64,000 nt of DNA from Sipunculus nudus (Eukaryota > Annelida > Sipuncula > Golfingiida > Sipunculidae). A model generated the notes under the pieces. The model searched no databases. It saw only the letters and a list, made by a program, of their open reading frames with translations, and had not been told where the DNA came from. How positions within the stretch are numbered: the first letter of the stretch is position 1; every line of letters starts with the position of its first letter. Below, in pieces: positions 1 to 64,000 of this stretch. Both the position numbers and the translations under genes were made by a program. The DNA lies in assembly GCA_026874595.1 (NCBI GenBank), contig CM049315.1, positions 63,237,389 to 63,301,388 on the forward strand. Direction: 5' to 3'.

Positions 1-14
1 AAAGAAGCGTTTTA

Positions 15-22
15 GAAGCTTC
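15..22. repeat. HindIII-containing palindrome GAAGCTTC (example)
   Basis: The 8-bp palindrome gaagcttc contains a HindIII site and lies at a fixed place in the monomer. It is present in a large share of monomers, while W types have gaagctcc and S or R types have tagcttca or aaacttca. Digestion with HindIII should give a ladder of about 129-bp multiples, a classic satellite signature. Confidence 0.9.
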
Positions 23-247
23 ATCAGGCCACTAAGAACCAGTTATAAACGTCTTTTACGCCGAAATCAGCTCGTTTTTTTCGTAATACAAGATCGTGAT
101 TTGTGCAGAAACGGCTGATTTAAACTGCAATAGAAGCGTTTTAATAGCTTCATTAGGCCATTTAGAAATTGGTAAAAACGTAGCTCTTGCTAAAATCCGA
201 TCGGTTTCGCGTAATACAACATCGTGTTGTGCAAAATAGAAGATTAA

Positions 248-266
248 AATTGCAAAAGAAGCAATT
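248..266. repeat. Inverted repeat AATTGC-N7-GCAATT (example)
   Basis: Bases 248-253 (aattgc) and 261-266 (gcaatt) are perfect reverse complements separated by aaaagaa, giving a 6-bp stem with a 7-nt loop. The element is present in most W- and F-type monomers at the same position, for example in 314-442 and 443-571. In others it is destroyed by changes such as cgttttag, which replaces caattcag. No function is known; such stems could form hairpins in single-stranded DNA or RNA. Confidence 0.85.
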
Positions 267-442
267 CAGAAGCTCCATTAGGCCATTTAGAACCGGGTAC
301 AAACATCGATCTCGCCGAAATCAGCTAGGTTTTTGGCTAATTCAGGAACGTGTGTTGTGCAAAAATTACAGATTTAAATTGCAAAAGAAGCAATTCAGAA
401 GCTCCATTAGGCCATTTAGAACCGGGTACAAACATCGATCTC

Positions 443-571
443 GCCGAAATCAGCTAGGTTTTTGCCTAATTCATGATCGTGTGTTGTGCAAAAATTGCAG
501 ATTTAAATTGCAAAAGAAGCAATTCAGAAGCTTCATTAGGCCGTTTAGAACCAGATACAAACATCTTTTAC
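443..571 (+). repeat. Reference monomer, 129 bp
   Basis: This is a clean example of the basic unit. It opens with the start box gccgaaatcag, followed by a short T-tract, then atcgtgtgttgtgcaaaa, the gatttaaattgc box, the inverted repeat aattgc/gcaatt, the palindrome gaagcttc, ttaggcc, and ends just before the next gccgaaatc at 572. It is flanked by monomers of exactly 129 bp on both sides (314-442 and 572-700). The boundary is arbitrary, as for any tandem repeat; I set it at the start box because that motif is the easiest to follow through the array. Confidence 0.95.
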
Positions 572-1457
572 GCCGAAATCAGCTCGGTTTTTGCGTAATA
601 CAAAATCGTGTGTTGTGCAAAGATGACCGATTTAAACTGGGAAAGAAGCGATTCAAAAGCTTTATTAGTCGACTTAAAACCCGTTACAACCGTCGTTTTC
701 GCTGAAATAAGCTCGGTTTTTGCGTAGTACAAGATCGTGTGTTGGGCAAATATCACCGATTTAAACTGCGAGAGAAGAGATTCAATAGCTTCATAAGGCG
801 ACTTATAACCCGTTACAACCGTCGTTTTTGCCGAAATAAGCTCGGTTTTTCCGTAGTACAAGATCGTGTGTTGGGCAAATATCACCGATTAAAACTGCTA
901 AATAAGCATTTTAGAAACTTCATCAGGCCATTAAGAACCAGTTAGAAACGGTGTTTTTGCTGAAATCAGCTCGATTTTTTTAGCGTAATATAAGATCGTG
1001 TTTGTGCAAAAATGACCGATTTAAACTGCAAAAGAAGAGTTTAAGAAGCTTCAATAGGCCACTTCAAACCAGTTACAAAGATCTTTTTTGCCGAAATCGA
1101 CTCGGATTTTGCGTTATAATAGATCATGATTTGTGCAGAAATGGCCAGTTTAAACTGCGAAAGAAGCGTTTCAGAAACTTCATTAGGCGACTTAAAACCC
1201 GTTACAAAAGTCGTTTTCGCCGCAGTCAGCTGGGTTTTCGAGTACTACAAGATCGTGAGTTGTGCAAAAATGGCCGTTTAAATTGCAAATGAAGCGTTTT
1301 AATAGCTTCATCAGGCCATTTAAAACAAGTTACAAACGTCGTTTTTGCCGAAATCAGCAAGGTTTTCGCTTAATACAAGATCGCAGATTTAAATTGCAAA
1401 AGAATCAATTCAGGAGCTTTATTAGGCCATTTAGAACCAGATACCAACGTCTTTTTT
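572..1457 (+). repeat. S block, copy 1 (7 monomers incl. 111-bp monomer)
   Basis: A run of divergent monomers starting at 572, 701, 830, 959, 1090, 1219 and 1347. Markers are ttgggcaaatatcaccgatt (two monomers), tttttagcgtaatataaga, and a final 111-bp monomer (1347-1457) in which about 18 bp is missing between aagatcg and cagattt. The block is stable in order and is found six times in the window, so it tags the ancestral long HOR. The other copies are near 3,898, 11,682, 15,912, 24,664 and 43,989. Confidence 0.93.
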
Positions 1458-1886
1458 GCCAAAATCAGATCGGTTTTTGCGTAATACAAGACCGTGTTTT
1501 GTGCAAAGATGACCGATTTCAACTGCCAAGGAAGCCTTTTAGAAGCTTCATCAGGCCATCAAGAACCAGTTAGCAACGTCGTTTTTGCTGAAATCAGCTC
1601 GATTTTTTGCGTAATACAAAATCGTGTGTTGTGCAAAGATGACCGATTTAAACTGCTAAAGAAGCGTTTTAGAAGCTTCATCAGGCCATTAAGAACCAGT
1701 TAGAAACGTCTTTTACGCCGAAATCAGCTGGTTTTTTTCGTAATACAAGATCGTGATTTGTGCAGAAACGGCTGATTTAAACTGCGATAGAAGCGTTTTA
1801 ATAGCTTCATTAGGCCATTTAGAAATTGGTAAAAACGTCGCTCTTGCAGAAATCAGATCGGTTTTCGCGTAATACAACATCGTGTT

Positions 1887-2894
1887 GTGCAAAATAGAAG
1901 ATTAAAATTGCAAAAGAAGCAATTCAGAAGCTCCATTAGGCCATTTAGAACCGGGTACAAACATCGATCTCGCCGAAATCAGCTAGGTTTTTGGCTAATT
2001 CAGGAACGTGTGTTGTGCAAAAATTACAGATTTCAATTGCAAAAGAAGCAATTCAGAAGCTTCATTACGCCGTTTAGAATCAGATACAAACGTCTGTTAC
2101 GACGAAATCAGCTCGGTTTTTTCGTAATACAAGATCGTGATTTGTGCAGAAACGGCTGAAATAAACTGCGATAGAAGCGTTTAAATAGCTTTATTAGGCC
2201 ATTTAGAAATTGTTAAAAACGTCGCTTTTGCTGAAATCAGATCGGTTTTCGCGTAATACAACATCGTGTTGTGCAAAATAGAAGATTAAAATTGCAAAAG
2301 AAGCAATTCAGAAGCTCCATTAGGCCATTTAGAACCGGGTACAAACATCGATCTCGCCGAAATCAGCTAGGTTTTTGGCTTATTCAGCAACGTGTGTTGT
2401 GCAAAAATTACAGATTTAAATTGCAAAAGAAGCAATTCAGAAGCTTCATTAGGCCGTTTAGAATCAGATACAAACGTCTTTTACGACGAAATCAGCTCGG
2501 TTTTTTCCTAATACAAGATCGTGATTTGTGCAGAAACGGCTAATATAAACTGCGATAGAAGCGTTTAAATAGCTTCATTATGCCATTTAGAAATTGTTAA
2601 AAACGTCGCTTTTGCTGAAATCAGATCGGTTTTCGCTTAGTACAAGATCGTGTTGTGCAAAAGAGAAGATTAAAATCGCAAAAGAAGCAATTCAGAAGCT
2701 CCATTAGGCCATTTAGAACCGGGTACAAACATCGATCTCGCCGAAATCAGCTAGGTTTTTCCCTAATTCATGATCGTGTGTTGTGCAAAAATTGCAGATT
2801 TAAATTGCAAAAGAAGCAATTCAGAAACTTTATTAGGCCGTTTAGAATAAGATACAAACGTCTTTTACGCCGAAATCAGCTCGTTTTTGCGTAA
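1887..2894 (+). repeat. 384-bp trimer sub-repeat (W-F-R monomers)
   Basis: Three monomer types recur in fixed order with a 384-bp period. The first (W) begins gtgcaaaatagaagattaaa and carries tttttggctaattcagg. The second (F) carries cgacgaaatcagctcggttt and ends with gatttgtgcagaaacgg. The third (R) carries agaaattgttaaaaacgtcg and the short junction cgtaatacaacatcgtg. Starts at 1887, 2271 and 2655 are exactly 384 bp apart. The same trimer recurs at 8946/9330, 10369/10753, 49168/49552, 56397/56781/57165, 59355/59739/60123 and 62314/62698/63082. It behaves as a cassette that is gained or lost whole between HOR units. Confidence 0.93.
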
Positions 2895-3897
2895 TACAAG
2901 ACCGTGTTTTGTGCAAAGATGACCGATTTAAACTGCCAAGGAAGCCTTTTAGAAGCTTCATCAGGCCATTAAGAACCAGTTAGCAACGTCGTTTTTGCTG
3001 AAATCAGCTCGATTTTTTGCGTAATACAAAATCGTGTGTTGTGCAAAGATGACCGATTTAAACTGCTTAAGAAGCGTTTTAGAAGCTTCATCAGGCCATT
3101 TAAAACCAGATACCAACGTCTTTTACGCCGGAATCAGCTCGGTTTTTGCGTAATACAAGACCGTGTTTTGTGCAAAGATGACCGATGTAAACGGCCTAGG
3201 AAGCCTTTTAGAAGCTTCATCAGGCCATCAAAAACCAGTTAGTAACGTCGTTTTTGCTGAAATCAGCTCGATTTTTTGCGTAATACAAAATCGTGTGTTG
3301 TGCAAAGATGACCGATTTAAACTGCTAAAGAAGCGTTTTAGAAGCTTCATCAGGCCATTAAGAACCAGTTAGAAACGTCTTTTACGCCGAAATCAGCTCT
3401 TTTTTTCGTAATACATGATCGTGATTTGTGCAGAAACGGCTGATTTAAACTGCGATAGAAGCGTTTTAATAGCTTCATTAGGCCATTTAGAAATTGGTAA
3501 AAACGTCGCTCTTGCTGAAATCAGATCGGTTTTCGCGTAATACAACATCGTGTTGTGCAAAATAGAAGATTAAAATTGCAAAAGAAGCAATTCAGAAGCT
3601 CCATTAGGCCATTTAGAACCGGGTACAAACATCGATCTCGCCGAAATCAGATAGGTTTTTGCCTAATTCAGGAACGTGTGTTGTGCAAAAATTACAGATT
3701 TAAATTGCAAAAGAAGCAATTCAGAAGCTCCATTAGGCCATTTAGAACCGGGTACAAACATCGATCTCGCCGAAATCAGCTAGGTTTTTGCCTAATTCAT
3801 GATCGTTTGTTGTGCAAAAATTGCAGATTTAAATTGCGAAAGAAGCAATTCAGAAGCTTCATTAGGCCGTTTAGAACCAGATACAAACATCTTTTAC

Positions 3898-4782
3898 GCC
3901 GAAATCAGCTCGGTTTTTGCGTAATACAAAATCGTGTGTTGTGCAAAGATGACCGATTTAAACTGGGAAAGAAGCGATTCAATAGCTTTATTAGTCGACT
4001 TAAAACCCGTTACAACCGTCGTTTTCGCTGAAATAAGCTCGGTTTTTGCGTAGTACAAGATCGTGTGTTGGGCAAATATCACCGATTTAAACTGCGAGAG
4101 AAGAGATTCAATAGCTTCATAAGGCGACTTATAACCCGTTACAACCGTCGTTTTCGCCGAAATAAGCTCGGTTTTGCGTAGTACAAGATCGTGTGTTGGG
4201 CAAATATCACCGATTAAAACTGCTAAATAAGCATTTTAGAAACTTCATCAGGCCATTAAGAACCAGTTAGAAACGGCGTTTTTGCTGAAATCAGCTCGAT
4301 TTTTTTAGCGTAATATAAGATCGTGTTTGTGCAAAAATGACCGATTTAAACTGCAAAAGAAGAGTTTAAGAAGCTTCAATAGGCCACTTCAAACCAGTTA
4401 CAAAGATCTTTTTTGCCGAAATCGACTCGGATTTTGCGTTATAATAGATCATGATTTGTGCAGAAATGGCCAGATTAAACTGCGAAAGAAGCGTTTCAGA
4501 AACTTCATTAGGCGACTTAAAACCCGTTACAAAAGTCGTTTTCGCCGCAGTCAGCTGGGATTTCGAGTACTACAAGATCGTGAGTTGTGCAAAAATGGCC
4601 GTTTAAATTGCAAATGAAGCGTTTTAATAGCTTCATCAGGCCATTTAAAACAAGTTACAAACGTCGTTTTTGCCGAAATCAGCAAGGTTTTCGCTTAATA
4701 CAAGATCGCAGATTTAAATTGCAAAAGAATCAATTCAGGAGCTTTATTAGGCCATTTAGAACCAGATACCAACGTCTTTTTC
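3898..4782 (+). repeat. S block, copy 2
   Basis: Same monomer order as 572-1457 at an offset of 3,325-3,326 bp. One T is missing in the T-tract near 4,172 (gctcggttttgcgtag), and this deletion is shared with the copy near 15,912. The block ends with the 111-bp monomer at 4672-4782. Two S blocks per long unit, about 3.3 kb apart here, show an older duplication inside the HOR. Confidence 0.92.
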
Positions 4783-7700
4783 GCCGAAATCAGATCGGTT
4801 TTTGCGTAATACAAGACCGTGTTTTGTGCAAAGATGACCGATTTCAACTGCCAAGGAAGCCTTTTAGAAGCTTCATCAGGCCATTAAGAACAAGTTTGCA
4901 ACGTCGTTTTTGCTGAAATCAGCTCGATTTTTTGCGTAACACAAAATCGTGTGTTGTGCAAAGATGACCGATTTAAACTGCTAAAGAAGCGTTTTAGAAG
5001 CTTCATCAGGCCATTAAGAACCAGTTAGAAACGTCTTTTACGCCGAAATGAGCTCGTTTTTTCGTAATACAAGATCGTGATTTGTGCAGAAACGGCTGAT
5101 TTAAACTGCGATAGAAGCATTTTAATAGCTTCATTAGGCCATTTAGAAATTGGTAAAAAACGTCGCTCTTGCAGAAATCAGATCGGTTTTCGCGTAATAC
5201 AACATCGTGTTGTGCAAAATAGAAGATTAAAATTGCAAAAGAAGCAATTCAGAAGCTCCATTAGGCCATTTAGAACCGGGTACAAACATCGATCTCGCCG
5301 AAATCAGCTAGGTTTTTGGCTAATTCAGGAACGTGTGTTGTGCAAAAATTTCAGATTTCAATTGCAAAAGAAGCAATTCAAAAGCTTCATTAGGCCGTTT
5401 AGATTCAGATACAAACGTCTGTTACGACGAAATCAGCTCGGTTTTTTCGTAATTCAAGATCGTGATTTGTGCAGAAACGGCTGAAATAAACTGCGATAGA
5501 AGCGTTTAAATAGCTTCATTAGGCCATTTAGAAATTGTTAAAAACGTCGCTTTTGCTGAAATCAGATCGGTTTTCGCGTAATACAACATCGTGTTGTGCA
5601 AAATAGAAGATTAAAATTGCAAAAGAAGCAATTCAGAAGCTCCATTAGGCAATTTAGAAGCGGGTACAAACATCGATCTCGCCGAAATCAGCTAGGTTTT
5701 TGGCTAATTCAGGAACGTGTGTTGTGCAAAAATTACAGATTTCAATTGCAAAAGAAGCAATTCAGAAGCTTCATTAGGCCGTTTAGAATCAGATACAAAC
5801 GTCTTTTACGACGAAATCAGCTCGGTTTTTTCCTAATACAAGATCGTGATTTGTGCAGAAACGGCTAATATAAACTGCGATAGAAGCGTTTAAATAGCTT
5901 CATTATGCCATTTAGAAATTGTTAAAAACGTCGCTTTTGCTGAAATCAGATCGGTTTTCGCTTAGTACAAGATCGTGTTGTGCAAAAAGAGAAGATTAAA
6001 ATTGCAAAAGAAGCAATTCAGAACCTCCATTAGGCCATTTAGAACCGGGTACAAACATCGATCTCGCCGAAATCAGCTCGATTTTTTTTTGCGTAATGCA
6101 AGATCGTGTTTGTGCAAATATTGCAGATTTAAATTGCAAAAGAATCAATTCAGGAGCTTTATTAGGCCATTTAAAACCAGATACCAACGTCTTTTCCGCC
6201 GGAATCAGCTCGGTTTTTGCGTAATACAAGACCGTGTTTTGTGCAAAGATGACCGATGTAAACGGCCTAGGAAGCCTTTTAGAAGCTTCATCAGGCCATC
6301 AAAAACCAGTTAGTAACGTCGTTTTTGCTGAAATCAGCTCGATTTTTTGCGTAATACAAAATCGTGTGTTGTGCAAAGATGACCGATTTAAACTGCTAAA
6401 GAAGCGTTTTAGAAGCTTCATCAGGCCATTAAGAACCAGTTAGAAACGTCTTTTACGCCGAAATCAGCTCTTTTTTTCGTAATACATGATCGTGATTTGT
6501 GCAGAAACGGCTGATTTAAACTGCGATAGAAGCGTTTTAATAGCTTCATTAGGCCATTTAGAAATTGTTAAAAACGTCGCTCTTGCTGAAATCAGATCGG
6601 TTTTCGCGTAATACAACATCGTGTTGTGCAAAATAGAAGATTAAAATTCCAAAAGAAGCAATTCAGAAGCTCCATTAGGCCATTTAGAACCGGATACAAG
6701 CATCCATCTCGCCGAAATCAGCTAGGTTTTTGGCTAATTCAGGAACGTGTGTTGTGCAAAAATTACAGATTTCAATTGCAAAAGAAGCAATTCAGAAGCT
6801 TCATTAGGCCGTTTAGAATCAGATACAAACGTCTTTTACGACGAAATCAGCTCGGTTTTTTCCTAATACAAGATCGTGATTTGTGCAGAAACGGCTAATA
6901 TAAACTGCGATAGAAGCGTTTAAATAGCTTCATTAGGCCATTTAGAAATTGTTAAAAACGTCGCTCTTGCTGAAATCAGATCGGTTTTCGCGTAGTACAA
7001 GATCGTGTCTTGTGCAATGATCACCGATTTAAACTGCGAAAGAAGCCTTTTAGAAGCTTCATCAGGCCATTAAGAACCAGTTAGAAACGTCGTTTTTGCT
7101 GAAATCAGCTCGATTTTCTTGCGTAATGCAAGATCGTGTTTGTGCAAATATTGCAGATTTAAATTGTAAAAGAATCAATTCAGGAGCTTTATTAGACCAT
7201 TTAGATCCAGATACCAACGTCTTTTTCGCCGAAATCAGCTCGTTTTTGCGTAATACAAGACCGTGTTTTGTGCAAAGATGACCGATTTAAACTGACAAGG
7301 AAGCCTTTTAGAAGCTTCATCAGGCCATTAAGAACCAGTTAGCAACGTCGTTTTTGCTGAAATCAGCTCGATTTTTTGCGTAATACAAAATCGTGTGTTG
7401 TGCAAAGATGACCGATTTAAACTGCTTAAGAAGCGTTTTAGAAGCTTCATCAGGCCATTGAGAACCAGTTAGAAACGTCTTTTACGCCGAAATCAGCTCG
7501 TTTTTTTCGTAATACAAGATCGTGATTTGTGCAGAAACGGCTGATTTAAACTGCGATAGAAGCGTTTTAATAGCTTCATTAGGCCATTTAGAAATTGGTA
7601 AAATCGTCGCTCTTGCTGAAATCAGATCGGTTTTTGCGTAATACAAGATCGTGTTTTGTGCAAAGATGACCGATTTAAACTGCTAAAGAAGCGTTTTAGA

Positions 7701-9656
7701 AGCTTCATCAGGCCACTAAGAACCAGTTAGAAACGTCTTTTACGCCGAAGTCAGCTCGTTTTTTTCGTAATACAAGATCGTGATTTGTGCAGAAACGGCT
7801 GATTTAAACTGCAATAGAAGCGTTTTAATAGCTTCATTAGGCCATTTAGAAATTGGTTAAAACGTCGCTCTTGCTGAAATCAGATCGGTTTTCGCGTAAT
7901 ACAACATCGTGTTGTGCAAAATAGAAGATTAAAATTGCAAAAGAAGCAATTCAGAAGCTCCATTAGGCCATTTAGAACCGGGTACAAACATCGATCTCGC
8001 CGAAATCAGATAGGTTTTTGGCTATTTCAGGAACGTGTGTTGTGCAAAAATTACAGATTTCAATTGCAAAAGAAGCAATTCAGAAGCTTCATTAGGCCGT
8101 TTAGAATCAGATACAAACGTCTTTTACGACGAAATCAGCTCGGTTTTTTCGTAATACAAGATCGTGATTTGTGCAGAAACGGCTGATATAAACTGCGATA
8201 GAAGCGTTTAAATAGCTTCATTAGGCCATTTAGAAATTGTTAAAAACGTCGCTTTTGCTGAAATCAGATCGGTTTGCGCGTAGTACAAGATCGTGTTGTG
8301 CAAAATAGAAGATTAAAATTGCAAAAGAAGCAATTCAGAAGCTCCATTAGGCCATTTAGAACCTGGTACAAACATCGATCTCGTCTAAATCAGATTGGTT
8401 TTTTGCCTAATTCATGATCGTGTGTTGTGCAAAAATTGCAGATTTAAATTGCAAAAGAAGCAATTCAGAAGCTTCATTCGGCCGTTTAGAACCAGATACA
8501 AACATCTTTTACGCCGAAATCAGCTCGGTTTTTGCGTAATACAAGATCGTGTTTTGTGCAAAGATGACCGATTTAAACTGCAAAAGAAGCGTTTAAGAAG
8601 CTTTATCAGGCCATTAAGAATCAGTTAGGAACGTCGTCTTTGCTGAAATCAGCTCGGTTTTTTTTTTGCGTAATATAAGATCGTGTGTTGTGCAAAGATG
8701 ATGATTTAAACTGCAAAAGAAGCGTTTGAGAAACTTCATTAGGCCATTTAGAACCAGTTAAAAATGTCGTTTTTTTGCCGAAATCAGCTCGGTTTTTGCG
8801 TAATATAGGATCCTGTTTTGTGCAAAATGGCCAATTTAAACTGCGATAGAAGCGTTTTAATAGCTTCATTAGGCCATTTAGAAATTGGTAAAAACGTCGC
8901 TCTTGCGGAAATCAAATCGGTTTTCGCGTAATACAACATCGTGTTGTGCAAAATAGAAGATTAAAATTGCAAAAGAAGCAATTCAGAAGCTCCATTAGGC
9001 CATTTAGAACCGGGTACAAACATCGATCTCGCCGAAATCAGCTAGGTTTTTGGCTAATTCAGGAACGTGTGTTGTGCAAAAATTACAGATTTCAATTGCA
9101 AAAGAAGCAATTCAGAAGCTTCATTAGGCTGTTTAGAATCAGATGCAAACGTCTTTTACGACGAAATCAGCTCGGTTTTTTCGTAATACAAGATCGTGAT
9201 TTGTGCAGAAACGGCTAATATAAACTGCGATAGAAGCGTTTAAATAGCTTCATTATGCCATTTAGAAATTGTTAAAAACGTCGCTTTTGCTGAAATCAGA
9301 TCGGTTTTCGCATAGTACAAGATCGTGTTGTGCAAAAGAGAAGATTAAAATTGCAAAAGAAGCAATTCAGAAGCTCCATTAGGCCATTTAGAACCGGGTA
9401 CAAACATCGATCTCGCCGAAATCAGCTAGGTTTTTCCCTAATTCATGATCGTGTGTTGTGCAAAAATTGCAGATTTAAATTGCAAAAGAAGCAATTCAGA
9501 AACTTTATTAGGCCGTTTAGAATCAGATACAAACGTCTTTTACGCCGAGATCAGCTTGGTTTTTGCGTAATACAAGATCGTGTTTTGTGCAAAGATGACC
9601 GATTTAAACTGCTAAAGAAGCGTTTTAGAAGCTTCATCAGGCAATTAAGAAGTTAG

Positions 9657-9667
9657 AAACGTCGTTT
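9657..9667. repeat. Junction dyad AAACG-T-CGTTT (example)
   Basis: An 11-bp interrupted palindrome centred on T at 9,662 sits at the monomer junction, just before the start box. Variants keep the two half-sites well (aaacgtcgtttttgc, taaaaacgtcgcttttgc), while cgtcttttacgcc and catcgatctcgcc monomers lose one half. A repeated dyad of this kind is what a dimeric DNA-binding protein would recognise, but no binding site is established. Confidence 0.7.
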
Positions 9668-10074
9668 TTGCTAAAATCAGCTCGATTTTATAGCGTAATA
9701 TAAGATGGTGTTTGTCCAAAGATGACCGATTTAAACTGCAAAAGAAGCAATTCAGAAGCTCCATCAGGCCATTAAGAACCTGGTACAAACATCGATCTCG
9801 CCTAAATCAGCTGGGTTTTTTGCCTAATTCATGATCGTGTGTTGTGCAAAAATTGCAGATTTAAATTGCATTAGAAGCATTTCAGAAGCTTCATTAGGCC
9901 GTTTAGAACCAGATACAAACATCTTTTACGCCGAAATCAGCTCGGTTTTTGCGTAATACAAGATCGTGTTTTGTGCAAAGATGACCGATTTAAACTGCAA
10001 AAGAAGCGTTTAAGAAGATTTTTCAGGTCATTAAGAATCAGTTAGGAACGTCGTTTGTGCTGAAATCAGCTCGG

Positions 10075-10089
10075 TTTTTTTTTTTTTTT
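10075..10089 (+). repeat. Expanded T-tract (T15) inside a monomer
   Basis: The T-tract after ctcgg is usually 5-6 bases. In one monomer lineage (followed by gcgtaatataagatcgtg) it is expanded and variable: T15 here, T10 at 8,658-8,667, T13 at 22,224-22,236, T13 at 29,043-29,055, T12 at 33,430-33,441, T10 at 39,874-39,883 and 41,294-41,303, T11 at 46,431-46,441, T10 at 50,300-50,309 and T8 at 52,111-52,118. At about 20,670 the tract is interrupted by an A. Homopolymer sequencing error could contribute. Confidence 0.88.
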
Positions 10090-10837
10090 GCGTAATATAA
10101 GATCGTGTGTTGTGCAAAGATGATGATTTAAACTGCAAAAGAAGCGTTTGAGAAACTTCATTAGGCCATTTAGAACCAGTTACAAATGTCGTTTTTTTTG
10201 CCGAAATCAGCTCGGTTTTTCCGTAATATAGGATCCTGTTTTGTGCAAAATGGCCGATTTAAACTGCGATAGAAGCGTTTTAATAGCTTCATTAGGCCAT
10301 TTAGAAATTGGTAAAAACGTCGCTCTTGCGGAAATCAAATCGGTTTTCGCGTAATACAACATCGTGTTGTGCAAAATAGAAGATTAAAATTGCAAAAGAA
10401 GCAATTCAGAAGCTCCATTAGGCCATTTAGAACCGGGTACAAACATCGATCTCGCCGAAATCAGCTAGGTTTTTGGCTAATTCAGGAACGTGTGTTGTGC
10501 AAAAATTACAGATTTCAATTGCAAAAGAAGCAATTCAGAAGCTTCATTCGGCCGTTTAGAATCAGATACAAACGTCTTTTACGACGAAATCAGCTCGGTT
10601 TTTTCCTAATACAAGATCGTGATTTCTGCAGAAACGGCTAATATAAACTGCGATAGAAGCGTTTAAATAGCTTCATTATGCCATTTAGAAATTGTTAAAA
10701 ACGTCGCTTTTGCTGAAATCAGATCGGTTTTCGCTTAGTACAAGATCGTGTTGTGCAAAAGAGAAGATTAAAATTGCAAAAGAAGCAATTCAGAAGCTCC
10801 ATTAGGCCATTTAGAACCGGGTACAAACATCGATCTC

Positions 10838-11036
10838 GCCGAAATCAGCTAGGTTTTTCCCTAATTCATAATCGTGTGTTGTGCAAAAATTGCAGATTTA
10901 AATTGCAAAAGAAGCAATTCAGAAACTTTATTAGGCCGTTTAGAATCAGATACAAACGTCTTTCGATTTAAACTGCTAAGGAAGCGTTTTAGAAGCTTCA
11001 TCAGGCCATTAAGAACCAGTTAGTAACGTCGTTCTT
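10838..11036 (+). repeat. Truncated monomer pair (59-bp internal deletion)
   Basis: The spacing between start boxes at 10,838 and 11,037 is 199 bp, where two monomers should give 258. The junction reads acaaacgtcttt then cgatttaaactgc near 10,961-10,965. The start box, T-tract and tgtgcaaagatgac box of one monomer are missing. The homologous place in copy 2 (about 23,100-23,190) is intact, so this is a deletion private to copy 1, lying just before the boundary with copy 2. Confidence 0.92.
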
Positions 11037-11681
11037 GCTGAAATCAGTTCGGTTTTTTTTTGCGTAATTCAAAATCGTCTGTTGTGCAAAGATGACCGAT
11101 TTAAACTGCTAAAGAAGCGTTTTAGAAGCTTCATCAGGCCACTAAGAACCAGTTAGAAACGTCTTTTACGCCGAAATCAGCTCGTTTTTTTCGTAATACA
11201 AGATCGTGATTTGTGCAGAAACGGCTGATTTAAACTGCAATAGAAGCGCTTTAATTGCTTCATTAGGCCATTTAGAAATTGGTAAAAACGTCGCTCTTGC
11301 TGAAATCCGATCGGTTTCGCGTAATACAACATCGTGTTGTGCAAAATAGAAGATTAAAATTGCAAAAGAAGCAATTCAGAAGCTCCATTAGGCCATTTAG
11401 AACCGGGTACAAACATCGATCTCGCCGAAATCAGATAGGTTTTTGGCTAATTCAGGAACGTGTGTTGTGCAAAAATTACAGATTTAAATTGCAAAAGAAG
11501 CAATTCAGAAGCTCCATTAGGCCATTTAGAACCGGGTACAAACATCGATCTCGCCGAAATCAGCTAGGTTTTTGCCTAATTCATGATCGTGTGTTGTGCA
11601 AAAATTGCAGATTTAAATTGCAAAAGAAGCAATTCAGAAGCTTCATTAGGCCGTTTAGAACCAGATACAAACATCTTTTAC

Positions 11682-12567
11682 GCCGAAATCAGCTCGGTTT
11701 TTGCGTAATACAAAATCGTGTGTTGTGCAAAGATGACCGATTTAAACTGGGAAAGAAGCGATTCAATAGCTTTATTAGTCGACTTAAAACCCGTTACAAC
11801 CGTCGTTTTCGCTGAAATAAGCTCGGTTTTTGCGTAGTACAAGATCGTGTGTTGGGCAAATATCACCGATTTAAACTGCGAGAGAAGAGATTCAATAGCT
11901 TCATAAGGCGACTTATAACCCGTTACAACCGTCGTTTTTGCCGAAATAAGCTCGGTTTTTCCGTAGTACAAGATCGTGTGTTGGGCAAATATCACCGATT
12001 AAAACTGCTAAATAAGCATTTTAGAAACTTCATCAGGCCATTAAGAACCAGTTAGAAACGGCGTTTTTGCTGAAATCAGCTCGATTTTTTTAGCGTAATA
12101 TAAGATCGTGTTTGTGCAAAAATGACCGATTTAAACTGCAAAAGAAGAGTTTAAGAAGCTTCAATAGGCCACTTCAAACCAGTTACAAAGATCTTTTTTG
12201 CCGAAATCGACTCGGATTTTGCGTTATAATAGATCATGATTTGTGCAGAAATGGCCAGTTTAAACTGCGAAAGAAGCGTTTCAGAAACTTCATTAGGCGA
12301 CTTAAAACCCGTTACAAAAGTCGTTTTCGCCGCAGTCAGCTGGGTTTTCGAGTACTACAAGATCGTGAGTTGTGCAAAAATGGCCGTTTAAATTGCAAAT
12401 GAAGCGTTTTAATAGCTTCATCAGGCCATTTAAAACAAGTTACAAACGTCGTTTTTGCCGAAATCAGCAAGGTTTTCGCTTAATACAAGATCGCAGATTT
12501 AAATTGCAAAAGAATCAATTCAGGAGCTTTATTAGGCCATTTAGAACCAGATACCAACGTCTTTTTC
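11682..12567 (+). repeat. S block, copy 3
   Basis: Matches 572-1457 at an offset of exactly 11,110 bp with only scattered substitutions, for example gcgtttttgc where copy 1 has gtgtttttgc at the 959 junction. The 111-bp monomer is at 12457-12567. Confidence 0.92.
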
Positions 12568-12989
12568 GCCGAAATCAGATCGGTTTTTGCGTAATACAAG
12601 ACCGTGTTTTGTGCAAAGATGACCGATTTCGACTGCCAAGGAACCCTTTTAGAAGCTTCATCAGGCCATTAAGAACCAGTTAGCAACGTCGTTTTTGCTG
12701 AAATCAGCTCGATTTTTTGCGTAACACAAAATCGTGTGTTGTGCAAAGATGACCAATTTAAACTGCTAAAGAAGCGTTTTAGAAGCTTCATCAGGCCATT
12801 AAGAACCAGTTAGAAACGTCTTTTACGCCGAAATCAGCTCGTTTTTTTCGTAATACAAGATCGTGATTTGTGCAGAAACGGCTGATTTAAACTGCGATAG
12901 AAGCGTTTTAATAGCTTCATTAGGCCATTTAGAAATTGGTAAAAACGTCGCTCTTGCAGAAATCAGATCGGTTTTCGCGTAGTACAAGA

Positions 12990-13893
12990 TCGTGTCTTGT
13001 GCAATGATCACCGATTTAAACTGCGAAAGAAGCCTTTTAGAAGCTTCATCAGGCCATTAACAACCAGTTAGAAACGTCGTTTTTGCTGAAATCAGCTCGA
13101 TTTTCTTGCGTAATGCAAGATCGTGTTTGTGCAAATATTGCAGATTTAAATTGTAAAAGAATCAATTCAGGAGCTTTATTAGACTATTTAGATCCAGATA
13201 CCAACGTCTTTTCGCCGAAATCAGCTCGTTTTTGCGTAATACAAGACCGTGTTTTGTGCAAAGATGACCGATTTAAACTGCCAAGGAAGCCTTTTAGAAG
13301 CTTCATCAGGCCATTAAGAACCAGTTAGCAACGTCGTTTTTGCTGAAATCAGCTCGATTTTTTGCGTAATACAAAATCGTGTGTTGTGCAAAGATGACCG
13401 ATTTAAACTGCTTAAGAAGCGGTTTAGAAGCTTCATCAGGCCATTGAGAACCAGTTAGAAACGTCTTTTACGCCGAAATCAGCTCGTTTTTTTCGTAATA
13501 CAAGATCGTGATTTGTGCAGAAACGGCTGATTTAAACTGCGATAGAAGCGTTTTAATAGCTTCATTAGGCCATTTAGAAATTGGTAAAATCGTCGCTCTT
13601 GCTGAAATCAGATCGGTTTTTGCGTAATACAAGATCGTGTTTTGTGCAAAGATGACCGATTTAAACTGCTAAAGAAGCGTTTTAGAAGCTTCATCAGGCC
13701 ACTAAGAACCAGTTAGAAACGTCTTTTACGCCGAAGTCAGCTCGTTTTTTTCGTAATACAAGATCGTGATTTGTGCAGAAACGGCTGATTTAAACTGCAA
13801 TAGAAGCGTTTTAATAGCTTCATTAGGCCATTTAGAAATTGGTAAAAACGTCGCTCTTGCTGAAATCAGATCGGTTTTCGCGTAATACAACAT
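12990..13893 (+). repeat. 7-monomer insertion/duplication in HOR copy 2
   Basis: Copies 1 and 2 agree at offset 11,110 up to gttttcgcgta (about 1,880 and 12,990). They then differ and agree again at offset 12,013-12,014 from the gtgcaaaatagaag box (1,887 and 13,900). The extra 903-904 bp in copy 2 equals 7 x 129. It matches about 7,003-7,906 (offset 5,987), including the rare cgattttcttgcgtaatgca and ctattagatccag-type markers. The 13,190 version has a private change (agactatttag against agaccatttag). Equally, copy 1 may have lost this block. Confidence 0.88.
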
Positions 13894-15911
13894 CGTGTTG
13901 TGCAAAATAGAAGATTAAAATTGCAAAAGAAGCAATTCAGAAGCTCCATTAGGCCATTTAGAACCGGGTACAAACATCGATCTCGCCGAAATCAGATAGG
14001 TTTTTGGCTATTTCAGGAACGTGTGTTGTGCAAATATTACAGATTTCAATTGCAAAAGAAGCAATTCAGAAGCTTCATTAGGCCGTTTAGAATCAGATAC
14101 AAACGTCTTTTACGACGAAATCAGCTCGGTTTTTTTCGTAATACAAGATCGTGATTTGTGCAGAAACGGCTGAAATAAACTGCGATAGAAGCGTTTAAAT
14201 AGCTTTATAAGGCCATTTAGAAATTGTTAAAAACGTCGCTTTTGCTGAAATCAGATCGGTTTTTGCGTAATACAACATCGTGTTGTGCAAAATAGAAGAT
14301 TAAAATTGCAAAAGAAGCAATTCAGAAGCTCCATTAGGCCATTTAGAACCGGGTACAAACATCGATCTCGCCGAAATCAGCTAGGTTTTTGGCTAATTCA
14401 GCAACGTGTGTTGTGCAAAAATTACAGATTTCAATTCCAAAAGAAGCAATTCAGAAGCTTCATTAGGCCGTTTAGAATCAGATACAAACGTCTTTTACGA
14501 CGAAATCAGCTCGGTTTTTTCCTAATACAAGATCGTGATTTGTGCAGAAACGGCTAATATAAACTGCGATAGAAGCGTTTAAATAGCTTCATTATGCCAT
14601 TTAGAAATTGTTAAAAACGTCGCTTTTGCTGAAATCATATCGGTTTTCGCTTAGTACAAGATCGTGTTGTGCAAAAGAGAAGATTAAAATCGCAAAAGAA
14701 GCAATTCAGAAGCTCCATTAGGCCATTTAGAACCGGGTACAAACATCGATCTCGCCGAAATCAGCTAGGTTTTTCCCTAATTCATGATCGTGTGTTGTGC
14801 AAAAATTGCAGATTTAAATTGCAAAAGAAGCAATTCAGAAACTTTATTAGGCCGTTTAGAATAAGATACAAACGTCTTTTACGCCGAAATCAGCTCGTTT
14901 TTGCGTAATACAAGACCGTGTTTTGTGCAAAGATGACCGATTTAAACTGCCAAGGAAGCCTTTTAGAAGCTTCATCAGGCCATTAAGAACCAGTTAGCAA
15001 CGTCGTTTTTGCTGAAATCAGCTCGATTTTTTGCGTAATACAAAATCGTGTGTTGTGCAAAGATGACCGATTTAAACTGCTTAAGAAGCGTTTTAGAAGC
15101 TTCATCAGGCCATTGAGAACCAGTTAGAAACGTCTTTTACACCGAAATCAGCTCGTTTTTTTCGTAATACAAGATCGTGATTTGTGCAGAAACGGCTGAT
15201 TTAAACTGCGATAGAAGCGTTTTAATAGCTTCATTAGGCCATTTAGAAATTGGTAAAAACGTCGCTCTTGCTGAAATCAGATCGGTTTTTGCGTAATACA
15301 AGATAGTGTTTTGTGCAAAGATGACCAATTTAAACTGCTAAAGAAGCGTTTTAGAAGCTTCATCAGGCCACTAAGAACCAGTTAGAAACGTCTTTTACGC
15401 CGAAATCAGCCCGTTTTTTTCGTAATACAAGATCGTGATTTGTGCAGAAACGGCTGATTTAAACTGCAATAGAAGCGTTTTAATAGCTTCATTAGGCCAT
15501 TTAGAAATTGGTAAAAACGTCGCTCTTGCTGAAATCCGATCGGTTTTCGCGTAATACAACATCGTGTTGTGCAAAATAGAAGATTAAAATTGCAAAAGAA
15601 GCAATTCAGAAGCTCCATTAGGCCATTTAGAACCGGGTACAAACATCGATCTCGCCGAAATCAGATAGGTTTTTGCCTAATTCAGGAACGTGTGTTGTGC
15701 AAAAATTACAGATTTAAATTGCAAAAGAAGCAATTCAGAAGCTCCATTAGGCCATTTAGAACCGGGTACAAACATCGATCTCGCCGAAATCAGCTAGGTT
15801 TTTGCCTAATTCATGATCGTGTGTTGTGCAAAAATTGCAGATTTAAATTGCGAAAGAAGCAATTCAGAAGCTTCATTAGGCCGTTTAGAACCAGATACAA
15901 ACATCTTTTAC

Positions 15912-16796
15912 GCCGAAATCAGCTCGGTTTTTGCGTAATACAAAATCGTGTGTTGTGCAAAGATGACCGATTTAAACTTGGAAAGAAGCGATTCAATAGC
16001 TTTATTAGTCGACTTAAAACCCGTTACAACCGTCGTTTTCGCTGAAATAAGCTCGGTTTTTGCGTAGTACAAGATCGTGTGTTGGGCAAATATCACCGAT
16101 TTAAACTGCGAGAGAAGAGATTCAATAGCTTCATAAGGCGACTTATAACCCGTTACAACCGTCGTTTTCGCCGAAATAAGCTCGGTTTTGCGTAGTACAA
16201 GATCGTGTGTTGGGCAAATATCACCGATTAAAACTGCTAAATAAGCATTTTAGAAACTTCATCAGGCCATTAAGAACCAGTTAGAAACGGCGTTTTTGCT
16301 GAAATCAGCTCGATTTTTTTAGCGTAATATAAGATCGTGTTTGTGCAAAAATGACCGATTTAAACTGCAAAAGAAGAGTTTAAGAAGCTTCAATAGGCCA
16401 CTTCAAACCAGTTACAAAGATCTTTTTTGCCGAAATCGACTCGGATTTTGCGTTATAATAGATCATGATTTGTGCAGAAATGGCCAGATTAAACTGCGAA
16501 AGAAGCGTTTCAGAAACTTCATTAGGCGACTTAAAACCCGTTACAAAAGTCGTTTTCGCCGCAGTCAGCTCGGTTTTCGAGTACTACAAGATCGTGAGTT
16601 GTGCAAAAATGGCCGTTTAAATTGCAAATGAAGCGTTTTAATAGCTTCATCAGGCCATTTAAAACAAGTTACAAACGTCGTTTTTGCCGAAATCAGCAAG
16701 GTTTTCGCTTAATACAAGATCGCAGATTTAAATTGCAAAAGAATCAATTCAGGAGCTTTATTAGGCCATTTAGAACCAGATACCAACGTCTTTTTC
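15912..16796 (+). repeat. S block, copy 4
   Basis: Matches 3,898-4,782 at an offset of 12,014 bp and shares its one-base T-tract deletion, so it descends from that copy and not from the neighbouring copy at 11,682. The 111-bp monomer is at 16686-16796. Confidence 0.92.
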
Positions 16797-19700
16797 GCCG
16801 AAATCAGATCGGTTTTTGCGTAATACAAGACCGTGTTTTGTGCAAAGATGACCGATTTCAACTGCCAAGGAAGCCTTTTAGAAGCTTCATCAGGCCATTA
16901 AGAACAAGTTAGCAACGTCGTTTTTGCTGAAATCAGCTCGATTTTTTGCGTAACACAAAATCGTGTGTTGTGCAAAGATGACCGATTTAAACTGCTAAAG
17001 AAGCGTTTTAGAAGCTTCATCAGGCCATTAAGAACCAGTTAGAAACGTCTTTTACGCCGAAATCAGCTCGTTTTTTCGTAATACAAGATCGTGATTTGTG
17101 CAGAAACGGCTGATTTAAACTGCGATAGAAGCATTTTAATAGCTTCATTAGGCCATTTAGAAATTGGTAAAAACGTCGCTCTTGCAGAAATCAGATCGGT
17201 TTTCGCGTAATACAACATCGTGTTGTGCAAAATAGAAGATTAAAATTGCAAAAGAAGCAATTCAGAAGCTCCATTAGGCCATTTAGAACCGGGTACAAAC
17301 ATCGATCTCGCCGAAATCAGCTAGGTTTTTGGCTAATTCAGGAACGTGTGTTGTGCAAAAATTACAGATTTCAATTGCAAAAGAAGCAATTCAAAAGCTT
17401 CATTAGGCCGTTTAGATTCAGATACAAACGTCTGTTACGACGAAATCAGCTCGGTTTTTTCGTAATACAAGATCGTGATTTGTGCAGAAACGGCTGAAAT
17501 AAACTGCGATAGAAGCGTTTAAATAGCTTCATTAGGCCATTTAGAAATTGTTAAAAACGTCGCTTTTGCTGAAATCAGATCGGTTTTCGCGTAATACAAC
17601 ATCGTGTTGTGCAAAATAGAAGATTAAAATTGCAAAAGAAGCAATTCAGAAGCTCCATTGGGCAATTTAGAAGCGGGTACAAACATCGATCTCGCCGAAA
17701 TCAGCTAGGTTTTTGGCTAATTCAGGAACGTGTGTTGTGCAAAAATTACAGATTTCAATTGCAAAAGAAGCAATTCAGAAGCTTCATTAGGCCGTTTAGA
17801 ATCAGATACAAACGTCTTTTACGACGAAATCAGCTCGGTTTTTTCCTAATACAAGATCGTGATTTGTGCAGAAACGGCTAATATAAACTGCGATAGAAGC
17901 GTTTAAATAGCTTCATTATGCCATTTAGAAATTGTTAAAAACGTCGCTTTTGCTGAAATCAGATCGGTTTTCGCTTAGTACAAGATCGTGTTGTGCAAAA
18001 AGAGAAGATTAAAATTGCAAAAGAAGCAATTCAGAAGCTCCATTAGGCCCTTTAGAACCGGGTACAAACATCGATCTCGCCGAAATCAGCTCGATTTTTT
18101 TTTGCGTAATGCAAGATCGTGTTTGTGCAAATATTGCAGATTTAAATTGCAAAAGAATCAATTCAGGAGCTTTATTAGGCCATTTAAAACCAGATACCAA
18201 CGTCTTTTCCGCCGAAATCAGCTCGGTTTTTGCGTAATAGAAGACCGTGTTTTGTGCAAAGATGACCGATTTAAACTGCCAAGGAAGCCTTTTAGAAGCT
18301 TCATCAGGCCATCAAAAACCAGTTAGTAACGTCGTTTTTGCTGAAATCAGCTCGATTTTTTGCGTAATACAAAATCGTGTGTTGTGCAAAGATGACCGAT
18401 TTAAACTGCTAAAGAAGCGTTTTAGAAGCTTCATCAGGCCATTAAGAACCAGTTAGAAACGTCTTTTACGCCGAAATCAGCTCTTTTTTTCGTAATACAT
18501 GATCGTGATTTGTGCAGAAACGGCTGATTTAAACTGCGATAGAAGCGTTTTAATAGCTTCATTAGGCCATTTAGAAATTGGTAAAAAACGTCGCTCTTGC
18601 TGAAATCAGATCGGTTTTCGCGTAATACAACATCGTGTTGTGCAAAATAGAAGATTAAAATTCCAAAAGAAGCAATTCAGAAGCTCCATTAGGCCATTTA
18701 GAACCGGATACAAACATCCATCTCGCCGAAATCAGCTAGGTTTTTGGCTAATTCAGGAACGTGTGTTGTGCAAAAATTACAGATTTCAATTGCAAAAGAA
18801 GCAATTCAGAAGCTTCATTAGGCCGTTTAGAATCAGATACAAACGTCTTTTACGACGAAATCAGCTCGGTTTTTTCCTAATACAAGATCGTGATTTGTGC
18901 AGAAACGGCTAATATAAACTGCGATAGAAGCGTTTAAATAGCTTCATTAGGCCATTTAGAAATTGGTAAAAACGTCGCTCTTGCTGAAATCAGATCGGTT
19001 TTCGCGTAGTACAAGATCGTGTCTTGTGCAATGATCACCGATTTAAACTGCGAAAGAAGCCTTTTAGAAGCTTCATCAGGCCATTAAGAACCAGTTAGAA
19101 ACGTCGTTTTTGCTGAAATCAGCTCGATTTTCTTGCGTAATGCAAGATCGTGTTTGTGCAAATATTGCAGATTTAAATTGTAAAAGAATCAATTCAGGAG
19201 CTTTATTAGACCATTTAGATCCAGATACCAACGTCTTTTTCGCCGAAATCAGCTCGTTTTTGCGTAATACAAGACCGTGTTTTGTGCAAAGATGACCGAT
19301 TTAAACTGCCAAGGAAGCCTTTTAGAAGCTTCATCAGGCCATTAAGAACCAGTTAGCAACGTCGTTTTTGCTGAAATCAGCTCGATTTTTTGCGTAATAC
19401 AAAATCGTGTGTTGTGCAAAGATGACCGATTTAAACTGCTTAAGAAGCGGTTTAGAAGCTTCATCAGGCCATTGAGAACCAGTTAGAAACGTCTTTTACG
19501 CCGAAATCAGCTCGTTTTTTTCGTAATACAAGATCGTGATTTGTGCAGAAACGGCTGATTTAAACTGCGATAGAAACGTTTTAATAGCTTAATTAGGCCA
19601 TTTAGAAATTGGTAAAATCGTCGCTCTTGCTGAAATCAGATCGGTTTTTGCGTAATACAAGATCGTGTTTTGTGCAAAGATGACCGATTTAAACTGCTAA

Positions 19701-21627
19701 AGAAGCGTTTTAGAAGCTTCATCAGGCCACTGAGAACCAGTTAGAAACGTCTTTTACGCCGAAGTCAGCTCGTTTTTTTCGTAATACAAGATCGTGATTT
19801 GTGCAGAAACGGCTGATTTAAACTGCAATAGAAGCGTTTTAATAGCTTCATTAGGCCATTTAGAAATTGGTAAAAACGTCGCTCTTGCTGAAATCAGATC
19901 GGTTTTCGCGTAATACAACATCGTGTTGTGCAAAATAGAAGATTAAAATTGCAAAAGAAGCAATTCAGAAGCTCCATTAGGCCATTTAGAACCGGGTACA
20001 AACATCGATCTCGCCGAAATCAGATAGGTTTTTGGCTATTTCAGGAACGTGTGTTCTGCAAATATTACAGATTTCAATTGCAAAAGAAGCAATTCAGAAG
20101 CTTCATTAGGCCGTTTAGAATCAGATACAAACGTCTTTTACGACGAAATCAGCTCGGTTTTTTCGTAATACAAGATCGTGATTTGTGCAGAAACGGCTGA
20201 TATAAACTGCGATAGAAGCGTTTAAATAGCTTCATTAGGCCATTTAGAAATTGTTAAAAACGTCGCTTTTGCTGAAATCAGATCGGTTTGCGCGTAGTAC
20301 AAGATCGTGTTGTGCAAAATAGAAGATTAAAATTGCAAAAGAAGCAATTCAGAAGCTCCATTAGGCCATTTAGAACCTGGTACAAACATCGATCTCGTCT
20401 AAATCAGATTGGTTTTTTGCCTAATTCATGATCGTGTGTTGTGCAAAAATTGCAGATTTAAATTGCAAAAGAAGCAATTCAGAAGCTTCATTCGGCCGTT
20501 TAGAACCAGATACAAACATCTTTTACGCCGAAATCAGCTCGGTTTTTGCGTAATACAAGATCGTGTTTTGTGCAAAGATGACCGATTTAAACTGCAAAAG
20601 AAGCGTTTAAGAAGCTTTATCAGGCCATTAAGAATCAGTTAGGAACGTCGTTTTTGCTGAAATCAGCTCGGTTTTTTTATTTTGCGTAATATAAGATCGT
20701 GTGTTGTGCAAAGATGATGATTTAAACTGCAAAAGAAGCGTTTGAGAAACTTCATTAGGCCATTTAGAACCAGTTAAAAATGTCGTTTTTTTTGCCGAAA
20801 TCAGCTCGGGTTTTGCGTAATATAGGATCCTGTTTTGTGCAAAATGGCCAATTTAAACTGCGATAGAAGCGTTTTAATAGCTTCATTAGGCCATTTAGAA
20901 ATTGGTAAAAACGTCGCTCTTGCGGAAATCAAATCGGTTTTCGCGTAATACAACATCGTGTTGTGCAAAATAGAAGATTAAAATTGCAAAAGAAGCAATT
21001 CAGAAGCTCCATTAGGCCATTTAGAACAGGGTACAAACATCGATCTCGCCGAAATCAGCTAGGTTTTTGGCTAATTCAGGAACGTGTGTTGTGCAAAAAT
21101 TACAGATTTCAATTGCAAAAGAAGCAATTCAGAAGCTTCATTAGGCCGTTTAGAATCAGATGCAAACGTCTTTTACGACGAAATCAGCTCGGTTTTTTCG
21201 TAATACAAGATCGTGATTTGTGCAGAAACGGCTAATATAAACTGCGATAGAAGCGTTTAAATAGCTTCATTATGCCATTTGGAAATTGTTAAAAACGTCG
21301 CTTTTGCTGAAATCAGATCGGTTTTCGCATAGTACAAGATCGTGTTGTGCAAAAGAGAAGATTAAAATTGCAAAAGAAGCAATTCAGAAGCTCCATTAGG
21401 CCATTTAGAACCGGGTACAAACATCGATCTCGCCGAAATCAGCTAGGTTTTTCCCTAATTCATGATCGTGTGTTGTGCAAAAATTGCAGATTTAAATTGC
21501 AAAAGAAGCAATTCAGAAACTTTATTAGGCCGTTTAGAATCAGATACAAACGTCTTTTACGCCGAAATCAGCTCGGTTTTTGCGTAATACAAGATCGTGT
21601 TTTGTGCAAAGATGACCGATTTAAACT

Positions 21628-21757
21628 GCGAAAGAAGCGTTTTAAAAGCTTCATCAGGCCATTAAGAACCAGTTAGCAACGTCGTTTTTGCTGAAATCAG
21701 TTCGGTTTTTTTTGCGTAATTCAAAATCGTCTGTTGTGCAAAGATGACGGATTTAAA
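21628..21757 (+). repeat. One-monomer insertion relative to HOR copy 1
   Basis: At 9,601-9,660, copy 1 goes directly from a gatttaaactgc box into ctaaagaagcgttttagaag and the 8-bp-deleted form gcaattaagaagtt. In copy 2 the same left flank is followed by a full monomer carrying atcagttcggttttttttgc and attcaaaatcgtctg before the same right flank. The offset between copies rises from 12,017 to 12,147 here, a gain of 130 bp. The extra monomer has the private change gatgacggattt. Confidence 0.88.
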
Positions 21758-23535
21758 CTGCTAAAGAAGCGTTTTAGAAGCTTCATCAGGCAATTAAGAA
21801 GTTAGAAACGTCGTTTTTGCTAAAATCAGCTCGATTTTTTAGCGTAATATAAGATGGTGTTTGTCCAAAGATGACCGATTTAAACTGCAAAAGAAGCAAT
21901 TCAGAAGCTCCATCAGGCCATTAAGAACCTGGTACAAACATCGATCTCGCCTAAATCAGCTGGGTTTTTTGCCTAATTCATGATCGTGTGTTGTGCAAAA
22001 ATTGCAGATTTAAATTGCAGAAGAAGCATTTCAGAAGCTTCATTAGGCCGTTTAGAACCAGATACAAACATCTTTTACGCCGAAATCAGCTCGGTTTTTG
22101 CGTAATACAAGATCGTGTTTTGTGCAAAGATGACCGATTTAAACTGCAAAAGAAGCGTTTAAGAAGCTTTTTCAGGCCATTAAGAATCAGTTAGGAACGT
22201 CGTTTTTGCTGAAATCAGCTCGGTTTTTTTTTTTTTGCGTAATATAAGATCGTGTGTTGTGCAAAGATGATGATTTAAACTGCAAAAGAAGCGTTTGAGA
22301 AACTTCATTAGGCCATTTAGAACCAGTTACAAATGTTGTTTTTTTTGCCGAAATCAGCTCGGTTTTTCCGTAATATAGGATCCTGTTTTGTGCAAAATGG
22401 CCGATTTAAACTGCGATAGAAGCGTTTTAATAGCTTCATTAGGCCATTTAGAAATTGGTAAAAACGTCGCTCTTGTGGAAATCAAATCGGTTTTCGCGTA
22501 ATACAACATCGTGTTGTGCAAAATAGAAGATTAAAATTGCAAAAGAAGCAATTCAGAAGCTCCATTAGGACATTTAGAACCGGGTACAAACATCGATCTC
22601 GCCGAAATCAGCTAGGTTTTTGGCTAATTCAGGAACGTGTGTTGTGCAAAAATTACAGATTTCAATTGCAAAAGAAGCAATTCAGAAGCTTCATTAGGCC
22701 GTTTAGAATCAGATACAAACGTCTTTTACGACGAAATCAGCTCGGTTTTTTCCTAATACAAGATCGTGATTTCTGCAGAAACGGCTAATATAAACTGCGA
22801 TAGAAGCGTTTAAATAGCTTCATTATGCCATTTAGAAATTGTTAAAAACGTCGCTTTTGCTGAAATCAGATCGGTTTTCGCTTAGTACAAGATCGTGTTG
22901 TGCAAAAGAGAAGATTAAAATTGCAAAAGAAGCAATTCAGAAGCTCCATTAGGCCATTTAGAACCGGGTACAAACATCGATCTCGCCGAAATCAGCTAGG
23001 TTTTTCCCTAATTCATAATCTTGTGTTGTGCAAAAATTGCAGATTTAAATTGCAAAAGAAGCAATTCAGAAACTTTATTAGGCCGTTTAGAATCAGATAC
23101 AAACGTCTTTTACGCCGAAATCAGCTCGGTTTTTGCGTAATACAAGATCGTGTTTTGTGCAAAGATGACCGATTTAAACTGCGAAAGAAGCGTTTTAAAA
23201 GCTTCATCATGCCATTAAGAACCAGTTAGCAACGTCGTTTTTGCTGAAATCAGTTCGGTTTTTTTTTTGCGTAATTCAAAATCGTCTGTTGTGCAAAGAT
23301 GACCGATTTAAACTGCTAAAGAAGCGTTTTAGAAGCTTCATCAGGCAATTAAGAAGTTAGAAACGTCGTTTTTGCTAAAATCAGCTCGATTTTTTAGCGT
23401 AATATAAGATGGTGTTTGTCCAAAGATGACCGATTTAAACTGCAAAAGAAGAGTTTAAGAAGCTTCAATAGGCCACTTAAAACCAGTTACAAAGATCTTT
23501 TTTGCCGAAATCGACTCGGTTTTTGCGTTATAATA

Positions 23536-23545
23536 GATCATGATC
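23536..23545. repeat. 10-bp palindrome GATCATGATC in D monomers (example)
   Basis: A perfect 10-bp palindrome inside the D monomer, repeated at 42,733-42,742, 47,871-47,880 and 53,548-53,557 and in the later D units. The related S-block monomer (near 1,133) has only gatcatgatt, so the full palindrome is specific to the D type. It marks D-phase units and may be chance. Confidence 0.8.
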
Positions 23546-24186
23546 CGTGCAAAAATGGTCAGTTTCAACTGCGAAAGAAGCGTTTCAGAAACTTCATTAG
23601 GCGACTTAAAACCCGTTACAATCGTCGTTTTCGTCGCAATCAGCTCGGTTTTCGCGTACTACAAGATCGTGTGTTGTGCAAAAATGGCCGTTTAAATTGC
23701 AAATGAAGCGTTTTAATAGCTTCATCAGGCCATTTAAAACAAGTTACAAACGTCGTTTTTGCCGAAATCAGCTCGGTTTTCGCTTTAAACAAGATCGTGT
23801 CTTGTGCAATGATCACCGATTTAAACTGTGAAAGATGCGTTTTAGAAGCTTCATCAGGCCATTAAGAACCAGTTAGAAACGTCGTTTTTGCTGAAATCAG
23901 CTCGATTTTTTTTGCGTAATGCAAGATCGTGTTTGTGCAAATATTGCAGATTTAAATTGCAAAAGAATCAATTCAGGAGCTTTATTAGGCCATTTAAAAC
24001 CAGATACCAACGTCTTTTCCGCCGAAATCAGCTCGGTTTTTGCGTAATACAAGACCGTGTTTTGTGCAAAGATGACCGATTTAAACTGCCAAGGAAGCCT
24101 TTTAGAAGCTTCATCAGGCCATCAAAAACCAGTTAGTAACGTCGTTTTTGCTGAAATCAGCTCGATTTTTTGCGTAATACAAGATA

Positions 24187-26084
24187 GTGTTTTGTGCAGA
24201 AACGGCTGATTTAAACTGCGATAGAAGCGTTTTAATAGCTTCATTAGGCCATTTAGAAATTGGTAAAAACGTCGCTCTTGCTGAAATCAGATCGGTTTTC
24301 GCGTAATACAACATCGTGTTGTGCAAAATAGAAGATTAAAATTCCAAAAGAAGCAATTCAGAAGCTCCATTAGGCCATTTAGAACCGGATACAAACATCC
24401 ATCTCGCCGAAATCAGCTAGGTTTTTGGCTAATTCAGGAACGTGTGTTGTGCAAAAATTACAGATTTAAATTGCAAAAGAAGCAATTCAGAAGCTCCATT
24501 AGGCCATTTAGAACCGGGTACAAACATCGATCTCGCCGAAATCAGCTAGGTTTTTGCCTAATTCATGATCGTGTGTTGTGCAAAAATTGCAGATTTAAAT
24601 TGCAAAAGAAGCAATTCAGAAGCTTCATTAGGCCGTTTAGAACCAGATACAAACATCTTTTACGCCGAAATCAGCTCGGTTTTTGCGTAATACAAAATCG
24701 TGTGTTGTGCAAAGATGACCGATTTAAACTGGGAAAGAAGCGATTCAATAGCTTTATTAGTCGACTTAAAACCCGTTACAACCGTCGTTTTCGCTGAAAT
24801 AAGCTCGGTTTTTGCGTAGTACAAGATCGTGTGTTGGGCAAATATCACCGATTTAAACTGCGAGAGAAGAGATTCAATAGCTTCATAAGGCGACTTATAA
24901 CCCGTTACAACCGTCGTTTTTGCCGAAATAAGCTCGGTTTTTCCGTAGTACAAGATCGTGTGTTGGGCAAATATCACCGATTAAAACTGCTAAATAAGCA
25001 TTTTAGAAACTTCATCAGGCCATTAAGAACCAGTTAGAAACGGCGTTTTTGCTGAAATCAGCTCGATTTTTTTAGCGTAATATAAGATCGTGTTTGTGCA
25101 AAAATGACCGATTTAAACTGCAAAAGAAGAGTTTAAGAAGCTTCAATAGGCCACTTCAAACCAGTTACAAAGATCTTTTTTGCCGAAATCGACTCGGATT
25201 TTGCGTTATAATAGATCATGATTTGTGCAGAAATGGCCAGTTTAAACTGCGAAAGAAGCGTTTCAGAAACTTCATTAGGCGACTTAAAACCCGTTACAAA
25301 AGTCGTTTTCGCCGCAGTCAGCTCGGTTTTCGAGTACTACAAGATCGTGAGTTGTGCAAAAATGGCCGTTTAAATTGCAAATGAAGCGTTTTAATAGCTT
25401 CATCAGGCCATTTAAAACAAGTTACAAACGTCGTTTTTGCCGAAATCAGCAAGGTTTTCGCTTAATACAAGTTCGCAGATTTAAATTGCAAAAGAATCAA
25501 TTCAGGAGCTTTATTAGGCCATTTAGAACCAGATACCAACGTCTTTTTCGCCGAAATCAGATCGGTTTTTGCGTAATACAAGACCGTGTTTTGTGCAAAG
25601 ATGACCGATTTCAACTGCCAAGGAAGCCTTTTAGAAGCTTCATCAGGCCATTAAGAACCAGTTAGCAACGTCGTTTTTGCTGAAATCAGCTCGATTTTTT
25701 GCGTAATACAAAATCGTGTGTTGTGCAAAGATGACCGATTTAAACTGCTAAAGAAGCGTTTTAGAAGCTTCATCAGGCCATTAAGAACCAGTTAGAAACG
25801 TCTTTTACGCCGAAATCAGCTCGTTTTTTTCGTAATACAAGATCGTGATTTGTGCAGAAACGGCTGATTTAAACTGCGATAGAAGCATTTTAATAGCTTC
25901 ATTAGGCCATTTAGAAATTGGTAAAAACGTCGCTCTTGCAGAAATCAGATCGGTTTTCGCGTAATACAACATCGTGTTGTGCAAAATAGAAGATTAAAAT
26001 TGCAAAAGAAGCAATTCAGAAGCTCCATTAGGCCATTTAGAACCGGGTACAAACATCGATCTCGCCGAAATCAGCTAGGTTTTT
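24187..26084 (+). repeat. Start of third long HOR copy
   Basis: Matches copy 2 from about 11,205 at an offset of 12,982 bp up to about 25,665. From about 25,666 it follows the second internal branch of copy 2 (about 16,913 onward) at an offset of 8,753-8,754. It includes S block copy 5. The homology then passes into the 4,386-bp amplified region without a break. Confidence 0.85.
24664..25549 (+). repeat. S block, copy 5
   Basis: Matches 11,682-12,567 at an offset of 12,982 bp. It keeps the full T-tract, so it groups with copies 1, 3 and 6 and not with copies 2 and 4. The 111-bp monomer is at 25439-25549, with a private change (acaagttcgcag) at its deletion junction. Confidence 0.92.
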
Positions 26085-29000
26085 GGCTAATTCAGGAACG
26101 TGTGTTGTGCAAAAATTACAGATTTCAATTGCAAAAGAAGCAATTCAAAAGCTTCATTAGGCCGTTTAGATTCAGATACAAACGTCTGTTACGACGAAAT
26201 CAGCTCGGTTTTTTCGTAATACAAGATCGTGATTTGTGCAGAAACGGCTGAAATAAACTGCGATAGAAGCGTTTAAATAGCTTCATTAGGCCATTTAGAA
26301 ATTGTTAAAAACGTCGCTTTTGCTGAAATCAGATCGGTTTTCGCGTAATAAAACATCGTGTTGTGCAAAATAGAAGATTAAAATTGCAAAAGAAGCAATT
26401 CAGAAGCTCCATTAGGCAATTTAGAAGCGGGTACAAACATCGATCTCGCCGAAATCAGCTAGGTTTTTGGCTAATTCAGGAACGTGTGTTGTGCAAAAAT
26501 TACAGATTTCAATTGCAAAAGAAGCAACTCAGAAGCTTCATTAGGCCGTTTAGAATCAGATACAAACGTCTTTTACGACGAAATCAGCTCGGTTTTTTCC
26601 TAATACAAGATCGTGATTTGTGCAGAAACGGCTAATATAAACTGCGATAGAAGCGTTTAAATAGCTTCATTATGCCATTTAGAAATTGTTAAAAACGTCG
26701 CTTTTGCTGAAATCAGATCGGTTTTCGCTTAGTACAAGATCGTGTTGTGCAAAAAGAGAAGATTAAAATTGCAAAAGAAGCAATTCAGAAGCTCCATTAG
26801 GCCCTTTAGAACCGGGTACAAACATCGATCTCGCCGAAATCAGCTCGATTTTTTTTTGCGTAATGCAAGATCGTGTTTGTGCAAATATTGCTGATTTAAA
26901 TTGCAAAAGAATCAATTCAGGAGCTTTATTAGGCCATTTAAAACCAGATACCAACGTCTTTTCCGCCGAAATCAGCTCGGTTTTTGCGTAATACAAGACC
27001 GTGTTTTGTGCAAAGATGACCGATTTAAACTGCCAAGGAAGCCTTTTAGAAGCTTCATCAGGCCATCAAAAACCAGTTAGTAACGTCGTTTTTGCTGAAA
27101 TCAGCTCGATTTTTTGCGTAATACAAAATCGTGTGTTGTGCAAAGATGACCGATTTAAACTGCTAAAGAAGCGTTTTAGAAGCTTCATCAGGCCATTAAG
27201 AACCAGTTAGAAACGTCTTTTACGCCGAAATCAGCTCTTTTTTTCGTAATACATGATCGTGATTTGTGCAGAAACGGCTGATTTAAACTGCGATAGAAGC
27301 GTTGTAATAGCTTCATTAGGCCATTTAGAAATTGGTAAAAACGTCGCTCTTGCTGAAATCAGATCGGTTTTCGCGTAATACAACATCGTGTTGTGCAAAA
27401 TAGAAGATTAAAATTCCAAAAGAAGCAATTCAGAAGCTCCATTAGGCCATTTAGAACCGGATACAAACATCCATCTCGCCGAAATCAGCTAGGTTTTTGG
27501 CTAATTCAGGAACGTGTGTTGTGCAAAAATTACAGATTTCAATTGCAAAAGAAGCAATTCAGAAGCTTCATTAGGCCGTTTAGAATCAGATACAAACGTC
27601 TTTTACGACGAAATCAGCTCGGTTTTTTTTTCTAATACAAGATCGTGATTTGTGCAGAAACGGCTAATATAAACTGCGATAGAAGCGTTTAAATAGCTTC
27701 ATTAGGCCATTTAGAAATTGTTAAAAACGTCGCTCTTGCTGAAATCAGATCGGTTTTCGCGTAGTACAAGATCGTGTCTTGTGCAATGATCACCGATTTA
27801 AACTGCGAAAGAAGCCTTTTAGAAGCTTCATCAGGCCATTAAGAACCAGTTAGAAACGTCGTTTTTGCTGAAATCAGCTCGATTTTCTTGCGTAATGCAA
27901 GATCGTGTTTGTGCAAATATTGCAGATTTAAATTGTAAAAGAATCAATTCAGGAGCTTTATTAGACCATTTAGATCCAGATACCAACGTCTTTTTCGCCG
28001 AAATCAGCTCGTTTTTGCGTAATACAAGACCGTGTTTTGTGCAAAGATGACCGATTTAAACTGCCAAGGAAGCCTTTTAGAAGCTTCATCAGGCCATTAA
28101 GAACCAGTTAGCAACGTCGTTTTTGCTGAAATCAGCTCGATTTTTTGCGTAATACAAAATCGTGTGTTGTGCAAAGATGACCGATTTAAGCTGCTTAAGA
28201 AGCGTTTTAGAAGCTTCATCAGGCCATTGAGAACCAGTTAGAAACGTCTTTTACGCCGAAATCAGCTCGTTTTTTTCGTAATACAAGATCGTGATTTGTG
28301 CAGAAACGCCTGATTTAAACTGCGATAGAAGCGTTTTAATAGCTTCATTAGGCCATTTAGAAATTGGTAAAATCGTCGCTCTTGCTGAAATCAGATCGGT
28401 TTTTGCGTAATACAATATCGTGTTTTGTGCAAAGATGACCGATTTAAACTGCTAAAGAAGCGTTTTAGAAGCTTCATCAGGCCACTAAGAACCAGTTAGA
28501 AACGTCTTTTACGCCGAAGTCAGCTCGTTTTTTTCGTAATACAAGATCGTGATTTGTGCAGAAACGGCTGATTTAAACTGCAATAGAAGCGTTTTAATAG
28601 CTTCATTAGGCCATTTAGAAATTGGTAAAAACGTCGCTCTTGCTGAAATCAGATCGGTTTTCGCGTAATACAACATCGTGTTGTGCAAAATAGAAGATTA
28701 AAATTGCAAAAGAAGCAATTCAGAAGCTCCATTAGGCCATTTAGAACCGGGTACAAACATCGATCTCGTCTAAATCAGATGGGTTTTTTGCCTAATTCAT
28801 GATCGTGTGTTGTGCAAAAATTACAGATTTCAATTGCAAAAGAAGCAATTCAGAAGCTTCATTAGGCCGTTTAGAATCAGATACAAACGTCTTTTACGAC
28901 GAAATCAGCTCGGTTTTTTCGTAATACAAGATCGTGTTTTGTGCAAAGATGACCGATTTAAACTGCAAAAGAAGCGTTTAAGAAGCTTTATCAGGCCATT

Positions 29001-30470
29001 AAGAATCAGTTAGGAACGTCGTGTTTGCTGAAATCAGCTCGGTTTTTTTTTTTTTGCGTAATATAAGATCGTGTGTTGTGCAAAGATGATGATTTAAACT
29101 GCAAAAGAAGCGTTTGAGAAACTTCATTAGGCCATTTAGAACCAGTTAAAAATGTCGTTTTTTTGCCGAAATCAGCTCGGTTTTTGCGTAATATAGGATC
29201 CTGTTTTGTGCAAAATGGCCAATTTAAACTGCAATAGAAGCGTTTTAATAGCTTCATTAGGCCATTTAGAAATTGGTAAAAACGTCGCTCTTGCGGAAAT
29301 CAAATCGGTTTTCGCGTAATACAACATCGTGTTGTGCAAAATAGAAGATTAAAATTGCAAAAGAAGCAATTCAGAAGCTCCATTAGGCCATTTAGAACCG
29401 GGTACAAACATCGATCTCGCCGAAATCAGCTAGGTTTTTGGCTAATTCAGGAACGTGTGTTGTGCAAAAATTACAGATTTCAATTGCAAAAGAAGCAATT
29501 CAGAAGCTTCATTAGGCCGTTTAGAATCAGATGCAAACGTCTTTTACGACGAAATCAGCTCGGTTTTTTCGTAATACAAGATCGTGATTTGTGCAGAAAC
29601 GGCTAATATAAACTGCGATAGAAGCGTTTAAATAGCTTCATTATGCCATTTAGAAATTGTTAAAAACGTCGCTTTTGCTGAAATCAGATCGGTTTTCGCA
29701 TAGTACAAGATCGTGTTGTGCAAAAGAGAAGATTAAAATTGCAAAAGAAGCAATTCAGAAGCTCCATTAGGCCATTTAGAACCGGGTACAAACATCGATC
29801 TCGCCGAAATCAGCTAGGTTTTTCCCTAATTCATGATCGTGTGTTGTGCAAAAATTGCAGATTTAAATTGCAAAAGAAGCAATTCAGAAACTTTATTAGG
29901 CCGTTTAGAATCAGATACAAACGTCTTTTACGCCGAAATCAGCTCGGTTTTTGCGTAATACAAGATCGTGTTTTGTGCAAAGATGACCGATTTAAACTGC
30001 GAAAGAAGCGTTTTAAAAGCTTCATCAGGCCATTAAGAACCAGTTAGCAACGTCGTCTTTGCTGAAATCAGTTCGATTTTTTAGCGTAATATAAGATGGT
30101 GTTTGTCCAAAGATGACCGATTTAAACTGCAAAAGAAGCAATTCAGAAGCTCCATCAGGCCATTAAGAACCTGGTACAAACATCGATCTCGCCTAAATCA
30201 GCTGGGTTTTTTGCCTAATTCATGATCGTGTGTTGTGCAAAAATTGCAGATTTAAATTGCAAAAGAAGCATTTCAGAAGCTTCATTAGGCCGTTTAGAAC
30301 CAGATACAAACATCTTTTACGCCGAAATCAGCTCGGTTTTTGCGTAATACAAGATCGTGTTTTGTGCAAAGATGACCGATTTAAACTGCAAAAGAAGCGT
30401 TTAAGAAGCTTTTTCAGGCCATTAAGAATCAGTTAGGAACGTCGTTTTTGCTGAAATCAGCTCGGTTTTT
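26085..30470 (+). repeat. 34-monomer HOR unit 1 (4,386 bp)
   Basis: Starts at ggctaattcaggaacg (26,085). The same sequence restarts at 30,471 and 34,857, each 4,386 bp later, and 4,386 is exactly 34 x 129. Internal landmarks repeat at the same spacing, for example 26,363 to 30,749 to 35,135 and 29,334 to 33,720. Private differences from unit 2 include gtaataaaacatcg near 26,350 (unit 2: gtaatacaacatcg) and a T-tract of 13 at 29,043-29,055 (unit 2: 12). The unit appears to derive from copy 2 between about 17.3 and 22.2 kb with several monomers deleted. Confidence 0.95.
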
Positions 30471-33400
30471 GGCTAATTCAGGAACGTGTGTTGTGCAAAA
30501 ATTACAGATTTCAATTGCAAAAGAAGCAATTCAAAAGCTTCATTAGGCCGTTTAGATTCAGATACAAACGTCTGTTACGACGAAATCAGCTCGGTTTTTT
30601 CGTAATACAAGATCGTGATTTGTGCAGAAACGGCTGAAATAAACTGCGAATGAAGCGTTTAAATAGCTTCATTAGGCCATTTAGAAATTGTTAAAAACGT
30701 CGCTTTTGCTGAAATCAGATCGGTTTTCGCGTAATACAACATCGTGTTGTGCAAAATAGAAGATTAAAATTGCAAAAGAAGCAATTCAGAAGCTCCATTA
30801 GGCAATTTAGAAGCGGGTACAAACATCGATCTCGCCGAAATCAGCTAGGTTTTTGGCTAATTCAGGAACGTGTGTTGTGCAAAAATTACAGATTTCAATT
30901 GCAAAAGAAGCAACTCAGAAGCTTCATTAGGCCGTTTAGAATCAGATACAAACGTCTTTTACGACGAAATCAGCTCGGTTTTTTCCTAATACAAGATCGT
31001 GATTTGTGCAGAAACGGCTAATATAAACTGCGATAGAAGCGTTTAAATAGCTTCATTATGCCATTTAGAAATTGTTAAAAACGTCGCTTTTGCTGAAATC
31101 AGATCGGTTTTCGCTTAGTACAAGATCGTGTTGTGCAAAAAGAGAAGATTAAAATTGCAAAAGGAGCAATTCAGAAGCTCCATTAGGCCCTTTAGAACCG
31201 GGTACAAACATCGATCTCGCCGAAATCAGCTCGATTTTTTTTTGCGTAATGCAAGATCGTGTTTGTGCAAATATTGCTGATTTAAATTGCAAAAGAATCA
31301 ATTCAGGAGCTTTATTAGGCCATTTAAAACCAGATACCAACGTCTTTTCCGCCGAAATCAGCTCGGTTTTTGCGTAATACAAGACCGTGTTTTGTGCAAA
31401 GATGACCGATTTAAACTGCCAAGGAAGCCTTTTAGAAGCTTCATCAGGCCATCAAAAACCAGTTAGTAACGTCGTTTTTGCTGAAATCAGCTCGATTTTT
31501 TGCGTAATACAAAATCGTGTGTTGTGCAAAGATGACCGATTTAAACTGCTAAAGAAGCGTTTTAGAAGCTTCATCAGGCCATTAAGAACCAGTTAGAAAC
31601 GTCTTTTACGCCGAAATCAGCTCTTTTTTTCGTAATACATGATCGTGATTTGTGCAGAAACGGCTGATTTAAACTGCGATAGAAGCGTTGTAATAGCTTC
31701 ATTAGGCCATTTAGAAATTGGTAAAAAACGTCGCTCTTGCTGAAATCAGATCGGTTTTCGCGTAATACAACATCGTGTTGTGCAAAATAGAAGATTAAAA
31801 TTCCAAAAGAAGCAATTCAGAAGCTCCATTAGGCCATTTAGAACCGGATACAAACATCCATCTCGCCGAAATCAGCTAGGTTTTTGGCTAATTCAGGAAC
31901 GTGTGTTGTGCAAAAATTACAGATTTCAATTGCAAAAGAAGCAATTCAGAAGCTTCATTAGGCCGTTTAGAATCAGATACAAACGTCTTTTACGACGAAA
32001 TCAGCTCGGTTTTTTTTTCTAATACAAGATCGTGATTTGTGCAGAAACGGCTAATATAAACTGCGATAGAAGCGTTTAAATAGCTTCATTAGGCCATTTA
32101 GAAATTGTTAAAAACGTCGCTCTTGCTGAAATCAGATCGGTTTTCGCGTAGTACAAGATCGTGTCTTGTGCAATGATCACCGATTTAAACTGCGAAAGAA
32201 GCCTTTTAGAAGCTTCATCAGGCCATTAAGAACCAGTTAGAAACGTCGTTTTTGCTGAAATCAGCTCGATTTTCTTGCGTAATGCAAGATCGTGTTTGTG
32301 CAAATATTGCAGATTTAAATTGTAAAAGAATCAATTCAGGAGCTTTATTAGACCATTTAGATCCAGATACCAACGTCTTTTTCGCCGAAATCAGCTCGTT
32401 TTTGCGTAATACAAGACCGTGTTTTGTGCAAAGATGACCGATTTAAACTGCCAAGGAAGCCTTTTAGAAGCTTCATCAGGCCATTAAGAACCAGTTAGCA
32501 ACGTCGTTTTTGCTGAAATCAGCTCGATTTTTTGCGTAATACAAAATCGTGTGTTGTGCAAAGATGACCGATTTAAGCTGCTTAAGAAGCGTTTTAGAAG
32601 CTTCATCAGGCCATTGAGAACCAGTTAGAAACGTCTTTTACGCCGAAATCAGCTCGTTTTTTTCGTAATACAAGATCGTGATTTGTGCAGAAACGCCTGA
32701 TTTAAACTGCGATAGAAGCGTTTTAATAGCTTCATTAGGCCATTTAGAAATTGGTAAAATCGTCGCTCTTGCTGAAATCAGATCGGTTTTTGCGTAATAC
32801 AATATCGTGTTTTGTGCAAAGATGACCGATTTAAACTGCTAAAGAAGCGTTTTAGAAGCTTCATCAGGCCACTAAGAACCAGTTAGAAACGTCTTTTACG
32901 CCGAAGTCAGCTCGTTTTTTTCGTAATACAAGATCGTGATTTGTGCAGAAACGGCTGATTTAAACTGCAATAGAAGCGTTTTAATAGCTTCATTAGGCCA
33001 TTTAGAAATTGGTAAAAACGTCGCTCTTGCTGAAATCAGATCGGTTTTCGCGTAATACAACATCGTGTTGTGCAAAATAGAAGATTAAAATTGCAAAAGA
33101 AGCAATTCAGAAGCTCCATTAGGCCATTTAGAACCGGGTACAAACATCGATCTCGTCTAAATCAGATGGGTTTTTTGCCTAATTCATGATCGTGTGTTGT
33201 GCAAAAATTACAGATTTCAATTGCAAAAGAAGCAATTCAGAAGCTTCATTAGGCCGTTTAGAATCAGATACAAACGTCTTTTACGACGAAATCAGCTCGG
33301 TTTTTTCGTAATACAAGATCGTGTTTTGTGCAAAGATGACCGATTTAAACTGCAAAAGAAGCGTTTAAGAAGCTTTATCAGGCCATTAAGAATCAGTTAG

Positions 33401-34856
33401 GAACGTCGTGTTTGCTGAAATCAGCTCGGTTTTTTTTTTTTGCGTAATATAAGATCGTGTGTTGTGCAAAGATGATGATTTAAACTGCAAAAGAAGCGTT
33501 TGAGAAACTTCATTAGGCCATTTAGAACCAGTTAAAAATGTCGTTTTTTTGCCGAAATCAGCTCGGTTTTTGCGTAATATAGGATCCTGTTTTGTGCAAA
33601 ATGGCCAATTTAAACTGCAATAGAAGCGTTTTAATAGCTTCATTAGGCCATTTAGAAATTGGTAAAAACGTCGCTCTTGCGGAAATCAAATCGGTTTTCG
33701 CGTAATACAACATCGTGTTGTGCAAAATAGAAGATTAAAATTGCAAAAGAAGCAATTCAGAAGCTCCATTAGGCCATTTAGAACCGGGTACAAACATCGA
33801 TCTCGCCGAAATCAGCTAGGTTTTTGGCTAATTCAGGAACGTGTGTTGTGCAAAAATTACAGATTTCAATTGCAAAAGAAGCAATTCAGAAGCTTCATTA
33901 GGCCGTTTAGAATCAGATGCAAACGTCTTTTACGACGAAATCAGCTCGGTTTTTTCGTAATACAAGATCGTGATTTGTGCAGAAACGGCTAATATAAACT
34001 GCGATAGAAGCGTTTAAATAGCTTCATTATGCCATTTAGAAATTGTTAAAAACGTCGCTTTTGCTGAAATCAGATCGGTTTTCGCATAGTACAAGATCGT
34101 GTTGTGCAAAAGAGAAGATTAAAATTGCAAAAGAAGCAATTCAGAAGCTCCATTAGGCCATTTAGAACCGGGTACAAACATCGATCTCGCCGAAATCAGC
34201 TAGGTTTTTCCCTAATTCATGATCGTGTGTTGTGCAAAAATTGCAGATTTAAATTGCAAAAGAAGCAATTCAGAAACTTTATTAGGCCGTTTAGAATCAG
34301 ATACAAACGTCTTTTACGCCGAAATCAGCTCGGTTTTTGCGTAATACAAGATCGTGTTTTGTGCAAAGATGACCGATTTAAACTGCGAAAGAAGCGTTTT
34401 AAAAGCTTCATCAGGCCATTAAGAACCAGTTAGCAACGTCGTCTTTGCTGAAATCAGTTCGATTTTTTAGCGTAATATAAGATGGTGTTTGTCCAAAGAT
34501 GACCGATTTAAACTGCAAAAGAAGCAATTCAGAAGCTCCATCAGGCCATTAAGAACCTGGTACAAACATCGATCTCGCCTAAATCAGCTGGGTTTTTTGC
34601 CTAATTCATGATCGTGTGTTGTGCAAAAATTGCAGATTTAAATTGCAAAAGAAGCATTTCAGAAGCTTCATTAGGCCGTTTAGAACCAGATACAAACATC
34701 TTTTACGCCGAAATCAGCTCGGTTTTTGCGTAATACAAGATCGTGTTTTGTGCAAAGATGACCGATTTAAACTGCAAAAGAAGCGTTTAAGAAGCTTTTT
34801 CAGGCCATTAAGAATCAGTTAGGAACGTCGTTTTTGCTGAAATCAGCTCGGTTTTT
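30471..34856 (+). repeat. 34-monomer HOR unit 2 (4,386 bp)
   Basis: Tandem copy of 26,085-30,470. The left junction is novel: ctcggttttt (normally followed by more T and gcgtaatataag) is joined to ggctaattcagg at 30,470/30,471. Unit 2 has one extra A near 31,726 (ggtaaaaaacg) and one fewer T at 33,430-33,441, so its length is unchanged. The identical junction recurs at 34,856/34,857, which shows that the whole unit was amplified after the junction formed. Confidence 0.95.
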
Positions 34857-37490
34857 GGCTAATTCAGGAACGTGTGTTGTGCAAAAATTACAGATTTCAA
34901 TTGCAAAAGAAGCAATTCAAAAGCTTCATTAGGCCGTTTAGATTCAGATACAAACGTCTGTTACGACGAAATCAGCTCGGTTTTTTCGTAATACAAGATC
35001 GTGATTTGTGCAGAAACGGCTGAAATAAACTGCGAATGAAGCGTTTAAATAGCTTCATTAGGCCATTTAGAAATTGTTAAAAACGTCGCTTTTGCTGAAA
35101 TCAGATCGGTTTTCGCGTAATACAACATCGTGTTGTGCAAAATAGAAGATTAAAATTGCAAAAGAAGCAATTCAGAAGCTCCATTAGGCAATTTAGAAGC
35201 GGGTACAAACATCGATCTCGCCGAAATCAGCTAGGTTTTTGGCTAATTCAGGAACGTGTGTTGTGCAAAAATTACAGATTTCAATTGCAAAAGAAGCAAC
35301 TCAGAAGCTTCATTAGGCCGTTTAGAATCAGATACAAACGTCTTTTACGACGAAATCAGCTCGGTTTTTTCCTAATACAAGATCGTGATTTGTGCAGAAA
35401 CGGCTAATATAAACTGCGATAGAAGCGTTTAAATAGCTTCATTATGCCATTTAGAAATTGTTAAAAACGTCGCTTTTGCTGAAATCAGATCGGTTTTCGC
35501 TTAGTACAAGATCGTGTTGTGCAAAAAGAGAAGATTAAAATTGCAAAAGGAGCAATTCAGAAGCTCCATTAGGCCCTTTAGAACCGGGTACAAACATCGA
35601 TCTCGCCGAAATCAGCTCGATTTTTTTTTGCGTAATGCAAGATCGTGTTTGTGCAAATATTGCTGATTTAAATTGCAAAAGAATCAATTCAGGAGCTTTA
35701 TTAGGCCATTTAAAACCAGATACCAACGTCTTTTCCGCCGAAATCAGCTCGGTTTTTGCGTAATACAAGGCCGTGTTTTGTGCAAAGATGACCGATTTAA
35801 ACTGCCAAGGAAGCCTTTTAGAAGCTTCATCAGGCCATCAATAACCAGTTAGTAACGTCGTTTTTGCTGAAATCAGCTCGATTTTTTGCGTAATACAAAA
35901 TCGTGTGTTGTGCAAAGATGACCGATTTAAACTGCTAAAGAAGCGTTTTAGAAGCTTCATCAGGCCATTAAGAACCAGTTAGAAACGTCTTTTACGCCGA
36001 AATCAGCTCTTTTTTTCGTAATACAAGATCGTGATTTGTGCAGAAACGGCTGATTTAAACTGCGATAGAAGCGTTTTAATAGCTTCATTAGGCCATTTAG
36101 AAATTGGTAAAAACGTCGCTCTTGCTGAAATCAGATCGGTTTTCGCGTAATACAACATCGTGTTGTGCAAAATAGAAGATTAAAATTCCAAAAGAAGCAA
36201 TTCAGAAGCTCCATTAGGCCATTTAGAACCGGATACAAACATCCATCTCGCCGAAATCAGCTAGGTTTTTGGCTAATTCAGGAACGTGTGTTGTGCAAAA
36301 ATTACAGATTTCAATTGCAAAAGAAGCAATTCAGAAGCTTCATTAGGCCGTTTAGAATCAGATACAAACGTCTTTTACGACGAAATCAGCTCGGTTTTTT
36401 TCTAATACAAGATCGTGAATTGTGCAGAAACGGCTAATATAAACTGCGATAGAAGCGTTTAAATAGCTTCATTAGGCCATTTAGAAATTGTTAAAAACGT
36501 CGCTCTTGCTGAAATCAGATCGGTTTTCGCGTAGTACAAGATCGTGTCTTGTGCAATGATCACCGATTTAAACTGCGAAAGAAGCCTTTTAGAAGCTTCA
36601 TCAGGCCATTAAGAACCAGTTAGAAACGTCGTTTTTGCTGAAATCAGCTCGATTTTCTTGCGTAATGCAAGATCGTGTTTGTGCAAATATTGCAGATTTA
36701 AATTGTAAAAGAATCAATTCAGGAGCTTTATTAGACCATTTAGATCCAGATACCAACGTCTTTTTCGCCGAAATCAGCTCGTTTTTGCGTAATACAAGAC
36801 CGTGTTTTGTGCAAAGATGACCGATTTAAACTGCCAAGGAAGCCTTTTAGAAGCTTCATCAGGCCATTAAGAACCAGTTAGCAACGTCGTTTTTGCTGAA
36901 ATCAGCTCGATTTTTTGCGTAATACAAAATCGTGTGTTGTGCAAAGATGACCGATTTAAACTGCTTAAGAAGCGTTTTAGAAGCTTCATCAGGCCATTGA
37001 GAACCAGTTAGAAACGTCTTTTACGCCGAAATCAGCTCGTTTTTTTCGTAATACAAGATCGTGATTTGTGCAGAAACGCCTGATTTAAACTGCGATAGAA
37101 GCGTTTTAATAGCTTCATTAGGCCATTTAGAAATTGGTAAAATCGTCGCTCTTGCTGAAATCAGATCGGTTTTTGCGTAATACAATATCGTGTTTTGTGC
37201 AAAGATGACCGATTTAAACTGCTAAAGAAGCGTTTTAGAAGCTTCATCAGGCCACTAAGAACCAGTTAGAAACGTCTTTTACGCCGAAGTCAGCTCGTTT
37301 TTTTCGTAATACAAGATCGTGATTTGTGCAGAAACGGCTGATTTAAACTGCAATAGAAGCGTTTTAATAGCTTCATTAGGCCATTTAGAAATTGGTAAAA
37401 ACGTCGCTCTTGCTGAAATCAGATCGGTTTTCGCGTAATACAACATCGTGTTGTGCAAAATAGAAGATTAAAATTGCAAAAGAAGCAATT
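34857..37490 (+). repeat. 34-monomer HOR unit 3 (partial, ~2.6 kb)
   Basis: Third copy, following unit 2 until the gtgcaaaatagaag monomer at 37,453. Between about 37,480 and 37,520 it switches to the ttaggcaatttagaagcggg variant, which normally sits at 30,749 and 35,135. Private changes include acaaggccgtg near 35,767 and atcaataacc near 35,838. Small deletions shorten the offset from unit 2 from 4,386 to about 4,383 by 36,635. Confidence 0.9.
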
Positions 37491-38482
37491 CAGAAGCTCC
37501 ATTAGGCAATTTAGAAGCGGGTACAAACATCGATCTCGCCGAAATCAGCTAGGTTTTTGGCTAATTCAGGAACGTGTGTTGTGCAAAAATTACAGATTTC
37601 AATTGCAAAAGAAGCAACTCAGAAGCTTCATTAGGCCGTTTAGAATCAGATACAAACGTCTTTTACGACGAAATCAGCTCGGTTTTTTCCTAATACAAGA
37701 TCGTGATTTGTGCAGAAACGGCTAATATAAACTGCGATAGAAGCGTTTAAATAGCTTCATTATGCCATTTAGAAATTGTTAAAAACGACGCTTTTGCTGA
37801 AATCAGATCGGTTTTCGCTTAGTACAAGATCGTGTTGTGCAAAAAGAGAAGATTAAAATTGCAAAAGAAGCAATTCAGAAGCTCCATTAGGCCCTTTAGA
37901 ACCGGGTACAAACATCGATCTCGCCGAAATCAGCTCGATTTTTTTTTGCGTAATGCAAGATCGTGTTTGTGCAAATATTGCTGATTTAAATTGCAAAAGA
38001 ATCAATTCAGGAGCTTTATTAGGCCATTTAAAACCAGATACCAACGTCTTTTCCGCCGAAATCAGCTCGGTTTTTGCGTAATACAAGACCGTGTTTTGTG
38101 CAAAGATGACCGATTTAAACTGCCAAGGAAGCCTTTTAGAAGCTTCATCAGGCCATCAAAAACCAGTTAGTAACGTCGTTTTTGCTGAAATCAGCTCGAT
38201 TTTTTGCGTAATACAAAATCGTGTGTTGTGCAAAGATGACCGATTTAAACTGCTAAAGAAGCGTTTTAGAAGCTTCATCAGGCCATTAAGAACCAGTTAG
38301 AAACGTCTTTTACGCCGAAATCAGCTCTTTTTTTCGTAATACATGATCGTGATTTGTGCAGAAACGGCTGATTTAAACTGCAATAGAAGCGTTTTAATAG
38401 CTTCATTAGGCCATTTAGAAATTGGTAAAAACGTCGCTCTTGCTGAAATCAGATCGGTTTTCGCGTAATACAACATCGTGTT
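37453..38482 (+). repeat. 8-monomer tandem duplication, copy 1 (1,030 bp)
   Basis: Begins with a gtgcaaaatagaag monomer carrying ttaggcaatttagaagcggg. It matches 35,135-36,164 at an offset of 2,318 bp and is repeated 1,030 bp later at 38,483. The shared private change gttaaaaacgacgcttttg (elsewhere gttaaaaacgtcgcttttg) at about 37,790 and 38,820 shows that these two are closest relatives. Confidence 0.92.
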
Positions 38483-39180
38483 GTGCAAAATAGAAGATTA
38501 AAATTGCAAAAGAAGCAATTCAGAAGCTCCATTAGGCAATTTAGAAGCGGGTACAAACATCGATCTCGCCGAAATCAGCTAGGTTTTTGGCTAATTCAGG
38601 AACGTGTGTTGTGCAAAAATTACAGATTTCAATTGCAAAAGAAGCAACTCAGAAGCTTCATTAGGCCGTTTAGAATCAGATACAAACGTCTTTTACGACG
38701 AAATCAGCTCGGTTTTTTCCTAATACAAGATCGTGATTTGTGCAGAAACGGCTAATATAAACTGCGATAGAAGCGTTTAAATAGCTTCATTATGCCATTT
38801 AGAAATTGTTAAAAACGACGCTTTTGCTGAAATCAGATCGGTTTTCGCTTAGTACAAGATCGTGTTGTGCAAAAAGAGAAGATTAAAATTGCAAAAGAAG
38901 CAATTCAGAAGCTCCATTAGGCCCTTTAGAACCGGGTACAAACATCGATCTCGCCGAAATCAGCTCGATTTTTTTTTGCGTAATGCAAGATCGTGTTTGT
39001 GCAAATATTGCTGATTTAAATTGCAAAAGAATCAATTCAGGAGCTTTATTAGGCCATTTAAAACCAGATACCAACGTCTTTTCCGCCGAAATCAGCTCGG
39101 TTTTTGCGTAATACAAGACCGTGTTTTGTGCAAAGATGACCGATTTAAACTGCCAAGGAAGCCTTTTAGAAGCTTCATCA
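38483..39180 (+). repeat. 8-monomer tandem duplication, copy 2 (partial)
   Basis: Repeats 37,453 onward at an offset of 1,030 bp until about 39,180. There the expected ggccatcaaaaaccag is replaced by ggccattaagaaccagttag, the variant found at 36,861. That switch is another recombination junction, between similar monomers about 2.3 kb apart. Confidence 0.88.
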
Positions 39181-42100
39181 GGCCATTAAGAACCAGTTAG
39201 CAACGTCGTTTTTGCTGATATCAGCTCGATTTTTTGCGTAATACAAAATCGTGTGTTGTGCAAAGATGACCGATTTAAACTGCTTAAGAAGCGTTTTAGA
39301 AGCTTCATCAGGCCATTGAGAACCAGTTAGAAACGTCTTTTACGCCGAAATCAGCTCGGTTTTTTTCGTAATACAAGATCGTGATTTGTGCAGAAACGGC
39401 TGATTTAAACTGCGATAGAAGCGTTTTAATAGCTTCATTAGGCCATTTAGAAATTGGTAAAATCGTCGCTCTTGCTGAAATCAGATCGGTTTCGCGTAAT
39501 ACAACATCGTGTTGTGCAAAATAGAAGATTAAAATTGCAAAAGAAGCAATTCAGAAGCTCCATTAGGCCATTTAGAACCGGGTACAAACATCGATCTCGT
39601 CTAAATCAGATGGGTTTTTTGCCTAATTCATGATCGTGTGTTGTGCAAAAATTACAGATTTCAATTGCAAAAGAAGCAATTCAGAAGCTTCATTAGGCCG
39701 TTTAGAATCAGATACAAACGTCTTTTACGACGAAATCAGCTCGGTTTTTTCGTAATACAAGATCGTGTTTTGTGCAAAGATGACCGATTTAAACTGCAAA
39801 AGAAGCGTTTAAGAAGCTTTATCAGGCCATTAAGAATCAGTTAGGAACGTCGTTTTTGCTGAAATCAGCTCGGTTTTTTTTTTGCGTAATATAAGATCGT
39901 GTGTTGTGCAAAGATGATGATTTAAACTGCAAAAGAAGCGTTTGAGAAACTTCATTAGGCCATTTAGAACCAGTTAAAAATGTCGTTTTTTTGCCGAAAT
40001 CAGCTCGGTTTTTGCGTAATATAGGATCCTGTTTTGTGCAAAATGGCCAATTTAAACTGCGATAGAAGCGTTTTAATAGCTTCATTAGGCCATTTAGAAA
40101 TTGGTAAAAACGTCGCTCTTGCGGAAATCAAATCGGTTTTCGCGTAATACAACATCGTGTTGTGCAAAATAGAAGATTAAAATTGCAAAAGAAGCAATTC
40201 AGAAGCTCCATTAGGCCATTTAGAACCGGGTACAAACATCGATCTCGCCGAAATCAGCTAGGTTTTTGGCTAATTCAGGAACGTGTGTTGTGCAAAAATT
40301 ACAGATTTCAATTGCAAAAGAAGCAATTCAGAAGCTTCATTAGGACGGTTAGAATCAGATGCAAACGTCTTTTACGACGAAATCAGCTCGGTTTTTTCGT
40401 AATACAAGATCGTGATTTGTGCAGAAACGGCTAATATAAACTGCGATCGAAGCGTTTAAATAGCTTCATTATGCCATTTAGAAATTGTTAAAAACGTCGC
40501 TTTTGCTGAAATCAGATCGGTTTTCGCATAGTACAAGATCGTGTTGTGCAAAAGAGAAGATTAAAATTGCAAAAGAAGCAATTCAGAAGCTCCATTAGGC
40601 CATTTAGAACCGGGTACAAACATCGATCTCGCCGAAATCAGCTAGGTTTTTCCCTAATTCATGATCGTGTGTTGTGCAAAAATTGCAGATTTAAATTGCA
40701 AAAGAAGCAATTCAGAAACTTTATTAGGCCGTTTAGAATCAGATACAAACGTCTTTTACGCCGAAATCAGCTCGGTTTTTGCGTAATACAAGATCGTGTT
40801 TTGTGCAAAGATGACCGATTTAAACTGCGAAAGAAGCGTTTTAAAAGCTTCATCAGGCCATTAAGAACCAGTTAGCAACGTCGTTTTTGCTGAAATCAGT
40901 TCGATTTTTTAGCGTAATATAAGATGGTGTTTGTCCAAAGATGACCGATTTAAACTGCAAAAGAAGCAATTCAGAAGCTCCATCAGGCCATTAAGAACCT
41001 GGTACAAACATCGATCTCGCCTAAATCAGCTGGGTTTTTTGCCTAATTCATGATCGTGTGTTGTGCAAAAATTGCAGATTTAAATTGCAAAAGAAGCATT
41101 TCAGAAGCTTCATTAGGCCGTTTAGAACCAGATACAAACATCTTTTACGCCGAAATCAGCTCGGTTTTTGCGTAATACAAGATCGTGTTTTGTGCAAAGA
41201 TGACCGATTTAAACTGCAAAAGAAGCGTTTAAGAAGCTTTTTCAGGCCATTAAGAATCAGTTAGGAACGTCGTTTTTGCTGAAATCAGCTCGGTTTTTTT
41301 TTTGCGTAATATAAGATCGTGTGTTGTGCAAAGATGATGATTTAAACTGCAAAAGAAGCGTTTGAGAAACTTCATTAGGCCATTTAGAACCAGTTACAAA
41401 TGTTGTTTTTTTTGCCGAAATCAGCTCGGTTTTTCCGTAATATAGGATCCTGTTTTGTGCAAAATGGCCGATTTAAACTGCGATAGAAGCGTTTTAATAG
41501 CTTCATTAGGCCATTTAGAAATTGGTAAAAACGTCGCTCTTGTGGAAATCAAATCGGTTTTCGCGTAATACAACATCGTGTTGTGCAAAATAGAAGATTA
41601 AAATTGCAAAAGAAGCAATTCAGAAGCTCCATTAGGCCATTTAGAACCGGGTACAAACATCGATCTCGCCGAAATCAGCTAGGTTTTTGGCTAATTGAGG
41701 AACGTGTGTTGTGCAAAAATTACAGATTTCAATTGCAAAAGAAGCAATTCAGAAGCTTCATTAGGCCGTTTAGAATCAGATACAAACGTCTTTTACGACG
41801 AAATCAGCTCGGTTTTTTCCTAATACAAGATCGTGATTTCTGCAGAAACGGCTAATATAAACTGCGATAGAAGCGTTTAAATAGCTTCATTATGCCATTT
41901 AGAAATTGTTAAAAACGTCGCTTTTGCTGAAATCAGATCGGTTTTCGCTTAGTACAAGATCGTGTTGTGCAAAAGAGAAGATTAAAATTGCAAAAGAAGC
42001 AATTCAGAAGCTCCATTAGGCCATTTAGAACCGGGTACAAACATCGATCTCGCCGAAATCAGCTAGGTTTTTCCCTAATTCATAATCGTGTGTTGTGCAA

Positions 42101-42612
42101 AAATTGCAGATTTAAATTGCAAAAGAAGCAATTCAGAAACTTTATTAGGCCGTTTAGAATCAGATACAAACGTCTTTTACGCCGAAATCAGCTCGGTTTT
42201 TGCGTAATACAAGATCGTGTTTTGTGCAAAGATGACCGATTTAAACTGCGAAAGAAGAGTTTTAAAAGCTTCATCAGGCCATTAAGAACCAGTTAGCAAC
42301 GTCGTTTTTGCTTAAATCAGTTCGGTTTTTTTTGCGTAATTCAAAATCGTCTGTTGTGCAAAGATGACCGATTTAAACTGCTAAGGAAGCGTTTTAGAAG
42401 CTTCATCAGGCCATTAAGAACCAGTTAGCAACGTCGTTTTTGCTGAAATCAGTTCGGTTTTTTTTGCGTAATTCAAAATCGTCTGTTGTGCAAAGATGAC
42501 CGATTTAAACTGCTAAAGAAGCGTTTTAGAAGCTTCATCAGGCAATTAAGAAGTTAGAAACGTCGTTTTTGCTAAAATCAGCTCGATTTTTTAGCGTAAT
42601 ATAAGATGGTGT
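39181..42612 (+). repeat. Return segment homologous to ~20.4-23.4 kb
   Basis: From 39,181 the array follows the 36.9 kb variant. From about 39,493 it follows unit 2 (33,060-34,860, offset about 6,442), and from about 41,270 it follows copy 2 (22,200-23,415, offset 19,067). At 42,285-42,530 one monomer with atcagttcggttttttttgc and attcaaaatcgtctg is duplicated in tandem, raising the offset from copy 2 to 19,197. The 26,085-39,180 stretch can therefore be read as extra amplified material within a parental array. Confidence 0.83.
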
Positions 42613-45600
42613 TTGTCCAAAGATGACCGATTTAAACTGCAAAAGAAGAGTTTAAGAAGCTTCAATAGGCCACTTAAAACCAGTTACAAAGATCTTTTTT
42701 GCCGAAATCGACTCGGTTTTTGCGTTATAATAGATCATGATCCGTGCAAAAATGGTCAGTTTAAACTGCGAAAGAAGCGTTTCAGAAACTTCATTAGGCG
42801 ACTTAAAACCCGTTACAATCGTCGTTTTCGTCGCAATCAGCTCGGTTTTCGCGTACTACAAGATCGTGTGTTGTGCAAAAATGGCCGTTTAAATTGCAAA
42901 TGAAACGTTTTAATAGCTTCATCAGGCCATTTAAAACAAGTTACAAACGTCGTTTTTGCCGAAATCAGCTCGGTTTTCGCTTTAAACAAGATCGTGTCTT
43001 GTGCAATGATCACCGATTTAAACTGTGAAAGAAGCGTTTTAGAAGCTTCATCAGGCCATTAAGAACCAGTTAGAAACGTCGTTTTTGCTGAAATCAGCTC
43101 GATTTTTTTTGCGTAATGCAAGATCGTGTTTGTGCAAATATTGCAGATTTAAATTGCAAAAGAATCAATTCAGGAGCTTTATTAGGCCATTTAAAACCAG
43201 ATACCAACGTCTTTTCCGCCGAAATCAGCTCGGTTTTTGCGTAATACAAGACCGTGTTTTGTGCAAAGATGACCGATTTAAACTGCCAAGGAAGCCTTTT
43301 AGAAGCTTCATCAGGCCATCAAAAACCAGTTAGTAACGTCGTTTTTGCTGAAATCAGCTCGATTTTTTGCGTAATACAAGATAGTGTTTTGTGCAAAGAT
43401 GACCGATTTAAACTGCTAAAGAAGCGTTTTAGAAGCTTCATCAGGCCACTAAGAACCAGTTAGAAACGTCTTTTACGCCGAAATCAGCTCGTTTTTTTCG
43501 TAATACAAGATCGTGATTTGTGCAGAAACGGCTGATTTAAACTGCAATAGAAGCGTTTTAATAGCTTCATTAGGCCATTTAGAAATTGGTAAAAACGTAG
43601 CTCTTGCTGAAATTCGATCGGTTTCGCGTAATACAACATCGTGTTGTGCAAAATAGAAGATTAAAATTGCAAAAGAAGCAATTCAGAAGCTCCATTAGGC
43701 CATTTAGAACCGGGTACAAACATCGATCTCGCAGAAATCAGCTAGGTTTTTGCCTAATTCAGGAACGTGTGTTGTGCAAAAATTACAGATTTAAATTGCA
43801 AAAGAAGCAATTCAGAAGCTCCATTAGGCCATTTAGAACCGGGTACAAACATCGATCTCGCCGAAATCAGCTAGGTTTTTGCCTAATTCATGATCGTGTG
43901 TTGTGCAAAAATTGCAGATTTAAATTGCAAAAGAAGCAATTCAGAAGCTTCATTAGGCCGTTTAGAACCAGATACAAACATCTTTTACGCCGAAATCAGC
44001 TCGGTTTTTGCGTAATACAAAATCGTGTGTTGTGCAAAGATGACCGATTTAAACTGGGAAAGAAGCGATTCAATAGCTTTATTAGTCGACTTAAAACCCG
44101 TTACAACCGTCGTTTTCGCTGAAATAAGCTCGGTTTTTGCGTAGTACAAGATCGTGTGTTGGGCAAATATCACCGATTTAAACTGCGAGAGAAGAGATTC
44201 AATAGCTTCATAAGGCGACTTATAACCCGTTACAACCGTCGTTTTTGCCGAAATAAGCTCGGTTTTTCCGTAGTACAAGATCGTGTGTTGGGCAAATATC
44301 ACCGATTAAAACTGCTAAATATGCATTTTAGAAACTTCATCAGGCCATTAAGAACCAGTTAGAAACGGCGTTTTTGCTGAAATCAGCTCGATTTTTTTAG
44401 CGTAATATAAGATCGTGTTTGTGCAAAAATGACCGATTTAAACTGCAAAAGAAGAGTTTAAGAAGCTTCAATAGGCCACTTCAAACCAGTTACAAAGATC
44501 TTTTTTGCCGAAATCGACTCGGATTTTGCGTTATAATAGATCATGATTTGTGCAGAAATGGCCAGTTTAAACTGCGAAAGAAGCGTTTCAGAAACTTCAT
44601 TAGGCGACTTAAAACCCGTTACAAAAGTCGTTTTCGCCGCAGTCAGCTCGGTTTTCGAGTACTACAAGATCGTGAGTTGTGCAAAAATGGCCGTTTAAAT
44701 TGCAAATGAAGCGTTTTAATAGCTTCATCAGGCCATTTAAAACAAGTTACAAACGTCGTTTTTGCCGAAATCAGCAAGGTTTTCGCTTAATACAAGATCG
44801 CAGATTTAAATTGCAAAAGAATCAATTCAGGAGCTTTATTAGGCCATTTAGAACCAGATACCAACGTCTTTTTCGCCGAAATCAGATCGGTTTTTGCGTA
44901 ATACAAGACCGTGTTTTGTGCAAAGATGACCGATTTCAACTGCCAAGGAAGCCTTTTAGAAGCTTCATCAGGCCATTAAGAACCAGTTAGCAACGTCGTT
45001 TTTGCTGAAATCAGCTCGATTTTTTGCGTAATACAAAATCGTGTGTTGTGCAAAGATGACCGATTTAAACTGCTAAAGAAGCGTTTTAGAAGCTTCATCA
45101 GGCCATTAAGAACCAGTTAGAAACGTCTTTTACGCCGAAATCAGCTCTTTTTTTTCGTAATACAAGATCGTGATTTGTGCAGAAACGGCTGATTTAAACT
45201 GCGATAGAAGCATTTTAATAGCTTCATTAGGCCATTTAGAAATTGGTAAAAAACGTCGCTCTTGCAGAAATCAGATCGGTTTTCGAGTAATACAACATCG
45301 TGTTGTGCAAAATAGAAGATTAAAATTGCAAAAGAAGCAATTCAGAAGCTCCATTAGGCCATTTAGAACCGGGTACAAACATCGATCTCGCCGAAATCAG
45401 CTAGGTTTTTGGCTAATTCAGGAACGTGTGTTGTGCAAAAATTACAGATTTCAATTGCAAAAGAAGCAATTCAGAAGCTTCATTAGGCCGTTTAGAATCA
45501 GATACAAACGTCTGTTACGACGAAATCAGCTCGGTTTTTTCGTAATACAAGATCGTGATTTGTGCAGAAACGGCTGAAATAAACTGCGATAGAAGCGTTT

Positions 45601-47750
45601 AAATAGCTTCATTAGGCCATTTAGAAATTGTTAAAACGTCGCTTTTGCTGAAATCAGATCGGTTTTCGCGTAATACAACATCGTGTTGTGCAAAATAGAA
45701 GATTAAAATTGCAAAAGAAGCAATTCAGAAGCTCCATTAGGCCATTTAGAACCGGGTACAAACATCGATCTCGCCGAAATCAGCTAGGTTTTTGGCTAAT
45801 TCAGGAACGTGTGTTGTGCAAAAATTACAGATTTCAATTGCAAAAGAAGCAATTCAGAAGCTTCATTAGGCCGTTTAGAATCAGATACAAACGTCTTTTA
45901 CGACGAAATCAGCTCGGTTTTTTCGTAATACAAGATCGTGATTTCTGCAGAAACGGCTAATATAAACTGCGATAGAAGCGTTTAAATAGCTTCATTATGC
46001 CATTTAGAAATTGTTAAAAACGTCGCTTTTGCTGAAATCAGATCGGTTTTCGCTTAGTACAAGATCGTGTTGTGCAAAAGAGAAGATTAAAATCGCAAAA
46101 GAAGCAATTCAGAAGCTCCATCAGGCCATTTAGAACCGGGTACAAACATCGATCTCGCCGAAATCAGCTAGGTTTTTCCCTAATTCATGATCGTGTGTTG
46201 TGCAAAAATTGCAGATTTAAATTGCAAAAGAAGCAATTCAGAAACTTTATTAGGCCGTCTAGAATCAGATACAAACGTCTTTTACGCCGAAATCAGCTCG
46301 GTTTTTGCGTAATACAAGATCGTGTTTTGTGCAAAGATGACCGATTTAAACTGCGAAAGAAGCGTTTTAAAAGCTTCATCAGGCCATTAAGAACCAGTTA
46401 GGAACGTCGTTTTTGCTGAAATCAGCTCGGTTTTTTTTTTTGCGTAATATAAGATCGTGTGTTGTGCAAAGATGATGATTTAAACTGCAAAAGAAGCGTT
46501 TGAGAAACTTCATTAGGCCATTTAGAACCAGTTACAAATGTCGTTTTTTTTGCCGAAATCAGCTCGGTTTTTCCGTAATATAGGATCCTGTTTTGTGCAA
46601 AATGGCCGATTTAAACTGCGATAGAAGCGTTTTAATAGCTTCATTAGGCCATTTAGAAATTGGTAAAAACGTCGCTCTTGCGGAAATCAAATCGGTTTTC
46701 GCGTAATACAACATCGTGTTGTGCAAAATAGAAGATTAAAATTGCAAAAGAAGCAATTCAGAAGCTCCATTAGGCCATTTAGAACCGGGTACAAACATCG
46801 ATCTCGCCGAAATCAGCTAGGTTTTTGGCTAATTCAGGAACGTGTGTTGTGCAAAAATTACAGATTTCAATTGCAAAAGAAGCAATTCAGAAGCTTCATT
46901 AGGCCGTTTAGAATCAGATACAAACGTCTTTTACGACGAAATCAGCTCGGTTTTTTCGTAATACAAGATCGTGATTTGTGCAGAAACGGCTAATATAAAC
47001 TGCGATCGAAGCGTTTAAATAGCTTCATTATGCCATTTAGAAATTGTTAAAAACGTCGCTTTTGCTGAAATCAGATCGGTTTTCGCTTAGTACAAGATCG
47101 TGTTGTGCAAAGGAGAAGATTAAAATTGCAAAAGAAGCAATTCAGAAGCTCCATTAGGCCATTTAGAACCGGGTAGAAACATCGATCTCGCCGAAATCAG
47201 CTAGGTTTTTCCCTAATTCATAATCGTGTGTTGTGCAAAAATTGCAGATTTAAATTGCAAAAGAAGCAATTCAGAAACTTTATTAGGCCGTTTAGAATCA
47301 GATACAAACGTCTTTTACGCCGAAATCAGCTCGGTTTTTGCGTAATACAAGATCGTGTTTTGTGCAAAGATGACCGATTTAAACTGCGAAAGAAGAGTTT
47401 TAAAAGCTTCATCAGGCCATTAAGAACCAGTTAGCAACGTCGTTTTTGCTGAAATCAGTTCGGTTTTTTTTGCGTAATTTAAAATCGTCTGTTGTGCAAA
47501 GATGACCGATTTAAACTGCTAAGGAAGCGTTTTAGAAGCTTCATCAGGCCATTAAGAACCAGTTAGCAACGTCGTTTTTGCTGAAATCAGTTCGGTTTTT
47601 TTTGGGTAATTCAAAATCGTCTGTTGTGCAAAGATGACCGATTTAAACTGCTAAAGAAGCGTTTTAGAAGCTTCATCAGGCAATTAAGAAGTTAGAAACG
47701 TCGTTTTTGCTAAAATCAGCTCGATTTTTTAGCGTAATATAAGATGGTGT
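42613..47750 (+). repeat. D-phase HOR unit 1 (5,138 bp, ~40 monomers)
   Basis: Measured from a diagnostic D monomer (tccaaagatgaccgattt, then aaaagaagagtttaagaagc). The D monomer carries the 10-bp palindrome gatcatgatc (42,733-42,742), followed by cgtgcaaaaatggtcag. The first D monomer in the window is at 23,416, in copy 2. This unit is the only one of the series containing an S block (43,989-44,874). The same D-to-D landmarks recur 5,138 bp later (43,085 to 48,223; 43,604 to 48,742). Confidence 0.88.
43989..44874 (+). repeat. S block, copy 6
   Basis: Matches 24,664-25,549 at an offset of 19,325 bp. Private change: taaatatgcatttt where the others have taaataagcatttt, near 44,315-44,326. The 111-bp monomer is at 44764-44874. 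No S block is seen to the right of this one, so the last 19 kb comes from a different subset of monomers. Confidence 0.92.
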
Positions 47751-50700
47751 TTGTCCAAAGATGACCGATTTAAACTGCAAAAGAAGAGTTTAAGAAGCTT
47801 CAATAGGCCACTTAAAACCAGTTACAAAGATCTTTTTTGCCGAAATCGACTCGGTTTTTGCGTTATAATAGATCATGATCCGTGCAAAAATGGTCAGTTT
47901 AAACTGCGAAAGAAGCGTTTCAGAAACTTCATTAGGCGACTTAAAACACGTTACAATCGTCGTTTTCGTCGCAATCAGCTCGGTTTTCGCGTACTACAAG
48001 ATCGTGTGTTGTGCAAAAATGGCCGTTTAAATAGCAAATGAAGCGTTTTAATAGCTTCATCAGGCCATTTAAAACAAGTTACAAACGTCGTTTTTGCCGA
48101 AATCAGCTCGGTTTTCGCTTTAAACAAGATCGTGTCTTGTGCAATGATCACCGATTTAAACTGTGAAAGAAGCGTTTTAGAAGCTTCATCAGGCCATTAA
48201 GAACCAGTTAGAAACGTCGTTTTTGCTGAAATCATCTCGATTTTTTTTGCGTAATGCAAGATCGTGTTTGTGCAAATATTGCAGATTTAAATTGCAAAAG
48301 AATCAATTCAGGAGCTTTATTAGGCCATTTAAAACCAGATACCAACGTCTTTTCCGCCGAAATCAGCTCGGTTTTTGCGTAATACAAGACCGTGTTTTGT
48401 GCAAAGATGACCGATTTAAACTGCCAAGGAAGCCTTTTAGAAGCTTCATCAGGCCATCAAAAACCAGTTAGTAACGTCGTTTTTGCTGAAATCAGCTCGA
48501 TTTTTTGCGTAATACAAGATAGTGTTTTGTGCAAAGATGACCGATTTAAACTGCTAAAGAAGCGTTTTAGAAGCTTCATCAGGCCACTAAGAACCAGTTA
48601 GAAACGTCTTTTACGCCGAAATCAGCTCGTTTTTTTCGTAATACAAGATCGTGATTTGTGCAGAAAAGGCTGATTTAAACTGCAATAGAAGCGTTTTAAT
48701 AGCTTCATTAGGCCATTTAGAAATTGGTAAAAACGTAGCTCTTGCTGAAATCCGATCGGTTTCGCGTAATACAACATCGTGTTGTGCAAAATAGAAGATT
48801 AAAATTGCAAAAGAAGCAATTCAGAAGCTCCATTAGGCCATTTAGAACCGGGTACAAACATCGATCTCGCCGAAATCAGCTAGGTTTTTGGCTAATTCAT
48901 GATCGTGTGTTGTGCAAAAATTACAGATTTCAATTGCAAAAGAAGCAATTCAGAAGCTTCATTAGGCCGTTTAGAATCAGATACAAACGTCTGTTACGAC
49001 GAAATCAGCTCGGTTTTTTCGTAATACAAGATCGTGATTTGTGCAGAAACGGCTGAAATAAACTGCGATAGAAGCGTTTAAATAGGTTCATTAGGCCATT
49101 TAGAAATTGTTAAAAACGTCGCTTTTGCTGAAATCAGATCGGTTTTCGCGTAATACAACATCGTGTTGTGCAAAATAGAAGATTAAAATTGCAAAAGAAG
49201 CAATTCAGAAGCTCCATTAGGCCATTTAGAACCGGGTACAAACATCGATCTCGCCGAAATCAGCTAGGTTTTTGGCTAATTCAGGAACGTGTGTTGTGCA
49301 AAAATTACAGATTTCAATTGCAAAAGAAGCAATTCAGAAGCTTCATTAGGCCGTTTAGAATCAGATACAAACGTCTTTTACGACGAAATCAGCTCGGTTT
49401 TTTAGTAATACAAGATCGTGATTTGTGCAGAAACGGCTAATATAAACTGCGATAGAAGCGTTTAAATAGCTTCATTATGCCATTTAAAAATTGTTAAAAA
49501 CGTCGCTTTTGCTGAAATCAGATCGGTTTTCGCTTAGTACAAGATCGTGTTGTGCAAAAGAGAAGATTAAAATCGCAAAAGAAGCAATTCAGAAGCTCCA
49601 TTAGGCCATTTAGAACCGGGTACAAACATCGATCTCGCCGAAATCAGCTAGGTTTTTCCCTAATTCATGATCGTGTGTTGTGCAAAAATTGCAGATTTAA
49701 ATTGCAAAAGAAGCAATTCAGAAACTTTATTAGGCCGTTTAGAATCAGATACAAACGTCTTTTACGCCGAAATCAGCTCGGTTTTTGCGTAATACAAGAT
49801 CGTGTTTTGTGCAAAGATGACCGATTTAAACTGCGAAAGAAGCGTTTTAAAAGCTTCATCAGGCCATTAAGAACCAGTTAGCAACGTCGTTTTTGCTGAA
49901 ATCAGCTCGATTTTTTAGCGTAATATAAGATGGTGTTTGTCCAAAGATGACCGATTTAAACTGCAAAAGAAGCTATTCAGAAGCTCCATCAGGCCATTAA
50001 GAACCTGGTACAAACATCGATCTCGCCTAAATCAGCTGGGTTTTTTGCCTAATTCATGATCGTGTGTTGTGCAAAAATTGCAGATTTAAATTGCAAAAGA
50101 AGCATTTCAGAAGCTTCATTAGGCCGTTTAGAACCAGATACAAACATCTTTTACGCCGAAATCAGCTCGGTTTTTGCGTAATACAAGATCGTGTTTTGTG
50201 CAAAGATGACCGATTTAAACTGCAAAAGAAGCGTTTAAGAAGCTTTTTCAGGCCATTAAGAATCAGTTAGGAACGTCGTTTTTGCTGAAATCAGCTCGGT
50301 TTTTTTTTTGCGTAATATAAGATCGTGTGTTGTGCAAAGATGATGATTTAAACTGCAAAAGAAGCGTTTGAGAAACTTCATTAGGCCATTTAGAACCAGT
50401 TACAAATGTCGTTTTTTTTGCCGAAATCAGCTCGGTTTTTCCGTAATATAGGATCCTCTTTTGTGCAAAATGGCCGATTTAAACTGCGATAGAAGCGTTT
50501 TAATAGCTTCATTAGGCCATTTAGAAATTGGTAAAAACGTCGCTCTTGCGGAAATCAAATCGGTTTTCGCGTAATACAACATCGTGTTGTGCAAAATAGA
50601 AGATTAAAATTGCAAAAGAAGCAATTCAGAAGCTCCATTAAGCCATTTAGAACCGGGTACAAACATCGATCTCGCCGAATCAGCTAGGTTTTTGGCTAAT

Positions 50701-53427
50701 TCAGGAACGTGTGTTGTGCAAAAATTACAGATTTCAATTGCAAAAGAAGCAATTCAGAAGCTTCATTAGGCCGTTTAGAATCAGATACAAACGTCTTTTA
50801 CGACGAAATCAGCTCGGTTTTTTCGTAATACAAGATCGTGATTTGTGCAGAAACGGCTAATATAAACTGGGATAGAAACGTTTAAATAGCTTCATTATGC
50901 CATTTAGAAATTGTTAAAAACGTCGCTTTTGCTGAAATCAGATCGGTTTTCGCTTAGTACAAGATCGTGTTGTGCAAAAGAGAAGATTAAAATTGCAAAA
51001 GAAGCAATTCAGAAGCTCCATTAGGCCATTTAGAACCGGGTAGAAACATCGATCTCGCCGAAATCAGCTAGGTTTTTCCCTAATTCATAATCGTGTGTTG
51101 TGCAAAAATTGCAGATTTAAATTGCAAAAGAAGCAATTCAGAAACTTTATTAGGCCGTTTAGAATCAGATACAAACGTCTTTTACGCCGAAATCAGCTCG
51201 GTTTTTGCGTAATACAAGATCGTGTTTTGTGCAAAGATGACCGATTTAAACTGCGAAAGAAGAGTTTTAAAAGCTTCATCAGGCCATTAAGAACCAGTTA
51301 GCAACGTCGTTTTTGCTGAAATCAGTTCGTTTTTTTTTGCGTAATTTAAAATCGTCTGTTGTGCAAAGATGACCGATTTAAACTGCTAAGGAAGCGTTTT
51401 AGAAGCTTCATCAGGCCATTAAGAACCAGTTAGCAACGTCGTTTTTGCTGAAATCAGTTCGGTTTTTTTTGCGTAATTCAAAATCGTCTGTTGTGCAAAG
51501 ATGACCGATTTAAACTGCTAAAGAAGCGTTTTAGAAGCTTCATCAGGCAATTAAGAAGTTAGAAACGTCGTTTTTGCTAAAATCAGCTCGATTTTTTAGC
51601 GTAATATAAGATGGTGTTTGTCCAAAGATGACCGATTTAAACTGCGAAAGAAGCGTTTTAAAAGCTTCATCAGGCCATTAAGAACCAGTTAGCAACGTCG
51701 TTTTTGCTGAAATCAGCTCGATTTTTTAGCGTAATATAAGATGGTGTTTGTCCAAAGATGACCGATTTAAACAGCAAAAGAAGCTATTCAGAAGCTCCAT
51801 CAGGCCATTAAGAACCTGGTACAAACATCGATCTCGCCTAAATCAGCTGGGTTTTTTGCCTAATTCATGATCGTGTGTTGTGCAAAAATTGCAGATTTAA
51901 ATTGCAAAAGAAGCATTTCAGAAGCTTCATTAGGCCGTTTAGAACCAGATACAAACATCTTTTACACCGAAATCAGCTCGGTTTTTGCGTAATACAAGAT
52001 CGTGTTTTGTGCAAAGATGACCGATTTAAACTGCAAAAGAAGCGTTTAAGAAGCTTTTTCAGGCCATTAAGAATCAGTTAGGAACGTCGTTTTTGCTGAA
52101 ATCAGCTCGGTTTTTTTTGCGTAATATAAGATCGTGTGTTGTGCAAAGATGATGATTTAAACTGCAAAAGAAGCGTTTGAGAAACTTCATTAGGCCATTT
52201 AGAACCAGTTACAAATGTCGTTTTTTTTGCCGAAATCAGCTCGGTTTTTCCGTAATATAGGATCCTCTTTTGTGCAAAATGGCCGATTTAAACTGCGATA
52301 GAAGCGTTTTATTAGCTTCATTAGGCCATTTAGAAATTGGTAAAAACGTCGCTCTTGCGGAAATCAAATCGGTTTTCGCGTAATACAACATCGTGTTGTG
52401 CAAAATAGAAGATTAAAATTGCAAAAGAAGCAATTCAGAAGCTCCATTAAGCCATTTAGAACCGGGTACAAACATCGATCTCGCCGAAATCAGCTAGGTT
52501 TTTGGCTAATTCAGGAACGTGTGTTGTGCAAAAATTACAGATTTCAATTGCAAAAGAAGCAATTCAGAAGCTTCATTAGGCCGTTTAGAATCAGATACAA
52601 ACGTCTTTTACGACGAAATCAGCTCGGTTTTTTCGTAATACAAGATCGTGATTTGTGCAGAAACGGCTAATATAAACTGCGATAGAAGCGTTTAAATAGC
52701 TTCATTATGCCATTTAGAAATTGTTAAAAACGTCGCTTTTGCTGAAATCAGATCGGTTTTCGCTTAGTACAAGATCGTGTTGTGCAAAAGAGAAGATTAA
52801 AATTGCAAAAGAAGCAATTCAGAAGCTCCATTAGGCCATTTAGAACCGGGTAGAAACATCGATCTCGCCGAAATCAGCTAGGTTTTTCCCTAATTCATAA
52901 TCGTGTGTTGTGCAAAAATTGCAGATTTAAATTGCAAAAGAAGCAATTCAGAAACTTTATTAGGCCGTTTAGAATCAGATACAAACGTCTTTTACGCCGA
53001 AATCAGCTCGGTTTTTGCGTAATACAAGATCGTGTTTTGTGCAAAGATGACCGATTTAAACTGCGAAAGAAGAGTTTTAAAAGCTTCATCAGGCCATTAA
53101 GAACCAGTTAGCAACGTCGTTTTTGCTGAAATCAGTTCGGTTTTTTTTGCGTAATTTAAAATCGTCTGTTGTGCAAAGATGACCGATTTAAACTGCTAAG
53201 GAAGCGTTTTAGAAGCTTCATCAGGCCATTTAGAACCAGTTAGCAACGTCGTTTTTGCTGAAATCAGTTCGGTTTTTTTTGCGTAATTCAAAATCGTCTG
53301 TTGTGCAAAGATGACCGATTTAAACTGCTAAAGAAGCGTTTTAGAAGCTTCATCAGGCAATTAAGAAGTTAGAAACGTCGTTTTTGCTAAAATCAGCTCG
53401 ATTTTTTAGCGTAATATAAGATGGTGT
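47751..53427 (+). repeat. D-phase HOR unit 2 (5,677 bp, 44 monomers)
   Basis: Starts with a D monomer whose palindrome gatcatgatc lies at 47,871-47,880. It lacks the S block of the previous unit. It contains a 1,811-bp tandem duplication (49,821-51,631 and 51,632-53,441), which accounts for much of its length. Landmarks recur in the next unit at 5,677 bp (48,223 to 53,900; 48,742 to 54,419). Confidence 0.88.
49821..51631 (+). repeat. 14-monomer tandem duplication, copy 1 (1,811 bp)
   Basis: The ccgatttaaactgcgaaaga box at 49,821 recurs at 51,632 with everything after it in the same order (50,064 to 51,875; 51,095 to 52,905). 1,811 bp is 14 monomers plus 5 bp. A shared private marker is gaagctattcagaagctcc (49,971 and 51,781), where other copies have gaagcaattcag. 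The T-tract of the same monomer is 10 at 50,300-50,309 but 8 at 52,111-52,118. Confidence 0.92.
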
Positions 53428-53441
53428 TTGTCCAAAGATGA
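51632..53441 (+). repeat. 14-monomer tandem duplication, copy 2 (1,810 bp)
   Basis: Second copy of 49,821-51,631. Its left edge joins ggtgtttgtccaaagatga (the sequence normally upstream of a D monomer) to ccgatttaaactgcgaaag. At its right edge the same upstream box correctly leads into the D monomer at 53,428. Both edges lie at the same position within the monomer, as expected for unequal exchange between aligned repeats. Confidence 0.92.
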
Positions 53442-55357
53442 CCGATTTAAACTGCAAAAGAAGAGTTTAAGAAGCTTCAATAGGCCACTTAAAACCAGTT
53501 ACAAAGATCTTTTTTGCCGAAATCGACTCGGTTTTTGCGTTATAATAGATCATGATCCGTGCAAAAATGGTCAGTTTAAACTGCGAAAGAAGCGTTTCAG
53601 AAACTTCATTAGGCGACTTAAAACCCGTTACAATCGTCGTTTTCGTCGCAATCAGCTCGGTTTTCGCGTACTACAAGATCGTGTGTTGTGCAAAAATGGC
53701 CGTTCAAATTGCAAATGAAGCGTTTTAATAGCTTCATCAGGCCATTTAAAACAAGTTACAAACGTCGTTTTTGCCGAAATCAGCTAGGTTTTCGCTTTAA
53801 ACAAGATCGTGTCTTGTGCAATGATCACCGATTTAAACTGTGAAAGAAGCGTTTTAGAAGCTTCATCAGGCCATTAAGAACCAGTTAGAAACGTCGTTTT
53901 TGCTGAAATCAGCTCGATTTTTTTTGCGTAATGCAAGATCGTGTTTGTGCAAATATTGCAGATTTAAATTGCAAAAGAATCAATTCAGGAGCTTTATTAG
54001 GCCATTTAAAACCAGATACCAACGTCTTTTCCGCCGAAATCAGCTCGGTTTTTGCGTAATACAAGACCGTGTTTTGTGCAAAGATGACCGATTTAAACTG
54101 CCAAGGAAGCCTTTTAGAAGCTTCATCAGGCCATCAAAAACCAGTTAGTAACGTCGTTTTTGCTGAAATCAGCTCGATTTTTTGCGTAATACAAGATAGT
54201 GTTTTGTGCAAAGATGACCGATTTAAACTGCTAAAGAAGCGTTTTAGAAGCTTCATCAGGCCACTAAGAACCAGTTAGAAACGTCTTTTACGCCGAAATC
54301 AGCTCGTTTTTTTCGTAATACAAGATCGTGATTTGTGCAGAAACGGCTGATTTAAACTGCAATAGAAGCGTTTTAATAGCTTCATTAGGCCATTTAGAAA
54401 TTGGTAAAAACGTAGCTCTTGCTGAAATCCGATCGGTTTCGCGTAATACAACATCGTGTTGTGCAAAATAGAAGATTAAAATTGCAAAAGAAGCAATTCA
54501 GAAGCTCCATTAGGCCATTTAGAACCGGGTACAAACATCGATCTCGCCGAAATCAGCTAGGTTTTTGGCTAATTCAGGAACGTGTGTTGTGCAAAAATTA
54601 CAGATTTCAATTGCAAAAGAAGCAATTCAGAAGCTTCATTAGGCCGTTTAGAATCAGATACAAACGTCTTTTACGACGAAATCAGCTCGGTTTTTTCGTA
54701 ATACAAGATCGTGATTTGTGCAGAAACGGCTAATATAAACTGCGATAGAAGCGTTTAAATAGCTTCATTATGCCATTTAGAAATTGTTAAAAACGTCGCT
54801 TTTGCTGAAATCAGATCGGTTTTCCCTTAGTACAAGATCGTGTTGTGCAAAAGAGAAGATTAAAATTGCAAAAGAAGCAATTCAGAAGCTCCATTAGGCC
54901 ATTTAGAACCGGGTACAAACATCGATCTCGCCGAAATCAGCTAGGTTTTTCCCTAATTCATGATCGTGTGTTGTGCAAAAATTGCAGATTTAAATTGCAA
55001 AAGAAGCAATTCAGAAACTTTATTAGGCCGTTTAGAATCAGATACAAACGTCTTTTACGCCGAAATCAGCTCGGTTTTTGCGTAATACAAGATCGTGTTT
55101 TGTGCAAAGATGACCGATTTAAACTGCGAAAGAAGCGTTTTAAAAGCTTCATCAGGCCATTAAGAACCAGTTAGCAACGTCGTTTTTGCTGAAATCAGTT
55201 CGGTTTTTTTTGCGTAATTCAAAATCGTCTGTTGTGCAAAGATGACCGATTTAAACTGCTAAAGAAGCGTTTTAGAAGCTTCATCAGGCAATTAAGAAGT
55301 TAGAAACGTCGTTTTTGCTAAAATCAGCTCGCTTTTTAGCGTAATATAAGATGGTGT
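53428..55357 (+). repeat. D-phase HOR unit 3 (1,930 bp, 15 monomers)
   Basis: The shortest D-to-D unit. It contains the D monomer, the S-block-like cgttttaatagcttcatcagg monomer, the ttttccgccgaaatcag monomers near 54,030, and two gtgcaaaatagaag-type starts (about 54,461 and 54,845, 384 bp apart). It can be taken as the minimal form of the right-hand HOR; later units are this plus inserted blocks. Confidence 0.9.
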
Positions 55358-57678
55358 TTGTCCAAAGATGACCGATTTAAACTGCAAAAGAAGAGTTTAA
55401 GAAGCTTCAATAGGCCACTTAAAACCAGTTACAAAGATCTTTTTTGCCGAAATCGACTCGGTTTTTGCGTTATAATAGATCATGATCCGTGCAAAAATGG
55501 TCAGTTTAAACTGCGAAAGAAGCGTTTCAGAAACTTCATTAGGCGACTTAAAACCCGTTACAATCGTCGTTTTCGTCGCAATCAGCTCGGTTTTCGCGTA
55601 CTACAAGATCGTGTGTTGTGCAAAAATGGCCGTTTAAATTGCAAATGAAGCGTTTTAATAGCTTCATCAGGCCATTTAAAACAAGTTACAAACGTCGTTT
55701 TTGCCGAAATCAGCTCGGTTTTCGCTTTAAACATGATCGTGTCTTGTGCAATGATCACCGATTTAAACTGTGAAAGAAGCGTTTTAGAAGCTTCATCAGG
55801 CCATTAAGAACCAGTTAGAAACGTCGTTTTTGCTGAAATCAGCTCGATTTTTTTTTTTTTTGCGTAATGCAAGATCGTGTTTGTGCAAATATTGCATATT
55901 TAAATTGCAAAAGAATCAATTAAGGAGCTTTATTAGGCCATTTAAAACCAGATACCAACGTCTTTTCCGCCGAAATCAGCTCGGTTTTTGCGTAATACAA
56001 GACCGTGTTTTGTGCAAAGATGACCGATTTAAACTGCCAAGGAAGCCTTTTAGAAGCTTCATCAGGCCATCAAAAACCAGTTAGTAACGTCGTTTTTGCT
56101 GAAATCAGCTCGATTTTTTGCGTAATACAAAATCGTGTGTTGTGCAAAGATGACAGATTTAAACTGCTAAAGAAGCGTTTTAGAAGCTTCATCAGGCCAT
56201 TAAGAACCAGTTAGAAACGTCTTTTACGCCGAAATCAGCTCTTTTTTTCGTAATACAAGATCGTGATTTGTGCAGAAACGGATGATTTAAACTGCGATAG
56301 AAGCGTTTTAATAGCTTCATTAGGCCATTTAGAAATTGGTAAAAACGTCGCTCTTGCAGAAATCAAATCGGTTTTCGCGTAATACAACATCGTGTTGTGC
56401 AAAATAGAAGATTAAAATTGCAAAAGAAGCAATTCAGAAGCTCCATTAGGCCATTTAGAACCGGGTACAAACATCGATCTCGCCGAAATCAGCTAGGTTT
56501 TTGGCTAATTCAGGAACGTGTGTTGTGCAAAAATTACAGATTTCAATTGCAAAAGAAGCAATTCAGAAGCTTCATTAGGCCGTTTAGAATCAGATACAAA
56601 CGTCTGTTACGACGAAATCAGCTCGGTTTTTTCGTAATACAAGATCGTGATTTGTACAGAAACGGCTAAAATAAACTGCGATAGAAGCGTTTAAATAGCT
56701 TCATTAGGCCATTTAGAAATTGTTAAAAACGTCGCTTTTGCTGAAATCAGATCGGTTTTCGCGTAATACAACATCGTGTTGTGCAAAATAGAAGATGAAA
56801 ATTGCAAAAGAAGCAATTCAGAAGCTCCATTAGGCCATTTAGAACCGGGTACAAACATCGATCTCGCCGAAATCAGCTAGGTTTTTGGCTAATTCAGGAA
56901 CGTGTGTTGTGCAAAAATTACAGATTTCAATTGCAAAAGAAGCAATTCAGAAGCTTCATAAGGCCGTTTAGAATCAGATACAAACGTCTTTTACGACGAA
57001 ATCAGCTCGGTTTTTTCGTAATACAAGATCGTGATTTGTGCAGAAACGGCTAATATAAACTGCGATAGAAGCGTTTAAATAGCTTCATTATGCCATTTAG
57101 AAATTGTTAAAAACGTCGCTTTTGCTGAAATCAGATCGGTTTTCGCTTAGTACAAGATCGTGTTGTGCAAAAGAGAAGATTAAAATTGCAAAAGAAGCAA
57201 TTCAGAAGCTCCATTAGGCCATTTAGAACCGGGTACAAACATCGATCTCGCCGAAATCAGCTAGGTTTTTCCCTAATTCATGATCGTGTGTTGTGCAAAA
57301 ATTGCAGATTTAAATTGCAAAAGAAGCAATTCAGAAACTTTATTAGGCCGTTTAGAATCAGATACAAACGTCTTTTACGCCGAAATCAGCTCGGTTTTTG
57401 CGTAATACAAGATCGTGTTTTGTGCAAAGATGACCGATTTAAACTGCGAAAGAAGCGTTTTAAAAGCTTCATCAGGCCATTAAGAACCAGTTAGCAACGT
57501 CGTTTTTGCTGAAATCAGTTCGGTTTTTTTTGCGTAATTCAAAATCGTCTGTTGTGCAAAGATGACCGGTTTAAACTGCTAAAGAAGCGTTTTAGAAGCT
57601 TCATCAGGCAATTAAGAAGTTAGAAACGTCGTTTTTGCTAAAATCAGCTCGATTTTTTAGCGTAATATAAGATGGTGT
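55358..57678 (+). repeat. D-phase HOR unit 4 (2,321 bp, 18 monomers)
   Basis: Same order as unit 3 but with one extra 384-bp W-F-R trimer: starts at 56,397, 56,781 and 57,165 against two starts in unit 3. The trimer plus a few small indels accounts for the 391-bp length difference. Private features include a T-tract of 14 at 55,848-55,861 and attgcatatttaaattgc near 55,892. Confidence 0.92.
55848..55861 (+). repeat. Expanded T-tract (T14) in a second monomer lineage
   Basis: Here the tract follows ctcga, not ctcgg, and precedes gcgtaatgcaagatcg. The same monomer in other units has T8-T9 (near 43,103, 48,240, 53,928, 58,169 and 61,129). The expansion is therefore private to this HOR unit and independent of the ctcgg lineage. 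Confidence 0.85.
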
Positions 57679-60636
57679 TTGTCCAAAGATGACCGATTTA
57701 AACTGCAAAAGAAGAGTTTAAGAAGCTTCAATAGGCCACTTAAAACCAGTTACAAAGATCTTTTTTGCCGAAATCGACTCGGTTTTTGCGTTATAATAGA
57801 TCATGATCCGTGCAAAAATGGTCAGTTTAAACTGCGAAACAAGCGTTTCAGAAACTTCATTAGGCGACTTAAAACCCGTTACAATCGTCGTTTTCGTCGC
57901 AATCAGCTCGGTTTTCGCGTACTACAAGATCGTGTGTTGTGCAAAAATGGCCGTTCAAATTGCAAATGAAGCGTTTTAATAGCTTCATCAGGCCATTTAA
58001 AACAAGTTACAAACGTCGTTTTTGCCGAAATCAGCTCGGTTTTCGCTTTAAACAAGATCGTGTCTTGTGCAATGATCACCGATTTAAACTGTGAAAGAAG
58101 CGTTTTAGAAGCTTCATCAGGCCATTAAGAACCAGTTAGAAACGTCGTTTTTCCTGAAATCAGCTCGATTTTTTTTTGCGTAATGCAAGATCGTGTTTGT
58201 GCAAATATTGCAGATTTAAATTGCAAAAGAATCAATTAAGGAGCTTTATTAGGCCATTTAAAACCAGATACCAACGTCTTTTCCGCCGAAATCAGCTCGG
58301 TTTTTGCGTAATACAAGACCGTGTTTTGTGCAAAGATGACCGATTTAAACTGCCAAGGAAGCCTTTTAGAAGCTTCATCAGGCCATCAAAAACCAGTTAG
58401 TAACGTCGTTTTTGCTGAAATCAGCTCGATTTTTTGCGTAATACAAAATCGTGTGTTGTGCAAAGATGACCGATTTAAACTGCTAAAGAAGCGTTTTAGA
58501 AGCTTCATCAGGCCATTAAGAACCAGTTAGAAACGTCTTTTACGCCGAAATCAGCTCTTTTTTTCGTAATACATGATCGTGATTTGTGCACAAACGGCTG
58601 ATTTAAACTGCGATAGAAGCGTTTTAATAGCTTCATTAGGCCATTTAGAAATTGGTAAAAACGTCGCTCTTGCTGAAATCAGATCAGTTTTCGCGTAATA
58701 CAACATCGTGTTGTGCAAAATAGAAGATTAAAATTGCAAAAGAAGCAATTCAGAAGCTCCATTAGGCAATTTAGAACCGGATACAAATATCCATCTCGCC
58801 GAAATCAGCTAGGTTTTTGGCTAATTCAGGAACGTGTGTTGTGCAAAAATTACAGATTTCAATTGCAAAAGAAGCAATTCAGAGGCTTCATTAGGCCGTT
58901 TAGAATCAGATACAAACGTCTTTTACGACGAAATCAGCTCGGTTTTTTCGTAATACAAGATCGTGATTTGTGCAGAAACGGCTAATATAAACTGCGATAG
59001 AAGCGTTTAAATAGCTTCATTAGGCCATTTAGAAATTGTTAAAAACGTCGCTCTTGCTGAAATCAGATCGGTTTTTGCGTAATACAAGATCGTGTTTTGT
59101 GCAAAGATGACCGATTTAAACTACTAAAGAAGCGTTTTAGAAGCTTCATCAGGCCACTAAGAACCAGTTAGAAACGTCTTTTACGCCGAAATCAGCTCGT
59201 TTTTTTCGTAATACAAGATCGTGATTTGTGCAGAAACGGCTGATTTAAACTGCAATAGAAGCGTTTTAATAGCTTCATTAGGCCATTTAGAAATTGGTAA
59301 AAACGTCGCTCTTGCAGAAATCAAATCGGTTTTCGCGTAATACAACATCGTGTTGTGCAAAATAGAAGATTAAAATTGCAAAAGAAGCAATTCAGAAGCT
59401 CCATTAGGCCATTTAGAACCGGGTACAAACATCGATCTCGCCGAAATCAGCTAGGTTTTTGGCTAATTCAGGAACGTGTGTTGTGCAAAAATTACAGATT
59501 TCAATTGCAAAAGAAGCAATTCAGAAGCTTCATTAGGCCGTTTAGAATCAGATACAAACGTCTGTTACGACGAAATCAGCTCGGTTTTTTCGTAATACAA
59601 GATCGTGATTTGTACAGAAACGGCTAAAATAAACTGCGATAGAAGCGTTTAAATAGCTTCATTAGGCCATTTAGAAATTGTTAAAAACGTCGCTTTTGCT
59701 GAAATCAGATCGGTTTTCGCGTAATACAACATCGTGTTGTGCAAAATAGAAGATTAAAATTGCAAAAGAAGCAATTCAGAAGCTCCATTAGGCCATTTAG
59801 AACCGGGTACAAACATCGATCTCGCCGAAATCAGCTAGGTTTTTGGCTAATTCAGGAACGTGTGTTGTGCAAAAATTACAGATTTCAATTGCAAAAGAAG
59901 CAATTCAGAAGCTTCATAAGGCCGTTTAGAATCAGATACAAACGTCTTTTACGACGAAATCAGCTCGGTTTTTTCGTAATACAAGATCGTGATTTGTGCA
60001 GAAACGGCTAATATAAACTGCGATAGAAGCGTTTAAATAGCTTCATTATGCCATTTAGAAATTGTTAAAAACGTCGCTTTTGCTGAAATCAGATCGGTTT
60101 TCGCTTAGTACAAGATCGTGTTGTGCAAAAGAGAAGATTAAAATTGCAAAAGAAGCAATTCAGAAGCTCCATTAGGCCATTTAGAACCGGGTACAAACAT
60201 CGATCTCGCCGAAATCAGCTAGGTTTTTCCCTAATTCATGATCGTGTGTTGTGCAAAAATTGCAGATTTAAATTGCAAAAGAAGCAATTCAGAAACTTTA
60301 TTAGGCCGTTTAGAATCAGATACAAACGTCTTTTACGCCGAAATCAGCTCGGTTTTTGCGTAATACAAGATCGTGTTTTGTGCAAAGATGACCGATTTAA
60401 ACTGCGAAAGAAGCGTTTTAAAAGCTTCATCAGGCCATTAAGAACCAGTTAGCAACGTCGTTTTTGCTGAAATCAGTTCGGTTTTTTTTGCGTAATTCAA
60501 AATCGTCTGTTGTGCAAAGATGACCGGTTAAAACTGCTAAAGAAGCGTTTTAGAAGCTTCATCAGGCAATTAAGAAGTTAGAAACGTCGTTTTTGCTAAA
60601 ATCAGCTCGATTTTTTAGCGTAATATAAGATGGTGT
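57679..60636 (+). repeat. D-phase HOR unit 5 (2,958 bp, ~23 monomers)
   Basis: Same as unit 4 plus a 5-monomer block at about 58,713-59,354 (642 bp), which repeats a W-F-R start followed by ctactaaagaagcg and cactaagaacc monomers. Shared private markers with unit 6 are gcgaaacaagcgtttcag, aaactactaaagaagc, gattagaccggataca-type changes such as acaaatatccatc, and ttttcctgaaatcagc. The two are the closest pair of long units in the window. Confidence 0.93.
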
Positions 60637-63595
60637 TTGTCCAAAGATGACCGATTTAAACTGCAAAAGAAGAGTTTAAGAAGCTTCAATAGGCCACTTA
60701 AAACCAGTTACAAAGATCTTTTTTGCCGAAATCGACTCGGTTTTTGCGTTATAATAGATCATGATCCGTGCAAAAATGGTCAGTTTAAACTGCGAAACAA
60801 GCGTTTCAGAAACTTCATTAGGCGACTTAAAACCCGTTACAATCGTCGTTTTCGTCGCAATCAGCTCGGTTTTCGCGTACTACAAGATCGTGTGTTGTGC
60901 AAAAATGGCCGTTCAAATTGCAAATGAAGCGTTTTAATAGCTTCATCAGGCCATTTAAAACAAGTTACAAACGTCGTTTTTGCCGAAATCAGCTCGGTTT
61001 TCGCTTTAAACAAGATCGTGTCTTGTGCAATGATCACCGATTTAAACTGTGAAAGAAGCGTTTTAGAAGCTTCATCAGGCCATTAAGAACCAGTTAGAAA
61101 CGTCGTTTTTCCTGAAATCAGCTCGATTTTTTTTTTGCGTAATGCAAGATCCTGTTTGTGCAAATATTGCAGATTTAAATTGCAAAAGAATCAATTAAGG
61201 AGCTTTATTAGGCCATTTAAAACCAGATACCAACGTCTTTTCCGCCGAAATCAGCTCGGTTTTTGCGTAATACAAGACCGTGTTTTGTGCAAAGATGACC
61301 GATTTAAACTGCCAAGGAAGCCTTTTAGAAGCTTTATCAGGCCATCAAAAACCAGTTAGTAACGTCGTTTTTGCTGAAATCAGCTCGATTTTTTGCGTAA
61401 TACAAAATCGTGTGTTGTGCAAAGATGACCGATTTAAACTGCTAAAGAAGCGTTTTAGAAGCTTTATCAGGCCATTAAGAACCAGTTAGAAACGTCTTTT
61501 ACGCCGAAATCAGCTCTTTTTTTCGTAATACATGATCGTGATTTGTGCACAAACGGCTGATTTAAACTGCGATAGAAGCGTTTTAATAGCTTCATTAGGC
61601 CATTTAGAAATTGGTAAAAACGTCGCTCTTGCTGAAATCAGATCAGTTTTCGCGTAATACAACATCGTGTTGTGCAAAATAGAAGATTAAAATTGCAAAA
61701 GAAGCAATTCAGAAGCTCCATTAGGCAATTTAGAACCGGATACAAATATCCATCTCGCCGAAATCAGCTAGGTTTTTGGCTAATTCAGGAACGTGTGTTG
61801 TGCAAAAATTACAGATTTCAATTGCAAAAGAAGCAATTCAGAGGCTTCATTAGGCCGTTTAGAATCAGATACAAACGTCTTTTACGACGAAATCAGCTCG
61901 GTTTTTTCGTAATACAAGATCGTGATTTGTGCAGAAACGGCTAATATAAACTGCGATAGAAGCGTTTAAATAGCTTCATTAGGCCATTTAGAAATTGTTA
62001 AAAACGTCGCTCTTGCTGAAATCAGATCGGTTTTTGCGTAATACAAGATCGTGTTTTGTGCAAAGATGACCGATTTAAACTACTAAAGAAGCGTTTTAGA
62101 AGCTTCATCAGGCCACTAAGAACCAGTTAGAAACGTCTTTTTCGCCGAAATCAGCTCGTTTTTTTCGTAATACAAGATCGTGATTTGTGCAGAAACGGCT
62201 GATTTAAACTGCAATAGAAGCGTTTTAATAGCTTCATTAGGCCATTTAGAAATTGGTAAAAACGTCGCTCTTGCAGAAATCAAATCGGTTTTCGCGTAAT
62301 ACAACATCGTGTTGTGCAAAATAGAAGATTAAAATTGCAAAAGAAGCAATTCAGAAGCTCCATTAGGCCATTTAGAACCGGGTACAAACATCGATCTCGC
62401 CGAAATCAGCTAGGTTTTTGGCTAATTCAGGAACGTGTGTTGTGCAAAAATTACAGATTTCAATTGCAAAAGAAGCAATTCAGAAGCTTCATTAGGCCGT
62501 TTAGAATCAGATACAAACGTCTGTTACGACGAAATCAGCTCGGTTTTTTCGTAATACAAGATCGTGATTTGTACAGAAACGGCTAAAATAAACTGCGATA
62601 GAAGCGTTTAAATAGCTTCATTAGGCCATTTAGAAATTGTTAAAAACGTCGCTTTTGCTGAAATCAGATCGGTTTTCGCGTAATACAACATCGTGTTGTG
62701 CAAAATAGATGATTAAAATTGCAAAAGAAGCAATTCAGAAGCTCCATTAGGCCATTTAGAACCGGGTACAAACATCGATCTCGCCGAAATCAGCTAGGTT
62801 TTTGGCTAATTCAGGAACGTGTGTTGTGCAAAAATTACAGATTTCAATTGCAAAAGAAGCAATTCAGAAGCTTCATAAGGCCGTTTAGAATCAGATACAA
62901 ACGTCTTTTACGACGAAATCAGCTCGGTTTTTTCGTAATACAAGATCGTGATTTGTGCAGAAACGGCTAATATAAACTGCGATAGAAGCGTTTAAATAGC
63001 TTCATTATGCCATTTAGAAATTGTTAAAAACGTCGCTTTTGCTGAAATCAGATCGGTTTTCGCTTAGTACAAGATCGTGTTGTGCAAAAGAGAAGATTAA
63101 AATTGCAAAAGAAGCAATTCAGAAGCTCCATTAGGCCATTTAGAACCGGGTACAAACATCGATCTCGCCGAAATCAGCTAGGTTTTTCCCTAATTCATGA
63201 TCGTGTGTTGTGCAAAAATTGCAGATTTAAATTGCAAAAGAAGCAATTCAGAAACTTTATTAGGCCGTTTAGAATCAGATACAAACGTCTTTTACGCCGA
63301 AATCAGCTCGGTTTTTGCGTAATACAAGATCGTGTTTTGTGCAAAGATGACCGATTTAAACTGCGAAAGAAGCGTTTTAAAAGCTTCATCAGGCCATTAA
63401 GAACCAGTTAGCAACGTCGTTTTTGCTGAAATCAGTTCGGTTTTTTTTGCGTAATTCAAAATCGTCTGTTGTGCAAAGATGACCGGTTTAAACTGCTAAA
63501 GAAGCGTTTTAGAAGCTTCATCAGGCAATTAAGAAGTTAGAAACGTCGTTTTTGCTAAAATCAGCTCGATTTTTTAGCGTAATATAAGATGGTGT
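60637..63595 (+). repeat. D-phase HOR unit 6 (2,959 bp, ~23 monomers)
   Basis: Near-identical tandem copy of unit 5 at an offset of 2,958-2,959 bp (58,713 to 61,672; 59,355 to 62,314; 60,123 to 63,082). Differences by eye are few: gatcctgtttgtg near 61,150, gcttttatcagg-type changes (gaagctttatcagg) near 61,331 and 61,459, ctttttcgccg near 62,138, and ataga-tgattaaaa near 62,707. Confidence 0.93.
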
Positions 63596-64000
63596 TTGTC
63601 CAAAGATGACCGATTTAAACTGCAAAAGAAGAGTTTAAGAAGCTTCAATAGGCCACTTAAAACCAGTTACAAAGATCTTTTTTGCCGAAATCGACTCGGT
63701 TTTTGCGTTATAATAGATCATGATCCGTGCAAAAATGGTCAGTTTAAACTGCGAAACAAGCGTTTCAGAAACTTCATTAGGCGACTTAAAACCCGTTACA
63801 ATCGTCGTTTTCGTCGCAATCAGCTCGGTTTTCGCGTACTACAAGATCGTGTGTTGTGCAAAAATGGCCGTTCAAATTGCAAATGAAGCGTTTTAATAGC
63901 TTCATCAGGCCATTTAAAACAAGTTACAAACGTCGTTTTTGCCGAAATCAGCTCGGTGTTCGCTTTATACAAGATCGTGTCTTTTGCAATGATCACCGAT
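63596..64000 (+). repeat. D-phase HOR unit 7 (partial, cut by window end)
   Basis: Begins with the same D monomer as units 5 and 6, including gcgaaacaagcg near 63,754. It runs to the last base, with private changes agctcggtgttcgctttatac and gtgtcttttgcaatg near 63,952-63,990. The array clearly continues beyond the window. Confidence 0.9.

What the first reader, a model, noticed from the sequence alone, without database searches (positions are those of the whole stretch)
1..64000. Nested higher-order repeat architecture in an unrecognised 129-bp satellite
Several hierarchical levels coexist: 129-bp monomers, a 384-bp trimer, units of 1.0, 1.8, 1.9, 2.3, 2.96 and 4.39 kb, and an 11-13 kb unit. 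Divergent monomers sit next to each other while copies of the same long unit are nearly identical, the pattern known from human alpha-satellite HORs. A functional centromere or another actively homogenising heterochromatic locus is a reasonable inference.
Basis: partly seen in the sequence, partly recalled or inferred. Interest (0 to 1): 0.75.

Follow-up and report, generated by a model that had tools for sequence, protein, structure and literature searches.

The report
Likely centromere satellite with giant repeats
The whole window is one tandem array of a 129-base repeat that has been copied again in multi-kilobase blocks, and close relatives of the repeat turn up mainly at one interior site per chromosome on all 17 chromosomes of this genome, which makes it a good but untested centromere candidate.

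Summary
All 64 kb are head-to-tail ~129-bp monomers (498). Neighbours are 77% identical, no closer than random pairs (78%), yet 81.5% of the window lies in runs of at least 8 monomers, each at least 98% identical to a copy elsewhere in it.

The array extends from about 62.45 to 64.10 Mb of a 79.6-Mb chromosome. It includes a 15,327-bp, 119-monomer unit whose two fully read copies differ at 2 positions. The family was found on 17 of 17 chromosome-scale scaffolds, mainly at one interior site each; C4 has two. Sampled stretches on 10 chromosomes are near-uniform monomers (93-99%); C12 and C15 show higher-order units.

Best reading: a centromeric or immediately pericentromeric satellite, homogenised on C10 by long-range unequal exchange or break-induced replication. 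Centromere function is inferred: no CENH3 or FISH data are held here. It is a new family of a known kind. Species unknown.

The parts
1..64000 (+). 129-bp satellite array, 498 monomers, all in one orientation; part of a C10 array of about 1.65 Mb
   Evidence: extent from sampled stretches
26134..33095 (+). 54-monomer block, copy 1 of a duplication with period 4386 bp (34 monomers)
   Evidence: 99.78% identical to 30520-37478
30520..37478 (+). 54-monomer block, copy 2 of the 4386-bp duplication (overlaps copy 1)
3327..9613 (+). 49-monomer block, copy 1 at offset 12,013 bp
   Evidence: 99.27% identical to 15340-21630
15340..21630 (+). 49-monomer block, copy 2 at offset 12,013 bp
56169..60922 (+). 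37-monomer block, copy 1 of a duplication with period about 2957 bp (23 monomers)
   Evidence: 99.73% identical to 59126-63881
59126..63881 (+). 37-monomer block, copy 2 of the 2957-bp duplication (overlaps copy 1)
1288..1398 (+). 111-bp shortened monomer; five more at 4613-4723, 12398-12508, 16627-16737, 25380-25490, 44705-44815. Its junction is the C10 marker
10908..10977 (+). 70-bp truncated monomer

Best explanation
This is the chromosome-10 array of a genome-wide 129-bp satellite that most likely forms, or directly flanks, the centromere of each chromosome. On C10 divergent monomers are copied together as multi-kilobase blocks (2.9, 4.4, 12 and up to 15.3 kb) by out-of-register exchange or break-induced replication, so block copies are 98.8-99.99% identical while neighbouring monomers differ by about 23%. 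Shown: the satellite, the block structure, chromosome-biased variants, presence on 17 of 17 chromosomes mainly at one interior site each. Inferred: the exchange mechanism, recent activity, centromere function.
For: Block copies: nine aligned pairs at 98.80-99.78%; 81.5% of the window in copied runs; a 15,327-bp unit of 119 monomers with 2 differences between two whole copies. The block period changes along the array. Presence on C1-C17. In the four complete place lists, 127 of 135 places lie in one cluster per chromosome, 4 on C4 at 35 Mb and 4 on small contigs. Sites lie at 0.29-0.79 of scaffold length. Nearest neighbour on the same chromosome for 953 of 1116 sampled monomers against 6.5% after label permutation.
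Against: No CENH3, FISH or Hi-C data. C4 has two sites (28.15-28.25 and 35.02-35.06 Mb), C3 a second one at 45.04, and satellite sits at the C6 scaffold start and the C10 scaffold end. Sampled arrays on 10 of 17 chromosomes are near-uniform without a clear HOR, so HORs are not a general property of the family. No CENP-B box core: 0 exact on either strand. A first-order Markov model of class order explains the total of matched runs. Patterns see only close variants, so other sites may be missed.
Confidence: 0.65

Rival explanations
1. A heterochromatin satellite that spreads and homogenises at interior sites without carrying the kinetochore; CENH3 sits on another sequence on each chromosome.
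For: Second sites on C3 and C4 and scaffold-end copies. In the oyster the most abundant satellite, Cg170, does not cover the centromeres of all chromosomes and CenH3 associates with several repeat types (PMC7348941, passages).
Against: One main cluster per chromosome on 16 of 17 and no listed place elsewhere on the arms apart from those named (complete; cut at 100).
Confidence: 0.2
2. The C10 array is an old, decaying relic: the active centromere satellite is the uniform monomer type, and C10's divergent blocks are an inactive or flanking layer.
For: C10 monomers are the most distant from other chromosomes (median nearest neighbour elsewhere 0.845 for the window) and neighbours differ by 23%, whereas 10 chromosomes have near-uniform stretches. 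At 62.45 Mb the C10 edge monomers are closer to other chromosomes (0.953, 9 monomers).
Against: Decay would strike each copy on its own, yet long blocks stay 98.8-99.99% identical. The array spans about 1.65 Mb. The listed C10 places lie in this array or at the scaffold end; no uniform C10 array was seen, but sampling was thin.
Confidence: 0.1
3. The long periods are made or inflated by the assembler.
For: Copies of the 15,327-bp unit differ at only 2 positions, strand switches often sit at 500-N gaps, so copy number and order may be unreliable.
Against: Most long pairs in the window differ by 10-40 substitutions spread over 2.8-7 kb, which separate copies would show and a duplicated read path would not. 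The window holds no N.
Confidence: 0.04

Closest known systems
Human alpha satellite HOR arrays
   Same: Divergent monomers inside a unit, near-identical units, chromosome-specific unit types, blocks of different unit length along one array (PMC8997354, passages).
   Different: 129 bp against 171 bp (the latter recalled). No CENP-B box core found. Unit of 119 monomers here against 34 for the longest human HOR named in PMC8997354. Sampled arrays on 10 chromosomes are near-uniform monomers.
Oyster Cg170/HindIII satellite (166 bp)
   Same: Satellite with centromeric localisation in a bivalve (PMC7348941, passages); only relevant if this genome is a mollusc, which is my guess.
   Different: 166 bp, interspersed and carried in Helitron elements, absent from some centromeres, according to those passages. 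Sequence not compared here: no Cg170 letters were at hand.
Tribolium madens (peri)centromeric satellites with macro-dyad symmetries
   Same: Multi-megabase putative (peri)centromeric satellite on all chromosomes, with orientation switches (PMC13081366, passages).
   Different: Here 3 of 4 strand switches read coincide with 500-N gaps; one, on C10 near 62.4498 Mb, has no gap. No regular dyad pattern was tested.

Membership tests
HOR-organised satellite DNA | head-to-tail monomers of one family over long distance | tested here: met
HOR-organised satellite DNA | neighbouring monomers divergent while copies of the multi-monomer unit are near-identical | tested here: met
   neighbours 0.769; nine block pairs 98.80-99.78%; 15,327-bp unit 99.99%
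HOR-organised satellite DNA | chromosome-specific unit | tested here: inconclusive
   marker of the 111-bp monomer: the 100 listed of 125 matches are all on C10; 25 not listed
HOR-organised satellite DNA | one regular unit or clean nesting through the array | tested here: not met
   mosaic of periods; Markov control. Not required by all definitions; human arrays also hold mixed layers (PMC8997354 passages)
Centromeric satellite | present on every chromosome | tested here: met
   17 of 17 scaffolds C1-C17
Centromeric satellite | one interior site per chromosome | tested here: inconclusive
   main cluster on 16, two on C4; further copies at C3 45.04 Mb, C6 start, C10 end; some lists cut at 100
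Centromeric satellite | CENH3/CENP-A occupancy and primary constriction | not testable with these tools
   no chromatin or cytology data
Primate alpha satellite | CENP-B box (core TTCGNNNNANNCGGG, recalled) | tested here: not met
   0 exact on either strand. With one mismatch 0 and 1, two mismatches 91 and 156, against 2 and 38 in one strand of one base shuffle. Not every alpha monomer carries the box
Oyster Cg170 satellite | 166-bp monomer | tested here: not met
   129 bp here; 166 bp from PMC7348941 passage; sequence not compared

The most novel reading that the evidence does not exclude
One satellite family marks the centromere of all 17 chromosomes but exists in two opposite states: homogenised over short range into near-identical monomers on most chromosomes, and homogenised over long range on C10 into units of up to 119 monomers. 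One genome would then hold a natural comparison of how the scale of centromere recombination differs between chromosomes.
Probability: 0.35. Interest if true: 0.62.

Novelty: new member of a known kind. Interest (0 to 1): 0.47.

Why it matters
If CENH3 confirms it, this genome offers the putative centromeres of 17 chromosomes built on one 129-bp family, with near-uniform and deep-HOR arrays side by side. The competing models of HOR growth (unequal exchange, break-induced replication) could then be compared between chromosomes of one individual. A 119-monomer unit is well beyond the 34 monomers given for the longest human HOR in PMC8997354 (passages); I did not survey other species for longer ones.

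Tried and rejected
CENP-B box: core absent (near-matches with two mismatches are commoner than in the one shuffle, as expected when one monomer segment recurs). True inversions inside arrays: of 4 strand switches read, 3 fall on 500-N gaps and may be scaffolding; one on C10 is gap-free. Self-megablast for block coverage returned only zeros, judged a failed set-up, replaced by monomer-run coverage. DNA search with window 1-400 returned 69 matches, all on C10, but only 39 of 1389 candidates were scored, so it cannot show absence elsewhere.

Organism: the 18S family search failed twice. The COX1 family gave 11 matches: nine of 577-578 aa on C60, C61, C62, C66, C72, C74, C75 and C89, one on C123, one short piece on C5 with a TGA. 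I read ORFs only around the C60 and C123 copies; these look bacterial. The relatives of the C61 copy (best 58% identity) do not point to a host. A mollusc, perhaps a bivalve, is my guess from the C5 piece and from an H2B-like start at the C1 end (by eye) and 17 chromosomes; not tested. Seventeen chromosomes also occur in a crustacean (Tethysbaena scabra, 1.18 Gb; listing), Tridacna gigas (1,175.9 Mb; listing) and Mya arenaria (1.22 Gb; passage). None matches 1.43 Gb.

Literature: '129-bp satellite' 0 papers; '129 bp' with satellite, mollusc, monomer 0; '129 bp' with satellite, centromere, higher-order repeat 1, on the human X. Searches did not identify the genome; one search gave the oyster paper.

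Full report
What is there. The window is C10:63,237,389-63,301,388 of a 1.4265-Gb assembly in 153 contigs. C1-C17 are 61-111 Mb; C18-C20 are 52-92 kb. TRF rows of period 129, 258 and 384 span the window. A circular alignment to the consensus gives 498 monomers: 247 of 129 bp, six of 111 bp, one of 70 bp. The window has no N.

Higher-order structure. Neighbouring monomers are 76.9% identical on average and all pairs 78.4%, so neighbours are not close relatives, yet the median monomer has an identical copy in the window. Clustering at 6% distance gives 33 classes whose order repeats in long runs. Nine long pairs that I picked from that list align at 98.80-99.78%: 54 monomers at 4386 bp (99.78%), 37 at 2957 bp (99.73%), 49 at 12,013 bp (99.27%), and six more. 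Runs of at least 8 monomers, each at least 98% identical, cover 52,183 of 64,000 bp; in three order shuffles the longest run is 3. Against a clean hierarchy: a first-order Markov model of class order reproduces the total of matched runs (2963 against 3051), though not the longest (27 at most in 20 simulations against 54), and the trimer signal is weak. I read this as a mosaic of overlapping tandem duplications of different sizes.

The array beyond the window. Short stretches of C10 are satellite at 62.5, 62.6, 62.7, 62.8, 62.9, 63.0, 63.15, 63.4, 63.65, 63.9, 64.0, 64.05 and 64.1 Mb, and not at 61.5, 62.0, 62.1, 62.2, 62.3, 62.4, 64.2 and 64.5 Mb. Satellite is also present at 62.4485-62.4500 Mb. 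A 46-base marker at the junction after the 111-bp monomer has 125 matches with up to 3 mismatches; the 100 listed are all on C10, 62.61-64.10 Mb, and 25 are not listed. Their spacings change along the array: 2941 bp six times; 15,327, 3328, 3324, 2817 and 2172 three times each (unlisted matches could split some spacings). Two whole 15,327-bp copies differ at 2 positions; the first 6 kb of the third differ from them at 1 and 0. The unit holds 119 monomers, neighbours 76.6% identical, 30 of the 119 without a 97% partner inside the unit.

Other chromosomes. Patterns carrying rare variants found the family on each of C1-C17. Lists were complete (62 places; 52; 13; 8), and cut at 100 (of 3790; of 1014; of 111; of 125). 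In the complete lists 127 of 135 places fall in one cluster per chromosome on 12 chromosomes (C2, C3, C6-C9, C11-C13, C15-C17); 4 are on C4 at 35.04-35.06 Mb and 4 on small contigs C42 and C145. C1, C5, C10, C14 and C4 28.15-28.25 Mb rest on the cut lists. So C4 has two sites, and which is the main one is open. Further copies: C3 45.04 Mb behind a 500-N gap, C6 scaffold start, C10 scaffold end. With 28.15 Mb taken for C4, the 17 sites lie at 0.29-0.79 of scaffold length.

State of the other arrays. In stretches of roughly 1.4-9 kb, C3, C4, C6, C7, C8, C11, C13, C14, C16 and C17 have neighbours 0.932-0.992 identical. C12 (0.827; 0.959 at lag 36), C15 (0.903; 0.994 at lag 43) and perhaps C1 (0.930; 0.986 at lag 28) show higher-order units, though each best lag rests on 18-32 comparisons. 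C5 (0.824, 0.889), C9 (0.792) and parts of C2 (0.802 and 0.803; other parts 0.950 and 0.958) have divergent neighbours. Nearest neighbours are on the same chromosome for 953 of 1116 monomers, 6.5% after permuting labels. That count used only the first 12 kb of the window, left out monomers outside 100-160 bp and seven small C10 stretches, and copies within one stretch count toward it.

How it probably works. The pattern fits the described route to HORs: variants accumulate in monomers, then sets of monomers are duplicated together by unequal exchange or break-induced replication (PMC8997354, passages). On C10 the copied segment is long; elsewhere near-identical neighbours point to short-range turnover or recent expansion. 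One interior site per chromosome is what a monocentric centromere satellite would give; this last step is inference. No CENP-B box core was found. The consensus has a slight internal 21-bp periodicity (0.411; 99% of 500 shuffles below 0.403), a hint at an origin from shorter repeats.

Limits. The organism is unknown; bivalve is a guess. Pattern searches see only close variants, so absence elsewhere is not proved. Copy numbers of near-identical blocks may depend on the assembly.

Noticed in passing
G000:C10 near 62,449,766 (L173 1265-1269): Gap-free switch of satellite orientation, minus to plus, inside the left part of the C10 array: a possible true inversion junction.
   Followed up: partly
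C2 near 68.430 and 68.481 Mb, C13 near 45.203 Mb (L026, L054, L053): Strand switches of the satellite at 500-N gaps; probably contig orientation in scaffolding.
   Followed up: partly
G000:C6:1-3000 and C10:79,636,000-79,641,139 (L010, L037, L169, L153): Satellite at a scaffold start and a scaffold end: subtelomeric copies or misplaced array contigs.
   Followed up: partly
G000:C17:26,261,379-26,262,892 (L063): About 1.5 kb of other DNA inside the array with matching inverted ends and A/T-rich subterminal repeats, looking like a DNA transposon inserted in a monomer (by eye).
   Followed up: no
C60, C61, C62, C66, C72, C74, C75, C89, C123: Contigs of the assembly with bacterial-type cytochrome oxidase genes, C61 and C62 about 2 Mb; symbionts or contaminants. 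Only the C60 and C123 copies were read for neighbouring genes.
   Followed up: partly
ends of C1 and C2 (L146, L147): H2B-like and H4-like gene starts at scaffold ends, so histone clusters may break the assembly there (by eye).
   Followed up: no
G000:C5:67,852,325-67,852,477: Short COX1-like piece with a TGA in frame: probably mitochondrial DNA in the nuclear genome.
   Followed up: partly
satellite consensus, 129 bp: Internal periodicity at 21 and 42 bp just above the 99% level of shuffles: perhaps built from a shorter repeat.
   Followed up: partly
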